Below are positions 1 to 64,000 of a stretch of DNA of 64,000 bases, piece after piece. The first letter of the stretch is position 1; the number at the start of each line of letters is the position of its first letter. The notes below the pieces were generated by a model that was not told the DNA's origin, made no database searches, and saw nothing but the letters and a program-made list of their open reading frames with translations. The translations under genes were made by a program, and so were the position numbers. Source of the DNA: Colwellia sp. MB3u-45 (lineage in GTDB: Bacteria > Pseudomonadota > Gammaproteobacteria > Enterobacterales > Alteromonadaceae); the NCBI RefSeq assembly GCF_014077005.1, contig NZ_JACGVC010000044.1, positions 372,001-436,000 of the forward strand, read 5' to 3'.

Positions 1-1
1 T

Positions 2-598
2 GCGGGTAATGAACTGAAATTACTCATCATTGGCGATTCAGCTGCCTTAGGTGTTGGGGTCGATGGACAAGAAGATGCTTTAGCCGGACAGCTATCATCA
101 TTACTTGGCTGTTATTATAGTGTTAATTGGCAGTTACTTGCAAAGACTGGGGCTACTGCTGAAGATGTACTGGTTATGTTACAACATCAAGAAGAGCAAG
201 TGTTTGATGTGGTACTCGTATCGATTGGTGTTAATGACGTAACGCATTTCACTCATTTAAATCGATGGGAAAAGAGTATGAATGTGATGCTCAATATCCT
301 AGTATCAAAATTTTCAGTAAAAAAAATACTGCTATCAAACTTACCACCTATGCAAGAATTTACCACCTTTCCTTTACCTTTACGTTGGTGGTGGGGGCAG
401 CGTTCTAAGCAGTTAAATAACCGGCTCACTGTTGTTGTTAAAAATTTTAGCCAATGTACTAGCTTTGATATCGATGCACCTATTGAACCAAGGTACATCG
501 CCAAGGATGGATTTCACCCATCAAAAATAGCCTATCAAGCTTGGGCGAATCAGGCAGCTAAAACAATTACCTCATCTTTAGATGACATCAACGCGTAA
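2..598 (+). CDS. SGNH/GDSL-family hydrolase, 5' end cut by window edge
   Basis: The frame is open from base 2, so the gene begins outside the window and its first residues are missing. Visible SGNH signatures are GDSAALG at visible residues 11-17 (Ser nucleophile in GDS), GVND at 76-79 (oxyanion Asn), and DGFHPS at 169-174, which carries the Asp-x-x-His pair of block V. These make it an esterase or lipase-type hydrolase of the SGNH fold. Substrate and location cannot be told because any signal peptide is off the edge. It stops 371 bases before the FNR-type gene and is probably not part of that unit. Confidence 0.85.
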   Translation, partial: AGNELKLLIIGDSAALGVGVDGQEDALAGQLSSLLGCYYSVNWQLLAKTGATAEDVLVMLQHQEEQVFDVVLVSIGVNDVTHFTHLNRWEKSMNVMLNILVSKFSVKKILLSNLPPMQEFTTFPLPLRWWWGQRSKQLNNRLTVVVKNFSQCTSFDIDAPIEPRYIAKDGFHPSKIAYQAWANQAAKTITSSLDDINA

Positions 599-969
599 TA
601 AATGACTTTGTTGATTATCTTATATAGGATCTGAATATATTGGGTGATGGTTGTTAATTCTATTTAAGACTATTGTTCACAGAGCTTATTTCCTGCTTAA
701 AACATCGTTATCTTGTCATGCTTAATAGGCTTATCTCAAGCTGATTAATTTGTTGATTTATCTACTTATTGTCATTAAAAATAAGGTCAGCGAACGCTAT
801 TTTTACATACATTAACTTAGGTATAAGCAAATCAGAAGACATCAATATTTCTTGAGAGTTAACTAATAAGCTTTATATCAGGTTTTCCCTTATTACTAAT
901 TTTTCTCCTTTGGATAATGATTAATGGGAGAAATACATATATGAGCGTAAAAACCTCTTAGGGAAAGCC
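599..969. other. Intergenic region before the FNR-type gene
   Basis: No credible gene. The region is AT-rich and must hold the promoter of the regulator at 970. No perfect TGAT-N4-ATCA dyad was found here, so autoregulation by an FNR site is not evident. Confidence 0.5.
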
Positions 970-1671
970 ATGAAACACCTTAAATACGCGGAAGCAAGTA
1001 AATGTGAACGTTGTATTAGATATCAAAATTGCGTTGTCGCACAGTTATTAGGAAGTACGCCTTATATTAAAACCGTTAATTCATATTTACTAAGTACTCA
1101 TGAACACTTATATCATGCGGGTGATGAGCTGAGTGCACTTTATATAATTAAATCAGGGGCAATTAAAAATTATGTTACCCATAATGATGGTGATGAACAA
1201 ATTCTCAATTTTTTAATTCCAGGCGATATCCTTGGCCTTGATGGTTTAGATACACAGCAATATGCTTCTTCGGCTATTGCCTTACAAACCTCAGCTGTTT
1301 GTGCTATTCCATTACAACAGTTTAGAAATATACTCGCTGAGTTAGTACCAAGTTGGTTAATCAAGCTTGCCACCGATAATTTGAGTAAACAGGGGCGTAA
1401 TATTGCTTTGTTAAATAAGAAAAAAGCTAAAGCACGGATAGCGGCATTTTTAATGGATATGGCTGATAACTACAAATCCCTTGGCTGTTCAGATAAGAAC
1501 TTTGAATTAAGTATGTCTCGTGATGACATAGGTAATTATCTAGGGCTAGCATCAGAAACCGTCAGCAGAACATTGACTCAGTTACAACAAGAAGGCTCAG
1601 TAAAAATGGAACGGAGAAATGTAACGATTATAAATGCGCCGCACTTAAGTGAAATGGCGCAACATCGTTAA
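970..1671 (+). CDS. FNR-type transcriptional regulator with complete Fe-S cysteine set
   Basis: A 233-residue Crp/Fnr-family activator. Cys12, Cys15 and Cys21 have the spacing of E. coli FNR Cys20, Cys23 and Cys29, and Cys111 in the SAVC stretch matches FNR Cys122, so all four ligands of an oxygen-labile [4Fe-4S] cluster are present. The cyclic-nucleotide-type beta-roll covers about residues 40-125. The recognition helix near residue 190 reads ASETVSRTL, retaining the Glu, Ser and Arg that in FNR contact TTGAT half-sites. By family it should dimerise and bind DNA when oxygen is low. FNR-like dyads precede at least five genes or operons over the next 26 kb, which suggests this is their regulator. 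It may be a paralogue of a main FNR/EtrA elsewhere; the window cannot show that. Confidence 0.92.
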   Translation: MKHLKYAEASKCERCIRYQNCVVAQLLGSTPYIKTVNSYLLSTHEHLYHAGDELSALYIIKSGAIKNYVTHNDGDEQILNFLIPGDILGLDGLDTQQYASSAIALQTSAVCAIPLQQFRNILAELVPSWLIKLATDNLSKQGRNIALLNKKKAKARIAAFLMDMADNYKSLGCSDKNFELSMSRDDIGNYLGLASETVSRTLTQLQQEGSVKMERRNVTIINAPHLSEMAQHR

Positions 1672-2019
1672 GCACAATAGGATGATTATTGTAAAATCAT
1701 CTGTTTGTCTAGGTTAAGATCTCAGTTAAGGTCTCGGTTAAATACATGCGTTGTGCCTGTTAAAAGGCAAGCATAAAACACTTTTTATGCTCAACGGATA
1801 TTTTTCAGGGCTTCATAAATGCTGCTGTTATCTTGCTATTTCGTGCAGTAGGTAACTCGTTATTATGTATTACTGATTGACTCAATATGCATGTACTTAT
1901 TTGAGTACAAGCCTTTGGTAAAAAGAAACAGGTTTTATTATCTATGGGTGAATTAATCAAGATATTACATCAAGATTAATACAGTTTAAGACGTTATACT
2001 TTAGTTAATCTTTCTTGAC
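1672..2019. other. Intergenic region after the FNR-type gene, with small stem-loops
   Basis: No gene seen. A tract at about 1712-1740 repeats a 12-13 base GTTAAGGTCTC-like unit. Two short hairpins follow, TGCCT/AGGCA near 1757-1772 and GCATAAA/TTTATGC near 1776-1796. They may end the FNR transcript but lack a clear T-run. Confidence 0.4.
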
Positions 2020-2061
2020 CTGATTATTATCAGTTTAAAAAATCCCCTTCTTATTTATAGT
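2020..2061 (+). promoter_or_regulatory. FNR-type operator and -10 element for the usp-glucan synthase operon
   Basis: A perfect dyad, CTGATTATTATCAG, lies at 2020-2033 and matches the FNR core TGAT-N4-ATCA. TATAGT at 2056-2061 is a plausible -10 element. The implied start is near 2068, which puts the dyad centre (2026.5) at about -41.5, the class II FNR position. The transcript leader would be about 155 bases. Confidence 0.65.
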
Positions 2062-2223
2062 CTAGCTAACATACATTATTACTGCCTTGGCGCATTTCAA
2101 CTGTGCCTGAAATATAGCACTGACAATGTTTAGCGTATTACCACGAATTCCTTTCGTATTTACGTTTATCCCTAAAAAAGAGGCTCAATAATTGTGTCCT
2201 TAACTATGAAGGAGATGTATATC

Positions 2224-3204
2224 ATGCGTGATATTTTAATTTGCCTTGATGGATCCGCTATTTCTAAGCAGGCTATTCCCTATGCATTGGCGATAGCACA
2301 TGCTTTTAAAGCAAAAATTACCCTGCTACATGTACTGGAATATTCAGACAATAATATTAAAACACCGGTTGACCCTTTTCTTTGGGCGCTACAAAAACAA
2401 GAAATAGAAATATATCTTGATGATATTATGTCAAATTTTCCAGCCAACACTAATATAGTTACTAGCCATATTGTTGAAGGTAAAGCGGCAGAAGAAATTA
2501 GTCATTGGATAAAAAAACACCCTGTCGATCTGGTCGTACTTTGCAGTCATGGTGCCAATGGTTATTCGCAGTGGCCATTAGCCAGTAATAGTCAAAAACT
2601 ACTTTTTGGCAGCAAAGTATCAACATTATTGGTGCCAGCAAAAGAGCATCAACAACATCAAGAACAACCCCTTCACTGTAAAAAAATATTGATACCGCTA
2701 GACGGCTCTGTTTGGGCTGAAAGCGTATTACCTGTTGCGCTAAGCATCGCCAAAGAGCAGCAGGCAGAAATACTATTAGCCCATGTTGTACCAGAGTCTG
2801 GACTGACGCATATTATGCCGTTGAACAATGATGAAATAGCATTGGAAAATAGTATTCAGCGACATAATGAACAAGTTGCAGCCAATTACCTCGAGCAGGT
2901 GAGAAAACAATTATCATCGTTAACCACTTTAGACATCAGTTCTATGCTGATCCCCAAACATGGCGTGTGTGACGAGTTATTACAAGTGGTAGCGCAAGAT
3001 GACATCGATATGGTGATTATGAACGCGCATGGTCGCTCTGCTAGAGCAGGGCGTTACCATGGTAATATTGCCATGGATTTTTTGGCAAATAGTAAAGTGC
3101 CCGTGTTGTTGGTAAAAGGTATAACACCGCAAGATGATTTACTCAGGCCGGGCAATACTGATCAATCTGAGTTAGAAGGACGTTATCCTCAGAGGGCTTA
3201 TTAA
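2224..3204 (+). CDS. Tandem-domain universal stress protein
   Basis: Two USP domains in one chain. The first opens with DILICLDGS and closes with GSKVSTLLVPA near residue 140. The second opens with KILIPLDGS near 155 and ends with SKVPVLLVKG near 300. Each has the Rossmann-like first strand with LDGS and an SHG or AHG stretch, but the classical ATP loop (G-x2-G-x9-G-S/T) is only partly kept. An upstream GTG at 2194 also gives an open frame, but AAGGAG at 2209-2214 lies 9 bases before ATG 2224, so 2224 is preferred. The stop overlaps the next start by one base (TAATG), so the two genes are translationally coupled. An FNR-like site lies upstream. Confidence 0.88.
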   Translation: MRDILICLDGSAISKQAIPYALAIAHAFKAKITLLHVLEYSDNNIKTPVDPFLWALQKQEIEIYLDDIMSNFPANTNIVTSHIVEGKAAEEISHWIKKHPVDLVVLCSHGANGYSQWPLASNSQKLLFGSKVSTLLVPAKEHQQHQEQPLHCKKILIPLDGSVWAESVLPVALSIAKEQQAEILLAHVVPESGLTHIMPLNNDEIALENSIQRHNEQVAANYLEQVRKQLSSLTTLDISSMLIPKHGVCDELLQVVAQDDIDMVIMNAHGRSARAGRYHGNIAMDFLANSKVPVLLVKGITPQDDLLRPGNTDQSELEGRYPQRAY

Positions 3205-6200
3205 TGAATCCTCAGGCGGAAATATCGAATGAAGTTTTGTTAGCGATAAAGGCGCAGGAGTTGGCTAAAAGTCAAACCGTGTCGTATCGTCCGCCTGCTC
3301 AAATCCCTTTACTTAATGCACTGCCCAAAATACCCAAGTGGCTTGAGCAGGCAAAGCTCTTGTTTAATACCCGTGATGTTAATACCGCGAAAGTTGCTGA
3401 GTGGGTCTATGACAATGGCTATGTTGTTGACCGCGCAATTACTCAAATACAAATCGATATGCCAACAAGTTATTATCGGCTGTTACCGAGTCTACAAAAT
3501 ACCAGTACTCAGTCATTACCGCGAGCCTATTATCTGGCTAGTGGCTTATTAGCGGCCACAGGTATCCAACTGTCGTTAAATTTTTTGGTTAAATTTGTTA
3601 AAGGCTATCAACAAGAAACGACGCTCAATATTTCTGAATTATGGGCCTTACCGACACTATTGCGTTTGGTTTGTATCCAATTAATTGTCGAAGCGGTAGA
3701 CAATATAGTGCCTGAACTCACTGTGCCTTATTCGCGTGACGATATTAGCCAGCCTTTAATGGTTTCTCGTGATGAAATTGATTATTTAAGTCGAGCTATT
3801 CATTGTCTTTCAGTGATAGAAACAATCCCATGGCGTAAGTTTTTTGAGCAAGTGAGTGCGGTTGAGGAAAAGCTTCGCCATGAGCCGGCAGACATATATC
3901 AAAGCCTTGATTTTGACAGCCGTGATAGGTATTGCAAAGTCATTGAAAACTTAGCAAGGGCAACTGCCCATGATGAAGCTCATATTGCCGAGCGAGCGGT
4001 CGCATTAGCCTGTTGTGAAAGTGCCAATGGCGAACGTTATTCCCATGTAGGTTATTGGCTGGTTGATGAAGGATTAATGGCGTTAGAAAAAGATTTAGGT
4101 TATCAGGTGTCTTGGTGGCAGCGTTTTCAGCGTTTTTGTGGCAAATTTTCCAGCCTATTATATTTATTAGCGCTAGCATTCTCTGTGATATTGGCTGAAG
4201 TTGTGGTTGTTGTTTATCTCTATCAAAATGATGCTCAAGCCTTAACATATTTGGCGGGTTTGGCATTAACATTAATACCCGCGTCCATGTTATCGATTGC
4301 TATTACTAATTGGTTGATTACCCTCATATGGCCAAGTCGAATTTTAAACAAGCTCGACTTTGAACAGCATATAGACCCCCAATATAAAACAGCTGTTGTT
4401 ATACCTAGTATGTTAAGTAGTAATAGCGATATCGACATATTACTCAAACAAATAGAGCTTCATTATTTGTCAAATAGCGATCCTGCACTGCGTTTTGTGT
4501 TGTTAACTGATTATCTTGACGCGCAAGTGCAGAGTATTGCCAGTGACGCGGATTATCTTAATCGTGTTAGTCAAGGTATCAGAGCACTCAATAGTAAATA
4601 CGGTGCTAGCAATACCGGACCATTTCACTTATTACACCGAGAGCGACGTTATAACCTCAGTGAAAATTGCTGGATGGGCTGGGAGAGAAAACGCGGTAAA
4701 TTAAGCGATTTCAATCGTTTTCTTAGCGACAAAAACTGTGAGGCTATTTTTGTTCATGAGGGAGAGCCGCTAGGGCTGAATGATATTCGTTATGTAATCA
4801 CCCTTGATAGTGATACCCAGCTTTGTCGGGGGGCTGCGGCTAAGCTGATTGGTACCTTGGCGCATCCGCTGAACCGCGCAGTTTTTGATGATAAAACAAG
4901 CAAGGTTATTGCAGGTTATACCATTATTCAACCCCGTATTGAAATCGCTCCTACCATACACCGCCACACTTTGTTTACTCGATTGGCCTCTGGCGATCGT
5001 GTTATTGATATATATAGCCATGCCGTGTCTGATGTGTATCAAGATCTTTTTAGTACGGGCATTTTTGTTGGCAAAGGTATTTATGAGGTCGCTAGTTTTG
5101 AGCGCAGCCTCAAGCAATGTATTCCGGAAAACACCATACTAAGTCATGATCTATTCGAGGGTATCTTAGGCCGGGTAGCACTGGCTTCTGACATTGTGCT
5201 TTATGAAAACTTCCCGACACATTATTTCAGCTTTAGTCGCCGTTTACATCGGTGGATACGCGGAGATTGGCAGCTCATGCCATGGCTAGCCAATAGTTTA
5301 TTTCAGGCTGATGGCACCAAGGTTAAAAATCGTTTTGGTGTGATTGAACGATGGAAAATAATCGACAATTTACGACGCAGCCTTTTTGCACCAACATTGC
5401 TTTTATGGCTTATTGCGGGCTGGCTATGGTTGCCCGGTAACGCCCTAGTTTGGACCGCAATGGCGCTACTTGCCCCTGTTGGACATAATTTTTGTCATTT
5501 CATGTTAGGGGTCGCCCGTGCGGCTAATTTTAAAACTTTGATGCATTCTTTTATTGTGCCACGTGAGGTGGCGGGTCGCTGGTTATTGTTACTCATATTT
5601 CTGCCTTATGAAGCCATTATCGCCACAGATGCTATCGCTCGAACACTGTATAGAATCACGGTTAGCCGAGGTAAAATGTTAGAATGGGTAACCGCAGCTG
5701 ATACTGACAATCAGCTCAATGGTGATGATACTCGGTTGTTTTATTGGCGTGAAATGAGCACAAGTATACTGCTGACCTTATCGCTAGCTGCAGCCGTTGC
5801 TAGTGTTAATTTAGCGGTATTACCTATTGCTGCACCTTTGTTTTTTTTGTGGCTTATGGCACCAGAAATAGCCAGGGTACTAGGGCGTACACTATCGAGT
5901 GACAAAGAAAAATTAAGCGATGATGAGGTGATATTTTTACGCCGTTTGGCCCGACGAACCTGGTTGTTTTTTGAGACCTTTGTTGGACCCTCTGATCATT
6001 GGTTACCGCCTGACAATTATCAAGAAGACCCGCATGGCACTGTTTCACATCGCACCTCTCCAACCAATATTGGCATGATGCTTTTGTCTAATGTCTCTGC
6101 TTGGGATTTTGGTTACCTTGGCCCAACAGATTTGGCTGCTCGTTTACTGGCCAGTATGAATACACTGACTAAACTTGAGCATTATCGTGGTCATATTTTC

Positions 6201-9200
6201 AACTGGTATGACACTAAAACATTAGAAGTACTCTCACCTCGTTACATTTCAATGGTTGATAGCGGTAATTTGGCGGCGGCTTTAATGACCCTTGAAAAAA
6301 GCTGCCAAGAAGTGCAAAACACCGCTATATTTACCTGTTCACGTTGGGATGGCTTGATGGATAATATCGCCTTAATTGAAGAGTCTTTGGCGTTACTTAA
6401 CACAGACAAACACCATGACTTTACCCTATTAGTCACACTAATAGCTGATATCCGTCATAAGGCCAATAAAGCCAAAAAAAATTCAGCGCTTTGGTGGTTA
6501 ACCATACACGAACTTTGTCAAGATGACTGCGTTAATTTCGACCATGTTTTGGTGACAACACTGGCTAAAAAATCTTTGGTTTCAAGGGTTTCACAACTGC
6601 GAGATGTCCGTGTTTGGTTAGGGCGTCTACACCAACATCTACGTGATATGTTACGTGATATTGACCGCTTGTTACCTTGGTTGTCTGTGTTATTGCAAGC
6701 CCAGCCAAAAACCTTGCACCAAGATACAAGTAGCTACTACCAAGCCATAAGTGCTTTTAATCAAGTTTTAAAGCCAACGCTAAGCTTGGCTGAAGTGCCT
6801 TTCGCTTGTGAGTCAGCTCAAGCGCTTATTGCCACTTTACGTGACGCCAAGCCAAGTCTTTGGCTAGAGGAACCCGCGAATGATTTTACCTTATGGCTTA
6901 ATAAGCTGGAGACTGCAGTAAGTGAATCCAAAAAGAATGCTCAAACCCTGCAAGTAGAATTAAATACTATCGCTACATTGGCGAGTGAAGAAGTATCGGC
7001 GATGGATTTTCGTTTACTCTATGATCAAGACGCTGCACTTTTTCATATTGGTTGGAATGCCACTACCGGAATTATGGATACACACCATTATGACTTACTC
7101 GCATCAGAAGCGCGTTTGGGGAGTATTGTCGCGATAGGAAAGGGAGATGTATCGATAAAACACTGGTTTACTTTGGGGCGTTCTGTCACCAAAGTTGCTG
7201 GCCGTAGTGTTTTACTTTCTTGGGGAGGAACAATGTTTGAGTATTTGATGCCGCGGATATTACTGCGAAGTCACGCTGGAACTTTATTGGCTCAAAGTGA
7301 ACAAGTGTCGGTCGATGAACAAATTAAATTAGCTGAAAAACGTAATACCCCTTGGGGAATTTCTGAGTCAGGGTATGCGGCGGTTGATTTTCAACATAAC
7401 TATCAATATCGTGCCTTTGGTGTGCCCAGTTTGGGTTATAAGCGTGGCTTAGAGGAAGATACGGTTATTTCACCTTATTCTACCGCACTGGCATTAGCTA
7501 TTTATCCACTTCGCGCCGTGCAAAACCTTCAAAAATTAACCAAGCTCGGTATGATGAGCCTTTATGGTATGTATGAAGCGATTGATTACACCCCAGGGCG
7601 AGTCGCTAAGAATCGACGTTTTTCTATTGTTCGTTCTCATATGGCGCATCATCAAGGCATGATATTAACTGCGTTAGATAATGCGATATTTCATGATCAG
7701 GTTGCCCAGCGTTTTCAGTCGTGTCCCATGGTGCAAACGGTAGAATTGCTTTTACATGAACAAATACCAACAACCCATGCCCTTGAGTTTCCTATTGATG
7801 CAATTACCGAAGCGGAAATCAATCATGTACCTATGCATCAATTGCCACACCTACCCATTTGGAAACCTAAACTGCATGGCGTTATTCCGCAGCTGCATAC
7901 TTTAAGTAATGGTCGTTTCACCACTTTGCTGACCGACTCGGGATCAGGAGGTATATTATGGCGCCATAACGCTTTAACACGTTGGTCAGCGGATTCAACA
8001 CTCGATAATCAGGGATTATGGATCTACATCCGTGACCTTGATAGTGGAGAAATTTGGTCTGCAGGTAGGCAACCGGTAAATAAACGCGCTGATAAATACG
8101 AAGTGGTATTTCATGCGCATATGGCAGAATTTAATCGCCACGATAAAGGCATTAGCTTACGTATGGAAATCGCGGTCGCGGCAAATGATGATGTAGAAGT
8201 CAGGCGATTAAGCTTTATAAATGAAACGGCCGCGTCAAGAAGGCTTCAAGTCAGCACGTATGCTGAGGTGGTCTTAACCCCAAGCGACGCCGACCAAAGT
8301 CATCCCGCTTTTAGCAAATTATTTGTTCACAGTGAATTAGCCAGCAACATGAATGCATTGATTTTTGAACGTCGTGCGCGCTCACCACAAGAAAAATCTC
8401 CCGCTATGATGCATCGATTACTGAGCGATAGCGACGCGGTAACATTGGTTGGCTATGAGACTGACCGTGCTAAATTTATGGGTAGAAATGGCTCGATACA
8501 AAGTCCACAAGCCGTCACTGACGGGGTTTCGAAAACTCTTGGCTGGACACTTGATGCAGTTATGTCTCTACAGGTAAATGTTGAATTATCACCTTATCAT
8601 AGTGAATCTTTTGCCTTTGTTACTATTGCAGCCAGTTCGCGACACGCATTGTTTGATGTTTGCCAATGTTATGAAGTTTACTCTGCCATTGATTTACTTT
8701 TTCATGATGCCTTATTTAAAGTCAGTAATGAGATGAAAACCTTCGATTATGCCGTTGCTTATTTACCCGAATTACAGCAATTATTGGCACTCATTATTTA
8801 TCCGGTTGACGTATTACGCGCCGCAGATAAAGTGATCACGGATAACTTATTGGGTCAGTCAGCTCTTTGGCCATTTAGTATCTCGGGTGATTTCCCTATT
8901 TTGTTGATGCGACTTGTTGATGAAACGAATGTGGCGTTATTACGACTGTTATTTTTTTCTTATCGACGTTGGCATCATCAAGGGATCAAGATTGATTTTG
9001 TGATATTACAATCAGGCCCTTCTGGTTATGATGACAAGTTTGGTGCGCAAATACAGCAACTTATACATGAGTTAGACATTGAAACTTTAGTGGCGCAAAG
9101 GGCGGGTATTCATGTCATTCATTCAGATCAAATCTCAGTTCCGCAAACACATTTACTTGAGGCGAGTGCGAATGTCATTTTAGGTGCACATTCTTCATTG

Positions 9201-11720
9201 AAAGAGCAGTTAGCGCTCGCTTATCGTCAGACAGAACTCTTGCCTCCTTTTCGGGGGATGGTGGCTCCTGAAGAAGTACCTGACATACCAAAACTACAGC
9301 GCCGCAAAGATTTGGCTTTTTTTAACGGTCTTGGTGGCTTTACTGATAAGGAATACATTATTTATCTTGAGGCAAATAAATCCACACCAGCCCCTTGGTG
9401 TAACGTGTTAGCCAATGCTAATTTTGGCAGTATTGTCAGCGAAGTTGGCGGTGGTTATACTTGGGCTGGCAACAGTGGTGAAAATCGACTCACGACTTGG
9501 ACGAATGATCCCGTTATTGACCAACCCAGTGAAGCGGTTTATTTACGTGATGAACAAACAGCACAAGTGTGGACAGTAACCCCAAAACCTATAGGAACAG
9601 GTAACCTTTGCGAAGTCACCCATAGCGTGGGTTATAGTCGTTGGCGTAGCCATTGGCATCAATTAGAGCAAGAACTAACCGTATTTGTCGCCCATGAAGA
9701 CCCGATTAAAGTCACTCGTCTGCGCTTAAATAATACCAGCCCTGTCGCTCGACGTTTAACAGTTACTTATTATGCTGAACTCGTAAACGGGGTTAGTCGA
9801 GCCCATAGTGGCTCGCATATATTTACCGAATATTTAGCTGATGAGGGCGTGATTTTAGCTAAAAATCGTTGGAGTAGTGATTTCTCGACTAATGTAAGTT
9901 TTTTATTCTCTGATTATCCAGTGCATGCTTTTACTACAGACAGAGCTGAATTTATAGGTCGTGAAGGGCATTTCTCTAAGCCTGCCGCATTAGCTCGTTG
10001 GGGAATGAGTGGCAAAGTAGGCGCGGCAGTTGACCCATGTGCCGCTTTGCAAGTGCATATTGATTTAGCCCCTGATGAAGAAGTCGATATTCACTTTATC
10101 TTGGGTCAAGGTAAAAATGATAATCATGTGCAACAACTCATTAAGAAATGGCGCTCTGCTGGTGTTATTGACCAAGATTGGACATTAATGAAGGCGCACT
10201 GGCAAAAGGTCTGTAATGCCATCAAGGTAGAAACACCGTCACTGTCGTTTAACTTGATGATGAATCAATGGCTTATCTATCAAACCTTAGCGTGTCGAAT
10301 ATTTGCGCGTTCAGGCTTTTATCAATCAAGCGGTGCTTATGGATTTCGCGATCAACTTCAAGACGTGATGGCGCTAGTAAACATAGAACCCGCTTTGGCT
10401 CGAGCGTATATTCTTGAGTGTGCAGCACACCAGTTTGACCTGGGTGATGTACTACATTGGTGGCATCCACCTTATAGTAGAGGTGTACGAACACATTGTT
10501 CTGATGATTTGATGTGGCTACCTTTTGTTACCTCCTATTATGTTGAAACCAGTGGCGATAGTTCGATATTGCATGAGAAAGTCCCGTTTTTACTTGGAGA
10601 GCCCTTAACCACACAGGAAGCAGACCGATACAGTAAGTATGAAAGTTCAAGCGAAAGCTATTCGCTTTTTGAACATTGCCAACGGGCAATCGAACGTGGC
10701 ACTGATTCATCTGGAGAGCATGGTTTATTGCTAATAGGTACGGGTGATTGGAATGATGGCATGGACCGAGTGGGTGTTCGAGGTCGGGGTGAGAGCGTTT
10801 GGTTATGTTGGTTTGCTATTGCTGTGATTGATGCCTTTACGGTTATATGCGATCAACAACAGCGAAGTGATCTGTCTTTACAATGGCGTAAGCGAGCTAA
10901 AGATCTTTGCCGCGCTGTGGAAAATAATGGCTGGGATGGCGCTTGGTATCGACGAGCTTTCGATGATATGCAACTCCCTTGGGGCTCAAGTGAGTGTCAA
11001 GAATGTCGTATCGACTCTATTGCACAATCGTGGGCAACTCTTTGTGGTAAAGCTGATAAAACTCGCGCTAAGCAGGCATTGACCTCGGCTCAAAATGAAT
11101 TAATTGATCAAGAGCATAAATTAGCTCGACTACTATGGCCCCCGTTTGACGCAACCATGCGAGACCCAGGTTATATCAAGGCTTATCCTCCAGGCACTCG
11201 AGAAAATGGTGGACAATACTCGCATGCGGCTACTTGGTTAGGTTGGGCGTTGGCAAAAGACAGAGATGGAGACGGGGCGATGCAAATATTTAACATGCTC
11301 AACCCTATTGAGCGTTCTAGCACGACAGAAGAAATGACCACTTATCAAATAGAACCTTACGTAATGGCAGGAGATATAGCAACGGCTGGGCCTCATATGG
11401 GTCGTGGGGGTTGGTCTTGGTATACGGGCTCAGCAGCGTGGGCTTATCGCTTAGGAACTGAAGCCATTTTAGGCATACGTTATCGTGATAAATACCTCTT
11501 GATTGACCCTTGTATTCCTAAGTCATGGGGCAGTTATAGCGCTACGTTAACTCGAGAAAACGGCACTGTTGAGCTTGCAGTGAAAGACCCTGAGGGAGTC
11601 GGCTGTGGTGTCATTCAAATCAGTGTTAATGGCAAGGTAATAACAGGTCAGCAAGTCGCATTGCCGAGTGATAATGAACTATTAAGGGTTGAAGTACTAT
11701 TGGGGAAAGAGACGAATTAA
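3204..11720 (+). CDS. Cyclic beta-glucan synthase-like protein (GT84 plus GH94 modules, NdvB/Cgs type)
   Basis: A 2,838-residue membrane protein, the size of rhizobial NdvB and Brucella Cgs. Hydrophobic segments lie near residues 310-375, 735-830 and 860-890. The glycosyltransferase-84 core holds the DSDTQ motif near residue 533 and RRLHRWIRGDWQ near 679-690, a QxxRW-like acceptor motif. A glucoamylase-like module starts around SHRTSPTNIG near 948. The C-terminal glycoside-phosphorylase-like GH94 part contains YGFRDQLQD near 2378 and GDWNDGMD near 2513, where family 94 enzymes keep the general-acid Asp. The family makes periplasmic cyclic beta-1,2-glucans by initiation, elongation, length control and cyclisation. 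Linkage here is not provable from sequence. It is coupled to a USP and lies behind an FNR-like promoter, unlike the usual osmoregulated setting. Confidence 0.88.
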   Translation: MNPQAEISNEVLLAIKAQELAKSQTVSYRPPAQIPLLNALPKIPKWLEQAKLLFNTRDVNTAKVAEWVYDNGYVVDRAITQIQIDMPTSYYRLLPSLQNTSTQSLPRAYYLASGLLAATGIQLSLNFLVKFVKGYQQETTLNISELWALPTLLRLVCIQLIVEAVDNIVPELTVPYSRDDISQPLMVSRDEIDYLSRAIHCLSVIETIPWRKFFEQVSAVEEKLRHEPADIYQSLDFDSRDRYCKVIENLARATAHDEAHIAERAVALACCESANGERYSHVGYWLVDEGLMALEKDLGYQVSWWQRFQRFCGKFSSLLYLLALAFSVILAEVVVVVYLYQNDAQALTYLAGLALTLIPASMLSIAITNWLITLIWPSRILNKLDFEQHIDPQYKTAVVIPSMLSSNSDIDILLKQIELHYLSNSDPALRFVLLTDYLDAQVQSIASDADYLNRVSQGIRALNSKYGASNTGPFHLLHRERRYNLSENCWMGWERKRGKLSDFNRFLSDKNCEAIFVHEGEPLGLNDIRYVITLDSDTQLCRGAAAKLIGTLAHPLNRAVFDDKTSKVIAGYTIIQPRIEIAPTIHRHTLFTRLASGDRVIDIYSHAVSDVYQDLFSTGIFVGKGIYEVASFERSLKQCIPENTILSHDLFEGILGRVALASDIVLYENFPTHYFSFSRRLHRWIRGDWQLMPWLANSLFQADGTKVKNRFGVIERWKIIDNLRRSLFAPTLLLWLIAGWLWLPGNALVWTAMALLAPVGHNFCHFMLGVARAANFKTLMHSFIVPREVAGRWLLLLIFLPYEAIIATDAIARTLYRITVSRGKMLEWVTAADTDNQLNGDDTRLFYWREMSTSILLTLSLAAAVASVNLAVLPIAAPLFFLWLMAPEIARVLGRTLSSDKEKLSDDEVIFLRRLARRTWLFFETFVGPSDHWLPPDNYQEDPHGTVSHRTSPTNIGMMLLSNVSAWDFGYLGPTDLAARLLASMNTLTKLEHYRGHIFNWYDTKTLEVLSPRYISMVDSGNLAAALMTLEKSCQEVQNTAIFTCSRWDGLMDNIALIEESLALLNTDKHHDFTLLVTLIADIRHKANKAKKNSALWWLTIHELCQDDCVNFDHVLVTTLAKKSLVSRVSQLRDVRVWLGRLHQHLRDMLRDIDRLLPWLSVLLQAQPKTLHQDTSSYYQAISAFNQVLKPTLSLAEVPFACESAQALIATLRDAKPSLWLEEPANDFTLWLNKLETAVSESKKNAQTLQVELNTIATLASEEVSAMDFRLLYDQDAALFHIGWNATTGIMDTHHYDLLASEARLGSIVAIGKGDVSIKHWFTLGRSVTKVAGRSVLLSWGGTMFEYLMPRILLRSHAGTLLAQSEQVSVDEQIKLAEKRNTPWGISESGYAAVDFQHNYQYRAFGVPSLGYKRGLEEDTVISPYSTALALAIYPLRAVQNLQKLTKLGMMSLYGMYEAIDYTPGRVAKNRRFSIVRSHMAHHQGMILTALDNAIFHDQVAQRFQSCPMVQTVELLLHEQIPTTHALEFPIDAITEAEINHVPMHQLPHLPIWKPKLHGVIPQLHTLSNGRFTTLLTDSGSGGILWRHNALTRWSADSTLDNQGLWIYIRDLDSGEIWSAGRQPVNKRADKYEVVFHAHMAEFNRHDKGISLRMEIAVAANDDVEVRRLSFINETAASRRLQVSTYAEVVLTPSDADQSHPAFSKLFVHSELASNMNALIFERRARSPQEKSPAMMHRLLSDSDAVTLVGYETDRAKFMGRNGSIQSPQAVTDGVSKTLGWTLDAVMSLQVNVELSPYHSESFAFVTIAASSRHALFDVCQCYEVYSAIDLLFHDALFKVSNEMKTFDYAVAYLPELQQLLALIIYPVDVLRAADKVITDNLLGQSALWPFSISGDFPILLMRLVDETNVALLRLLFFSYRRWHHQGIKIDFVILQSGPSGYDDKFGAQIQQLIHELDIETLVAQRAGIHVIHSDQISVPQTHLLEASANVILGAHSSLKEQLALAYRQTELLPPFRGMVAPEEVPDIPKLQRRKDLAFFNGLGGFTDKEYIIYLEANKSTPAPWCNVLANANFGSIVSEVGGGYTWAGNSGENRLTTWTNDPVIDQPSEAVYLRDEQTAQVWTVTPKPIGTGNLCEVTHSVGYSRWRSHWHQLEQELTVFVAHEDPIKVTRLRLNNTSPVARRLTVTYYAELVNGVSRAHSGSHIFTEYLADEGVILAKNRWSSDFSTNVSFLFSDYPVHAFTTDRAEFIGREGHFSKPAALARWGMSGKVGAAVDPCAALQVHIDLAPDEEVDIHFILGQGKNDNHVQQLIKKWRSAGVIDQDWTLMKAHWQKVCNAIKVETPSLSFNLMMNQWLIYQTLACRIFARSGFYQSSGAYGFRDQLQDVMALVNIEPALARAYILECAAHQFDLGDVLHWWHPPYSRGVRTHCSDDLMWLPFVTSYYVETSGDSSILHEKVPFLLGEPLTTQEADRYSKYESSSESYSLFEHCQRAIERGTDSSGEHGLLLIGTGDWNDGMDRVGVRGRGESVWLCWFAIAVIDAFTVICDQQQRSDLSLQWRKRAKDLCRAVENNGWDGAWYRRAFDDMQLPWGSSECQECRIDSIAQSWATLCGKADKTRAKQALTSAQNELIDQEHKLARLLWPPFDATMRDPGYIKAYPPGTRENGGQYSHAATWLGWALAKDRDGDGAMQIFNMLNPIERSSTTEEMTTYQIEPYVMAGDIATAGPHMGRGGWSWYTGSAAWAYRLGTEAILGIRYRDKYLLIDPCIPKSWGSYSATLTRENGTVELAVKDPEGVGCGVIQISVNGKVITGQQVALPSDNELLRVEVLLGKETN

Positions 11721-11840
11721 AGCCACTCATTAATTTAAAATCGACTAAGGCTGGAAGCGCATACCTTGAAGTTACTCGGCGAATAAACGCATAAAATACG
11801 GTCTCTTTTTTTGATGGATATTAGTCTAATTTCATTGAGA

Positions 11841-12428
11841 TTAGTTTTTACTAAACAGATAGATAAGAAAGATTGTCACTAAACTGATTAGCAGGGTTCT
11901 TAGACCACTTATTAACCAAGACACTCCAGAGACATGGCCTAGAAATATACCAAGAAAAAAAATTAATGTCATCGCGATAATACTGGCCATTAACAGAGGT
12001 GGAAAAATTAACGAAAATCCAGCGTCGGCCAACCATAGCGGAGCAATAATTAATAAGGATATGACCAAAGGTGCCAAACCGTTAACTAGCGCAACAAAAA
12101 TAGGTACCCAGCGTGCTGCTTGTCCATGAGCGGTATTTTCCATGTTAACTAACATAATGTTTTCAAGTTCCACTAACGTGCGTTTAAGCTCTGCATGCTC
12201 ACTGATATATGCGCTACTTAAACCACTAATTGCAAGCGCAATAGCCGCTCCTACACAAGCATTAATGGTGACAGTCAAACTGGTGGTAGAACCAAGACTA
12301 AAACCGACAATGATGCCAAGCATTGTTAGCGCACCATCGAAGCCGTTAACCACAAAGTACCGCCGCATAATGTCTTGCGAGTTAGTGATCCTCAACAATA
12401 ACGCAACCTGTTTTAAAGTGCTAATCAA
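11841..12428 (-). CDS. VIT1/CCC1-like integral membrane protein
   Basis: A 195-residue protein with about five hydrophobic segments. Near residue 22 it has RYFVVNGFDGALTMLGIIVG, which resembles the first helix of VIT1/CCC1 iron or manganese transporters (DG...LG..VG). A charged loop around residues 75-105 (EHAELKRTLVELEN) parallels the cytoplasmic metal-binding region but is short. The chosen start is TTG at 12428, with GGAA upstream; ATG at 12368 would begin just before the first helix and cannot be excluded. It lies 22 bases after the DUF211 gene and is probably cotranscribed. Vacuolar-type metal transport is an inference from family only. Confidence 0.65.
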   Translation of the reverse strand: MISTLKQVALLLRITNSQDIMRRYFVVNGFDGALTMLGIIVGFSLGSTTSLTVTINACVGAAIALAISGLSSAYISEHAELKRTLVELENIMLVNMENTAHGQAARWVPIFVALVNGLAPLVISLLIIAPLWLADAGFSLIFPPLLMASIIAMTLIFFLGIFLGHVSGVSWLISGLRTLLISLVTIFLIYLFSKN

Positions 12429-12450
12429 AATGCTATTCCAGATTCATCGG

Positions 12451-12720
12451 TTACTTTTGTTGAGTGTCGTTTTGTACTTCGACAAAATCGATACTATGAA
12501 CTGAGCCACTTACTGAAGTAATAGCAGCACAAATTGCATCAAAATCAATATGGTTTGCCTCTATTACCACTTCGGTTGTGGCTGTTTCTTCATCCATCTC
12601 GATTACAGTTAACGTCACATGATAGTCTTCACCTACCGACGCTAACACCTGACAAAATTCTAGCGCATTGGGTTGGTGGGGTTTTAGAATATCGAGTACC
12701 AAACGTTTAACGCGAACCAT
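12451..12720 (-). CDS. DUF211 family small protein
   Basis: 89 residues starting MVRVKRLVLDILKPHQPN. The N-terminal RLVLDILKPH block, the central acidic stretch (VIEMDEETATTEV) and the closing SGSVHSIDFVEV match DUF211, a compact ferredoxin-like-fold family known best from archaea such as Methanothermobacter MTH889. The function is not established. It is the first gene of a two-gene minus-strand unit with the VIT-like membrane protein, so a regulatory or metal-sensing partnership is a reasonable guess. Confidence 0.82.
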   Translation of the reverse strand: MVRVKRLVLDILKPHQPNALEFCQVLASVGEDYHVTLTVIEMDEETATTEVVIEANHIDFDAICAAITSVSGSVHSIDFVEVQNDTQQK

Positions 12721-12998
12721 TAAACTAACTCCTAATGTTGACTATAATTATTCGTTATTTAATTTTTGGATGTCATCATTTATAACTATAGACTTATAGC
12801 TGATACTGTCAAATTATCGAATGCACGGGTAATGCTAAGATAATTTGAGTATAAAAAACACTAAAATACACGCGGGTTATTATGAGTCTGCCGACCTGAT
12901 TTTTCATCTGCTGTGGCTTTACTTTGCTATATTCTTACTTTGTTATTTAGTGTGCTGTTTAGTTAGGTTTATTGAAGTGATGAAAATAAATTAGAGTG

Positions 12999-15900
12999 TT
13001 AAAACACACAGCGCACACTTGTACCCTTGCCTTTCGATGAGACAACATCTAATGTCGCATTAATATTAGATGCCCGATATCGCATGATTTGTATACCTAT
13101 ACCTTGATTAAACTTTGGATCATTGATGTCAAAACCTAGGCCATCATCAGTGATCTCTAAACAGGTGTTTTCTCCTTGCGCTTGTAGTTGCAGTGTTACC
13201 TCTCGGGCTTTAGCATGTTTTAAGGTATTATTAATGGCTTCTTGGGCGATGCGGTAGACTTGAGTCGCTACGACGGAATCTACAATGGTTAAATTTGAAG
13301 ATAATTTTATTTTCTTTTTAATACCTGATGAATCAAATAATTTCATCATGGTGGTTAAGGCGCCTTGTAAGCCATGCGGAGGAAATAAAATAGGGGCTAA
13401 GGTATGACTAAAATCTCGAGTATCACCAATGGCTTGACTCAATTGTTCTATTATAAGGTCCATTGCTTGATTGTTTTTTATGTCACTTTTAGGCAAAGAG
13501 CGTTTTAAATTACTCGCCAGTAAGTTGATCCCAGTTAAACGTTGGCCTAAATTATCATGAATTTCATGGCCAATTTTTTCCTGCTCATAGGTGCTGATGT
13601 TAATTAAGGCTTTTTTTAATGCTTGAGGTTCGCTCAAGTCATTAATAATACCGATGTAAAGTGCTCGACCCTTGACCTTAGTTAAGGAGAGTGCGATGGG
13701 GAAATCAAGCGCATCTTTCCTTAACCCTATCAATTCTTTTTTCTCTAAAATCAAGGTAGACAGAGCCGATGATTCAAGGTTCAGTGCTTGGCTAGTTAGC
13801 TGTTTAATATTGATTGAGGGAATTAATGCTTGAATGTTTTTGCCAATAATTTCTTTATTATTATAATTAAACATTGTTTGGGCTGAGTCATTAAATTCGG
13901 TAATCTTGCCTGATAAATCTAAAACAAGTATGGCTTCAAAAGCATAATTCATTATGGCGCTTAGCCGTGCTTCTCGCTCGTGTAACGCATGCGTGCGCTC
14001 TTGCACACATTGTTCCAATATTTGTTTTTGATGATGGCGCTCAGTAATGTCGACAAAAGTGATCACTATACCGTTAATATGATCATCTAAGGTGCGATAG
14101 GGCACTATTCGACGTAAATAACAGCGCTGCTTTTGACCTTTATGATGACTCCATACATCGCTTTCAATCGGGGTTAATGTTTCCAGCACCTGTTTTGCGT
14201 CAGTCATTAAAGCTTTATTAGATACATTGGCAGAAAAATTACTAATAGGACGACCAATATCGCTTTCACGTAAGTTGAGCAATTCACTAATAGGAGGATT
14301 GAATAACATCACTTGCATGTCGCGATTAAGAAACACAGTGGCAATATCTGTGCTGGAAAGTAAGTTGCTGATATCATTATAACTTCGCTCTAATTCTTCA
14401 ACTTTATATTGTAATTCGGCATTAATGGTGTTGAGTTCTTCATTCATCGATTGCAGTTCTTCTTTAGAGGTTTCCAATTCCTCGTTGGCAGATTGCAACT
14501 CTTCATTCATCGACATGGCTTCTTCATTACTTACTTTTAGATCTTCATTGGAGTTTTCCAGTTCGTGAACCGTACTGTATAAATCTTCGCGAGTAGCGTT
14601 TAGTTCATACTCAAGTTGAGTGACTATGTTTGAGCTTCCTGCGCTGTCATTGTTTGCGATTAAATACGGACTAGGGGGATTTTTTTTAAGCGTATCTTCT
14701 ACTGAAATATTTTGCGGCGAGCTATTTTGTAAAGAATGTTTGTCTTCAAAAGTGATCAGTAACAACTCAGTTGAAAGGTTTGGCTCATATACTGGGCGAA
14801 CGGTAAGTGTACAAGTTACATAATGATTATTACGTTTTACTCTGGCTTGGTGATCTGCAATAGCCTGATTTTCTTTTTGCACATAATTAATCGCTGAACG
14901 CATTCGCGCTCTGAGTCCTTCACGTAATAAGACTAATAGATCATTAGAAGGGGAGCCTTTTGGAAACTCAAGAAAATTAACCGTAGGGCCTTGATGGTGC
15001 AGTATTTCAAATGAACGATTAATCAACACGGCTGCTGGCGCATAAGCGGCAAGTAAATCACGATTAACCAAGTCACTATAACGAGAAGGTGAGTCAACTC
15101 TAAAATTATTGCTTATAGTACTTTGATCTATTGCGATATTTGGTGTTGGCATGCGGCTCAGGGTTACAGCCAATGAGTTTTTAATTAACGGTGTAATCTT
15201 TTTAAAAATACGCCACTTTTTGGATATAGTGGTAAATTGATGTTTATTTTTACCTAGAGACTCAGACGGGCCTAGCATTAAATAACTTGTCGTTTTCAGC
15301 GCAACATGAAATAAATCGAGCAGGTTAGCTTGCAGTTCTGGCTGTAAATAAATAAACAGATTACGACAGCTGATGAGATCTAGTCGAGAAAATGGCGCGT
15401 CGTTTATCAGATTTTGATTAGAAAAAATAATTTTTTCGCGAATGACTTTTTTAATTTGATAATCGCCCTTATTAGTCACGTCGAAAAAACCTGCTAAGCG
15501 CTCAGCAGAGATAATTTCAGCAATACTTTTAGCGTAGATGCCGCCGCGAGCAACATTGATTGACTTTTCATCAATGTCGCTGGCGAAAACTTGCAGGTTA
15601 ATTTCTTTCTTCGCTTGGTCAAAAGCCTCAAACATTAATAAGGTGATGGTATAAACCTCTTCACCAGTAGCGCAGGCAGGGATCCAAATACGAACAGGAT
15701 TATCTACACTACTTCGCGCGACAAGTTCAGGAAAAACATGGGTTTGTAACGCTGAAAATGCCTCTTTATCACGAAAGAATGCGGTAACCCCAATCAATAA
15801 ATCTTTGTTTAATGAGTTGGTTTCGGTTGGATTATTTTTCATAAACTGATGATAATCTTGTATTGTTTCGGTATGACACACACACATGCGTCGTTGAATG

Positions 15901-16613
15901 CGCCTCAATAACATATTTTTCCGATAGCCACTAAAATCATAACCTGTGCGGCTGTGCAATAATGACAGTATAGAGTACATGCAATTAAACACCTGTTGAT
16001 CAGTTTGTTCAGCTTTACTTTGTAAATAGGGGTGGTTGGAAAACTCTGTTAACAAGATTGGCATGTTTTCAGGTCGGGCAATCACATCAACTAATCCGGT
16101 ATTAATGGCGTTTATAGGCATTTGATTATAGGTAGTGCTAGCTGGGTCTTGAGCTATGATCATGCCACCTGCAAGTTTTATATCACTAAAACTTAATGTG
16201 CCATGACTGCCAGTGCCAGACAAAATGATGGCAACACAATGTTCACCTTGATCTAGCGCTAAAGAGCGTAAAAAATATTCAATCGCAACCCACTGGGTGC
16301 GACTTTTAACGTTTGGTGAAAGGTGCAGGTGCCCGCCACTGATAAAAAGCAGTTTACCGGGAGGCAGTATGTAGACATGATCCCCTTGCACTTGCATATT
16401 TTCACTCGCTTCGCAAACCGGCATAGCCGTTTTTTTGGAAAGTAACTCGGGCATCAAGCTGTTATGTGTTGGGTCTAAATGAGGTAATAAAACAAAGGCT
16501 ATATTACTGTCATTTGGCATATGAGCAAAGAAGGTACTAAATGATTCAAGCCCGCCAGCAGAAGCGCCAATACCGACAATCAGCTTAGGTTTAGTTGCAT
16601 TTATTCCAGACAT
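12999..16613 (-). CDS. CheB-CheR-PAS hybrid sensor with HisKA_3-type histidine kinase
   Basis: A 1,204-residue fusion. Residues 1-190 are CheB-like: GASAGG with Ser18, then PHLDPTHNS with His45. The catalytic Asp motif, usually GxDG, reads GTGSHG, so His137 replaces the Asp. Residues about 205-470 are a CheR methyltransferase (WIPACATGEEVYTI; FSRLDLISCRN). A Glu-rich coiled coil spans about 668-748 with repeated MNEELQS units. Two PAS domains follow at about 750-870 and 890-1000. The H-box GHEIHDNLGQRL has phospho-acceptor His1019, and a GHKL ATPase with N-box QEAINNTLKHA ends the chain. This C-terminal type pairs with NarL-type regulators, and one lies 93 bases upstream in the same operon. 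The stimulus is unknown. No chemoreceptor gene is nearby, so a general sensor role is likelier than chemotaxis. Confidence 0.92.
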   Translation of the reverse strand: MSGINATKPKLIVGIGASAGGLESFSTFFAHMPNDSNIAFVLLPHLDPTHNSLMPELLSKKTAMPVCEASENMQVQGDHVYILPPGKLLFISGGHLHLSPNVKSRTQWVAIEYFLRSLALDQGEHCVAIILSGTGSHGTLSFSDIKLAGGMIIAQDPASTTYNQMPINAINTGLVDVIARPENMPILLTEFSNHPYLQSKAEQTDQQVFNCMYSILSLLHSRTGYDFSGYRKNMLLRRIQRRMCVCHTETIQDYHQFMKNNPTETNSLNKDLLIGVTAFFRDKEAFSALQTHVFPELVARSSVDNPVRIWIPACATGEEVYTITLLMFEAFDQAKKEINLQVFASDIDEKSINVARGGIYAKSIAEIISAERLAGFFDVTNKGDYQIKKVIREKIIFSNQNLINDAPFSRLDLISCRNLFIYLQPELQANLLDLFHVALKTTSYLMLGPSESLGKNKHQFTTISKKWRIFKKITPLIKNSLAVTLSRMPTPNIAIDQSTISNNFRVDSPSRYSDLVNRDLLAAYAPAAVLINRSFEILHHQGPTVNFLEFPKGSPSNDLLVLLREGLRARMRSAINYVQKENQAIADHQARVKRNNHYVTCTLTVRPVYEPNLSTELLLITFEDKHSLQNSSPQNISVEDTLKKNPPSPYLIANNDSAGSSNIVTQLEYELNATREDLYSTVHELENSNEDLKVSNEEAMSMNEELQSANEELETSKEELQSMNEELNTINAELQYKVEELERSYNDISNLLSSTDIATVFLNRDMQVMLFNPPISELLNLRESDIGRPISNFSANVSNKALMTDAKQVLETLTPIESDVWSHHKGQKQRCYLRRIVPYRTLDDHINGIVITFVDITERHHQKQILEQCVQERTHALHEREARLSAIMNYAFEAILVLDLSGKITEFNDSAQTMFNYNNKEIIGKNIQALIPSINIKQLTSQALNLESSALSTLILEKKELIGLRKDALDFPIALSLTKVKGRALYIGIINDLSEPQALKKALINISTYEQEKIGHEIHDNLGQRLTGINLLASNLKRSLPKSDIKNNQAMDLIIEQLSQAIGDTRDFSHTLAPILFPPHGLQGALTTMMKLFDSSGIKKKIKLSSNLTIVDSVVATQVYRIAQEAINNTLKHAKAREVTLQLQAQGENTCLEITDDGLGFDINDPKFNQGIGIQIMRYRASNINATLDVVSSKGKGTSVRCVF

Positions 16614-16706
16614 GTAGCACCTAGTTTCGGTGGAAAAGTGAGTGTGATCTAAAGTGATTTATTTTAAGTGTTGTGCTAAGAATAAAAATATTTTTATATC
16701 TATTTT

Positions 16707-17375
16707 TTATTCAGCTGAAATGACTTCTAAACTCCAGATTATTGCTGAGCGCGTTAGCTCTAAACCAGAGCTTAAGTGGAACTTGTCTTTGATGTGACGC
16801 CGGTGGCTTTCAATCGTTTTTACGCTAACATTGAGTAATTTGGCAATTTTTGTTGTTGTGATGCCTTGTCCAATAGCTTCAAAAACCTGTAGTTCTCTGT
16901 CGGTCAGTATCTCTATGTTGATAGCATTTTTAGAGGTTATTGTTCGTGATGGGTTTTTACGTATTTTTTCAAGAATTTCTGCTTTAACAAAAATTTTATT
17001 TTTCATTACTTGTCTTATGCCAAGGAGTAATTTTTGAGCTGAGTCTTGTTTATTGATATAACCTAGCGCACCACAATTTAATGCTCTTTCTGCATACAAT
17101 TCATCATCGTGCATTGATAAGACGATAATCCCCATTTGTGGTCGCCAAGTATGAAGTTGTTTGATTAAATCCAGACCATTACCGTCGGGCAATGATAAGT
17201 CAACAATAGCAACGTCTGCTGTCAGGGTAGAGCGCATGTTAAGTGCGTCATAGACATTGGCGGCCTCACCACAAATGTGCATGTCTGCTTCACCGTTAAC
17301 CAACTGACGTAATCCTTGGCGAACGAGTTCATGATCGTCAACAATAAAAATTTTTTGTACTTTTAGTCCAGACAC
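16707..17375 (-). CDS. NarL/FixJ-type response regulator
   Basis: A receiver domain with FIVDDHE near the start and the phosphorylation site in VDLSLPDGNG, followed by a LuxR-type helix-turn-helix (LTDRELQVFEAIGQG...TIESHRRHIKDKF). The open frame extends to an ATG at 17393, but that codon overlaps the strong Shine-Dalgarno AAGGAGG (plus-strand 17382-17388) that precedes GTG at 17375. GTG at 17375 is therefore chosen, giving 222 residues. It is transcribed ahead of the CheB-CheR-PAS kinase with a 93-base gap, a cognate two-component pair. It is divergent from lon. Confidence 0.93.
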   Translation of the reverse strand: MSGLKVQKIFIVDDHELVRQGLRQLVNGEADMHICGEAANVYDALNMRSTLTADVAIVDLSLPDGNGLDLIKQLHTWRPQMGIIVLSMHDDELYAERALNCGALGYINKQDSAQKLLLGIRQVMKNKIFVKAEILEKIRKNPSRTITSKNAINIEILTDRELQVFEAIGQGITTTKIAKLLNVSVKTIESHRRHIKDKFHLSSGLELTRSAIIWSLEVISAE

Positions 17376-17715
17376 TTGACCCCTCCTTAACAATATTGTA
17401 CTTATTGTTTTTGCTCATCTCAGCAAGTTGTTTTCGCTGTTTATATCAAGTTTTAGCGTCAACATTTTGTAGTTTCAATGGCTTGATTCTCATTAAAAAT
17501 CAGCATTAGCTATAAATATCGCTAATGTAAATACATTATAACTTTAAAACACTAAAGCAACTTTAAACAGAATAATACGAAATTGAACTGATAAATATCA
17601 GCGTGTAAATTAATAACTGGGATTAGCATTATGCTTGGTGAATTAACCCAAGCAGTAATGACCATATTACGAAAAAAAAAGTAAATTTATAATTTTGTAA
17701 TATTAAGGAACCCAG
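17376..17715. other. Divergent promoter region between the response regulator and lon
   Basis: A 340-base AT-rich region. It holds the FNR-like lon operator listed separately and a second, imperfect dyad (TTGATTCTCATTAA at 17483-17496). The imperfect one has no convincing -10 at the matching distance for the response-regulator gene. Confidence 0.5.
17588..17632 (+). promoter_or_regulatory. FNR-type operator upstream of lon
   Basis: A perfect dyad, CTGATAAATATCAG, lies at 17588-17601 (core TGAT-AAAT-ATCA). A weak -10-like TAGCAT at 17624-17629 or CATTAT at 17627-17632 implies a start near 17636-17639, placing the dyad centre at about -41.5 to -44. This is the class II geometry seen at other promoters in the block. 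Confidence 0.55.
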
Positions 17716-20184
17716 ATGTCAGACATTAATGTTAAAGGTATTAAAGTAAAAGAGGACAATAAGCAGCAATCAGTTGATGTAAATCAACAGCCTAGATCGG
17801 TAGTCGCTATTCCTGATAATCTGCCGGTATTGCCATTACGAAATCTAGTTTTATTCCCTTACAACGTCAATTCTATTTCTGTTGGTCAAGCGCGCTCGTT
17901 GAAATTGCTCGAGGATGTGGCCGCAGGTAATAACTTATTGGCAACCCTTGCTTATAAAGATCAAGACGTTGAAGAGCCAGCACCTTTAGATCTTTATCAA
18001 GTGGGTTGTATTGCACAGATATTACGAATTTCAAAGGGTGAAAATAATCACTCCACAGTATTGTTACAAGGGCTTGATAAATTTTCGGTTGACGCTTGGC
18101 TGAGCGAAAAACCCTATTTACGAGCAAAAATTCATCTTGTTGCTGATATTGAACCAGAAGCAGGAGATATTGAAGCACAAGCAATACGCAATAACTTGTT
18201 AAAGTCGTTTAGCGAATTAATTAACATACTTTCATATTTACCTAAATCATTAGTAAGTGCATTAAGCCAAACAGAAGATTGTCGTCAACTGGTCTATTTA
18301 GTCAGTTCGAGTATGCGAATGAACATGGCTGACGCTCAAGACATACTTAATATGAAAGATGTTGTGGCAAAAATGCTTAAATTAACCGATCTTATCCAAC
18401 ACGAAATGGAGGTACTTGAGCTAGGTAAGAAAATACAAAGTTCAGCCCATGGTGAAATGGACAAGGCACAACGTGATTATGTTTTGCGCCATCAAATTAA
18501 GGCTATGCAACGCGAATTGGGTGAAGAAGATAGCCAACAAATTAAAATAGAGCAATACCTTAAGAAAATCGAAACCAGTGGCATGTCAACCGAAGCAGAA
18601 GAGCAAGCAAGGCAGGAAATTTCTCGTTTAGAACATATCCCACAATCATCTTCAGAGTCGGGCGTGATATTAACTTATCTTGATTGGTTACTCGCGTTGC
18701 CTTGGAAAAAAACGACGGAAGACATGCTTGATATTAAACAGGCTGAAAAAATTCTTAATGAAGACCATTATGGCTTGGAAAAAATAAAGCAGCGCATTTT
18801 AGAGTACTTGGCGGTCAGGCAGCTGCGGCAGAAAAGGTTATTAACTAAGCCATTAGATGAGAGTGCATCGTCACCCCATATTCGCCGAGAACGAGAAGGC
18901 GTTATTCTTTGTTTTGTTGGGCCTCCAGGCATTGGAAAAACGTCATTAGGGCATTCAATAGCACATGCCTTGGGACGTAAGTTGGTCAGTATCAGTTTAG
19001 GAGGCATACGTGATGAGGCTGAAATTCGGGGCCATCGTCGTACCTATATTGGTGCGATGCCGGGTCGGTTTATTAAAGCGTTGCGCGACGTGGGGACTAA
19101 TAATCCGGTTATATTGTTAGATGAAGTTGATAAAATTATTGGCGATCAGCGCGGTGATCCTGCGTCGGCGCTACTTGAAATTTTAGATCCAGAACAAAAT
19201 AGCGAATTTCGTGATCATTATCTTGAAGTCGCTTTTGATTTTAGTCAGTTAATGTTTATTGCCACGGCTAATCAACTCGATAACATTCCTGGGCCGTTAC
19301 GAGATAGATTAGAGGTTATAACCTTGTCGGGCTATACCGATGATGAAAAATTTCATATCGCGAAGCGTTATTTATTACCTCGGCAATTACGAGAAAATAG
19401 TCTACATATTAATGAGTTAACTATAAGTGACACAGCGATGCTGACACTTATTCGTCAATACACCCGAGAAGCGGGCGTACGTAGTTTGGATCGACGTTTA
19501 GGTGCTATTTGTCGAAAATTAGTGATAAAAATTGCCACAAAAAGTGGTCAATCGCTCACTGTTGATAACACCATGTTGGAAGAATTAATGGGTAAACCGC
19601 CGTTCTCTTATGATCTCGCCGAACGTACTGAACGTCCAGGCGTAGCAACGGGTTTGGCGGTAACCGCTGTTGGGGGCGATATATTATTTATTGAAGCCAG
19701 CGCTATGCCAGGCAAAAAAGGGTTGACCATTACCGGACAATTAGGCGATGTAATGCGAGAGTCAGTTGAAGCAGCGTTAAGTTACGTAAGATCCCAAGCC
19801 AAGCAATTAGGTATTGCTGAAGATTTTTTTGAGCATACTGATATTCATGTTCATGTACCCGCTGGGGCAACACCAAAAGATGGGCCGTCTGCGGGCGTTG
19901 CTATCATTACCGCGTTAGTGTCGTTATTAACTGATAGGCCTATTTTTCATCATATTGGCATGACGGGCGAAATTACCTTACGGGGTTTAGTGTTACCTGT
20001 GGGGGGGATAAAAGATAAAATTTTGGCCGCACACCGCGCCGGTTTAACCACAGTTATTTTACCCAGTAAAAATGAGAAAGACTTGACTGATTTACCTGAG
20101 TCAATTCAGAAAGAAATGCGTTTTGTGTTGGCTGAACATGTCGATACTGTATTAGATGAAGCATTAACAAAGCCGATTCAATAG
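17716..20184 (+). CDS. lon: ATP-dependent Lon protease (LonA type)
   Basis: 822 residues, slightly longer than E. coli Lon (784). The N-terminal substrate-binding LAN domain begins near [13 protein letters not shown] (about residue 36). Walker A is GPPGIGKT at 402-409, followed by Walker B ILLDEVDK. The proteolytic Ser725 lies in PKDGPSAG and Lys766 in GGIKDK, an intact Ser-Lys dyad. Lon degrades misfolded and regulatory proteins in the cytoplasm. It is not beside clpP/clpX, the usual place in gammaproteobacteria. Its setting among stress genes with an FNR-like site suggests an accessory second copy, though this cannot be confirmed from one window. Confidence 0.95.
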
Positions 20185-20194
20185 GGTGTTTAAG

Positions 20195-21010
20195 GGTTGA
20201 CGGACTAAAGTCCGACCCACAAAAAAACACCCAACGTTAGAGGAACACCCGTAGGGTTTATGTAGGTCGTATGTAGGATGGACTTTAGTCCATCAAGTTA
20301 AATGAAATTTAACCGTCATTGGCATAACTGCCAAACGATAAAAATAATCCCGTTGCAGATGTTGGTTAACACATCAGGTTAATTGCCTGTTTAACGGTTG
20401 ACAGACTAAAGTCCGACCGACAAAAAATCACCCAACGTTAGATGAACACCCCTAGGGTTTATGTAGGTCTTATGTAGGATGGACTTTAGTCCGTCAAGTT
20501 AAATGAAATTTAACCGTCATTGGCATAACGGCCAAGCAATAAAAATAACACCGTTGCAGATGTTGGTTAACACATCAGGTTAATTGCCAGTTAAACGGTT
20601 GACGGACTAAAGTCCGACCTACAAAATTAGATGAACACCCGTAGGGTTTATGTAGGTCGTATGTAGGATGGACTTTAGTCCATCAAGTTAAATGAAATTT
20701 AACCGTTATTGGCATAACGGCCAAGCAATAAAAATAACACCGTTGCAGATGTTGGTTAACACATCAGGTTAATTGCCATTTTAACGGTTGACGGACTAAA
20801 GTCCGACCTACAAAATTAGATGAACACCCGTAGGGTTTATGTAGGATGGACTTTAGTCCATCAAGTTAAATGAAATTTAACCGTCATTAGCATAACTACC
20901 AAACGATAAAAATACGACCGTTTCAGATGTTGGTTAACACATCAGGTTAATTGCCTGTTTAACGGCTGACGGACTGAAGTCCGACCTACAAAAAATCACC
21001 CAACATTAGA
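20195..21010. repeat. Non-coding tandem array, four full units and one partial, with REP-like palindromes
   Basis: Units begin GGTTGACGGACTAAAGTCCG (with variants) at 20195, 20396, 20597, 20786 and 20964, giving periods of 201, 201, 189 and 178 bases. The fifth unit is partial. Each full unit contains the hairpin GGACTAAAGTCC, then GATGGACTTTAGTCCATC in reverse sense, then a shared AT-rich tail with a GTTGGTTAACACATCAGG block. Units 3 and 4 both lack 12 bases after the first hairpin. Unit 4 lacks a further 11 bases between two TGTAGG copies, so the shortening is stepwise. No frame is open across the array. It follows lon directly. Confidence 0.93.
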
Positions 21011-21245
21011 TAATCGCAATCACTTGCGTAACAAACTAAGGTAGAAAAATAGCGCTTAGATAAAAAAAACAACGCAACTTTACAATAAATCATTGAATTA
21101 TATGTTTAATTCTATAATGGTTTATTCTAAATCGGCCTAAGCATCGAATATCTGCTTTGCTTTCAGGTGTTATATGACAAACCTTAGTATTATTGATTTT
21201 TGTCTCATTATTGTTATTTTGGCAGCTACTTTATAATTTGGTGAT

Positions 21246-22157
21246 TTATTTTGCTGATGCTGCTATTTTTTCGATATCAGTATTAGGATTTTTGATAGCA
21301 TTTTTTGTGGTATAAAAAATTTCACAGGCGGCTTCTTGTCCTCTGATCACACGCTTTCCCTTCAGTGGACCATGGGTTTCGGTAACCAGGGTGTATTGGC
21401 TTTCTTGATGATGTTCGTCATAACAAAAGATTAATACCCAGTCTAAAGTTAAGTTAAGCTTATGGGCGCGCTGAGTATTAGAATACATGGCAGTAAAATG
21501 CCAATTTTCTTTATTAAGATGCATTACAGGTAACCAAGGCTTATTTTCTGGATTAAAACGTTTTGGTGTAATGACAGGCAGTTCTCCTGCTTTTGCTTTT
21601 TTACGATATTGTGCATCAATATTGAAAATTAGCTCAATACTGGGCTTAGCCTCAATGGGCTGGTGGTGAGTTGGTATGGGTAATTGACGGGCACCAAAAC
21701 ATTGAGCAAACCAAGCTTTAATAGCTTTTTTTCGTTTTACGCCTATCCCTTTAACATTATCTAATTGACCTTCAAAGATCGCATTTTCAAAAGCTTCTAA
21801 GGTGTCGACATGTAAGGTGTCGTGAATACGTTGAGCCATCTCTCGACCAAGGGTTGGAATAACTTGAAATAAATCGATGGGATTGGTGTTTCCTCTGAGA
21901 TTATCTAATCTCGTCATATGTCCCATGGTAATATAATCATTAATTGAACGGGCGATACCAAGGCCAATATTGGGTAACTGAGTTAATCCTTTGATTCCAC
22001 TGTTTTTAAAAAGTTGCCTGAGATCTTGTGGTAATGCCTCAATGGTGATTGCCGCTTTTAGATAAGCTTGACAGCGAAATGGATTGGCGTGTTGCTCTTT
22101 AAGCAAAAATGAGATTTTTCGCAGGTTTTTGGCTACCTCATAATTAAAAGATAACAT
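21246..22157 (-). CDS. PolX N-terminus-like helix-hairpin-helix protein
   Basis: 303 residues. Residues 1-155 resemble the 8-kDa and fingers regions of family X DNA polymerases: a helical start (NYEVAKNLRKISFLLKEQ), then two helix-hairpin-helix motifs (GLTQLPNIGLGIARSI near 54-70 and LDNVKGIGVKRKKAI near 132-146). The polymerase palm with its catalytic Asp pair is absent. The C-terminal half (about 180-290) has a WLPVMHLNKENWHFTAMYSN segment of unknown role. It is likely a nucleic-acid-binding protein that cannot polymerise. It is followed on its 3' side by the lon repeat array and lies downstream of hsp20 on the same strand with a 372-base gap. The start has AAGGAA nearby. Confidence 0.72.
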   Translation of the reverse strand: MLSFNYEVAKNLRKISFLLKEQHANPFRCQAYLKAAITIEALPQDLRQLFKNSGIKGLTQLPNIGLGIARSINDYITMGHMTRLDNLRGNTNPIDLFQVIPTLGREMAQRIHDTLHVDTLEAFENAIFEGQLDNVKGIGVKRKKAIKAWFAQCFGARQLPIPTHHQPIEAKPSIELIFNIDAQYRKKAKAGELPVITPKRFNPENKPWLPVMHLNKENWHFTAMYSNTQRAHKLNLTLDWVLIFCYDEHHQESQYTLVTETHGPLKGKRVIRGQEAACEIFYTTKNAIKNPNTDIEKIAASAK

Positions 22158-22529
22158 GATTTATTCCTTATCATAAAGCTCAGCTTCCATGGATTTAGCA
22201 CTGAGTAGCTAAAGTTTATCTGGACTGATCCCCTAGTCCAGATAAATAAATTTTCTGAGTGATACCAATTCTATTAAGCTATTGCTCACTTGTGCTGGTT
22301 TAAATAGCCCAAGGCTTTATTGCTCACATTGAGCCGAGTACTTAGATTTTTTCTGGAACTAAACACCTGTGCTCTTAATACCAACAGTTCGCTATTGATC
22401 AATTGAGCACCTTACCTACACGGATGTAGATACTTATGTTTAGTCTGAAAAAATAAATATGACCCTTAATATAACCCCTTGAATTATTTTTCTGTGCGCA
22501 ACAAGCTCACAAACATAATAGAGCGAGTA
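22158..22529. other. Intergenic region between hsp20 and the PolX-like gene
   Basis: No gene seen. It holds the perfect inverted repeat listed at 22215-22246 and two nearby copies of ATTGCTCAC (about 22281 and 22320). Confidence 0.45.
22215..22246. repeat. Perfect 12-base inverted repeat
   Basis: TTTATCTGGACT at 22215-22226 and its exact complement AGTCCAGATAAA at 22235-22246 flank an 8-base loop. Neither side is followed by a T-run, so it is a weak terminator candidate. It could equally be an operator or a processed RNA hairpin. Confidence 0.7.
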
Positions 22530-22994
22530 TTAATCTACTTTTACTTCTATTTTTTTGTGCTTTTCTGCGACGAGTTTAGGCACAATAACTTCTAATACAC
22601 CGTTATGGCAATGCGCTTCAATTTTTTTTGCATCTTGGGCATCAGGTAAATTGAAACTACGATAAAAGCTTCCGTATGAACGTTCGAGTCGATAGTAATT
22701 TTCTCGTTTATCTTCCGCTTTGCTTTCTCTTTTTCCTTCAATCACTAAATTACCATTGTCCATGGAGACATTAATGTTTTTAGGATCAACGCCAGGAATA
22801 TCGGCTCTGATTATATAGCGATTGTCTTGTTGCTCTATATCCGCAGAAGGTTGCCAAACATCAGTCAGTAAATCTGAACTCCGGCTATTCATCGGAAACC
22901 CCTGACCAAAAAACCGATCAATTTCGTTAGATAATTGCGAAAACAAGGGCAGTTGTGGTCTTGTTGATAATGGTTGATGTTTAAATAATGTCAT
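22530..22994 (-). CDS. Hsp20 small heat-shock protein
   Basis: 154 residues. The alpha-crystallin domain runs from about residue 45 to 140, with WQPSADIEQQDNRYIIRADIPGVDP at its start and the GVLEVIVPK motif near its end. It ends with a short basic tail without a clear IxI motif. The Hsp20/class A type holds unfolding proteins for refolding or degradation. It is distinct from the IbpA-type protein at 41375-41848. GGAGAT precedes the ATG. An FNR-like operator lies about 200 bases upstream, with a long leader. Confidence 0.93.
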   Translation of the reverse strand: MTLFKHQPLSTRPQLPLFSQLSNEIDRFFGQGFPMNSRSSDLLTDVWQPSADIEQQDNRYIIRADIPGVDPKNINVSMDNGNLVIEGKRESKAEDKRENYYRLERSYGSFYRSFNLPDAQDAKKIEAHCHNGVLEVIVPKLVAEKHKKIEVKVD

Positions 22995-23161
22995 GATTTT
23001 TATCTCCGTACAGTGTTATAACGCCACAGCGTAATAGTTGCTGGCGTTATAAGTTAATAAAAATTTCAATATAGCTTTTACAAGCTCATGCATTAAATAG
23101 TCGTTGTCATAATCAATAGGTACATTGAGTAAAACAGACAATACCGCTGCTATTCACCACG

Positions 23162-23202
23162 ATATTATCACCAAGTTATATTGGCGATCCTGATAAATGT
23201 CA
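23162..23202 (-). promoter_or_regulatory. FNR-like operator and -10 element for hsp20
   Basis: On the minus strand the dyad reads TGACATTTATCA (plus-strand 23191-23202), one mismatch from TGAT-N4-ATCA. The minus-strand hexamer TAATAT (plus 23162-23167) is a good -10. The implied start near 23155 puts the dyad centre at -41.5. Confidence 0.5.
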
Positions 23203-23372
23203 TTTATATGAAGTTTTTTGGCGTGTCATTTTGTGTGTAGATAGAGAGGTAAATGAGGCGTTGATTCTTATCTTTATCTTGGCAATTTTATTAATCCAGC
23301 GAGCAATTTTACGGGGTATTGCTCTACTTTTTGATGAATAACACTTATTTTTCATCGTTAGTGACCATTAAC

Positions 23373-23413
23373 TGATCTATCTCAGCTACTTGTTAGAAAA
23401 AGTAGAGATAAAT
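23373..23413 (+). promoter_or_regulatory. FNR-like operator for the cytochrome c/USP unit
   Basis: TGATCTATCTCA at 23373-23384 is one mismatch from the FNR core. A -10-like GATAAA/TAAATT stretch lies near 23407-23413, implying a start near 23420 and a dyad centre near -41.5. The ATG follows about 70 bases later. This is the weakest of the five sites on the -10 side. Confidence 0.42.
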
Positions 23414-23489
23414 TAACCTGTGCATTATTACTTAGATGTTAGGTTTATAAAGTAGTTGTTCTTTTTTGAATCGGTGTCGAGGAGTTGTT

Positions 23490-23945
23490 ATGAAATATTT
23501 ACTTTTTTGTTGCTTTACTTTAATCGCTATTAGTCTGAGCAGTTGTGACTTAGGTCCTGATTCACCCAGAGGCTTTAGTTTGCCAAAAGGTGATATTGCT
23601 AAGGGAGCGATGGTATTAACAAAATACCAATGTTTAGCTTGTCATAATCTCAATGGTGTGGAACAAGCTGAAGGTATAAATAACCCTGATTTAAATGTAC
23701 GTTTAGGAGGTAAATCAACCAAGGTAACAACGTATGCCGAACTTGTGACCAGTGTTATTAATCCTTCACATAAACTATCTAAAGGTTATGCCCTTACCGC
23801 TATTGCTGTTGACGGAGAGTCTAAAATGAGCAATTTTAATGATGTGATGACGATAACAGAGTTGGTTGATTTAGTAACATTTTTACAACCTCATTATGAG
23901 TTGGTGCCTTATAGAAGAACTGACTATCAATTTTATCACTATTAA
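23490..23945 (+). CDS. Lipoprotein monohaem cytochrome c
   Basis: 151 residues from ATG 23490, chosen over a TTG at 23466 because GAGGAG precedes it and a clean signal peptide then starts MKYLLFC. The lipobox ISLSSC implies a lipid-anchored periplasmic protein. The haem motif CLACH lies near residue 49, and a KMSNF stretch near 112 offers the axial Met of class I cytochromes. It probably shuttles electrons at the membrane; the partner is not visible. A USP gene follows after 30 bases, an unusual pairing. The final YRRTDYQFYHY tail is not a known motif. Confidence 0.82.
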   Translation: MKYLLFCCFTLIAISLSSCDLGPDSPRGFSLPKGDIAKGAMVLTKYQCLACHNLNGVEQAEGINNPDLNVRLGGKSTKVTTYAELVTSVINPSHKLSKGYALTAIAVDGESKMSNFNDVMTITELVDLVTFLQPHYELVPYRRTDYQFYHY

Positions 23946-23975
23946 AAATACAGGTTATTAAAAAGGGTAAATAAC

Positions 23976-24413
23976 ATGCATAAACTTTTATATTTAGTTG
24001 GCGTTGACGGCAGTGAATGGAGTAACAGAGCTGTTGAACGAGCGGTTCATCTTGCACAAAAAACAGGTGCAAGTGTTAAATTAGTGTATGTGATTACTTG
24101 GCAAGAATTTCAGCCAATGATGATTGAGGGGGTTGCGCCACCTCCGCTTGATAAAAAACAAATAGAACATGATGTGAATGAAAAAATTTTACAACCCTCG
24201 ATTGAAAAATTTAAAGCAGAAAAGGTTGATTTGAGTAGTGAATATATCTGGGGTGAGCCTGTTGATGCATTACTTCAACAGGTAAATGATTATCACGTTA
24301 ATATGCTCTTTGTTGGTCGGCGAGGTCGATCGCGCTTTGCTGATATATTACTGGGTAGTGTGGCGAATAAACTGGCACATTGTGTTGGTGTGCCTATTGT
24401 TTTAGTTCCATAG
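23976..24413 (+). CDS. Universal stress protein, single domain
   Basis: 145 residues. The first strand and loop read LYLVGVDGSEWSNRA. The end carries the canonical ATP-binding loop, GRRGRSRFADILLGSVANKLAHCVGVPIVLVP, fitting G-x2-G-x9-G-S. It is therefore likely a nucleotide-binding USP, in contrast to the tandem protein at 2224. AAGGG lies 7 bases before the ATG. It is cotranscribed with the cytochrome c lipoprotein 30 bases upstream. Confidence 0.9.
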   Translation: MHKLLYLVGVDGSEWSNRAVERAVHLAQKTGASVKLVYVITWQEFQPMMIEGVAPPPLDKKQIEHDVNEKILQPSIEKFKAEKVDLSSEYIWGEPVDALLQQVNDYHVNMLFVGRRGRSRFADILLGSVANKLAHCVGVPIVLVP

Positions 24414-24488
24414 TTCCATAGTTCCATAAGTTCATAAGTTCATTAGTTCATAAGTTCATAAATCCATAGCTCCATAAGTCTATAAGTC
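24409..24488. repeat. Decaying short tandem repeat after the USP gene
   Basis: About nine imperfect 8-10 base units of AGTTCCATA and AGTTCATAA follow each other, beginning in the last codon and stop of the USP gene. The units differ by one or two bases, consistent with replication slippage followed by drift. Confidence 0.85.
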
Positions 24489-24937
24489 CTAATCTCTTGA
24501 ACTTTAATAAAGATAAACTTTTAGCAAATAGAACATGCCAAAAAATTAAGCTGCTAGTCGTGTGTTTTTATTGTTGATAACTCAAGGTAATAAACCCATA
24601 TCAACATAGATTGTTATGCTTTACTGCTCGGTATCTGGATTCAAGTGCGCGAAATATTATCTCGATAGACGGGGTGAAATTAACCAGTCACTGCAGGTAT
24701 ATGTTCTGCTATAAACAATAATTTTAATTACAGTTAAAATTTATTCAGCACGTAAGAAGCACAGGCTCAAGTTTAACGGCTTTTTCTTGGCTGTTTAATG
24801 CAAAGTTTAATGCAAAGTTTACTGTTTCAATATTATGGTTTACTAGGTAATGTTTCTAAGAGGAGTTAACCCCTTGTCATAAGAGATTAACGTTAATATT
24901 ATAATAATGAGTAAAGATAATAGCGTGTGTTTTTCTA
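24489..24937. other. Intergenic region between convergent USP and slipin genes
   Basis: No gene seen. A short direct repeat (TTTAATGCAAAG, twice near 24795-24815) is the only local structure noted. Confidence 0.4.
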
Positions 24938-25720
24938 CTATCCTTTGGTTGTTTTGTCTGTTGATTTAATAAGACCGCTTATCAGCTCCATGGGTAAAGG
25001 GAAAATAATAGTAGAATTTTTCTCACCAGCAATTTCTGTTAAAGTTTGTAAATAACGTAACATAATCGCATCAGGCTCTTTGGCCAGTTGATTGGCGGCT
25101 TGGGTCAGGTGAGTTGACGCCTCTAATTCCCCAGTGGCATGAATAACTTTGGCTCGACGAGTTCGCTCTGCTTCGGCTTGTCTGGCAATAGCGCGGATCA
25201 TAGTTTCATTTAAATCAACGTGTTTAATTTCAACATTAGACACTTTTATGCCCCAACTGTCGGTTCTGACATCTAAAATGGTTTGAATATCGGCATTTAA
25301 CATATCTCTATTCGCGAGCATTTCGTCTAATTCATGTTGCCCTAACACCGAACGTAAGGTGGTTTGTGCAAGTTGAGACGTTGCCTGTAAATAGTCTTCG
25401 ACATTGATAATCGCTTTTTGTGGGTCAATAACTCGAAAATAAATAACCGCATTAACTTTTACTGAGACATTATCGCGGCTGATAACGTCTTGGCTAGGTA
25501 CATCCATCACTACTATACGTAAATCAACTTTTACCATTTGTTGGATAAAGGGAATAACAAGAATAAAACCAGGCCCTTTCACTTTATAAAATCGTCCAAG
25601 TAAAAAAACTACCCCGCGTTCATATTCTCGTAAAATTCTAAAAGCACTGAAAAAAAAGGCAATAAGTAAAAAAATAATTGAGCCGGTGAATAATTCTGAA
25701 TTATTAAATAGTGAAGTCAT
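24938..25720 (-). CDS. Slipin/stomatin-like SPFH membrane protein
   Basis: 260 residues. One N-terminal membrane segment ([16 protein letters not shown]) is followed by a full SPFH domain starting [14 protein letters not shown] and including [18 protein letters not shown] helical C-terminal part ([20 protein letters not shown]) is typical of stomatin-type oligomers. The first codons overlap the end of the nfeD-type gene by 17 bases, the usual NfeD1b-slipin arrangement in which the protease acts on or with the SPFH scaffold in the inner membrane. AGGAG precedes the ATG. Confidence 0.95.
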
Positions 25721-27140
25721 TATCTTGCTCCTTAGTTGTTGTGTTGATTGCGGGCGCTAAAACAAGGGTTAGGCCATTAATTGCTTGCACTTGTACCTGT
25801 TGACTTTTTTTTAAGGCTAGTGGGCTACTAGCCGCCCAACGCTCGCCATTAAAGAGCACATAACCCTTATCAGTGAAGTCATTTTCCACCGTAACCCAAG
25901 CATTAATTATTTCTTCTTGACCACTGACGATTTTATTTTTTCGGGCTCGGTAGATAAAACCCAAGGCAAAGACAATAAAGAGTGCAGAGACAAAAGTAAA
26001 ACTGGCAATTAATGGCAGTGAAACTTTAAATTGCTCAAGTTTAGTGTCGAATAAAAATATGGAGCCTAAAACAAATGCGCTAATACCACCGAGGCCAAAA
26101 ATACCAAAACTTGGTATCAGTGATTCCATCACCATGAGTGTTACGCCTAACAAGAGTAGGGCAACACCCGCAAAATTCAGGGGTAATAACTGCAGGGCAT
26201 ATAAAGCGATAAGTAATGATATACCGCCGATGATGCCCGCTATGCCGACACCAGGGCTGTAGAATTCTAATAACAAACCATAAATACCCAGTAGCATTAA
26301 AATATAGGCAATATTAGGGTCGGTAATCGTGGCAATAAATTGGCTACGCCAGTCTGGTTTTTTACTCAGTATTTCAGCACCTTGTAAGGATAATTTAATA
26401 TTTTGCTGTTTTATCGCTACCTGCTGACCCTCTAGTTTATTTAATAACACTTGTGGCGACTGAGCGATTAAGGTGATGACATTTTCTTTTAGTGCTTCTT
26501 TCGCTGTTAACGTTGCCGCTTCTGTAACGGCTTTTTCAGCCCATAGTTCATTACGAGAACGTAATTGTGCGAGTGAACGAATATAGGCAATGGCATCATT
26601 TAAGACCTTTTTCTCCATCGCAGAAGGTGCGTTTTTTTGTGCCTTATCTTCTGCTGGTGGCGTCATCGGCCCAGCAATATTAACCGGTGTCGCAGCGCCC
26701 AGAGTGGTGGCGGGAGCCATAGCAGCAATATGGCAAGCATAAAGTATGTAAGTACCTGCACTCGCTGCGCGTGCTCCTTGTGGGTAAACTAAACAGGCGA
26801 TTGGAATAGTAGAATTTAAGATACTTTTATTAATGTCACGTAGGCTGGCACTTAAGCCACCAGGAGTATCGAGTGTGATAATAATTAAAGGGATGTTACT
26901 GGCCATATTAGCACTGTTTATTTCTCGCACTAAATAGTCACTAACGGCAGGCCCAATAGCACCTTTGATGGTTAATAATGGCACAACCAAAGTGTTGGCA
27001 TTAATACTTATCTCTTGCTGAACGCTATTGGCTACTGGCTTTAAATACGGCGTTTCTGCTGTTCCTAAGGCATGCATTGAGAGCAAAGCACAATATAAAA
27101 TCAAGAATATTCCGCACAATTTACACATAACAGTTTCCAT
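25704..27140 (-). CDS. NfeD1b-type membrane serine protease
   Basis: 478 residues: a signal peptide ([17 protein letters not shown]), then a ClpP-fold protease domain at about 45-230, with ITLDTPGGL, and [21 protein letters not shown] carrying the candidate nucleophile Ser. Four or five membrane helices follow at about 275-400, and a C-terminal OB-fold NfeD domain ends the chain. It partners with slipin in membrane quality control. ATG 27140 is used; ATG 27128 is a close alternative. An FNR-like dyad lies 63 bases upstream. Confidence 0.93.
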
Positions 27141-27174
27141 TAATCGCTGAATTATGAGCTTAGTTGTACTTGGT

Positions 27175-27216
27175 CAATATCTCTAACTTGTGTTGGAAAA
27201 TGCTGATAAAGATCAG
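27175..27216 (-). promoter_or_regulatory. FNR-type operator upstream of nfeD-slipin
   Basis: A perfect dyad, CTGATAAAGATCAG, lies at 27203-27216 (core TGAT-AAAG-ATCA). A minus-strand GATATT (plus 27176-27181) can serve as -10. The implied start near 27169 puts the dyad centre at about -40.5. The leader is short, about 30 bases. Confidence 0.55.
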
Positions 27217-27878
27217 TAACTCTTAGTTGTTAGCGAAAAATAGTGCCTTTATTCAAGGTGTTTGAATACTTGTGAAATAATAAATGCTGCTGATAAAACG
27301 TTTTAAATGGCGTTTTTTTCATTAAAAGCCCCTTGTTTTTTTACCACTTTAAGCTAAAAAGATAATAAAAAAAAGTTCATGTTCGTGTCCTGGGATGTCC
27401 AGTCAGAAAGCATAGATATTACTCTAGAAAGATATTATATAAATATTACCGTGTAAACGTGACGCATTGTCATTACTGGACTACAGTTTATTATCAACAA
27501 TTAAACGCGTGAACTAGTCAAATAAGACAGGTTATAAATCCACTTCCCACACTTGATAGTTTTTAGTGTCGGTTGTCATGGTATGGGCACTTAAAAAAGT
27601 AAGGGCAATAAATAAAAATGGATGCAGTTCACTTACAGTCTTATGATGTTTGAAGTGCCAGACCTATTTACACTTTTTTATATAGAGAATTTTGACATCA
27701 TCATAAGCAGATGTGTTTTTTAAGGCTTAATTTTTTGGCTTACAAATTGTTTGAATAGCAGATTTAAAGGTAACTGTAGTTTTGTATTTTTATAGGGATA
27801 ATTTTCATAGCTGAACTGATGGAAGTCTGCGATTACTTATCTACAGACGAATAATTTACTTATATAGGGATTATCTAG
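27217..27878. other. Intergenic region before the matrixin gene
   Basis: No credible gene on either strand. It is AT-rich and contains the promoter side of the divergent matrixin gene. Nothing else was recognised. Confidence 0.45.
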
Positions 27879-28766
27879 ATGACTAACTTGAAATATATTT
27901 CTGTAAAACGTAACGCAATGAGTAAACTTCTAAGGCAAAAACGTAAAACCTTTGCCATTTGGGCTTGCATACTTGTGCTATTCACCCAGTCACAAGCTCA
28001 AGCTGGGTATATATTAAATGGTATAGAACCGGAAAGTTTTAGCATATTTGCTACTCCTACTAAATGGGAACTTGGCCCCAACACTGCACGAGTAAATGGA
28101 TTTCCGTCGTTAGGTGATGCTACGTGGAGCATAATGGGAGCAGGGCTGACTGAAGTTCCCGTTGTTGTTGATGCCTTCAATCATTTGGGGGTGACACAAG
28201 ACATCACGGCTCTTGGTTTGGGCTTATCGTCTTTTGAATCGATGATTGACAGTATGCTTAATCTTTGGGGTGATGTCTCTGGGTTTTCTAACTTGGGCCA
28301 GGTAACTGATAGCGGCTCAAATGTTGCGGGATCAAACGCAACAGGTGATATAAGAATAGCAGCCTGGAATATTGCTAACCCTAATACCCTTGCCCACGCC
28401 TTTCAACCCGGCACTGAGGCTATTTTTGGCGCAATTGGCTCTGTCGGTGGTGATCTGCATTTTGATGTTGCACGCAGCTTTGTAGATGATCCTAATGCCA
28501 ATAGTTCGACATATGACATATTTACCGTCGCACTTCACGAGCTTGGGCATGCGTTAGGTTTGGGACATTCAACCGTAGCCGGTTCGGCTATGCAAGCGGT
28601 TTATGCTGGGAGTCGGCGTAGTTTGTCTGCCGATGACATAGCTGGTATTAACTCTATCTACGGGCCAGCTCCTTTAGTTATCGATGTACCTGAACCATCA
28701 ACTTTATTGATTTTCGTTTTAGGCTTGATAGGTATTAGTAGGAGACATGTACGTCGTTTATTCTAA
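27879..28766 (+). CDS. Matrixin-type zinc metalloprotease with PEP-CTERM sorting signal
   Basis: 295 residues: an N-terminal export signal (FAIWACILVLFTQSQAQA), then a single protease domain with HELGHALGLGHS near residues 221-232, the HExxHxxGxxH zinc site of metzincins, and a downstream Met (SAMQAVY) fitting the Met-turn. The C-terminus reads VPEPSTLLIFVLGLIG, then a basic RRHVRR tail, a PEP-CTERM signal that exosortases process. The product should be a surface-attached or released peptidase. No exosortase or polysaccharide genes are in the window, so the sorting enzyme must be elsewhere. An inner ATG at 27918 is an alternative start. Confidence 0.88.
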   Translation: MTNLKYISVKRNAMSKLLRQKRKTFAIWACILVLFTQSQAQAGYILNGIEPESFSIFATPTKWELGPNTARVNGFPSLGDATWSIMGAGLTEVPVVVDAFNHLGVTQDITALGLGLSSFESMIDSMLNLWGDVSGFSNLGQVTDSGSNVAGSNATGDIRIAAWNIANPNTLAHAFQPGTEAIFGAIGSVGGDLHFDVARSFVDDPNANSSTYDIFTVALHELGHALGLGHSTVAGSAMQAVYAGSRRSLSADDIAGINSIYGPAPLVIDVPEPSTLLIFVLGLIGISRRHVRRLF

Positions 28767-29288
28767 CGAAGATGAGCACTGATTTAATTGCGCAAGGCAA
28801 ATTGACGAGGGTCACTTTGTAACAATTAAATTTGTTAAATTTAAAAATATATTGTCAGCTTTTTTTACAATACTGTTCATAATATTTTTATGGATAATTA
28901 AATTTGTACAAAAAAAAATTAAATTTGTACAAAAAATCAATTAAATTGTCGGTGCAACTTTTGCGTAAAAGTTTCAGCTATCAAAGGAGTTAGTTAGTAA
29001 AACGAAGTATAGTAAGTAGTAAAACGAACTCTATTAAATAAGGAAATTATTATGGTTATAGCTAATTTGTTTAACATGTAATTTCCTTATTAATGTTTAA
29101 TTATTTTTATCAATAAATTAAAGCATACATCAATTTATCTGTTATACGAACCTTGTTCGTATTTGGTTGTTAATGGAAGTTACTACAACGTTTTAACTAA
29201 ATGTAGACTATAGATAATAGCTTTATAATGAAATGTTAGATTGAAGTTAGTATGCTAGTTGTTATCACACCCAACACCCTGATCTAAA
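28767..29288. other. Intergenic region with direct and inverted repeats
   Basis: No gene seen. A direct repeat ATTAAATTTGTACAAAAAA occurs twice at about 28899-28938. A short AGTAAAACGAA repeat occurs near 28996 and 29019. The perfect hairpin at 29037-29091 is listed separately. Confidence 0.5.
29037..29091. repeat. Perfect 13-base inverted repeat with 29-base loop
   Basis: AATAAGGAAATTA at 29037-29049 pairs exactly with TAATTTCCTTATT at 29079-29091. The loop encloses a nine-codon frame (ATG 29052, stop 29079-29081) behind AAGGAAATT, which is probably accidental. Confidence 0.65.
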
Positions 29289-29903
29289 ATGAATATGGCC
29301 TCTACTTTATATTATATTTACGACCCTATGTGCAGCTGGTGTTGGGGTTATGCACCTACTTGGCATCGACTGCAACAAGAACTCGCGCCACATATTGATA
29401 TTATCTATGGGCTTGGTGGTTTAGCACAAGATTGCGATGAAATTATGCCAGACGAAATGCAACATTTTTTACAGCAAACTTGGCGAAATATCTCTGGGGA
29501 ACTTGGTACCACATTTAATTTTGATTTTTGGCGTGATTGTCAGCCAAGGCGCTCTACCTTTCCGGCTTGTCGCGCTGCACTTATTGCAAGAGCCAGCAAT
29601 AAAGAACAAAGCATGCTGACCGCTATTCAGCATGCTTATTATTTACAGGCCAAAAATCCATCGGATATCGATACCTTATATAAGTTAGCGATTGAAATTG
29701 GCTTGGACGGCAATGATTTTTTGCAACAAATGAACAGCCAGCAACTTGATAAGGCTCTGAAAAAAGAAATTACCCAAATGAGTATGATGCCGATTAACGG
29801 TTTTCCTGCGTTAGTTTTAGTTAGCAACCAAACGCTTATTAATATTCCCATTGATTATAAAGATTGGCGCAATAGTTATGCGTTAATAATGGCGAAACTT
29901 TAG
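29289..29903 (+). CDS. DsbA-family thioredoxin-fold protein
   Basis: 204 residues with DPMCSWCWGY near residues 12-21, the CxxC of cytosolic DsbA-like oxidoreductases of the FrnE/YwbO type. The helical insertion spans about 50-150 and the cis-Pro loop is NGFPALVL near 174. There is no signal peptide, so it acts in the cytoplasm. The substrate is unknown; close relatives are annotated only as DsbA-family proteins. It lies alone, with repeats on both sides. Confidence 0.88.
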   Translation: MNMASTLYYIYDPMCSWCWGYAPTWHRLQQELAPHIDIIYGLGGLAQDCDEIMPDEMQHFLQQTWRNISGELGTTFNFDFWRDCQPRRSTFPACRAALIARASNKEQSMLTAIQHAYYLQAKNPSDIDTLYKLAIEIGLDGNDFLQQMNSQQLDKALKKEITQMSMMPINGFPALVLVSNQTLINIPIDYKDWRNSYALIMAKL

Positions 29904-29952
29904 CTTCAAAATTTTTAAAATTAACTGCTCAACTTTGTATCAATAGAACTGT

Positions 29953-30310
29953 CCTAAAAGGTTTAAGTTTTTCCTTCTTGTTTTCTCATTGTTTCCTTCC
30001 TGTAAAAAATAAAATAATTCTCAGGGAGGAAAGCAGGAGGACGGCAGGAGAGGTAAAAACGCTGACTTTTTAGGTGGTATTTAATGCTAGTTTTTATCGA
30101 CTGTTCAAATTTTAAATCAACTTCGCATAAATATAGATGCCCTAAAAGCTTTAAGTCTTTTCTCCTTGTTTTCTCATTATTTTCCTTCCTGTAAAAAAAT
30201 AAAATAATTCTCAGGGAGGAAAGCAGGAGGACGGCAGGAGAGGTAAAAACGCTGACTTTTTAGGAGGTATTTCATACTAGCCTATATTGCCTGACTAAAT
30301 TTTAAATCAA
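29953..30310. repeat. Duplicated palindromic element, two copies plus partial third flank
   Basis: Two nearly identical stretches, 29953-30074 and 30141-30264, are each bounded by CCTAAAAG and CTTTTTAGG in inverted sense. Each encloses a hairpin of TTTCCTTCCTG and CAGGGAGGAAA (one mismatch). The flank AAATTTTAAATCAACTT recurs at 30107 and 30297, so the duplicated unit is about 188-190 bases. It looks like a MITE- or REP-type element duplicated in tandem. No frame is open. Confidence 0.85.
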
Positions 30311-30431
30311 CTTGATGTAAATACAGTAAATAGCCGTTAAAATACTGTTTTTTTGTAGTATGATGTGGCTATAAAAAAAAGACTATTCTTTGCTTTTTAA
30401 AAGTAAAAATAACAGCAAAATAAGGTTTCCT

Positions 30432-31502
30432 ATGACATACGCAGCAATTACCGGTTGGGGCAAATGCTTACCGCCCGCTATTCTTACCAATGATGATTTA
30501 GCAACGTTTTTAGAAACAGATGACCAATGGATAACTTCTCGCACTGGCATGAAAGAGCGAAGAATTTCTCATGTTACCGTCAGTGAGTTAGCCCATGTTG
30601 CCTGTGCGCGAGCATTAGCTGCTGCAGGTAAAACTGCCAAAGATGTTGAATTGATTGTTTTTGGCAGCACCACCTTTGATCAGATCTGTCCTAACGCAGC
30701 CTCCAATGTTCAGCGTTTACTAGGAGCTGAGAATGCCGCTTGTATGGACGTTAGTACAGCTTGTACTGGTGGCATGTATAGCCTAAGTGTTGCAACGTCT
30801 ATGATAAAAAGTGGCGTGGTTAAATCAGCGCTGGTTATTGGCGCTGAAACTATTTCGCCCATTATGGACTGGAGTAATCGTGATGTTGCTGTCTTATTTG
30901 GTGACGGTGCAGCAGCGCTTTACTTGGAAGAAAGTGTAGAAGAAACGGGTGTTATAACGCAAGCTTTAGGCTGTTATGGCGAATCTCGAGATATTCTTGC
31001 TGTTGAAGGTTGGGGCATGAAATATGCTAATAAAGGACGTTTGCTTGGGCAGTCTAATTGGGCGTTTTTAGGCCCAGAAATATTTAAAAAAGCGGTTTCA
31101 GGTATGGCGCAGGCTTGTGAAAAAGCACTTGCACAAGCGCAACTTAGTGCTGACCAAATGGCCAGTGTTGTTCCTCATCAAGCAAATTTACGTATTATTG
31201 ATACCCTAGTTAAACGTCTTAAAGTGGACAAAGAAAAGGTATTTATCAACATTCATAAATACGGCAATATGTCAGCGGCAACCACCTTAGTGGCCTTTGT
31301 CGAAGCGATAGAAGAAGGCTTTATTGCGAAGCAATCTTATGTGTTGCTTCCGGCCTTTGGTGGTGGTTTAACATGGAGCGCTCATGTGGTGAAATGGGGT
31401 GATAGAACGCACGTTTTATCAACGACCGATGTTGACTTACCTGAATGTAAGCAGTCTGGCTTGGAATTAGTTCAAGACATTATTGCTGGCAAATCTTTGT
31501 AA
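30432..31502 (+). CDS. Beta-ketoacyl-ACP synthase III-like (FabH-like) enzyme
   Basis: 356 residues from ATG 30432, chosen over 30390 because AAGG precedes it and the KASIII fold starts at once. The catalytic triad is visible: Cys111 in STACTGG, His in VPHQANLRI, and Asn in INIHKYGNMSAA. The ITSRTGMKERR segment near residue 34 is the family's ligand-binding start. It catalyses decarboxylative Claisen condensation of an acyl-CoA primer with malonyl-ACP. A C-terminal extension of about 30 residues (ending QDIIAGKSL) is unlike E. coli FabH. It is not in the plsX-fabD cluster and is followed by a thioesterase, so it is probably a second, specialised KASIII. Confidence 0.88.
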   Translation: MTYAAITGWGKCLPPAILTNDDLATFLETDDQWITSRTGMKERRISHVTVSELAHVACARALAAAGKTAKDVELIVFGSTTFDQICPNAASNVQRLLGAENAACMDVSTACTGGMYSLSVATSMIKSGVVKSALVIGAETISPIMDWSNRDVAVLFGDGAAALYLEESVEETGVITQALGCYGESRDILAVEGWGMKYANKGRLLGQSNWAFLGPEIFKKAVSGMAQACEKALAQAQLSADQMASVVPHQANLRIIDTLVKRLKVDKEKVFINIHKYGNMSAATTLVAFVEAIEEGFIAKQSYVLLPAFGGGLTWSAHVVKWGDRTHVLSTTDVDLPECKQSGLELVQDIIAGKSL

Positions 31503-31568
31503 AAAATAAATTTTTGTTCATCAGCCAACACTACTTTGAGTTGGCTGATAGCTATAATAAGGATACCT

Positions 31569-31958
31569 ATGCGCTTTTTATCTCGTCGGTTAATTTTGCC
31601 TAATGATTTAAATTATGCCAATTCACTCTTCGGCGGCAGGGCATTAGCTTGGATTGATGAGGAAGCTGCTATATATGCCATTTGCCAACTAGAAACAAAC
31701 TGTTTGGTTACTAAGCATATTGGCGCAATAAACTTTGAATCGCCGGCACAACAAGGTGACATTGTTGAGTTTGGTTTATCAACTAAAGCGGTTGGAAGTA
31801 CGTCGATTACCATTACGTGCATTATGCGTAATAAGGTGACGAAAAAAACAATATGTTTAGCTGATGATATCGTTTTTGTTCAGGTTGATCCTGAATCCAA
31901 ACAACCGATCCCACATGGTAAAACCTTGGCTTCTTTAACTGAAATTTTTGAAGGTTAA
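31569..31958 (+). CDS. Hotdog-fold acyl-CoA thioesterase (YciA-like)
   Basis: 129 residues from ATG 31569, with AAGGA close upstream; the frame also opens at 31536 but without support. The sequence RRLILPNDLNYANSLFGGRALAWIDEEAA is the acyl-CoA hydrolase hotdog signature, with the Asn and Asp expected at the active site. A segment near residue 53 (INFESPAQQGDIVEFG) matches the family. It hydrolyses acyl-CoA thioesters in the cytoplasm. It lies 66 bases after the KASIII-like gene and is likely cotranscribed. Confidence 0.88.
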   Translation: MRFLSRRLILPNDLNYANSLFGGRALAWIDEEAAIYAICQLETNCLVTKHIGAINFESPAQQGDIVEFGLSTKAVGSTSITITCIMRNKVTKKTICLADDIVFVQVDPESKQPIPHGKTLASLTEIFEG

Positions 31959-32169
31959 TGGGTTTGGTTAATCTAAAAAACCCTTAATAACTGCCTTTTA
32001 AATCATTAGAATTTATCATATCTACAGTCAACTCTATTTCGTTATTGCAGCGATAAAACGTAGCCTTATTTAGTGGTTTTGCTGTGGTAATATTAAATAA
32101 GCACAAAGCGCGATAAGTGAAGTAAATAGCAATATAGTGATGCAGGCGGTGTATTTATTTATTAGGTAT

Positions 32170-32201
32170 CTATCTGATCAGACGTTTATCTGATCAGATA
32201 G
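32170..32201. repeat. Perfect 13-base inverted repeat built of TCTGATCAGA palindromes
   Basis: CTATCTGATCAGA at 32170-32182 and its exact complement at 32189-32201 flank a 6-base loop, and each arm is itself nearly palindromic. It lies between the convergent thioesterase and small-protein genes. It could be a bidirectional transcript end, though a T-run is lacking. Confidence 0.7.
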
Positions 32202-32217
32202 TTAGCCGTTGTTGTGT

Positions 32218-32421
32218 TTATTCAGTTTCATCAGTGAGAAATTGCTGATAGCCATCAACAGCAAAATATCGAATAGATTTTTTTAGCGTGATCTTTTTCG
32301 CAATAAGTTGATCATTTCGATATAATTTTACGACCTGCTTTTCGCCATTTACATCACTTTGATAACCATGAAGTGGATTTTTTTGTAAGTTTTCAAATTC
32401 GGTTCTCATGATTAATTTCAT
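32218..32421 (-). CDS. Small uncharacterised protein
   Basis: 67 residues, basic, soluble. The sequence (EKQVVKLYRNDQLIAKKITLKK...YFAVDGYQQFL) looks like a small beta-rich domain. No family was recognised. AAAAGGA lies upstream of ATG 32421; ATG 32409 is an alternative start. It is not antisense to another gene, and the next gene on the same strand (PspB-like) lies about 100 bases away. Confidence 0.55.
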   Translation of the reverse strand: MKLIMRTEFENLQKNPLHGYQSDVNGEKQVVKLYRNDQLIAKKITLKKSIRYFAVDGYQQFLTDETE

Positions 32422-32495
32422 ATTAACACTTGATCCTTTTGGTCATGACCATCATCACCACCACCACCGTCATAATTACCAATAGCAAAATTTTT

Positions 32496-32537
32496 TAGCT
32501 TAGAGTCTGTAGCTTAAAGTCTGTAGCTTAGAGTTTA
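32496..32537. repeat. Three 14-base tandem repeats
   Basis: TAGCTTAGAGTCTG, TAGCTTAAAGTCTG and TAGCTTAGAGTTTA follow each other. The last overlaps the stop of the PspB-like gene. Confidence 0.8.
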
Positions 32538-32770
32538 TTAATCTCTTTTTGTACGCTATAGCCTTCATCAGTAACAATTTTTTCTAACACTTGCATACGT
32601 TCTTCAAGTGCTTGTACTTGTTTTGTCATCGCTACAGCTTTTTCATTACTTTGGCTGTTGTGGTCTAAGGTTTTGGTTTTAAATTCTAAATGCTTTTTGT
32701 ACATGTCGAATATCACCCCAAAGCCAACTGAAATAAATACAATTAACACAACCATCGCTGTACCTGACAT
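32528..32770 (-). CDS. PspB-like small membrane protein
   Basis: 80 residues from ATG 32770, which follows AAGGAG by 8 bases; the longer frame to 32815 lacks such support. One N-terminal membrane helix (AMVVLIVFISVGFGVIF) is followed by a charged coiled coil with QALEERMQVLEKIVTDEGY, resembling the C-terminus of phage-shock protein B (RIQALESILDAE). There is no pspA, pspC or pspF nearby, so a full Psp role is uncertain. It lies directly after the MTHFR-like gene on the same strand. Confidence 0.65.
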   Translation of the reverse strand: MSGTAMVVLIVFISVGFGVIFDMYKKHLEFKTKTLDHNSQSNEKAVAMTKQVQALEERMQVLEKIVTDEGYSVQKEINKL

Positions 32771-32851
32771 ATTTAAGTCTCCTTTACCTTGTAATTGAAA
32801 TAAATAATATTTCAATTAAGCATAGCGTATAACGATGAGAAAAATGCTTAA

Positions 32852-33829
32852 TTAATCAGTAAAAAGTCCACTGAGCTCTTGTTTAGCTAAATAATTATCC
32901 ATGGTTGAACGTAAGAGTTTATAAAGTAATATTGAACCGTCAATCTCTTCTTTACGGTTGGTTAAACTCTCAATATTAAGCCCTAAAGGTACTTTGTAGG
33001 GTAATACCGCATCAAGTATCTGAACTAAGGTATTGCTGCAAATTCTAATGGATTCGTATAACGGTCGCTCAGCATTTAAAATGCGTAAACTTGTTGCTTC
33101 AGGAACACTGACTCCTAACCACTCAATAAACGCTAAGGTTTTTTTACTGCCACAAGGAGAGAAAGTTAAAATAATACGTTGTGGCTTTATACCTTGTTGC
33201 TGACATTCAATGGCATAGCGCGTTAACATATCAATGGTTGCTTGGGCATTGTAAATGGCTTGAGAGATAAAAAAATTGCAACCTTGCTGGTGTTTTTCAA
33301 TTAATTTAACATGTTCGTTGCCTTTATTTGCATGGCGCTCAGCAATGGTAATACCGCCAATAAAAAAGTTGTTTTCATTGTTTACTAAGGTTTTATAAGC
33401 TTCGCCTAAAGGCAGGCTGATATTATTTTGCTGTGAAGGGCTTCCAACCAACACAATGTCGCGAATACCATATTCATGCCAGGCTTCATTAGCCCACTGA
33501 TTAAAAGCATCGCCGTTTGATTGCACGACACTCTTGTAAGTAATTACCGGCCGGTTTGACTTTTGCTGTAAAAGTGAAGAGTAAAGTCGAGGATCATGCG
33601 TCGACTTAAAAGGAAAAGGCCGTGGTTTCGAGGTCCGTGAATCCTCATTTTGAATGTCATAAACAATTAAACCGTCAAAATCGATGTCGCTTACACGCTC
33701 AAGTAATTTATCGGCAATGGTTGATACTTGCTCAATGGGTGTATCACTTTTAGGCGGGGTTGTGCCGATAAAGTAGACACCACGATTTACGTCGTTATAT
33801 CGTGCTCTTAACTCTGAACCGTTCTTCAC
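32852..33829 (-). CDS. Methylenetetrahydrofolate reductase-like TIM-barrel protein
   Basis: 325 residues from a GTG start. The stretch FFIGGITIAERHANKGNEHVKLIEKHQQGCNFFISQAIYN near residues 155-195 parallels MetF (GGxTxxERH...GNEH...GCDFFISQ). DGLIVYDIQNEDSR near 55 fits an early strand of the barrel. Overall similarity to E. coli MetF is low and the N- and C-termini differ, so this is a divergent relative. The substrate may be folate or another one-carbon carrier. It shares strand and spacing with the PspB-like gene. Confidence 0.65.
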   Translation of the reverse strand: MKNGSELRARYNDVNRGVYFIGTTPPKSDTPIEQVSTIADKLLERVSDIDFDGLIVYDIQNEDSRTSKPRPFPFKSTHDPRLYSSLLQQKSNRPVITYKSVVQSNGDAFNQWANEAWHEYGIRDIVLVGSPSQQNNISLPLGEAYKTLVNNENNFFIGGITIAERHANKGNEHVKLIEKHQQGCNFFISQAIYNAQATIDMLTRYAIECQQQGIKPQRIILTFSPCGSKKTLAFIEWLGVSVPEATSLRILNAERPLYESIRICSNTLVQILDAVLPYKVPLGLNIESLTNRKEEIDGSILLYKLLRSTMDNYLAKQELSGLFTD

Positions 33830-33984
33830 TATCGTTACTTCTTATTTAAGGTAAATTAATGGTCTTTAATAACAATTATCTTACCTTGTTGGATGATAAA
33901 AATCTGCGTTAGTCTAATAATAGTTTTATCAACATTATAGCTAATGTTGATAAGGCGGCGGGTTTAATACGTTAGCTTGATTTT

Positions 33985-34950
33985 CTATATCGATGCGGCA
34001 ATATCTATTTGATGAAGAATTTCATCTTTATCTTTTAATCGTTTGATATTGTTAAATAAGGTATCTGCTTGTGGGTATTGTAACTTTAAATAACGCAACC
34101 ATTGCTTTAAACGACTTGAAAAATAAAAGCTTTTATGACCTTTTAAGTCAAATTCACTATTACTTATTAACAACAAGCTTAGTTCAGACCAAGGCATAGG
34201 TTTTTCATCAAACTTAATCACATTGGCTAAGTTGGGTAGGGCTAATGCGCCACGCCCCAGCATTAGGTTGGGTGTTTGGCTCTGAGTTATACAGTTAGCC
34301 GCGTCACTTTTACTCCAAATTTCACCGTTAGCAAATATCTCAATAGCGTATTTTTGTCTTATTTGGCCAATAAAGTGCCAGTAAGCAGGAGGTCGGTAGC
34401 CATCTTGCTTGGTGCGAGCATGAATGGTTAATTGGTCAACTTGAGCTGATTCGATGGCACTAACAATTTCATCTAGCTTTGACGCATCGTTAAAGCCTAG
34501 CCTAATTTTCGCTGATAAAGTTGCATCAAGGCCAATGGCGGCTCTCATTTTAGCCATTATTTGGTAGATTTTTTCTGGCTCGTTCAGCAAAACAGCGCCG
34601 CCTTTACTTTTGTTAACGGTTTTAGCTGGGCAACCAAAATTAACATCAATACCGTGCGATCCCATGTCTAATGCCCTGACCGCATTTTCAGCCATCCAAT
34701 CGGGCTCTTGGCCGAGTAACTGAATTCTCAAAGGTGTACCACTTTGAGTTCTACAGCCATTCTCTAGTTCAGGACACATTCTTCTAAAAACATGCTCAGG
34801 CATTAAGGCATCAACAATACGAATGAATTCTGTTATACAAAAATCATAATTATTAAGAGATGTCAGTGTCTTACGCATTAACTCATCGGCAACACCTTCC
34901 ATAGGTGCTAAGATTATTTTTTTTACTTTGGTTTCTATTGGGGTATGCAT
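33985..34950 (-). CDS. dusC: tRNA-dihydrouridine synthase C
   Basis: 321 residues. It starts with the Dus FMN-barrel motif LAPMEGVAD. FCITEFIRIVDALMPEHVFRRMCPEL is characteristic of DusC rather than DusA or DusB. The catalytic Cys is in NFGCPAKTVNKSKGGA near residue 105. It reduces a uridine, U16 in E. coli, in the D-loop of tRNAs using FMN and NADPH. It stands alone. Confidence 0.93.
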   Translation of the reverse strand: MHTPIETKVKKIILAPMEGVADELMRKTLTSLNNYDFCITEFIRIVDALMPEHVFRRMCPELENGCRTQSGTPLRIQLLGQEPDWMAENAVRALDMGSHGIDVNFGCPAKTVNKSKGGAVLLNEPEKIYQIMAKMRAAIGLDATLSAKIRLGFNDASKLDEIVSAIESAQVDQLTIHARTKQDGYRPPAYWHFIGQIRQKYAIEIFANGEIWSKSDAANCITQSQTPNLMLGRGALALPNLANVIKFDEKPMPWSELSLLLISNSEFDLKGHKSFYFSSRLKQWLRYLKLQYPQADTLFNNIKRLKDKDEILHQIDIAASI

Positions 34951-35561
34951 ACGTTATTAGCTGTAATATTTGAGGCGGTAGACGTTATTCAATGGTGTTT
35001 TATTAAATACCTTATGCTGAGAGCAAGCTGTGTTCTCAACAGGCAACGCGCTTTAGCTGCCATTAATGTTGATTTACCCAAGGGTAATCATCTGGCAATA
35101 ATAACATTAAGCGCACCATAACAACTAAAAATAAATAGCAGGCTACTTATTTATCTTCTATTTTTTTTAGTATTAAAAATTGCTCAAAAAAATTAGGATT
35201 CCACCGGAAAATGACTCAGAGCTAATGTGGTTTGGTGCTAAAAAATTAAATGGCGTTAGTAAAGTTAAGTGAGCTTATCCTATGTTTAAGTACTATTTTC
35301 GACAAAGACAGAATGATAATCAATCATATTAACTACATTTTACGACCGAAAGTGGCTAATGCTGCAGTTAAATAGGTGAGTTTTTTTACTTGTGGTTTCA
35401 TGTTGATAAAGCTAATCTCAACGTTGTTGTAGATACAAAATTTCTTTAAATTAATGTAAAAATTTACAGCGCTTGAAATTTATTCACATCCAGTATGGTC
35501 TTTGTTAATAGCTGTACCTAGTAGATGTAGTATCTACATAAAAAATTAAAAGGAAAATATA
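34951..35561. other. Intergenic region before the HvfA-like gene
   Basis: No gene seen in 611 bases. The hairpin GTAGAT/ATCTAC at 35521-35537 lies just upstream of the HvfA-like gene, and GTAGATAC also occurs near 35430. A regulatory role is possible but unsupported. Confidence 0.45.
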
Positions 35562-35939
35562 ATGAAATTAATTAAAAAATCTTCAATTGCGGCTTTATTA
35601 GGCTTATTTGTATTAACTGTTGCGGCAACAATGCCAGTGCAAGCAGAAACTAACCCGTTTGCTGTGCAAAATGTCATGACTATAGTGTCTGCTGACGGTC
35701 ACGAGAATGGTAAGTGCGGCGAAGGCAAATGTGGTGAAGGTAAAGCCAAAACTAAAACCGAAGGTAAGTGTGGTGAAGGCAAAGCTAAAACCGAAGGTAA
35801 GTGTGGCGAAGGCAAAGCTAAAACTGAAGGCAAGTGTGGCGAAAGTAAAATGAAGACCAAAGCCAAAGGTAAATGTGGCGAAGGCAAATGTGGTGAAGGT
35901 AAAGCTACAAAAGCTAAAGAAGGCAAGTGTGGCGAATAA
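35562..35939 (+). CDS. HvfA-like cysteine-repeat peptide, candidate modified metal-binding RiPP precursor
   Basis: 125 residues with a Sec signal peptide (AALLGLFVLTVAATMPVQA, cleavage likely after Ala28). After a short linker, residues 49-125 are low-complexity with eight GKCGE units, at Cys52, 57, 70, 81, 92, 105, 110 and 123, separated by Lys/Thr-rich spacers. Six units read EGKCG. This fits the HvfA/bufferin class, whose EGKCG cysteines are converted to thiooxazole or oxazolone/thioamide groups by a DUF692 (MNIO) enzyme with a DUF2063-type partner, giving copper-handling peptides. Here neither HvfB nor HvfC lies next to it. It is monocistronic, with its own terminator. AAGGA precedes the ATG. 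The two long reverse frames over it are artefacts of the repeat. Confidence 0.8.
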   Translation: MKLIKKSSIAALLGLFVLTVAATMPVQAETNPFAVQNVMTIVSADGHENGKCGEGKCGEGKAKTKTEGKCGEGKAKTEGKCGEGKAKTEGKCGESKMKTKAKGKCGEGKCGEGKATKAKEGKCGE

Positions 35940-35994
35940 GCGCACCGCTTAGTTAATAAGTCTAACGTTTAGCCAATAAGCTTGATAGCATATT

Positions 35995-36022
35995 AAAAAC
36001 CACTTCACTGAAGTGGTTTTTT
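35995..36022 (+). terminator. Intrinsic terminator after the HvfA-like gene
   Basis: ACCACTTCA and TGAAGTGGT form a near-perfect stem, preceded by AAAAA and followed by TTTTTT. It separates the HvfA-like gene from the SDR gene. Confidence 0.88.
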
Positions 36023-36072
36023 AGTTTTAATGATTTAATATCAATGAAAACGTTTACATATAAGGATAGTCA

Positions 36073-36738
36073 ATGAAGAATAATATTGTGATTACCGGTG
36101 CGAATAGAGGCATAGGTTTAGCCATGTGTATGCACTTTAAGACACAAGGAGATCGTGTTTTTGGGCTGTGTCGAAAAACTTCAGTTGAGTTAACCGCGCT
36201 TGATGTCAATATCATCGAAGATATCGATGTAACAAGTGATTTGGGTATAGCAAATATGGTCTCTGGATTAAAGCATATCGACATTGATGTATTGGTGTGT
36301 AATGCGGGTATTTTAAGGGATGAAAGTTTAGCCAATCTCAATTTAAACACGATACGAGAGCAGTTCGAAGTCAATGCTTTAGCACCGCTAAGAGTGGTTG
36401 CTAGTTTGCAAAAACAGCTTAAACAAGGAGCAAAAGTAGCACTTATTACCTCACGAATGGGCTCTATTGCCGATAATGACTCAGGTGGTCGTTATGGTTA
36501 CAGAATGTCAAAGGCGGCTTTAAATGCGGCCGCCATGTCATTGAGTCATGACCTTGCCAGTAATAAAGTGGCTGTTGGTATATATCATCCTGGTTATGTC
36601 CAAACAGAGATGGTTAATTATGGTGGTGACATTAGCGCGAGTGATGCGGCTAAAAAGCTAGTTGAATTAATTAATCAATTAACCTTGGCACAAAGTGGTA
36701 TTTTTAAACACTCTAATGGCAGTGTTTTGCCTTGGTAA
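36073..36738 (+). CDS. Short-chain dehydrogenase/reductase
   Basis: 221 residues. The cofactor motif is TGANRGIG at residues 8-15, NAG near residue 77 follows strand beta-4, and the catalytic YRMSK (Tyr-x-x-x-Lys) lies near 142, with a Ser upstream in ALITSRMGS. It is the short, YciK/carbonyl-reductase-like SDR type. The substrate cannot be predicted. The stop overlaps the TTG start of the alkyltransferase-like gene by 7 bases. Confidence 0.9.
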   Translation: MKNNIVITGANRGIGLAMCMHFKTQGDRVFGLCRKTSVELTALDVNIIEDIDVTSDLGIANMVSGLKHIDIDVLVCNAGILRDESLANLNLNTIREQFEVNALAPLRVVASLQKQLKQGAKVALITSRMGSIADNDSGGRYGYRMSKAALNAAAMSLSHDLASNKVAVGIYHPGYVQTEMVNYGGDISASDAAKKLVELINQLTLAQSGIFKHSNGSVLPW

Positions 36739-37124
36739 TTAAGAACACTATACGCTCAAATGTTGGTAAACCGTTTAGTAGCAAGCATATAAAAATTTGG
36801 CAAACTGTTCTGGCTATACCTGCGGGGAAAGTCGCTTGCTATGGCCAAATTGCTGATCTAGCCGGTTTACCTGGCCGCGCTCGGTTAGTAGGTAAAGCGT
36901 TAGCTGCTGTGCCAACTAACGGTTGGCACGGGCAAACCGTGCCTTGGTATCGGGTAATTAATGCTCAAGGTCGAATTTCATTTGCAGCCGGTAGCGAGAA
37001 TTTTGCTCGACAACGTGACTTACTGCAAGCTGAGCAAGTGGTGGTTATAGGGGCGCGTATCAAATTAAAAGACTTTCAATGGCAACCTGATTTAGCAGAA
37101 TTGTTGTTTGTTTTAGCGCATTAG
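36732..37124 (+). CDS. Alkyltransferase-like protein (ATL), MGMT family without catalytic cysteine
   Basis: 130 residues, one DNA-binding MGMT C-terminal domain. The motif that is PCHR in O6-methylguanine methyltransferases reads PWYR here, so the acceptor Cys is replaced by Trp as in E. coli YbaZ (PWHR). Tyr in place of His is a further change. ATLs bind O6-alkylguanine and hand the lesion to nucleotide excision repair. Helix-turn-helix residues (CYGQIADLAGLPGRARLVGKAL) are present. The TTG start at 36732 is the only common in-frame initiator at the right place and depends on coupling to the SDR gene. Confidence 0.88.
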   Translation: MVIKNTIRSNVGKPFSSKHIKIWQTVLAIPAGKVACYGQIADLAGLPGRARLVGKALAAVPTNGWHGQTVPWYRVINAQGRISFAAGSENFARQRDLLQAEQVVVIGARIKLKDFQWQPDLAELLFVLAH

Positions 37125-37403
37125 CTATTTCTATAATTCAAAGCAGCTGAGTTAACTAATGAATTTAAGCTGCATTATCGTGGTGAGTTATAAATGGCTA
37201 CGAATGGCAATCGGCTGAAGAATAAATCTCACCTTTAACGGCTATTTTTAAGCCGCTAACCCCTGATGAGTATCGTTTTCAGTGCCTGATAATTATCCCA
37301 ACCTTACTGGTTTAATGATGAAAAGGACCGCCAGTTATCTTGTTTCGCTAGCGGATTTTTTCTTTGCGTTGGTATGATTAGCCTTGCCTTTGTCGAACCT
37401 AAT

Positions 37404-38813
37404 TTAGCCTTTAGCATAGTCGGTTAAATTTTTCTGGTTAACTAAATCAGTATGGCCAGCGCCAAATGCTGCTTGGGCTAATTGCCACAACTCTTCATAA
37501 ACAAAGTCGGCTTGCCAAGATTTTTCGATATTGGAAATTTGCATTATTTTCTGCATAATCTCTTGCTGAATATCACCCAGAGCTAAGGCCTGAGAATAAG
37601 GCAGTAAGGGCGAAAAGGTCACCATAGTATACAGCGGAGTCCAAAGTGTAGGATGGCGTTGATGAAATTCTGCTTCTATTTTTTTCTGTAATAAAAACCT
37701 TGCCTGACCTGATAACTCACTCATTTCAACAAAATTTCGTTTCGCTAACTCACTAATGGCATCCGCATTTATTTTTCTAGCCACTTGATAAGCTGGAAAT
37801 ATTTTTGACCAGTCTTGCTGATATTCAGTAATTAATTCGTTTAATACTCGACAATCTTCAAAACCACAATTCATGCCTTGACCATAAAAAGGCACCATGG
37901 TATGAGCTGAATCACCAATTAACGCGACAGTATTATTGATAACCCAAGGGTCAATATTAAGCAGAAATAATGGGCTGGCGGTTTTATTGAGAAAGTCATC
38001 TATCGGATTTTCCATTAAAGGGAGTGCATCGGCAAAATTTTCTGTAAAAAACGCAGTCACCTCAGCGCGGTGTGTTAATGAAGAAAATGAAACCTCACCT
38101 TCAGCGTCTAGAAATAAAGTGCAAGTGAAAGAACCGTCAGGGTTAGGTAAGGCAATCAGCATAAAGGTTTTACGTGGCCAAATATGTAAGGCATTTTTGG
38201 CTATTTTAAATGAACCATCATCATTGGCTGGAATGTTTAATTCAATATAGCTTTGTGGCATATAAGACTGACTAGAACTAAAACCTGGCGTGTCTTGTGC
38301 TAGGCGACGCACTTTTGAGAAAGCGCCATCGGCACCAAATAAAATATCTGCTGATATTTTTTCAAGCTTATGATCATGGCTAAAGCTAGCACTGGCATCG
38401 CTAAAATCAAGAGCAACTAAACGTTGTTCAAATCTCACGTTTATTAAGGGCTCTTGCTCAGCTAAATCAAGTAGCTGCTCATTAATACCCGAACGAGAAA
38501 CCGACCAAATAGCTTGGTTTTCTTGACCATATGCTTGTTCGGTAATCGTGCCATCAATGGCATGCATTACGCGCTTATGCATAGCAATGGCATGTTGCTT
38601 AATCTCTGCTTCAATACCAACAACTGCTAATGCCAGCCAGCCCCGATCAGACAAGGCAATGTTAATCGACTTACCCTGATAAATATTATGATTACGTGAG
38701 TCAGGTCGCGATTCAAATAAATTAACGGCATAACCTTGTCGAGCTAAAAGCACGGCAAGTAGAGTACCAACGGGGCCGGCACCGGCAATGGTTATTTGCT
38801 CTCTGACTGACAT
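37404..38813 (-). CDS. kmo: Kynurenine 3-monooxygenase
   Basis: 469 residues. The FAD-binding GAGPVGTLLAVLLA is at the N-terminus. The segment YQGKSINIALSDRGWLAL near residue 45 is diagnostic of KMO. The second FAD motif GDSAHTMVPFYGQGMNCGFEDC lies near 300. The C-terminal membrane-associated helix seen in eukaryotes is only weakly represented. It hydroxylates L-kynurenine to 3-hydroxykynurenine with NADPH and O2. No other kynurenine-pathway gene is adjacent. Confidence 0.93.
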   Translation of the reverse strand: MSVREQITIAGAGPVGTLLAVLLARQGYAVNLFESRPDSRNHNIYQGKSINIALSDRGWLALAVVGIEAEIKQHAIAMHKRVMHAIDGTITEQAYGQENQAIWSVSRSGINEQLLDLAEQEPLINVRFEQRLVALDFSDASASFSHDHKLEKISADILFGADGAFSKVRRLAQDTPGFSSSQSYMPQSYIELNIPANDDGSFKIAKNALHIWPRKTFMLIALPNPDGSFTCTLFLDAEGEVSFSSLTHRAEVTAFFTENFADALPLMENPIDDFLNKTASPLFLLNIDPWVINNTVALIGDSAHTMVPFYGQGMNCGFEDCRVLNELITEYQQDWSKIFPAYQVARKINADAISELAKRNFVEMSELSGQARFLLQKKIEAEFHQRHPTLWTPLYTMVTFSPLLPYSQALALGDIQQEIMQKIMQISNIEKSWQADFVYEELWQLAQAAFGAGHTDLVNQKNLTDYAKG

Positions 38814-39589
38814 TAGATGAATTCCTTTAATATTCTGACAAAATGGTAAATATTTTGAACATTATTGTATAACGACACGGGCGTAACACAAATAACATAA
38901 GTTGTGCGCCCATCAGTGCTAACACTCAACATTCAACCCGCAAAGCGCTTAACTTGGGTATTTTCAATGTGGCTTTGTTATACAAAACAGCCGGCCATAG
39001 CACCTGAACTGCTGTTGAGATATTTACCCTTGTACCAGCAGGCAATATCGACTTGGCGTTTATGCAATGATAACTCAATATTGTGGGTAGCATGAGTAAG
39101 ATTGAATTTAACTTTCAGCACAATATTGAGCACAATAAAAATTTAATATCAGTAATTTTTTTCATAAAAAAATTAGATTCTTTCTGCTGCTGCTAGGTTA
39201 AATTTTTGTCGGTTAATTAAGCTTTAGTTGTTGTTAAAAAAATCTTATCCCCGAGGCTCATAAATCAAGAAGTAAACAAATGTGTTATTAAGCGCATATT
39301 CGTTAAGCGAAAGGGTGGTTAAAGACTCGATATGACTGAGCTTTGTACAGTCAGCGGTCGCTTTAATTACCAACAATAATTAGATGATAAGTAGACATAA
39401 ATGGTTAGAAATTAAGGTTGCCTGTCGTTGAATCTAGGCAGATTAGCGAAAACAGCAAGACATTGATAATGAGCCTAGGTAGAGTAAGTTACCTACCCGC
39501 TCCGTTTGCTATAACAATAAAGTCATCAAGGTTTTAAAGTGATTCGTTATAAAAATGGGATGATATTTGGACAATCTATGGAGTTTAAA
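38814..39589. other. Long intergenic region between kmo and the amidohydrolase gene
   Basis: 776 bases. A 63-codon frame at 38904-39095 lacks a good start or any recognisable domain and is not called. A perfect inverted repeat, CTCAATATTGTG at 39074-39085 with CACAATATTGAG at 39119-39130, is the only clear structure. Confidence 0.5.
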
Positions 39590-40927
39590 ATGAAGCGTAA
39601 AACACTAGCAATTTTAATTGCGTCAGCACTCACAATCTCGTCTTTTGCGACGACTAACGTTTTAGCCTTTGAACAAGACACGGCTAACGATATTGCAAAA
39701 GATTATCAACAGCACTTAGCACCGTTATGGGATCATTTTCATCGTAATCCTGAATTGTCATTAATGGAAACTAAAACAGCAAAACGCTTAGCGCAAGAGT
39801 TGAGTGCTGTGGGTTATGAGGTTACTCAAGGTGTTGGTGGTACAGGTATTGTCGCAATAATGAAAAATGGCGAAGGCCCAATGGTCATGGTACGAGCCGA
39901 TATGGACGGCTTGCCGGTAGTTGAACAGTCAGGCTTAGCTAATGCCTCAACCGTTAAAATGCAGAATTGGAATGACGAAACTGTTGGCGTTATGCACGCT
40001 TGTGGTCATGATGTTCATATAACGAGCCTAGTGGGAACTGGCCGTTATATGGCTGAAAATAAAGATAAATGGTCAGGCACTTTAATGCTTATAGGGCAAC
40101 CCGCAGAAGAAAAGGGTCCAGGAGCGTCTGCAATGATGGCAGATAATTTATGGCAGCGTTTTGGTCAACCAGATTATGCTTTTGCTTTTCATGTTACCGC
40201 TAATTCAGAAGCGGGTAAGATAATTGTAGACGAAGGCTCACCTTATGCCGGTGCGGATACGGTTGATATTAGGGTACATGGTATTGGTGCTCATGGTGCT
40301 TCACCACATCAAGGTAAAGATCCTGTCGTGATCGGTGCGCAAATTGTGAATAACTTACAAACGATTATTAGTCGTGAGTTAGCACCTCGTTATGCGGGGG
40401 TTATCACAGTGGGGTCATTTCATGCCGGTACTAAGCATAATATTATTTCAGATGAAGCTAAGTTGCAGTTAACGGTACGCAGTTTAACACCAGAGGTACG
40501 TGAGCAGTTACTATCGGCAATTAAGCGTGTTGCTATTGGTACAGCACGCACTGCAGGTGTACCAGAAGATAAATTACCGGAAGTAGTGGTCAGTGAATTC
40601 GCTTATCCACCGACCTTTAATGATAAAAAGTTGGCTAAGCGTTTGAAAAACGTATTAAGCGAAAAAATGGGTGCTGACGCGCTATTAGAACCGGCAGAAA
40701 CGGGGATGGGCGCAGAAGACTTTGGCTTTTTTACCACACAGCCTTATATTCCTAGCGTTTATTTTAAAGTAGGCGGCACGCCAAAAGCTGATTTTGAGCG
40801 TGCACAAGCCGGTGGCGCGGCTGTGCCGAGTCATCATAGTCCGCAATTTAAAATAACCCCTGAGCCCGCAATTAAATCAGGTGTTGAAGCTACGGTATAT
40901 GCGCTACTTGATGTTATGGCGAAATAA
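39590..40927 (+). CDS. Exported M20-family amidohydrolase
   Basis: 445 residues from ATG 39590 (GGAG 7 bases upstream); the GTG at 39539 would bury the signal peptide. A Sec signal (LAILIASALTISSFATTNVLA) sends it to the periplasm. Metal-binding motifs are MHACGHDVH near residue 137 and the catalytic PAEEKGPGA near 184. The dimerisation lid starts around ADTVDIRVHGIGAHGASPH. This is the hippurate/N-acyl-amino-acid hydrolase branch of M20 (M20D). The exact amide substrate is unknown. Confidence 0.88.
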   Translation: MKRKTLAILIASALTISSFATTNVLAFEQDTANDIAKDYQQHLAPLWDHFHRNPELSLMETKTAKRLAQELSAVGYEVTQGVGGTGIVAIMKNGEGPMVMVRADMDGLPVVEQSGLANASTVKMQNWNDETVGVMHACGHDVHITSLVGTGRYMAENKDKWSGTLMLIGQPAEEKGPGASAMMADNLWQRFGQPDYAFAFHVTANSEAGKIIVDEGSPYAGADTVDIRVHGIGAHGASPHQGKDPVVIGAQIVNNLQTIISRELAPRYAGVITVGSFHAGTKHNIISDEAKLQLTVRSLTPEVREQLLSAIKRVAIGTARTAGVPEDKLPEVVVSEFAYPPTFNDKKLAKRLKNVLSEKMGADALLEPAETGMGAEDFGFFTTQPYIPSVYFKVGGTPKADFERAQAGGAAVPSHHSPQFKITPEPAIKSGVEATVYALLDVMAK

Positions 40928-40949
40928 CAAGCCTAGCCCTTAACGTGTC

Positions 40950-40993
40950 TTTATTGTGATACTGAAAAGTAAATGGTTTAGTATCACAATAAA
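40950..40993 (+). terminator. Long stem-loop after the amidohydrolase gene
   Basis: TTTATTGTGATACT at 40950-40963 pairs exactly with AGTATCACAATAAA at 40980-40993 around a 16-base loop, followed by TTTAAT. A likely transcript end, without a strong T-run. Confidence 0.6.
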
Positions 40994-41101
40994 TTTAATC
41001 GTTAGCGCGGATTATATTGATATCGCTTTAGTGATAATAAAATAGCAACGACCTTTGTGCTGAGTTGCCTGGTCAAGTCGTGTTTATGAACAGTATGTAA
41101 T

Positions 41102-41247
41102 AGCAAGTTGATTAATTAGCTGTTCATTTTTAAGGGATAAAATGAAAAAATACAGAGTGATAAAATTGATAACTAGCATAACGCCTGACTCAATTTTATA
41201 CCTGGTATTAAGCCATTATTTCTCATGAAAAAGTAGGTGAATTAAAA
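41102..41247. repeat. MITE-like dispersed repeat, copy A
   Basis: AGTTGATTAAT...CTGTTCATTTTTAA at its start and GCCATTATTTCT...AAGTAG...GAATTAA at its end match two other copies (56488-56600 and 59461-59624). This copy is diverged and has lost clear terminal inverted repeats. Confidence 0.6.
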
Positions 41248-41319
41248 GACGTATAAGTTGATGCTAAACATGAACTTTATTAGCTGAGATCAGTTTTTGA
41301 CCGTATTTTATTTATAAAA

Positions 41320-41346
41320 AAGCCCAGTCACAGACTGGGCAAAACA
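41320..41346 (-). terminator. Intrinsic terminator after ibpA-type gene
   Basis: GCCCAGTC and GACTGGGC form a stem around a short loop; on the minus strand a T-run follows. Confidence 0.85.
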
Positions 41347-41374
41347 ACAGGGAGAAACTATTTAAACAAAGGGG

Positions 41375-41848
41375 TTAATTTTTTTCTATTACATTGGCAT
41401 TACGTTGTTGTAATAAGCTTTTGCCGTTAATCGCAATTTTTCTTGGCTTTAGCGCTTCCGGTATTTCTCGTTCTAAATCTATAGACAGTAAGCCATGCTC
41501 TATAAACGCACCAATGACTTTAACATGCTCGCCTAATTGAAACTTACGTTCAAAGTTGCGATCAGCAATACCTTGATGCAAATACTTACGCTCTTTATTA
41601 CTGTCGCTAGCGCTTTTTGTACCGGTAACTATGAGTGTGTCTTGCTTTGATTCAATGTCGAGTTCTTGTTCAGCAAAGCCAGCGATTGCCATGGTTATAC
41701 GGTATTGATCTTCCGCCAGTAACTCTACGTTATACGGAGGGTAAGAAGGTTGTTTATCTGCCCTTGATGCTTTGTCAATTAATCCGGCTAAGTGATCGAA
41801 TCCGATAAATGAGCGGTAAAGTGGGCTGAAATCTGTAGCTGTACGCAT
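41375..41848 (-). CDS. ibpA: IbpA-type small heat-shock protein
   Basis: 157 residues. It starts MRTATDFSPLYRSFIGFDHLAGLID, the class typical of enterobacterial IbpA/IbpB. The alpha-crystallin domain (YNVELLAEDQYRITMAIAGFAEQEL ... GLLSIDLEREIPE) is followed by the C-terminal PRKIAING with an IxI-like anchor. It binds aggregating proteins and passes them to ClpB and DnaK. AGGAT precedes the ATG. It is clearly different from the Hsp20 at 22530. Confidence 0.93.
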   Translation of the reverse strand: MRTATDFSPLYRSFIGFDHLAGLIDKASRADKQPSYPPYNVELLAEDQYRITMAIAGFAEQELDIESKQDTLIVTGTKSASDSNKERKYLHQGIADRNFERKFQLGEHVKVIGAFIEHGLLSIDLEREIPEALKPRKIAINGKSLLQQRNANVIEKN

Positions 41849-42145
41849 AATTCATATCCTATTTAAGTTTAGCAATATGTTGTCTCTGTAAATATATTTC
41901 TGATGCTAAAACCAGCTAAAGCTGCGAATTGTGACAACTGAAATTAAACGTTTACAGAGTTTAATTGTGCCTTTCAATATTGAACAGGCGGTTAATGTAG
42001 ACCCTATCGGCGACTACACTATTAAAGATGGGATTAATGCATTTAATTTCAAGAGCAAGGAGGGGATATAGTTGAGTTATTGTTAAATTTATTTTTAACT
42101 TGTTGATTTTTAAATGTATAATTATTTGTTTTACGCTTGTTAGTT
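41849..42145. other. Intergenic region upstream of ibpA
   Basis: No gene seen. It must hold the ibpA promoter. A heat-shock sigma consensus was not found with confidence. Confidence 0.4.
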
Positions 42146-42178
42146 GATGAGAGCTAATATTTTATATTGGCTCTCATC
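42146..42178 (-). terminator. Stem-loop after the thiol peroxidase gene
   Basis: GATGAGAGC and GCTCTCATC form a perfect 9-base stem around a 15-base AT loop, 20 bases beyond the stop. It lacks a long T-run. Confidence 0.5.
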
Positions 42179-42198
42179 ATGCTATCGTTTGAAAAGTG

Positions 42199-42843
42199 CT
42201 AGCCAGAATGCTCACTTGTTGTGGTTTTTGTTGGTTGAACTTTTTGACCCATTGATCTTAATTTGGTTAACGCTGTCTCGTAATCTGGGTGTTGAGAAAT
42301 ATTGCCGACTAATTCTTTGTAAGCGATTTTTCCGTCAACATCAATAATGAAAATAGCGCGTGTTAACAAGCCCATATCTTTAATAAGCAAACCATAATTA
42401 TGACCAAAATCTCGCCAGACAGCATCAGATAACACTTTGATATTTTCTACTTTTTCAGTTTTACAAAAACGTTTTTGCGCAAAAGGTAAATCATTGCTAA
42501 TGGTTAACATAACCACGTTTTCGGGTAAATTTGCTACTTCATCATTAAAACGCTTAGTTTGAATAGAACAAACACCAGTATCTAAACTCGGTACAACTGA
42601 AATTAACACAGGTTTTTGCTTAAATTCAGCCAAGGTAACGGGTGAAAATGACTGAGTTACTACCTTAAAGTCAGGTGCTTGATCTCCTACTTTTACTTGA
42701 TTGCCAAGTAAGGTAACGTACTTATTACCTGCCATGACTAAATTGGTAGTTTCTGTCAGTTCAGGTACAGAAATATCAGCGCTGGCTGAAGAGAAAAACA
42801 CTGAGCTAAGTAAGGCAATTGCGGTTAATTTAAAAATATTCAT
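42199..42843 (-). CDS. Periplasmic thiol peroxidase (Tpx-like)
   Basis: 214 residues. An N-terminal Sec signal (LTAIALLSSVFFSSASA) precedes a full atypical 2-Cys peroxiredoxin. The peroxidatic Cys is in PSLDTGVCSIQT and the resolving Cys in KRFCKTEKVEN, the Tpx pattern. E. coli Tpx is about 168 residues and lacks this cleavable signal, so this is an exported variant that would reduce peroxides in the periplasm. Its thiol reductant there is unknown. Confidence 0.9.
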   Translation of the reverse strand: MNIFKLTAIALLSSVFFSSASADISVPELTETTNLVMAGNKYVTLLGNQVKVGDQAPDFKVVTQSFSPVTLAEFKQKPVLISVVPSLDTGVCSIQTKRFNDEVANLPENVVMLTISNDLPFAQKRFCKTEKVENIKVLSDAVWRDFGHNYGLLIKDMGLLTRAIFIIDVDGKIAYKELVGNISQHPDYETALTKLRSMGQKVQPTKTTTSEHSG

Positions 42844-43067
42844 AATTTCGATATTTACTTAAGGTAAACTAGACCCCAAGCTTACCTTTTTGTAAGAAAA
42901 AAGTGTAGAAAAAGTGTAGAAAAAAATGCGAATTAATCGTGTTTTATTTTAAAAACCACCACTAAATGTCGTAGCATAAATATATCTTAATCTTTTATTC
43001 CTGAGTATATCTTGCTGAAAATTTCACTGAGTTATCTTTTGCTATCCCAACCTAGGGCTTTTTTGTT

Positions 43068-44150
43068 ATGCCAACTTCTTTACTTATTTGTGATGACTCC
43101 ACTATGGCGCGAAAACAAGTCGCGCGCTCACTTCCTGATGGCTGGGATGTTGATTTAACATTTGCCAGTAATGGTGTTGAAGCCATAGCAGCAATTAAGG
43201 CAGGTAAAGGTGATATCTTATTACTTGATTTGAATATGCCAGAAATGGACGGCTATCAAGTACTAGAAACCATATTGAAACAAGACCTGCCAACCCTTGC
43301 CATTGTTATATCAGGTGATATTCAACCTGAAGCACATCAAAGAGTGAAGGGGTTAGGTGCATTAGACTTCATTAAAAAACCGGTTGATAAAAGCAAACTC
43401 ACTGAAGTATTGAGTGCTTATGGGGTTTTCAGTAAAGAAGATCTCATCATTGCTGAAAATGATACAGCTAAACTGATAAATCAATCAACTGGCCCGGTAA
43501 AAAGCGCATCAGTGAGAAAGCCTGCTGTGGCAGCAACCCAGAAGTCCATTACTAAAGTTGATAGTGAAATGCTTGATTGTTATCAAGAAATCACTAATGT
43601 AGCTATGGGGCAGGCAGGCGATTTGCTCGCTCGTTTACTGGACGTTGTTGTTGTTTTACCCATTCCTAATGTTAATTTAATTGAAGTCAGTGAATTAACC
43701 ATGGCGCTTTCGGACGTTGAGAACAAAGATGAAACCTCAGGTATCTGTCAAGGTTTTATTGGTGCTGGCATCTCAGGCGAAGCACTTTTAATTCTTAATG
43801 ACTCCAGCTTTAAAGACATTGCTTCTTTGATGAAATATGAAGATAAATTAGACAACAATGTTGAGTTAGAGTTGTTAATGGATATGGCTAACTTACTTAT
43901 TGGTGCGTGTTTAAGTGGTATTGCAGAACAGCTTGATATGTCCTTTAGTCAGGGCCATCCAGTTGTGTTAGGTCAACATAGGAAAATTTCTGAATTAATT
44001 GCGAAAAATACTAATAAATGGAAGAAAACCCTCGCGATTGAAATTAGTTATAGTATCGAAAACTACCCTATTAAATTTGATCTACTGCTGCTCTTTACTG
44101 AACAATCGTTAGCCGTACTTAATCATAAAATAGCTTACTTGTTGGATTAA
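43068..44150 (+). CDS. Response regulator with CheC-type phosphatase domain
   Basis: 360 residues. Residues 1-120 are a receiver: LLICDDS, phospho-site LLLDLNMPEMDG, and a KPVDK Lys near 103. After a linker the C-terminal half begins DCYQEITNVAMGQAGD, matching CheC's D-x3-E-x2-N-x22-P active-site signature. A second, degenerate site is near ELLMDMAN. CheC-type proteins remove phosphate from CheY-like receivers. Being fused to a receiver, this protein may regulate its own or a partner's phosphorylation. A GGDEF gene begins 2 bases after its stop, so it likely controls cyclic-di-GMP output. Confidence 0.85.
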   Translation: MPTSLLICDDSTMARKQVARSLPDGWDVDLTFASNGVEAIAAIKAGKGDILLLDLNMPEMDGYQVLETILKQDLPTLAIVISGDIQPEAHQRVKGLGALDFIKKPVDKSKLTEVLSAYGVFSKEDLIIAENDTAKLINQSTGPVKSASVRKPAVAATQKSITKVDSEMLDCYQEITNVAMGQAGDLLARLLDVVVVLPIPNVNLIEVSELTMALSDVENKDETSGICQGFIGAGISGEALLILNDSSFKDIASLMKYEDKLDNNVELELLMDMANLLIGACLSGIAEQLDMSFSQGHPVVLGQHRKISELIAKNTNKWKKTLAIEISYSIENYPIKFDLLLLFTEQSLAVLNHKIAYLLD

Positions 44151-44152
44151 TC

Positions 44153-45112
44153 ATGTCATTACAAACTGAACAGTTGAACGAATTACATTGGATGATGGAA
44201 GTACTTCATACCATTGATGTTGGCCTGGTAGTACTTGATCGTGATTACACCATTCAAATTTGGAATGGTTTTATGGAAAACCACAGTGGCTTATTGCCGC
44301 GTGAAGTTAAAGGTAAGTTACTCTTTGATCTTTTTGACGAAATACCCCAAGACTGGTTTCGTCGTAAAGCGGAATCAGTTTTTTTATTAAAAAACAAAGC
44401 GTTTACTATTTGGGAGCAACGCCCTTATGTCTTCAAATTTAACAATTATCGCCCTATTACCGGTACCGCTGAGTTTATGTACCAAAATACAACCTTTATT
44501 CCTTTAAAGTCGACTACGGGTGAAGTTTCTCATTTATGTTTATTAGTTTACGACGTAACTGATAATGCTACGCAGAAAAAGCAGTTAAAAAAGGCTAACG
44601 CTGATTTAGCTATTTTGAGTCGAACCGATGGCCTGACACAATTATTTAATCGCAATCATTGGCAGCAATCTATAGCTGCTGAGTTTAAGCGCTATACGCG
44701 TAACCAACATGCTAGTTGCTTAGTTATGTTAGACATAGATCACTTTAAGGCTGTTAACGATAACTATGGCCATTTGGTAGGTGATGATGTGATTCGCCAT
44801 TTAGCTAAGTTTATCCGTGAACAAGTACGAGAAACTGATATTTCAGCTCGCTATGGCGGTGAAGAGTTTATTATTTTATTGGCGGACACTCATGCAGAAG
44901 GCGGGCTAATATTTGCTGAGCGCTTGCGTAAAACAGTAGCAGAGTCAGTGGTTATTTATAATGGCATTGAGGTTCAATACACTATTAGTTTAGGGGTTGC
45001 ACAAATTCAACCAAACTATAGCTCAGAAAGACAGTGGCTTGAGCATGCCGATAATGCTTTATATCAATCGAAAGATAATGGCCGTAATAAAGCGACGATT
45101 TATCAAAAATAA
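44153..45112 (+). CDS. PAS-GGDEF diguanylate cyclase
   Basis: 319 residues. A PAS domain (about 10-130) begins HTIDVGLVVLDRDYTIQIWN. The cyclase domain (about 150-315) contains the active-site RYGGEEF. RETD five residues before it forms the RxxD inhibitory site, so product feedback is expected. It makes cyclic-di-GMP from two GTP in the cytoplasm. It is cotranscribed with the REC-CheC protein. Confidence 0.93.
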   Translation: MSLQTEQLNELHWMMEVLHTIDVGLVVLDRDYTIQIWNGFMENHSGLLPREVKGKLLFDLFDEIPQDWFRRKAESVFLLKNKAFTIWEQRPYVFKFNNYRPITGTAEFMYQNTTFIPLKSTTGEVSHLCLLVYDVTDNATQKKQLKKANADLAILSRTDGLTQLFNRNHWQQSIAAEFKRYTRNQHASCLVMLDIDHFKAVNDNYGHLVGDDVIRHLAKFIREQVRETDISARYGGEEFIILLADTHAEGGLIFAERLRKTVAESVVIYNGIEVQYTISLGVAQIQPNYSSERQWLEHADNALYQSKDNGRNKATIYQK

Positions 45113-45136
45113 TGCTCTAGCCAGTATGATGAAGAT

Positions 45137-45162
45137 AAAAAAAGCCCATATGGGCTTTTTTT
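45137..45162. terminator. Bidirectional intrinsic terminator
   Basis: AGCCCAT and ATGGGCT form a palindromic stem with A-run and T-run on its two sides. It serves the GGDEF gene and can also act on the convergent vanZ-like gene. Confidence 0.88.
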
Positions 45163-45239
45163 ATCTGCATAAACGCATTAATACTTCAGTGCTCATAAGC
45201 GTAGCATACTAGTTTACTGATGCTAGCTCGCTGATTATA

Positions 45240-45608
45240 TTATGCTTTCTTTAGCGCAATTAATCCATGTAGCCCTTGTGCAATAATTATCGCTAATATT
45301 ACACCTCCGGTGTTAGCCGCCAGATCTAACCATTCACCATAACGATTAACGTGTGGCTGAATCAATTCAATTAAGCCACTCCACGTAATGAATAACAAGG
45401 CAAAGGCTAACCAATACTTAGGCCGACGTAGTGCGGTAGGCAACATTAAAGCGCAATAGGCAATAAAGTGATGGGTTTTATCACTGCCAGGTACACTGGG
45501 CAAATGCTGGGCAGGGTAGAGCGAAGCAACCGTTATTAGTACTAAAATCACGATTGTTATAGCCTGCCAAAACTGCTTAATAAAGTTTGTTATTGCTATG
45601 ATAGTCAC
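45240..45608 (-). CDS. VanZ-like membrane protein
   Basis: 122 residues with four hydrophobic helices. The conserved SDKTHHFIAYCALM and WSGLIELIQPHVNRYGEWLDLAANTGG stretches define the VanZ family. The role is unknown in most bacteria. It starts with GTG at 45608, which overlaps the stop of the upstream amidohydrolase gene (TAGTG). Confidence 0.88.
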   Translation of the reverse strand: MTIIAITNFIKQFWQAITIVILVLITVASLYPAQHLPSVPGSDKTHHFIAYCALMLPTALRRPKYWLAFALLFITWSGLIELIQPHVNRYGEWLDLAANTGGVILAIIIAQGLHGLIALKKA

Positions 45609-47269
45609 TACTTTTTATACACTAACTTGCCATTTACCCAAGTTTTATCCACCGATATTTTCCAGATATTTTGCTCAGGCATGGTAAATAAATTATTGTC
45701 GAGTAAAACAAAATCAGCTTTCTTCCCTTGGGCTAAGCTGCCAATGATGTTTTCTTGATGGCCAGCATAGGCGGCATCTAAGGTAAAACTTCTAAAAGCT
45801 TCTAGTGGTGTCATTTTCTGATCAGCAAACCAACCACCTTCGGGACTATTGGTATGATCTTGACGAGTAATCGAGGCATGTAGACCGAAAAATGGATTGG
45901 GTGATTCAACGGGGAAATCTGAACCAGCCGCAATCATTACTTTAGCATCGAGTAACTTTCTCCAGGCATAGGCGCCTAACATTCTGCTTGGCCCAAGTCG
46001 GTCTTGTGCCATGTTTTTATCACTGGTCGCGTGGGTTGCTTGCATGGCAGCAATAAGATCTAGTGCTGCAAAACGCGGTATATCTTCAAGTCGTAATACT
46101 TGTGCGTGTTCAACACGGTGACGTAACGCTTTGGTATTAGTCGCTTTGATCTGTTTTTCGTAGGTATCAAGTACCAGTTTATTCGCATTATCACCAATGG
46201 CATGACTGTTAACTTGATAGCCTTGGCGCATTGAAGTATTGACTAAATGTTCAAATTCTTTCGGGGTATTTAGCAGTAAGCCTTTATGACCTGGGTGGTC
46301 AGAATAATCTTCAATTAATGCCGCACCGCGACTGCCTAAGGCACCATCGGTTTGAATTTTAACGCTATTAAAGGTTAACATATCGTCTTTGCTGCGATAT
46401 TGACCGTTAGCTAACGTTTGTTGCCACTTAGCCGACGGTAAATACAACATAGCATTAACGCGAATACTCATCGCTTGTTCTTGGCTGAGTTCTTTAAAAG
46501 CATTAAGGTTATCGGTGTCAATACCAGCATCATGCACGCTAGTAAGGCCATAACTGGCAAGCGAGTCCATCGCCTTGACCAACACTTGTTTTTGCTGTTT
46601 GATAGTTAAAGGCGCGATACTGTCATTAATGAGTGCCATGGCATTATCGATAAAAACACCTGTAGGTAGGCCATTCTTATCTTTAATAATCTCACCGCCT
46701 TCTGGTGATACGGTATCTTTTGTGATGCCTGCCAGCGCCATCGCTTTTGAATTTGCCCAGCCGGCATGGCCATCAACACGCTCAAGCCAGACCGGCTGCT
46801 CAATAAAGTGCTTGTCTAAACTCTCTGCATTAGGGAAGGCATTGCTTGGCCATTGAGTTTGGTTCCAGCCGCGACCTTGTATCCATGTCAGCCCCGCGTT
46901 GGCTTTGGCGTAGGCTAAGGTCTTATTAACGGCGTCTTGCTCTGAAGCACTGTTGACTAAATCTGCGCGTAATAGGCTTAAACCGTAGTTTAAAATGTGA
47001 CCATGGGAATCAATCAAACCCGGGATTAAGGTTTTTCCTTTACCATCAATCACGGTTAAATTTTTTGTGCTTGGTAGCGTGTCTGTTGCAGAATATATTT
47101 TATCGATTTTGTCATCGGTAAAGGCAATCGCAGCGAAGCTTTCTAGTTCGCTGCCCGTTATGGTATAGCCTTGAATATTGGTAATTAACGTAGTTTTTGC
47201 AAACACTAGGGCTGGGCTCAATGTTGCGATGAGTATTGCCGACTTTATTGAGGTGGATAGTCTAATCAT
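45608..47269 (-). CDS. Exported YtcJ-like metal-dependent amidohydrolase
   Basis: 553 residues from ATG 47269, preceded by AAGGAA, which starts directly on a Sec signal (SAILIATLSPALVFA). The longer frame to 47314 is not supported. GKTLIPGLIDSHGHIL near residue 82 is the first metal site of amidohydrolase superfamily YtcJ (DUF1446-type) proteins. Others are DGHAGWANSKA, NSHAIGDNANK and AAGSDFPVESPNPF. It is predicted to hydrolyse an amide or related bond in the periplasm; the substrate is not known. Confidence 0.88.
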   Translation of the reverse strand: MIRLSTSIKSAILIATLSPALVFAKTTLITNIQGYTITGSELESFAAIAFTDDKIDKIYSATDTLPSTKNLTVIDGKGKTLIPGLIDSHGHILNYGLSLLRADLVNSASEQDAVNKTLAYAKANAGLTWIQGRGWNQTQWPSNAFPNAESLDKHFIEQPVWLERVDGHAGWANSKAMALAGITKDTVSPEGGEIIKDKNGLPTGVFIDNAMALINDSIAPLTIKQQKQVLVKAMDSLASYGLTSVHDAGIDTDNLNAFKELSQEQAMSIRVNAMLYLPSAKWQQTLANGQYRSKDDMLTFNSVKIQTDGALGSRGAALIEDYSDHPGHKGLLLNTPKEFEHLVNTSMRQGYQVNSHAIGDNANKLVLDTYEKQIKATNTKALRHRVEHAQVLRLEDIPRFAALDLIAAMQATHATSDKNMAQDRLGPSRMLGAYAWRKLLDAKVMIAAGSDFPVESPNPFFGLHASITRQDHTNSPEGGWFADQKMTPLEAFRSFTLDAAYAGHQENIIGSLAQGKKADFVLLDNNLFTMPEQNIWKISVDKTWVNGKLVYKK

Positions 47270-47538
47270 TGTATTTCCTTGATGTACCTTTTTATTATCA
47301 CTAAATACTAACATGAAAAATAATGAAAACTTTAGCTGTTTTATCTATGGACTCGGAGCTTTTTATGAGCAAAAGGCCTAAAGGCTCTCAAAGGAGAATA
47401 AAATAAAATCATAACCTTAGTCCAGGTGTTAAGTCGCTAGCACTATTGACGATTAACTTATTTTGCTTGTAGTAGGGCTTATTAACACCGTTTTTTGTTG
47501 TGATAAAAGTCTGTGTTATTAGCACGGCTGTTAAGGTT

Positions 47539-49098
47539 TTATGATTTGGCTCTATATTGAAAACGGCGTATCAACGCCAGTAATAAAAGTAATAAAGGAA
47601 TAACAAAGTCGATAACACGCGTATAGCGCGCATAAGGTGTTAGTCCAGTTACTAAAGCTACTTGACTGCTCAGTACGGCTTGTTCAAATTGTGGGATTTG
47701 TTTAAGAATATGACCTTGATGGTCAATAACAGCGGTAATGCCATTGTTGGTTGCCCGCAAAAAAGGTCGGCCAAACTCTAGCGCACGCATTCTAACAATT
47801 TCTAAGTGTTGGTGTGGGCCATGTGAATCACCAAACCAAGCATCATTACTCACGGTTAAGAGTAAATCAGTTTGGTTAGAAAAATTAGCGCTAAGTTGCT
47901 CTGCAAAAGCGACTTCAAAGCAGATCAGTGGTAGTAAGTGATAACCATTAGCGACGAGGTTTTTTTGCACATATTCACCACGACTAAAAGACGACATCGG
48001 CAAATTAAAAATCGCTGCTAGTGGTCTTAACCAATCAGCAAAGGGCACAAACTCACCTATGGGCAGTAAGTGATGCTTAGCATAACGATTCTGATTGTTA
48101 TATTGGTAACTTCCTTGACTGTCACTCGGTAATTCTTTACCCAGTACGATTAAATTATTGTAATAATTTCTGCTATTGATGTTGTAATCAATGATACCGG
48201 AAATAATAGCGCTGTTATTTAATAAGGCTGAGTTTTGCGCTATTTGTAAGAAATCTTGCGCTTGGGTACTTGGCTCTATTGCCGTGATGGCTGATTCTGG
48301 CCAAATAACAATATCAGCAGGATAATTTTTACGGGTTAAATCTAAGTAGCTTAACATGGTTGGCCAAGTTAACTCTGGCGACCATTTCATTGCTTGCTTG
48401 ATATTGCCTTGTACCATCACAGTGCTAACAGACTGACCTGTTGCTGACACCCAAACTTTATTTTGTAAGGCTAGGCTTGTCACACTAATGGCGACAAGTA
48501 AGGCAATATGTCGCCAAGGTTTGCGCTGTTTAACAATATAAACTATGGCAATGCTGAGGGTAATCACTAGGGCGCTGATACCTTTCTCACCCATGATAGG
48601 GGCAAACACCGCCAAAGGACCGTCAATTTGACTATAACCTAAAGTTAACCAAGGAAAGCCGGTGAGTAATACGCCACGTAAGAACTCAGCAAGTAGCCAA
48701 AAGGGTAATAAAAGCCAAAGATTAAGTTTTTGTTGATAGGAAAAACGCGCAGCCAAATAGCAGGCAAGGGCGAGAAATAGCGCTAAATAGACACACAGCA
48801 GCACCATTAATAATATCGACACAATCAGCGGTAAACCACCAAACTGGTCGATACTGACATGTACCCAACTGATACCCGCAGAAAACCAACCAAAGGCAAA
48901 GATAAAACCTTGCTTGGCTGCCGCTCTAGCTGATTTTCCTTGTAGCGAATATAGCCAAGTGGGTAATATTATTGCCATTAGCCAATAATAAGAAAATGGT
49001 GCATAGCAGAGTACTAATGCAAGCCCCAGTAAAAAACTGAGGCCATTGTCTTTATTAATGATCTTGTGGTTAATTCGTGTAAAGAATTTATTTAGCAT
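47539..49098 (-). CDS. lnt: Apolipoprotein N-acyltransferase
   Basis: 519 residues: about six N-terminal membrane helices, then a nitrilase-like periplasmic domain at about 220-480. Catalytic positions are visible: Glu in WPESAI, Lys in the HLLPIGEFVPFADW region, and Cys in LLPLICFEVAF. It adds the third acyl chain to lipoproteins. It starts 6 bases after corC stops and is cotranscribed with it. Confidence 0.95.
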   Translation of the reverse strand: MLNKFFTRINHKIINKDNGLSFLLGLALVLCYAPFSYYWLMAIILPTWLYSLQGKSARAAAKQGFIFAFGWFSAGISWVHVSIDQFGGLPLIVSILLMVLLCVYLALFLALACYLAARFSYQQKLNLWLLLPFWLLAEFLRGVLLTGFPWLTLGYSQIDGPLAVFAPIMGEKGISALVITLSIAIVYIVKQRKPWRHIALLVAISVTSLALQNKVWVSATGQSVSTVMVQGNIKQAMKWSPELTWPTMLSYLDLTRKNYPADIVIWPESAITAIEPSTQAQDFLQIAQNSALLNNSAIISGIIDYNINSRNYYNNLIVLGKELPSDSQGSYQYNNQNRYAKHHLLPIGEFVPFADWLRPLAAIFNLPMSSFSRGEYVQKNLVANGYHLLPLICFEVAFAEQLSANFSNQTDLLLTVSNDAWFGDSHGPHQHLEIVRMRALEFGRPFLRATNNGITAVIDHQGHILKQIPQFEQAVLSSQVALVTGLTPYARYTRVIDFVIPLLLLLLALIRRFQYRAKS

Positions 49099-49104
49099 AA
49101 AGGA

Positions 49105-49983
49105 TTAATCAGCAACTTTACCTGCAACTACATGCTCTTTTGGTACGGTAATTTGCAAGGTTTGAATGCGACGGTTATCGGCAGCGGTGACTTTGAATAT
49201 AACTTTATTGATGGTGATTTTTTCACCTTTTTTCGGCATATGACCAAAGTGTTGGGTAACAATACCCCCTATGGTATCGGCATCACGTTCATTGAATTGA
49301 AAATTAAAGTAATTATTAAAGTCGTTAAGGTCGGTAAGTGATTTCACTTGATAAACTTGGCCGGCAAGGTATTTAATATCTTCTTCCATGGCATCATCGG
49401 TTTCGTCTTCAATTTCACCGACAATCAGCTCTAGAATATCTTCAATGGTCACCACACCTGAAACACCACCGTATTCATCAACGACAACCGCCATATGATA
49501 ACGCTGTTGGCGAAACTCTTTTAAAAGTGGATCAACTTTTTTACTCTCAGGAACAATAATGGCTGGACGAATAATTTGTGCAATGGTGAATGTTTCATCG
49601 AATTGGCTAAAGCCGTAAGCGAGTAAATCCTTCGCTAATAAGATGCCTTCAACGTCGTCAATATCATCATTAATCACGGGAAATCTTGAATGTCCAGAAT
49701 CCACTATAATGGCGAGTGATTTCTCTAATGGATCATTAATATCTAAGGTGACCATTTGTGACCGAGGGATCATAATATCACGTACTCGCATATCAGATAC
49801 TTCGAGTACGCCTTCGATCATTTGCTTGATCTCAGGGTTGATAAATTCATGGTTTTCAGCATCATTTAATGCATTGACTAGCTGCTCTTTGCTTCTCGGT
49901 TCTCCGGTAAATATTTGTATAATCTTAGTCAAGATTGACTTATTTGAAGAACCGTTACTAGAGTGGGGTTGGTCGTCGCTCAT
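49105..49983 (-). CDS. corC: CorC/YbeX-type CBS-domain protein
   Basis: 292 residues. A CBS pair covers about 70-190 (VRDIMIPRSQMVTLD, VVVDEYGGVSGVVTIEDILELIVGEI) and the CorC_HlyC domain about 205-285. It belongs to the magnesium/cobalt efflux family but lacks the DUF21 membrane part, as E. coli YbeX does. The latter is linked to ribosome-related stress. It is conserved in this gene order upstream of lnt. Confidence 0.94.
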   Translation of the reverse strand: MSDDQPHSSNGSSNKSILTKIIQIFTGEPRSKEQLVNALNDAENHEFINPEIKQMIEGVLEVSDMRVRDIMIPRSQMVTLDINDPLEKSLAIIVDSGHSRFPVINDDIDDVEGILLAKDLLAYGFSQFDETFTIAQIIRPAIIVPESKKVDPLLKEFRQQRYHMAVVVDEYGGVSGVVTIEDILELIVGEIEDETDDAMEEDIKYLAGQVYQVKSLTDLNDFNNYFNFQFNERDADTIGGIVTQHFGHMPKKGEKITINKVIFKVTAADNRRIQTLQITVPKEHVVAGKVAD

Positions 49984-50186
49984 AGAGCCTTTTTAATTCC
50001 TTGTTCGTTGAATTTAGTACTATTTAATTATTCGACTAGTTTGTAACCGATCGTAGTTAATTTCAAGTACTAAATTGTTGCTTAATTCTCTTCAGTAACT
50101 ATTTTACTGACAGAGATCAAATAATGGTTTGTTATTTATACTAAGCGAATTCATCAATGAGCCCGCTTACGATTAAATATTGGCTG

Positions 50187-50657
50187 CTATTGTATTTCAT
50201 AAGGCGCAGCAATGCCCAAACCGGTAATTATTTTCGTTTCAAGTGCTTCCATTTCTTCTGCTTCATCATCGTCAATATGGTCAAAACCCAATAAATGTAA
50301 GCAGCCATGTACAACCATGTGCGCCCAATGGGCATTGATAGATTTGTGTTGTTCTGCGGCTTCTTGCTCAACAACATCAACGCAAATAACAAGGTCACCT
50401 AATAAATCCAGTTCAATGCCATCAGGTACTTCAAATGGAAATGATAAAACATTGGTGGCTTTGTCTTTGCCTCGATATTGATGATTAAGCTGACGGCTTT
50501 CATCACTATTGACCAATCTAATGGTAAGTTCAAATGATTTTTCATATGGCGCTAGCGCAGCCTCAGTCCAACGTTGAAAGTCACTGAGTTCAGGCACCGT
50601 CTTATCATCACAAGCCAATTGTAAATCGACGACAATATTAGCCACGTTATTCGCCAT
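50187..50657 (-). CDS. ybeY: Endoribonuclease YbeY
   Basis: 156 residues. The zinc site is [15 protein letters not shown] near residues 111-125 (HGxLHLxGxDH). It functions in 16S rRNA 3'-end maturation and 70S quality control. Its first 11 bases overlap the end of the phoH gene, so the two are coupled. Confidence 0.95.
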
Positions 50658-51726
50658 GTTTGCTTTCGCTTGCAGCGGCTAAGGCTTCTGCTTTTTGCTG
50701 TTGTTCGCGTGCTTGTTGTTTTTCTGCTTTTAAGCGTTGCTCTTTTTGCTCAAACGCTTCATAAGCTTCAACTATATGACCGACAACAGGGTGGCGTACC
50801 ACATCTTTTGCTTGAAAGAAGTTAAAACTAACGCCGGGTATATCCACTAATACTTCAATAGCATGACGTAAGCCAGATTTTTGTCCGCGTGGTAAATCTA
50901 CCTGAGTTATGTCACCTGTGATCACGGCGCGTGAGTTAAAGCCGATACGGGTTAAGAACATTTTCATTTGTTCTACGGTAGTATTTTGACTTTCATCAAG
51001 AATAATAAAGGCATCGTTTAATGTTCTACCGCGCATGTAGGCCAATGGAGCCACTTCGATGACATTACGCTCAATCAGCTTTTCAACTTTCTCAAAACCT
51101 AGCATTTCAAATAGCGCATCGTATAACGGACGTAGATATGGGTCGACTTTTTGCGATAAATCACCAGGTAAAAATCCGAGCTTTTCACCCGCTTCTACGG
51201 CTGGGCGGGTCAGTAATATACGTCTGACTTCTTGACGCTCTAAAGCATCAACAGCGCAGGCCACGGCTAGGTAAGTTTTACCTGTACCGGCAACACCAAC
51301 ACCAAAGCTGATATCATTGGTAATCACATTTTGGACATAACTTTGCTGGCTTTCGTTACGTGGCTTGACCATGCCACGTTTGGTTTTTATCGTCACCATA
51401 TCGTCGTATTTAGCATCAAGCTTGCTTGGTGCGGCTTCTAAGACTCCGGCTTCGACAATGGCTAAGTGCAGCATTTTAGCGGTAATGGTGTTTGACTTAC
51501 CTTTAACGGTTTCAGTTTCAAGGTAAAGATTGATCAAAAGTTGCTTCACAGCCTCTGCATTGACACTTTTACCGGTGACTTTAAACTCATGGCTTCTGTA
51601 GCTGATCTCAACGCCCATTCGACGTTCTATCGTCTTAAGGTTGTCGTCTATAGCGCCACACAAATTGGCCAGACGATTATTATCGGCTGGAGATAGTTCA
51701 AAAGTTATACTGGTATTTTTACTCAA
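50647..51726 (-). CDS. ybeZ: PhoH-like ATPase (YbeZ)
   Basis: 359 residues. Walker A is [15 protein letters not shown] near residue 142 and Walker [11 protein letters not shown] near 238. The N-terminus resembles a KH-type RNA-binding fold and the C-terminus is a charged Glu/Gln-rich helix. It partners with YbeY in RNA metabolism. Confidence 0.95.
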
Positions 51727-51760
51727 TTGCTGCTCCCAAGTGTTTGAAGTAACATGTTAA

Positions 51761-51784
51761 AAGGGCAAATAATTATTTGCCCTT
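51761..51784 (-). terminator. 24-base perfect palindrome between miaB and phoH
   Basis: AAGGGCAAATAA followed at once by TTATTTGCCCTT. On the minus strand it ends with TTTTAA, so it could end or attenuate the miaB transcript before phoH. Confidence 0.6.
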
Positions 51785-51812
51785 AATATCTACTTTTATG
51801 AATAATAATAGC

Positions 51813-53255
51813 TTAAGGCGTAAAGGTGGCTACCCCTAGCTCATTCACTGGATTTTGTTCTGCTTGGTGATGGTTGTTCGCTAAAATGTCAGCGGGTGAA
51901 TGGGCGATACGTAACCCCATTTCACTTTCTTGACGAACCAGTTCACCGCGTAAGGAGTTGGCATAAACATCCGTAATCTTGACATCAACAAATTGGCCAA
52001 TAACGGTATGTGGAGCAACAAAGTTTACGATACGATTATTTTCTGTTCGGCCACGCAATTCCATTGGATTTTTCTTGGACGGACCTTCAACTAGAATACG
52101 TTGCTCGGTATCAAGCATATGACGTGCAATTTGCAGTGCTTGTTGACTGATACGGTCTTGCAATATTTGTAAACGTTGCTTTTTAGTTTCATCACTAATG
52201 TCATCAACCATATCGGCCGCAGGCGTACCTGGGCGAGCACTGTAAATAAAGCTGAAACTTAAATCAAAATCTACTGCTTTAATTAAGTTCATGGTCGCTT
52301 CAAAATCAGCATCAGTTTCACCCGGAAAACCAATGATAAAGTCAGATGACATACAAATGTCAGGTCGAACTTTTTTCAATTTACGGATTTGAGACTTGTA
52401 CTCTAAAGCGGTATGACCACGCTTCATTTGCGTTAAAATACGGTCTGAGCCACTTTGCACGGGTAAATGTAAGTGACTAACAAGCTCAGGCACATCAGCG
52501 TAAACATCAATAATATCATCAGTAAATTCGATTGGATGTGATGTGGTATAGCGAATGCGGTCAATACCGTCAATGGTAGCGACTAGGCGCAACAGTTCAG
52601 AAAAACGACAAATACTACCGTCATGCGAATCGCCGCGATAACCGTTAACATTCTGGCCAAGTAAATTGACTTCGCGCACACCTTGCTCGGCAAGTTGAGC
52701 AATTTCATATAAGACATCATCAAGCGGACGACTGACTTCTTCACCGCGGGTATAAGGTACTACACAGAAGGTACAATATTTACTACAACCTTCCATAATA
52801 GAAACAAAGGCAGTAGCCCCATCGGCTTTTGGCTCAGGTAAACGGTCAAATTTTTCAATCTCTGGGAAGCTCACATCAACAACATGACCTTTGTGACCGG
52901 TAACTTGCTGGATCATTTCAGGTAAACGGTGCAAGGTTTGTGGACCAAAAACCATATCTACATAAGGGGCACGTTGACGAATAGCATCGCCTTCTTGTGA
53001 AGCAACACAACCACCAACACCTATGATTAAATCAGGATTTTTTACTTTGAGGTTTTTCCAACGACCTAACTGATGAAACACTTTTTCTTGTGCTTTTTCA
53101 CGGATAGAGCAGGTGTTAAGTAAGATAACATCAGCATCTTCTGCTGCTTCGGCTAATTCAAAGCCATGGGTAGAGTCTAAAAGTTCAGCCATTTTCTGCG
53201 AGTCATACTCGTTCATTTGACAGCCCCAAGTTTTGATATATAGCTTTTTACTCAT
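51813..53255 (-). CDS. miaB: tRNA-2-methylthio-N6-isopentenyladenosine synthase
   Basis: 480 residues. The N-terminal UPF0004 domain binds one cluster with Cys12, Cys49 and Cys83. The radical-SAM motif CSKYCTFC has Cys156, Cys160 and Cys163. A C-terminal TRAM domain begins near [11 protein letters not shown]. It adds a methylthio group to i6A37 of tRNAs reading UNN codons; the Leu tRNAs in the cluster downstream are such tRNAs. Confidence 0.97.
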
Positions 53256-53683
53256 TGTTTCGCGCCTAATCTTTTCTATGAATTGATTCTAGTTTTTGCT
53301 AGAGAATTTAAGGAGCCATATTTTACTCTTTCTTTGCCTATGATGCTAGCTTAGAAATATCTTGGTTAAAAATAGTTTTAAGTTTTTAGTTTAGCGCTAT
53401 GAGTCATCATAAATTTGAAGCGCCTAGTTTGACCTTTAAACGCTTAATGGGGCGTTTTGTTGCGAGTGCTTTACTTGAGTTTTATTCGGTTCATTAATGC
53501 GAGGGTTCACTTTATCTGCGGCTAAAACGAGCAAATAAATAATTGAGTCGCGAGTTAGGTTCACCAGCTGAAATAAGTAGAAAATGAGTGATATAGGTAT
53601 TGTTGCATCATCGGGCACATAAACATCGAATTAAGATATCAGGTTGGGTAGAATAACCTAACGTTCATAAAGTTGTAAAAATC
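53256..53683. other. Divergent promoter region between miaB and ubiF
   Basis: 428 bases, AT-rich, with no gene called. A 60-codon minus frame at 53436-53618 lacks any family match. Promoters for both flanking genes must lie here. Confidence 0.5.
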
Positions 53684-54853
53684 ATGATGAATCAGTTTGA
53701 TTGTGTTGTTGTTGGTGGTGGCATGGTAGGTGCGGCAAGTGCTTTATCACTGGCTGAGTTAGGATTAAGTGTGGCCATTATTGAAAAAAGTGTGCCAAAA
53801 AAGTTTTCTCCTGAACAAGCCTTTGACTTAAGGGTTTCAGCGATTTCGTTAGCCTCAGAGCAATTGTTAAAACAATTAAGTGCTTGGCAGCAGTTGCAAA
53901 AATGGCGAGTGTGCCCCTATAAGCGCCTTGGCGTATGGGAGATTGAGCGCAGCTACACCGAGTTTAATGCCAAAGATATCGAACAAACGCATTTAGGCCA
54001 TATTGTTGAAAATAGGTTGATACAACTTTCTTTATGGCAACAAATGCAGCAACACAGCAATATTACTTTGTTGTGTCCTGAAACCTTAATTAAACTTGAG
54101 CAAAGCCCAACAGACGTTGAGTTAACTTTATCGTCAGGCACTATAAAAGCTAACGTAGTTATTGGTGCCGATGGTCCGAATTCTTATGTCCGTAAACTGG
54201 TGAATATTGGCACCACAGGTTGGGACTATGCCCAATCTGCTCTGTTAATCAATGTCGAGACAGAAAAACCACAACAAGATATAACTTGGCAACAGTTTTT
54301 TCAAACAGGCCCGATTGCCATGCTCCCTATGTCAGGCAATTGTGCTTCATTGGTTTGGTATCATAATAAAGATGAAATAAAGCGCTTATCAGCATTATCC
54401 CATGACAATCTAGCGCAAGAGATAATGCAGCACTTTCCAAGCTGCTTAGGAAAAATAGCCATTACTAATAAAGCCTCGTTTCCCCTAACACGACGACATG
54501 CGAATCAATACCAGAAAGGCCGTGTACTCTTAATAGGCGACGCGGCACATACGATTAATCCTATGGCAGGGCAAGGGGTTAATTTAGGCTTTAAAGATGT
54601 TAAAGCCTTGCAGCATGTTATTGCAAAAGCTATCGGTGATGGCGAGTTATGGCATCAACCAGACGTTTTATCGCGTTATCAACAAAAAAGAAGAACGGAT
54701 AATTTATTAATGATGACGACGATGGATGCATTATATTTGTCATTTGGCCATGTATCACCTTTAGTCAAGCTTGCCCGAAATGCGGGCTTAATGATGGTAA
54801 ATAAAGTGCCAAACTTGAAAAATAAAGCCTTAGCTTATGCGTGTGGTGTATAG
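53684..54853 (+). CDS. ubiF: Ubiquinone biosynthesis FAD hydroxylase
   Basis: 389 residues. FAD motifs are VVGGGMVGAASALSLA at the start, GADGPNSYVRK near 163, and LIGDAAHTINPMAGQGVNLGFKD near 284, the UbiF/UbiH/COQ6 family. Placement opposite miaB-ybeZYX-lnt and beside this tRNA cluster matches E. coli ubiF, which hydroxylates C6 of the benzoquinol ring. The assignment among UbiF/UbiH/UbiI rests on that gene order. The true start may be the second ATG at 53687. Confidence 0.88.
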   Translation: MMNQFDCVVVGGGMVGAASALSLAELGLSVAIIEKSVPKKFSPEQAFDLRVSAISLASEQLLKQLSAWQQLQKWRVCPYKRLGVWEIERSYTEFNAKDIEQTHLGHIVENRLIQLSLWQQMQQHSNITLLCPETLIKLEQSPTDVELTLSSGTIKANVVIGADGPNSYVRKLVNIGTTGWDYAQSALLINVETEKPQQDITWQQFFQTGPIAMLPMSGNCASLVWYHNKDEIKRLSALSHDNLAQEIMQHFPSCLGKIAITNKASFPLTRRHANQYQKGRVLLIGDAAHTINPMAGQGVNLGFKDVKALQHVIAKAIGDGELWHQPDVLSRYQQKRRTDNLLMMTTMDALYLSFGHVSPLVKLARNAGLMMVNKVPNLKNKALAYACGV

Positions 54854-55229
54854 CGTTAATTTAATATCTTATAGCCGTTTGATTAGTTATCTGCTCTACT
54901 TTATTCGCAGGGAAAACGGGCAAAGACAGGGCGTTTATTTTAATAATGCCTTGTTCAGGGTAATAGGCGCCTGCAAGGTCTAATAAACGCATCCATGCAG
55001 CGATAGTGATTAAATAAATAACATAGCAGTATGTTTTGAATCAGGAGAAATGATCAGAATAGTAGCAAGCGTATTTATTTTGAAAGGGATCGAGAGTAAA
55101 AATCAGCTTAGATTAAAAGTTAAAGTGTATTTTTTATGGGGAATAATAGCTAGTATCTAGGAGATGTATAAGAGAAGTTTAATTATGATAACTATATAGA
55201 AGTACAGGAAGAAAATTTATATCTAGAAT
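54854..55229. other. Intergenic region between ubiF and the tRNA cluster
   Basis: 376 bases, convergent between ubiF and the minus-strand tRNAs. No gene or clear terminator seen. Confidence 0.45.
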
Positions 55230-55314
<85 letters not shown>

Positions 55315-55372
55315 ATATTCAGGTAGTAATCTCAATAAATTGAAATCATAAAACAATTAACATAAAAGAAAG

Positions 55373-55447
55373 TGGCTGGGGTATGAGGATTTGAACCTCA
55401 GAATGACGGGATCAAAACCCGCTGCCTTACCGCTTGGCTATACCCCA
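55373..55447 (-). tRNA. tRNA-Gln (anticodon TTG), copy 1
   Basis: 75 bases with encoded CCA. The acceptor stem is TGGGGTA with TACCCCA, the anticodon TTG lies within GGGTTTTGATCCC, and the discriminator is G. It is identical to copy 2. Confidence 0.95.
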
Positions 55448-55509
55448 ACTGGATACTTTTAGATTAAAGTGAGAAACATTGATGAACTTTCAAATAACTT
55501 AGAAGAAAG

Positions 55510-55584
55510 TGGCTGGGGTATGAGGATTTGAACCTCAGAATGACGGGATCAAAACCCGCTGCCTTACCGCTTGGCTATACCCCA
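55510..55584 (-). tRNA. tRNA-Gln (anticodon TTG), copy 2
   Basis: The same 75-base sequence as copy 1, with encoded CCA. The two copies and their GAAAG-type spacers point to a recent tandem duplication kept by gene conversion. Confidence 0.95.
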
Positions 55585-55635
55585 ACAATGTTACTTACTT
55601 TCTAACAAATATCATGATGATACTTGTTAGTAGAA

Positions 55636-55720
<85 letters not shown>

Positions 55721-55751
55721 ATTTTTTCTATTTCTTACTAAGAGTGGAAAG

Positions 55752-55828
55752 TGGTGGCTACACCGGGATTTGAACCTGGGACCCCATCATTATGAGTGAT
55801 GTGCTCTAACCAGCTGAGCTATGTAGCC
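55752..55828 (-). tRNA. tRNA-Met, elongator (anticodon CAT)
   Basis: 77 bases with encoded CCA. The acceptor stem is GGCTACA with TGTAGCC, and the anticodon loop is CTCATAA. It is similar to E. coli metT rather than the initiator. It is the first gene of the minus-strand tRNA unit. Confidence 0.95.
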
Positions 55829-55859
55829 TTTCCATCTCGCCTCTAAGCAAGTGGCGCGT

Positions 55860-55888
55860 ATTATGCAAATCTGATCGCCTTACGTCAA
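55860..55888 (-). promoter_or_regulatory. Strong sigma-70 promoter of the tRNA operon
   Basis: On the minus strand, -35 TTGACG (plus 55883-55888), a 17-base spacer, then -10 CATAAT (plus 55860-55865). A GC-rich discriminator (ACGCGCC) follows, typical of stringently controlled stable-RNA promoters. The start would be about 25 bases before tRNA-Met. Confidence 0.85.
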
Positions 55889-56487
55889 CCGTTTTTTATC
55901 AAAAAATAAGACTTTTTTCTTGTTTGGCTAATCGCTGTGCAATTTGTCGGATATCTGCACAGAAATAGCCCCCAAAAGACAAAGTTAATCGTAAGCTAGT
56001 TTAATGAGTTTACTTATCATGACTATTTAATAACTTCCTTGCTAGCTTTTACCACGAGATTTTTTAATGATCACTAAAATTTTGCTAAACGTTTTATGTT
56101 TTATTGTCTTATTGATTGACTAAGTCTGCTTTAAAACCAATTTTTTTTATTTCGTTGGTAGATTTCAGTAAGTCGAAGAAGAGTGATAGCCGTTTTATTA
56201 CGTTTATGATCTTGTTGCGCGCAGTGAAAACTCCTCACGGCCGATGTTTATGGCTCCAGACAAAAGATTAAAGACTAAAGTTTAAAGGTAAGTACCGACA
56301 TTTATATAGGCAAGATACTGATTGATAATTATCTCGCCGTTTTTAGCCGTTTTCAGCTATCCATGGCTCAACGGCATTAGTACATTAATGTTTGTCGGAA
56401 GTTTCTAGCTATATAGGTAATTGTGCCTTAATCCGATGTTCTAGCTTAGCTCTGCAACTACGCCTTGAGGTGAAGCGGCTATTTAAT
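55889..56487. other. Intergenic region upstream of the tRNA promoter
   Basis: About 600 AT-rich bases without a credible gene on either strand. Confidence 0.45.
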
Positions 56488-56600
56488 AGCAAGTTGATTA
56501 ATGACCTGTTCATTTTTAATGGTTAAAATGAAAAACTACCCTGTTATACCATTTACCCATTTTTCTGTATGAACAAGTAGTCCACTTAATTAAATGGGGA
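56488..56600. repeat. MITE-like dispersed repeat, copy B
   Basis: AGTTGATTAATGACCTGTTC...TTTTTAATGGTTAAAA at the left and CCATTTTTCTGTATGAACAAGTAGTCCACTTAATTAAATGG at the right align with copies at 41102 and 59461. It is shortened internally relative to copy C. Confidence 0.65.
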
Positions 56601-56730
56601 TAACTGAATTATCTTTTAATTATCTTTTAATTGTATTTTAATGTTTGAGGATGATGACAAGCGCTTTACTTACATGCACAGAGCTAGTGTTAACTTTAAA
56701 GAGATCAAGTGCGAGGTTATGAGAGAAAAG

Positions 56731-56758
56731 AAAAAGAGAGCCTAAGCTCTCTTTTTTT
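56731..56758 (-). terminator. Intrinsic terminator after ychF
   Basis: AGAGAGC and GCTCTCT pair around CTAA, with A-run and T-run flanks, about 30 bases past the ychF stop. Between them ATTAAAC is repeated three times at about 56776-56799. Confidence 0.85.
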
Positions 56759-56789
56759 GGTCGTTTAAACTTTAATTAAACATTAAACA

Positions 56790-57881
56790 TTAAACATTAA
56801 ATCTGAAATGCACCACGTCGCCATCTTTAACGCGATACTCTTTACCTTCTAAGCGCCACTTACCCGCTTCTTTCGCACCAGACTCACCGTTAAACTCGAT
56901 AAAATCATCATAGGCAACTACTTCAGCGCGAATAAAGCCTTTTTCAAAATCAGTGTGAATAACACCAGCCGCTTGTGGTGCGGTAGCATCTTGCTTCACT
57001 GTCCAAGCTCTTACTTCTTTTACACCCGCGGTAAAATAGGTTTGCAAGTGAAGTAAAGAATAACCAGCATTGATAACACGATTTAGGCCAGGCTCTTCTA
57101 AGCCCATTTCAGCCATAAATTCAATACGGTCTTCATCATCCATTTCAGATAATTCGCTTTCAATTTCAGCACAAACCGCGACAACTATCGCCCCTTCGGA
57201 ATCAGCAATTTTCTGCACTTGGTCAAGGTAAGGGTTATTTTCAAAACCATCATCATTAACATTGGCAATATACATAGTTGGCTTGATGGTTAAAAAGTTT
57301 AAATAAGCAACGGCAGCTTTTTCTTCTTTAGTTAAGACTAAAGAACGGATCATTTCACCATCTTCAACATGCTTTAGTATTTTTTCCAATACTGGCATTT
57401 CAAATTTAGCCTCTTGATCGCCACCTTTGGCTTTCTTAGCTAAACGAAAAATAGCGCGTTCTGCAGTGTCCATATCAGATAAGGCTAATTCAGTATTGAT
57501 CACTTCAATATCATCGATTGGGCTAACTTTATTAGCAACGTGAATAATATTGTCATTGTCAAAACAACGAACAACATGGCCAATGGCATCAGTTTCACGA
57601 ATATTAGCTAAAAACTTGTTACCTAAACCTTCACCTTTTGAAGCGCCAGCCACTAAGCCTGCAATATCAACAAATTCCATGGTGGTTGCTAACACACGCT
57701 CTGGCTTTACTATCTTTGTTAATGCGTCTAAGCGTGGGTCGGGTACAGGCACAACACCCGTATTAGGCTCGATTGTACAAAAGGGGAAGTTTGCTGCCTC
57801 AATACCTGCTTTAGTTAACGCATTGAAAAGCGTTGATTTACCTACGTTGGGCAAGCCAACAATACCACATTTAAATCCCAT
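56790..57881 (-). CDS. ychF: Redox-regulated ATPase YchF
   Basis: 363 residues. P-loop [14 protein letters not shown] begins at residue 8. The base-specifying motif is NVND rather than NKxD, in keeping with ATP preference. A C-terminal TGS-type domain ([10 protein letters not shown] ... [16 protein letters not shown]) is present. It binds ribosomes and is linked to oxidative-stress control. It follows pth on the same strand by 32 bases, as in many gammaproteobacteria. Confidence 0.97.
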
Positions 57882-57913
57882 GATGTTTACCTATTATGTT
57901 AACGCAATAACCT

Positions 57914-58498
57914 TTATTGCGCTTTAAAAGAATGTAGACGATTTTGTGCTTTTTTAATGTCGTCTGTTTGCCAAATTTCAAAACAGCGCGCAGCTTCGTC
58001 TATCGCTTGGTCAATTAAGTTTTGTTCATTGGCCGGTGCTTTGCCAAGCACATGCCCAGTAACGCGTTCGCGATGACCTGGATGATCAATACCAATGCGT
58101 AACCGATAAAATTCTTTGTTATTAGCCAAGCATGAAATGATATCACGTAAGCCGTTGTGGCCACCGTGGCCGCCACCTTGTTTGATTTTACAAACGCCAG
58201 GTAACATATCTAGCTCATCGTGAGCAACAAGAATGCTTTCAACAGGAATACGAAAAAAATTGGCTAAAGGTGCTACGGCTTTACCACTACAATTCATAAA
58301 AGTAGTAGGAATGAGAAGATGAACTAATTGCCCAGCAATTAACCCCTTACCGTATAGGCCAGCGTATTTTTTTTCTGGCTTTAGTGAAATGTTGTTACGT
58401 GCAGCAAGCTCTTGAACGAACCAATCACCAGCATTATGACGGGTTTTACTGTATTCGGAACCTGGATTTCCTAAGCCGACTACTAATTGAATCGCCAT
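57914..58498 (-). CDS. pth: Peptidyl-tRNA hydrolase
   Basis: 194 residues. [19 protein letters not shown] carries the catalytic His near residue 21. [11 protein letters not shown] carries the Asp near 93, and [13 protein letters not shown] is the family signature. It releases tRNA from stalled peptidyl-tRNA. It is probably cotranscribed with ychF. Confidence 0.97.
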
Positions 58499-58549
58499 TT
58501 AATTATTTACTCTTGTTATTAAACTTAAGGTCAATAAATTCAAGTGCAT

Positions 58550-58602
58550 TTAAAACTAAAAAGCTTAAAGGGCATGTTATAAAAACATCTCCCTTTAAGC
58601 TT
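58550..58602 (-). terminator. Intrinsic terminator after rplY
   Basis: AAGCTTAAAGGG at 58561-58572 pairs exactly with CCCTTTAAGCTT at 58591-58602, with an inner ATGTT/AACAT extension. On the minus strand TTTTTAGTTTT follows. It separates rplY from pth. Confidence 0.88.
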
Positions 58603-58626
58603 GTTCATCATGAGTAAAGTTAACTA

Positions 58627-59244
58627 TTACTCAGCTGCAGCCTCTTCAGCTGCTTCGCTGTCTGCATTTGGAACTTTAGGAGCGTTCACAGTAACAACGG
58701 CTTGATCATGGCTTTCGCCTTTAGCTAATTCGTCAGATGTAACGCCTTTAGGCAAAGTAACATTTGATAAATGTATTGTTTCACCAACAGCTAAATTAGC
58801 AACATCAATTTCAATAAACTCAGGAATGTCAGCAGGTAAACATGTAATTGCTATTTCATTCATTAGATGAGCAATTTTGCCACCTAGTTTTTCTGCTGCT
58901 TCTTCATTAAGGAAATGAATTGGAGCATTAACTTGCACAACATGGGTTGCATCGATACGTAAAAAATCTAAATGCATTACAAGTTGTTTAAACGGGTGAC
59001 GTTGCATGTCTTTTAAAAGACACTCAACAGGCTTGCCATCAACGTTGATAGTTAAAACGTGAGAGTAGAATGCTTCTTCTTGTTGAGCACGAAAAACATT
59101 TTTGTGCGCTAACGTTAAAGAAACAGGCTCTTGGCCTTCACCGTATAAAATCGCTGGAACTTTGCTCGCGTGACGTAGGCGGCGGCTCGCACCTTTCCCT
59201 AAATCTGTACGTACTTCAGCATCCAATGTAAATAAATCAGTCAT
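58627..59244 (-). CDS. rplY: 50S ribosomal protein L25 (CTC/TL5 form)
   Basis: 205 residues: the L25 domain at 1-95 ([17 protein letters not shown]) and a C-terminal TL5/CTC beta domain, ending in an Ala/Glu tail. It binds 5S rRNA. E. coli has only the short 94-residue form; the long form is common elsewhere. Confidence 0.97.
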
Positions 59245-59460
59245 GGGTTATATCCATTATTTAATAATTAAAGGTCGTTGCTTTTTGCGACCAAAAGCAA
59301 CCTGTTCCTTTTTTGTCGGTTAATTAGCGATTAACTAGTGAAGCACTATTAGCGAAACACTATTAGTGAGGTACTATCCAAGCGTAATTAGCTAAAAAAG
59401 GCGCAGCATGATAACACTCTGATGAATCGAAATCTATTATTTATGTTATTTTTAAAGGTA
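59245..59460. other. Intergenic region upstream of rplY
   Basis: No gene. It includes short direct repeats (GAAGCACTATTAGCG / GAAACACTATTAGTG near 59339-59368) and the rplY promoter. Confidence 0.4.
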
Positions 59461-59624
59461 ATACCAATCTCACTAATTATCTGATCATTTTTACTGGTTA
59501 AAACAACCAACTACTGCGTTATTTATTTAATAATTAGAACAACTAGTTATTAAAATAAATGCCTTATATTTGGCCATTTTTCCTGCGTATAAAGTAGACC
59601 GTCTAATTAATGAAATTGGTATAA
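59461..59624. repeat. MITE-like dispersed repeat, copy C, with terminal inverted repeats
   Basis: The left end ATACCAATCTCACTAATTA and right end TAATTAATGAAATTGGTAT are inverted, with three mismatches in 19. The interior matches copies A and B (CTGATCATTTTTACTGGTTAAAA; GCCATTTTTCCTGCGTATAAAGTAGACC). It is about 164 bases and non-coding. Confidence 0.82.
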
Positions 59625-59660
59625 GGCTATTATCAGCAAAGGCTTTCGATTCATAACAAT

Positions 59661-59689
59661 AAAAAAAAGCACCTAAGGGTGCTTTTTTT
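59661..59689 (-). terminator. Intrinsic terminator after prs
   Basis: GCACC and GGTGC pair around TAAG, with eight A before and seven T after on the plus strand. It lies 24 bases past the prs stop. Confidence 0.88.
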
Positions 59690-59712
59690 GAATGATATTT
59701 GTTGATTAACGC

Positions 59713-60660
59713 TTAAGCATCAAACATCGCAGAAATAGATTCTTCGTTGCATACTCGACGAATAGCTTCTGACAACATACCACTTAAGGTAAGTTGACGA
59801 ACTTTACCTAGCGCTTTAATTTCATCTGATAGTGGAATTGAGTCAGTGACAACAACTTCATCAATTACTGAATTTTTTATATTCTCAGCCGCATTACCAG
59901 AAAATACTGGATGAGTTGCATAAGCAAATACGCGTTTAGCACCGTGTTCTTTTAATGCTTCTGCCGCTTTTGCCAATGTACCACCAGTATCAATCATATC
60001 ATCAACGATAAAACAGTCACGTCCTTTAACATCACCAATGATGTGCATTACTTGCGCAATGTTTGCTTTAGGACGACGCTTATCGATAATGGCAAGATCT
60101 GCATCATCTAATAATTTAGCTACGGCACGTGCACGAACAACACCGCCAATATCAGGTGAAACTATCACTGGATTTTCAATGTTACGCGCTAACATATCTT
60201 CTAATAAGATAGGCGTACCAAAAACGTTATCCACAGGTACATCAAAAAAGCCTTGAATTTGTTCTGCGTGTAAATCAACCGTTAAAACACGGTCAACACC
60301 TACACTTGATAAGAAGTCAGCAACAACTTTCGCGGTAATGGGGACACGAGCACTACGAACGCGACGGTCTTGACGAGCATAACCAAAGTAAGGCATAACA
60401 GCGGTAATACGTCCAGCTGATGCACGACGTAGCGCATCAATCATCACGATTAGTTCCATTAAGTTATCGTTGGTAGGGGCACATGTTGATTGAATAATAA
60501 AAACATCCGCACCACGTACGTTTTCGGTAATTTCAACACTAATTTCACCATCACTAAAACTGCCAATCTTGGCTTCGCCTAAGGTGATGTATAAGCGATT
60601 AGCGATTTGTTTGGCCAGTTCAGGGGTGGCATTACCCGCAAAGATCTTCATGTCAGGCAC
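59713..60660 (-). CDS. prs: Ribose-phosphate pyrophosphokinase
   Basis: 315 residues when started at GTG 60660, behind AAGGA, giving the same length as E. coli Prs and the same PDMK N-terminus. The frame continues to an ATG at 60687 without a Shine-Dalgarno. The PRPP site is [14 protein letters not shown] near residue 211. [16 protein letters not shown] near 96 is the catalytic flexible-loop region. It makes PRPP for nucleotide, His and Trp synthesis. Confidence 0.97.
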
Positions 60661-60783
60661 GACGAGTTCCTTAGAAACTTTTGACATTTAAATTACGATA
60701 CTGAATAAAACGGTGAGTTAAATATCAGCAAATTATTTTATTTTTGCCAGTTTTAATGGCATTTATATTAATTTTATCCGAAC

Positions 60784-61644
60784 TTAATTGTCGTTTACTG
60801 CCGCAATTGCAGCATGTAAGGGCGATTGATTTAGTCCTTCGGCTACGAATGATTCTATACCGTTTGGCAGTAAAGATTGTACATAGCACGCGTCTTGTTT
60901 GGAGCTAAAACGTGAAAAAATACACGCACCAGTTCCAGTCATCTGTGACGGTGCGTATTCTATCAACCAAGCCAGTAGTTTGGCAACCTCGGGGTAGTTT
61001 TTTATTACCCAGGTTTGACAATCATTGTGATAATTTTCTATATCATCATCGCTGTAACGTATAGTGGGCGTATCTCGAGTTAAATCTTTCGCGGTAAAAA
61101 CACTGGCAGTAGAAATGCTGCAATCGGGTTTAGAAACTAAATACCAATAAGTTTTTGGTGCAGCGGGAGTCAGTTGTTCGCCAATGCCTTGGGCAAATGC
61201 GGCAAAACCATGAATGAAAATGGGTACGTCAGCACCCAAGGTTATGCCAAGTTCAGCAAGTTGCTTAATCGTCAGCTTTGTTTGCCAAAGTGCATTGAGT
61301 GCCAGTAGCACAGTCGCGGCATTTGATGAACCGCCCCCCAAGCCGCCGCCCATAGGTAATAATTTTTCTAACTTAATATCCACCCCTTGCTGACACCCGC
61401 TATAGTTTTGCAATAGTCGTGCAGCTTTGATGATTAAATTGTGGTCATTGCTTACGCCGGGAATCGGCGTCAGTAGCGTTATGGCTTTATCTGCTGTGAT
61501 CCGCAAGGCGATAGTGTCGTGGTAATCCAGAAACTGAAAAACAGTCTCTAGTTGGTGATAACCGTTGTCCATTCTACCGACAATATGTAAAAACAAATTG
61601 AGCTTGGCCGGTGACTTAAATACAATAAAGGGCTGCTTATTCAC
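60784..61644 (-). CDS. ispE: 4-diphosphocytidyl-2-C-methyl-D-erythritol kinase
   Basis: 286 residues from GTG 61644, which follows GAGG and lies just after the lolB stop. The longer frame to TTG 61680 would overlap lolB. FKSPAKLNLFLHI is the start of GHMP kinases, and PMGGGLGGGSSNAA near residue 93 is the ATP loop. It is a step of the MEP isoprenoid pathway. The lolB-ispE-prs order is standard. Confidence 0.96.
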   Translation of the reverse strand: MNKQPFIVFKSPAKLNLFLHIVGRMDNGYHQLETVFQFLDYHDTIALRITADKAITLLTPIPGVSNDHNLIIKAARLLQNYSGCQQGVDIKLEKLLPMGGGLGGGSSNAATVLLALNALWQTKLTIKQLAELGITLGADVPIFIHGFAAFAQGIGEQLTPAAPKTYWYLVSKPDCSISTASVFTAKDLTRDTPTIRYSDDDIENYHNDCQTWVIKNYPEVAKLLAWLIEYAPSQMTGTGACIFSRFSSKQDACYVQSLLPNGIESFVAEGLNQSPLHAAIAAVNDN

Positions 61645-61654
61645 GATAACCTCG

Positions 61655-62269
61655 TTAAACTTTCCATGAATGAATGACAATTTTTATCCGCAAATCGCCT
61701 TGAATAATCGTTAGCTGTTTAGCCAATTGAAATGGGCCAATATGATGATATTTACTGTATTTTATCAACCAGTCTTTATTGTTATAATGACTGGTTAAGG
61801 ACTGTGGGAGTTGAGTTTTTACATGGTAATCTAGCTTATCTGTAGGTAAAAAAGCTAACCCTTTCAGCCAATGGCTCATGGCACGAGTCGGTAAATCTAA
61901 ACCGGTAAGTGTATAGATTAAATAGTCTAAATCGGCCGTATTATAAAGATTACCGTCAACTTCTAAAACAAAGTTATCTTGCTGTCGAGTCAGTGCTAAT
62001 ACCTTAATGCCGAATAAGGTTGATAAATTTAACGACTCGGTTTGATCAGCTGCATTTTTTTGCCAATGCAATGACGCACTTTGGCGCTTTTGACTATCGA
62101 TAAAGGCTATTTTCCCCACTATGGTCCAGCTATTAAGCTGTGATACTTGTTGGTTGCGGGTGGCAATATCTTGGTTTTTTTGATTATTCTCTACAGGTAT
62201 GTCGTTGATGCTAGAACAAGCACTTAACAGACTGACAAAAAATAGCGTAATGAGTCGTATACTATACAT
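61655..62269 (-). CDS. lolB: Outer-membrane lipoprotein insertion protein LolB
   Basis: 204 residues with a lipoprotein signal and lipobox LLSAC at residues 14-18. The body (SWTIVGKIAFIDSQKRQSASLHWQK) is the LolB half-barrel. It accepts lipoproteins from LolA and inserts them in the outer membrane. It is divergent from hemA. Confidence 0.94.
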   Translation of the reverse strand: MYSIRLITLFFVSLLSACSSINDIPVENNQKNQDIATRNQQVSQLNSWTIVGKIAFIDSQKRQSASLHWQKNAADQTESLNLSTLFGIKVLALTRQQDNFVLEVDGNLYNTADLDYLIYTLTGLDLPTRAMSHWLKGLAFLPTDKLDYHVKTQLPQSLTSHYNNKDWLIKYSKYHHIGPFQLAKQLTIIQGDLRIKIVIHSWKV

Positions 62270-62536
62270 AACATTCCTGAATTGAATGAATTAAATAAGC
62301 TTTGCTTATATCAAGAGAAACAACAAATAACAAAAACATATAACTGCATGCTTTCAATTTAAGGTGATCTTACGTAAAATTATCGCGATTTTTTATCTCA
62401 GATCATAGGTTTTTTTCAATATCTAACTGATAATTGCGCCAAATAGTCATTACAAGCGTATAATCGGCCGTAAGATAATGGTCATCCGCCGCAGACATTG
62501 CCGGGCATTAACATTTTTTGGACTCAATATATTCAT

Positions 62537-63805
62537 ATGTCGATAGTTGCATTAGGTATCAATCATAAAACCGCTCCAGTGGCGATTAGGGAAAAAATAT
62601 CATTTAACCCTGATAACTTGAGTTCGGCTTTGCAGGAACTGATTCATTCAGTAGATTGTAAAGAAGCCGCGATTTTATCTACCTGTAATAGAACCGAGCT
62701 TTATATCGTTCAAGAAGGTGATATGACCTTAACCCAAGAGCGTTTAGTGCGTTGGTTAGTACAACACCACAATGTTTCTGCGTCTACCATAACGCCAAGT
62801 TTATATTGGCATCAAGATCAACAAGCGGTTAATCATATGATGCGTGTTGCTTGTGGTTTAGATTCTTTGGTATTGGGTGAACCACAAATATTAGGGCAAA
62901 TGAAACAAGCCTATAAACAAGCTAAAGCGGCGGGTTCAATGGCGTTAGTGATGGACAGGCTTTTTCAACGTACTTTTGGTGTCGCTAAACAAGTGAGAAC
63001 CGATACCGAAATAGGGGCAAGTGCGGTTTCTGTTGCTTTTGCTGCGGTTAACTTAGCAAAACATATTTTTGCCAGTTTAGATAAAACCCGGGTTCTGCTA
63101 GTCGGTGCTGGTGAAACGATTGAATTAGTGGCTAAACACTTATACGAAAATAATGTTGGCCATATTACGGTGGCAAACCGGACCTTAAGTCGGGCTGAAA
63201 ACATGGCCAAAAAATTTGGTGCCGATGTTATAACGCTCGCACAAATTCCAGAACTGATGTCTAGTGCTGATATTGTCATCAGTTCAACCGGTAGTACTTT
63301 GCCCATTATAGGTAAAGGTATGGTGGAAAAGGCTTTAATGAAAAGAAAGCATCGGCCAATGTTTATGGTCGATTTAGCTGTTCCTCGTGATATTGAAGAG
63401 CAGGTTTCAGATCTTGAAGACGTATTTCTCTACACCGTTGATGACTTACAAAATATCATTGCAAAAAATTTAAATAATCGCCGCAAAGAAGCGGTATTAG
63501 CCGAAGGTATTGTTACTGAACAGTCATCTGTTTTTATGTCATGGTTACGTGGTTTAAATACCCAAGATACAGTAATCTCATATCGTAAACAGTGTTTAGA
63601 AAGTCGTGATCAATTGCTTGAAAGAGCCATGCAGCAACTAGCGACAAACAAAAAACCTGAAGCGGTAATTGCTGAACTTGCCACTAAGCTAACCAATAAA
63701 TTTATGCATGCACCCACCAGTGCCATTCAATCGGCCGCACAAGGTGGAGAGTTAGACCGGCTTATTTACTTACGCGATATTTTTGATATTGACCATCAAG
63801 ATTAG
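62537..63805 (+). CDS. hemA: Glutamyl-tRNA reductase
   Basis: 422 residues from ATG 62537 (MSIVALGINHKTAPVAIRE), matching the E. coli start; the TTG at 62498 is not supported. Catalytic Cys50 is in LSTCNRTELY. The NADPH domain has LLVGAGETIELVAKHL near 180 and a C-terminal dimerisation helix follows. It is the first committed step of tetrapyrrole synthesis by the C5 route. Confidence 0.97.
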   Translation: MSIVALGINHKTAPVAIREKISFNPDNLSSALQELIHSVDCKEAAILSTCNRTELYIVQEGDMTLTQERLVRWLVQHHNVSASTITPSLYWHQDQQAVNHMMRVACGLDSLVLGEPQILGQMKQAYKQAKAAGSMALVMDRLFQRTFGVAKQVRTDTEIGASAVSVAFAAVNLAKHIFASLDKTRVLLVGAGETIELVAKHLYENNVGHITVANRTLSRAENMAKKFGADVITLAQIPELMSSADIVISSTGSTLPIIGKGMVEKALMKRKHRPMFMVDLAVPRDIEEQVSDLEDVFLYTVDDLQNIIAKNLNNRRKEAVLAEGIVTEQSSVFMSWLRGLNTQDTVISYRKQCLESRDQLLERAMQQLATNKKPEAVIAELATKLTNKFMHAPTSAIQSAAQGGELDRLIYLRDIFDIDHQD

Positions 63806-64000
63806 CCACTGGCTTTAGCTAGTCTTTAATTTAAGCAGGCAATAATTTACCATTCGCTATCTTCACACCCGTTGAAACTCTGAGCTAAGCTCTTTATACT
63901 GCTCGCTTGCATACCTATTTAGTATAAATTACCTGCATAGTCGAATATAATGCGCGGGTAATTCATCAATCATTGACTATATAAGATCATTTAATGAATA
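63806..64000. other. Window end after hemA
   Basis: No complete gene. An ATG at 63994 is in the place where prfA begins in related genomes, but only two codons are visible, so it is not called. Confidence 0.4.

Follow-up and report, generated by a model that had tools for sequence, protein, structure and literature searches.

The genome of Colwellia sp. MB3u-45 contains a ~47-kb block of genes that is best read as a strain-specific accessory genomic island. Its intergenic regions carry an operator, CTGAT-N4-ATCAG, whose outer pair is C..G instead of the T..A of the canonical FNR box (TTGAT-N4-ATCAA). We consider it probable (roughly 0.7) that this accessory island forms a low-oxygen class II regulon with a dedicated four-Cys FNR paralogue, here called FNRx, and this shifted operator. 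The island begins ~20 kb before the window (the whole stretch of 64,000 nucleotides that was analysed), and positions 970 to 27216, to which a sequence-only reading had assigned a local FNR-type regulon, correspond to its right-hand half.

The five dyads pointed out in that reading were all found in place, three of them perfect and two with a single mismatch in the core. All five are identical in the related strain Colwellia sp. MB02u-6 (offsets are those between operator and -10 hexamer):

2020..2033, perfect operator CTGATTATTATCAG, with the -10 hexamer TATAGT at offset 22 (usp1)
17588..17601, perfect operator CTGATAAATATCAG, flanked on either side by a -10-like hexamer at offset 22 (TAGCAT for lon, TAAAGT for luxR)
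23190..23203, imperfect operator CTGATAAATGTCAT, one core mismatch, facing hsp20 (TAATAT, offset 22)
23372..23385, imperfect operator CTGATCTATCTCAG, one core mismatch, facing the cytochrome c gene (TAAATT, offset 23)
27203..27216, perfect operator CTGATAAAGATCAG, with the -10-like hexamer GATATT at offset 21 towards nfeD

The two imperfect copies sit between hsp20 and the cytochrome c gene, and three further perfect operators lie to the left of the window (contig C44:352333, 364585, and 369443). The sequence-only reading, which used the plain TGAT-N4-ATCA core, overlooked the outer C..G shared by the perfect sites. The density of the bare core is near background (7 in the window where the genome-wide rate predicts 3.5; P = 0.06), whereas that of the 14-mer is far above it. 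Exact matches to CTGAT-N4-ATCAG number 17 in the whole genome (4.17 Mb), and 6 of them fall in the single ~47-kb block (46.9 kb spanned), against 0.13 expected (P about 5e-9); the 26-kb stretch alone has 3 against 0.07 (P = 5e-5). All six sites of the island are intergenic and 10 of the 11 others are within ORFs, defined here by a minimum length of 70 or 100 aa and not by gene annotation. Hence, six of the seven intergenic exact sites of the genome are inside the island. The outer C..G is present in 17 of the 227 genomic TGAT-N4-ATCA cores; at this rate, the probability of finding the pair at all six perfect intergenic cores of the block is about 2e-7. The canonical TTGAT-N4-ATCAA was rejected as the box of this regulon: it occurs 49 times in the genome and, among the matches listed, once in the block, inside lon, while 12 of the 15 genomic places inspected (of the 49) are within ORFs. 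No operator was found upstream of FNRx at up to 2 mismatches in positions 1-1794 of the window. The strings CTGATNNNNATCAG, CTGAT-N4-ATCAG, and CTGATN4ATCAG had no occurrence in the openly accessible literature searched.

The regulator itself is encoded near the start of the window:

970..1671, + strand, FNRx, four-Cys FNR-type regulator with recognition helix LASETVSR

The earlier identification of this ORF as a four-Cys FNR homologue is borne out by its domains and its aligned cysteines. FNRx belongs to the Crp/FNR superfamily, with a cNMP_binding sensor and an HTH_Crp_2 domain, and its Pfam matches are all over cut-off (PF00027, 69.6 bits; PF13545, 61.4 bits; PF00325, 50.1 bits). The top match among solved structures is the FNR-type regulator chain 8qto (E = 9e-37), and C12, C15, C21, and C111 align by eye to Cys 29, 32, 38, and 131 of 8qto_A. 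The N-terminal spacing C-x2-C-x5-C plus one central Cys is that of the four-Cys FNR type, and these residues are presumably [4Fe-4S] cluster ligands. The Glu, Ser, and Arg of the recognition helix are kept (SETVSR versus VETISR). With 164.5 bits under the NCBIfam Fnr model (PRK11161 subfamily; cut-off, 228), FNRx is not a canonical Fnr. The latter is encoded by a separate host gene (C44:674188) whose product is 35% identical to FNRx over residues 41-227; the own-genome search reported these two FNRs and no CRP, although distant Crp/FNR members would escape it. Close orthologues of FNRx were absent from 147 genomes of the family (E <= 1e-40) and from 369 genomes of the class and 394 of the order (E <= 1e-45; the samples overlap), and plasmids gave no match at 1e-30. 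A scan of genome contigs, which detects close relatives only, had MB02u-6 as its sole match, and the other matches listed are 34-41% identical, with V, I, or M in their helices. The residue 208-equivalent is Ser in FNRx and V, I, or M in 17 homologues. A simple code in which Ser reads C is weakened by HcpR, where, in the available part of PMC1274295, Ser or Pro at this position goes with T and not C. This Ser as a specificity residue is thus not decisive. FNRx appears to be the best candidate reader of the island operators.

The island spans about 352.1 to 399.2 kb of contig C44, between ybaB and a gene that we take to be frnE:

29289..29903, + strand, frnE-like DsbA-family gene, right flank of the island in genomes without the block

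Among 14 other Colwellia loci, 10 had ybaB followed by frnE and no block (two of them with one or two intervening ORFs), and the other 4 comprised one decayed remnant, two with different genes, and one contig end. That remnant is a broken nfeD-slipin at the same ybaB/frnE junction (genome G520). Of 17 Colwellia genomes, 2 have FNRx, and these two are also the ones with the full island. No tRNA was found at the island ends (the nearest in the window is at 55 kb), and no integrase was recognised among the part of the island ORFs that was scanned. A deep phylogenetic footprint is lacking, since the full island is held by only two closely related strains. Between these, five of the six perfect operators are identical and the sixth has one change. 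Operator columns changed less than those within 40 bases (1/112 versus 52/638; Fisher test, P = 0.0015); this is the fair comparison, since the value for farther intergenic columns (169/1259) is inflated by poorly alignable stretches such as FNRx-usp1. MB02u-6 has 5 of its 15 CTGAT-N4-ATCAG sites in the island, all intergenic, and 8 of the 10 outside are within ORFs.

The right-hand half encodes mainly stress and envelope functions:

2194..3204, + strand, tandem universal stress protein (usp1), first gene of its operon (Pfam Usp twice; alternative start at ATG 2224)
3204..11720, + strand, large glucan synthase-like protein, 2838 aa (homologues annotated "glucoamylase family protein")
11841..12428, - strand, VIT1-like membrane protein, a weak match (25.3 bits, under the cut-off of 28.1)
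12999..16613, - strand, CheB-CheR-PAS-HisKA_3 hybrid sensor kinase (domain matches)
16707..17393, - strand, LuxR-type response regulator, divergent to lon (domain matches)
17716..20184, + strand, Lon protease (TIGR00763, 916 bits; cut-off, 608)
22530..22994, - strand, Hsp20 small heat-shock protein (domain match)
23466..23945, + strand, c-type cytochrome with lipoprotein-like start (Cytochrome_CBB3, 22.9 bits, below the cut-off of 27; CLACH heme motif)
23976..24413, + strand, universal stress protein (domain match)
24938..25720, - strand, slipin/stomatin-like protein (HflK/HflC-type matches under cut-off)
25704..27140, - strand, NfeD-type membrane serine protease homologue (weak SppA-domain match), preceding slipin

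We take the product of 3204..11720 to be a cyclic beta-glucan synthase (NdvB) and that of 25704..27140 to be NfeD, as did the sequence-only reading. With residues 401-1400 of the former as a query, the listed plasmid homologues were 35-46% identical; for this 1000-residue piece, homologues of 39-44% identity were found in 7 of 146 other genomes of the family and in none of the 5 same-genus genomes of that sample. The block also encodes an acetate-CoA ligase-PDH-PEP synthase operon, formate dehydrogenase, a formate/nitrite channel, and alcohol dehydrogenase. The putative regulon, which begins ~20 kb before the window, thus includes these fermentative and carbon genes in addition to the stress and envelope genes proposed earlier. 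Upstream of acetate-CoA ligase homologues in other genomes, near-consensus T..A boxes were frequent (8 in 17 loci versus 0.22 expected from the rest of the same loci, a control needed because one-mismatch cores are frequent by chance; P = 1e-10). None of these 17 loci had a C..G box, suggesting that the operon is FNR-type elsewhere and that its box differs in the island.

The position of the operators is that of class II activation at part of the promoters. Scores for a -10 element, summed over nine gene-facing sides (not independent, since an operator between divergent genes is counted twice), reached a maximum of 10.2 at offset 22, and the runner-up of 100 offsets scored 0.5; the matrix consists of approximate textbook frequencies entered by hand. 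When nine intergenic hexamers were drawn at random 20,000 times, no draw attained 10.2. This offset places the operator centre at -41.5 from the implied start sites. The peak comes from five sides of three of the six operators (usp1, lon/luxR, and adh/ATPase). A -10 at the class II offset is found at usp1, lon and luxR, at adh and ATPase, and at hsp20, and within one base of it at nfeD and cytc, so that the class II position claimed earlier holds for most of the sites; it is absent from acs, focA, and fdhF. The spacing read from the five promoters of the window broadly holds (offsets 21-23), but among usp1, cytc, lon, nfeD, and hsp20 the claimed offset is the top of 35 only at usp1 and cytc. 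One alternative hexamer outscores the class II one at adh, lon, luxR, and nfeD, and two do at hsp20.

These features suggest the following mechanism. When oxygen drops, FNRx, as a putative [4Fe-4S] holder, would dimerise and bind CTGAT-N4-ATCAG in six promoter regions, in several cases with the operator at -41.5, and would activate transcription by class II contact. It would co-induce the acetate-CoA ligase-PDH-PEP synthase operon, formate dehydrogenase, the formate/nitrite channel, and alcohol dehydrogenase, together with the stress proteins, glucan synthase, Lon, Hsp20, and NfeD-slipin. Since the operator departs from the host FNR box at its two outer positions, the circuit may be at least partly insulated from the host FNR.

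Coincidental clustering of dyads, as might arise in a genome rich in A+T, would fit the weak enrichment of the bare core in the window (P = 0.06), but the clustering of the 14-mer, its intergenic placement, its conservation between strains, and the -10 spacing are separate lines, each positive, which makes this explanation very improbable. The 14-mer clustering upholds the earlier claim of a local FNR-type regulon, for which the four-Cys protein encoded nearby is the leading candidate reader. A genuine regulon might have a trigger other than oxygen (NO, redox, or general stress), since its targets combine fermentation with proteostasis genes and NO is sensed by the family members DNR and NnrR (PMC1274295, available part). 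We find this unlikely, given that FNRx retains four cluster-type Cys at FNR spacing and that anaerobic metabolism is suggested by the genes for acs-PDH, formate dehydrogenase, the formate/nitrite channel, and ADH.

The operators could also be read by the canonical FNR of the host, C..G being a tolerated variant and FNRx minor or nonfunctional. The TGAT-N4-ATCA core and class II spacing fit any FNR, the genome has a canonical one, and acs genes elsewhere carry ordinary FNR boxes. A tolerated variant would nevertheless be expected to drift on either side, whereas 6 of 6 intergenic block cores keep both C and G, and the sole TTGAT-N4-ATCAA listed in the block is the one within lon. A TTGAT box also lies upstream of a host stress-protein gene outside the island, but, as no -10 is present at offset 22, it argues only weakly that the host has a regulon of its own. 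Taken together, we regard a purely host-driven island as quite improbable. Action of both FNRs, by shared binding or heterodimers, has a precedent in Fnr1 and Fnr3 of Herbaspirillum seropedicae, for which paralogue-specific motifs (positions 1 and 14) and hybrid sites are described in the part of PMC5934665 available; the six perfect operators are symmetric at their outer bases, without C/T half-site hybrids, and we assign a low probability to this arrangement.

FNRx shares the Crp/FNR fold, four Cys with C-x2-C-x5-C, and the helix Glu, Ser, and Arg with the FNR of Escherichia coli and Aliivibrio and with Pseudomonas ANR, and the island shares the N4 spacer and the class II position at several promoters with these systems (residue roles in the helix are given in the accessible part of PMC4505428). 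It differs from them in the outer C..G, in Ser, not Val, before the conserved Glu, in falling under the NCBIfam Fnr cut-off, and in having six of seven intergenic exact sites in its own island. H. seropedicae likewise has paralogous FNRs with motifs differing at positions 1 and 14, and alcohol dehydrogenase and universal stress proteins among the targets (PMC5934665, in part); the outer bases of Fnr3 are poorly conserved there and each group has 23 to 39 promoters, whereas here C..G is fixed within one accessory block. Pseudomonas putida also has several four-Cys FNRs (three) with different roles in one cell, but, from the portion of PMC4505428 at hand, these vary in how sensitive they are to oxygen, and all are expected to share one FNR box. 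In HcpR, DNR, and NnrR, a half-site base covaries with CRP residue 180 (PMC1274295, in part), and CTGAT does not occur in the main text of that article. The chlorite dismutase gene of an Ideonella dechloratans composite transposon is mobile and under FNR-type control, as proposed here for the island, but an own FNR with its own operator is not described in the part of PMC7349173 available.

Equipped with genes for fermentation and stress, an FNR-like candidate low-oxygen switch, and a box variant of its own at many of its promoters, the block appears to be a self-contained low-oxygen survival kit that is held apart from the host FNR. Acquired genes usually need wiring to host regulators; here, a global oxygen sensor seems to have come as a copy within the acquired block, with a DNA address shifted by one base pair per half-site, which may keep the block under its own control and offers a small natural case for measuring the insulation of FNR paralogues. 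FNRx and CTGAT-N4-ATCAG are a candidate orthogonal FNR/operator pair, and the chances seem about even that a horizontally gained low-oxygen island brought its oxygen-sensing FNR along with a private operator orthogonal to the host FNR network. These results suggest that, in marine bacteria exposed to low oxygen, a single unit that is both transferred and switched on as a whole can combine carbon flow, fermentation, and protein quality control.

The sequence-only reading had proposed five FNR-type dyads (2020-2033, 17588-17601, 23191-23202, 23373-23384 and 27203-27216), and all were found at these positions. The standard FNR box is TTGAT-N4-ATCAA (PMC4505428); all three perfect window dyads read CTGAT-N4-ATCAG. 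The window strain's genome (4,165,602 bases, 59 contigs) holds 227 copies of the bare core TGAT-N4-ATCA, 49 of TTGAT-N4-ATCAA and 17 of CTGAT-N4-ATCAG. A stretch of contig C44 from 352,333 to 399,216 holds six of these 17, three within the window and three left of it; the rate in the rest of the genome predicts 0.13 there (P about 5e-9). All six are intergenic; 10 of the 11 sites outside the block fall inside open frames (exception, C49:146832). Every intergenic exact core of the block is C..G, and the three remaining exact cores, none C..G, lie within genes (two) or in an 88-codon ORF, a possible gene (one). The bare core, on which the density test suggested earlier is based, is only weakly enriched in the window (7 vs 3.5 expected; P = 0.06), so that test would have been nearly undecided; for the 14-mer CTGAT-N4-ATCAG it speaks for clustering.

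Block genes left of the window (locus L049), with profile scores and cut-offs
Behind operator 352333: acetate-CoA ligase (PRK04319, 848.7 bits, cut-off 729)
Behind operator 352333: PDH E1 alpha (TIGR03182, 449.9, cut-off 393.85)
Behind operator 352333: PDH E1 beta (by reading)
Behind operator 352333: E2-type acyltransferase (below its cut-offs)
Behind operator 352333: small acyl-carrier-like protein (by reading; without Pfam match)
Behind operator 352333: PEP synthase (PRK06464, 1065.6, cut-off 598)
Operon divergent from focA: formate dehydrogenase alpha-type protein (TIGR01591, 799.6, cut-off 666)
Same operon: two AsrA/AsrB-like electron-transfer proteins (below cut-off)
Operator 364585: formate/nitrite-family channel, here named focA, divergent from the formate dehydrogenase operon
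Operator 369443: cation P-type ATPase, divergent from adh
Operator 369443: zinc alcohol dehydrogenase-type gene (adh), divergent from the ATPase
After the ATPase/adh pair: universal stress protein (by resemblance)

The window part begins with FNRx (the four-Cys FNR-type regulator, 970..1671, +), USP-glucan synthase, a VIT1-like protein and a CheB-CheR-PAS kinase with a LuxR regulator, followed by Lon, an HHH protein, Hsp20, cytochrome c-USP and NfeD-slipin. The CheB-CheR-PAS-HisKA_3 kinase and LuxR-type regulator (12999-17393) read away from lon on the other side of its operator; since they share it, they may form a second signalling layer beneath FNRx.

Scoring -10-like hexamers at offsets 0-99 on the nine gene-facing sides of the six perfect operators gave a single clear peak in the summed score at offset 22 (10.2; next best, 0.5), which places the operator centre at -41.5. 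For comparison, nine hexamers were drawn at random from intergenic DNA of the block 20,000 times; no draw reached 10.2 (mean, -17.6; s.d., 5.5). The peak comes from five sides of three operators (usp1, lon, luxR, adh and P-type ATPase), and the divergent luxR/lon and ATPase/adh operators carry an offset-22 hexamer on each side.

Hexamers and offsets
usp1: TATAGT, 22
lon: TAGCAT, 22
luxR: TAAAGT, 22
adh: TAGCCT, 22
P-type ATPase: TATTCT, 22
hsp20 (imperfect site): TAATAT, 22
cytochrome c (imperfect site): TAAATT, 23
nfeD: GATATT, 21
acs: TATACT, 31
focA: TATATT, 16

Class II spacing is absent at acs, focA and fdhF. When offsets 10-44 are scanned, no hexamer beats the class II one at usp1, ATPase and cytochrome c; one does at adh, lon, luxR and nfeD, and two do at hsp20. 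The spacing claimed from sequence alone broadly holds at usp1, lon, hsp20 (22), cytochrome c (23) and nfeD (21), qualified by the higher-scoring hexamers at lon, nfeD and hsp20.

Colwellia sp. MB02u-6 has 15 exact CTGAT-N4-ATCAG sites, five of them within the block (acs, focA, usp1, lon, nfeD) and identical to the window strain's, N4 included; of the 10 outside, eight lie inside ORFs and two do not. The adh operator shows one change (CTGAC). Across eight operators, 1 of 112 operator columns changed vs 52 of 638 within 40 bases (Fisher, 0.0015). Between usp2 and slipin, MB02u-6 carries an insert (L124:8763-13102) missing at that spot in the window strain, with two MacB-like permease ORFs, an ABC ATPase and a membrane-fusion-type protein (by reading). 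Where the island ends on the right (27879-28766), the window strain has a Matrixin-like metalloprotease (HELGHALGLGHS) whose tail is PEP-CTERM-like by reading; MB02u-6 lacks it at the corresponding spot.

The region after dnaX was surveyed in 14 other Colwellia genomes. In 10 loci, frnE is the first shared gene after apt-dnaX-ybaB (one or two ORFs intervene in two); two carry other genes, and one is a contig end. Genome G520 has broken nfeD and slipin pieces between ybaB and fabH (L158:10415-11967, adjoined by two similar short stem-loop repeats), and frnE was not found at that locus. G521 has the block, with proteins 89-99% identical; its FNRx coordinates are those in MB02u-6 (L050, G513). 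No dnaX match came from the 17th genus genome, which is 66% complete. FNRx occurs in 2 of 17 genus genomes (window strain and G521, 97%) and canonical FNR in 16. From this pattern, by which we infer direction and source, an ancestor of these closely related strains probably gained the block, which is now decaying in G520. Two closely related strains are the only ones here with the full island. Left of the island are two tandem, very similar receptor-like genes (L048:725-8017; TonB-dependent by reading), with a TolQ/ExbB-ExbD-TonB-type cluster some 3 kb beyond. To its right are a small secreted-looking protein of repeated GKCGEGK units (35562-35939), reminiscent of copper-binding EGKCG peptides, and a five-tRNA cluster (55230-55828; Leu(TAG) and Gln(TTG) genes duplicated, plus Met).

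Searching the strain's own genome with FNRx returned only FNRx and canonical FNR at E <= 0.001, and more distant Crp/FNR members were possibly missed, since CRP went unreported. FNRx retains the four cluster-type Cys and the recognition-helix Glu/Ser/Arg. The residue before this Glu (Val208 in E. coli numbering) is Ser in FNRx; 17 homologues have V, I or M there, and 15 canonical Colwellia FNR loci have V, a count that leaves out eight more divergent paralogue loci (L183-L190) as well as MB02u-6 FNRx (L167), whose helix is SETVSR. Those eight Crp/FNR-type paralogues, from seven other Colwellia genomes, are 26-31% identical to FNRx, and seven lie ~8 kb from canonical fnr. According to PMC1274295, the corresponding CRP position, 180, touches the matching base, the two vary together among family members, and Ser or Pro goes with T in HcpR. 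Because Ser alone therefore does not account for C, we claim an operator shifted from the canonical box and not a solved residue-base code. FNRx binding, the oxygen response and insulation of the circuit are predicted from sequence. Outside the island, a host universal stress protein has a perfect TTGAT-N4-ATCAA upstream (L044, C44:40487) and is a possible canonical-FNR counterpart of the island USPs.

A search of 368 other gammaproteobacterial genomes gave acetate-CoA ligase homologues (54-58%, tblastn) in 17, with PDH genes downstream in 11 of these loci. Within 300 bases upstream, 10 loci carry a core that is exact or one mismatch away (2.8 expected) and seven have none. The outer pair is T..A in 8 of 11 cores (0.22 expected, judging by the remainder of those loci; P 1e-10), A..G at two loci and C..G in none of the 11; three are exact TTGAT-N4-ATCAA (0.05 expected). 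The gene elsewhere is thus apparently under FNR control through the usual box; the Colwellia box is the island's variant.

In Herbaspirillum, paralogue-specific FNR motifs (PMC5934665) likewise differ at the same outer positions, and targets include USP and alcohol dehydrogenase, so neither the principle nor the target types are new. What is new, as far as the open literature searched shows, is the fixed C..G operator, together with its confinement to a single accessory block in which the regulator is encoded as well.
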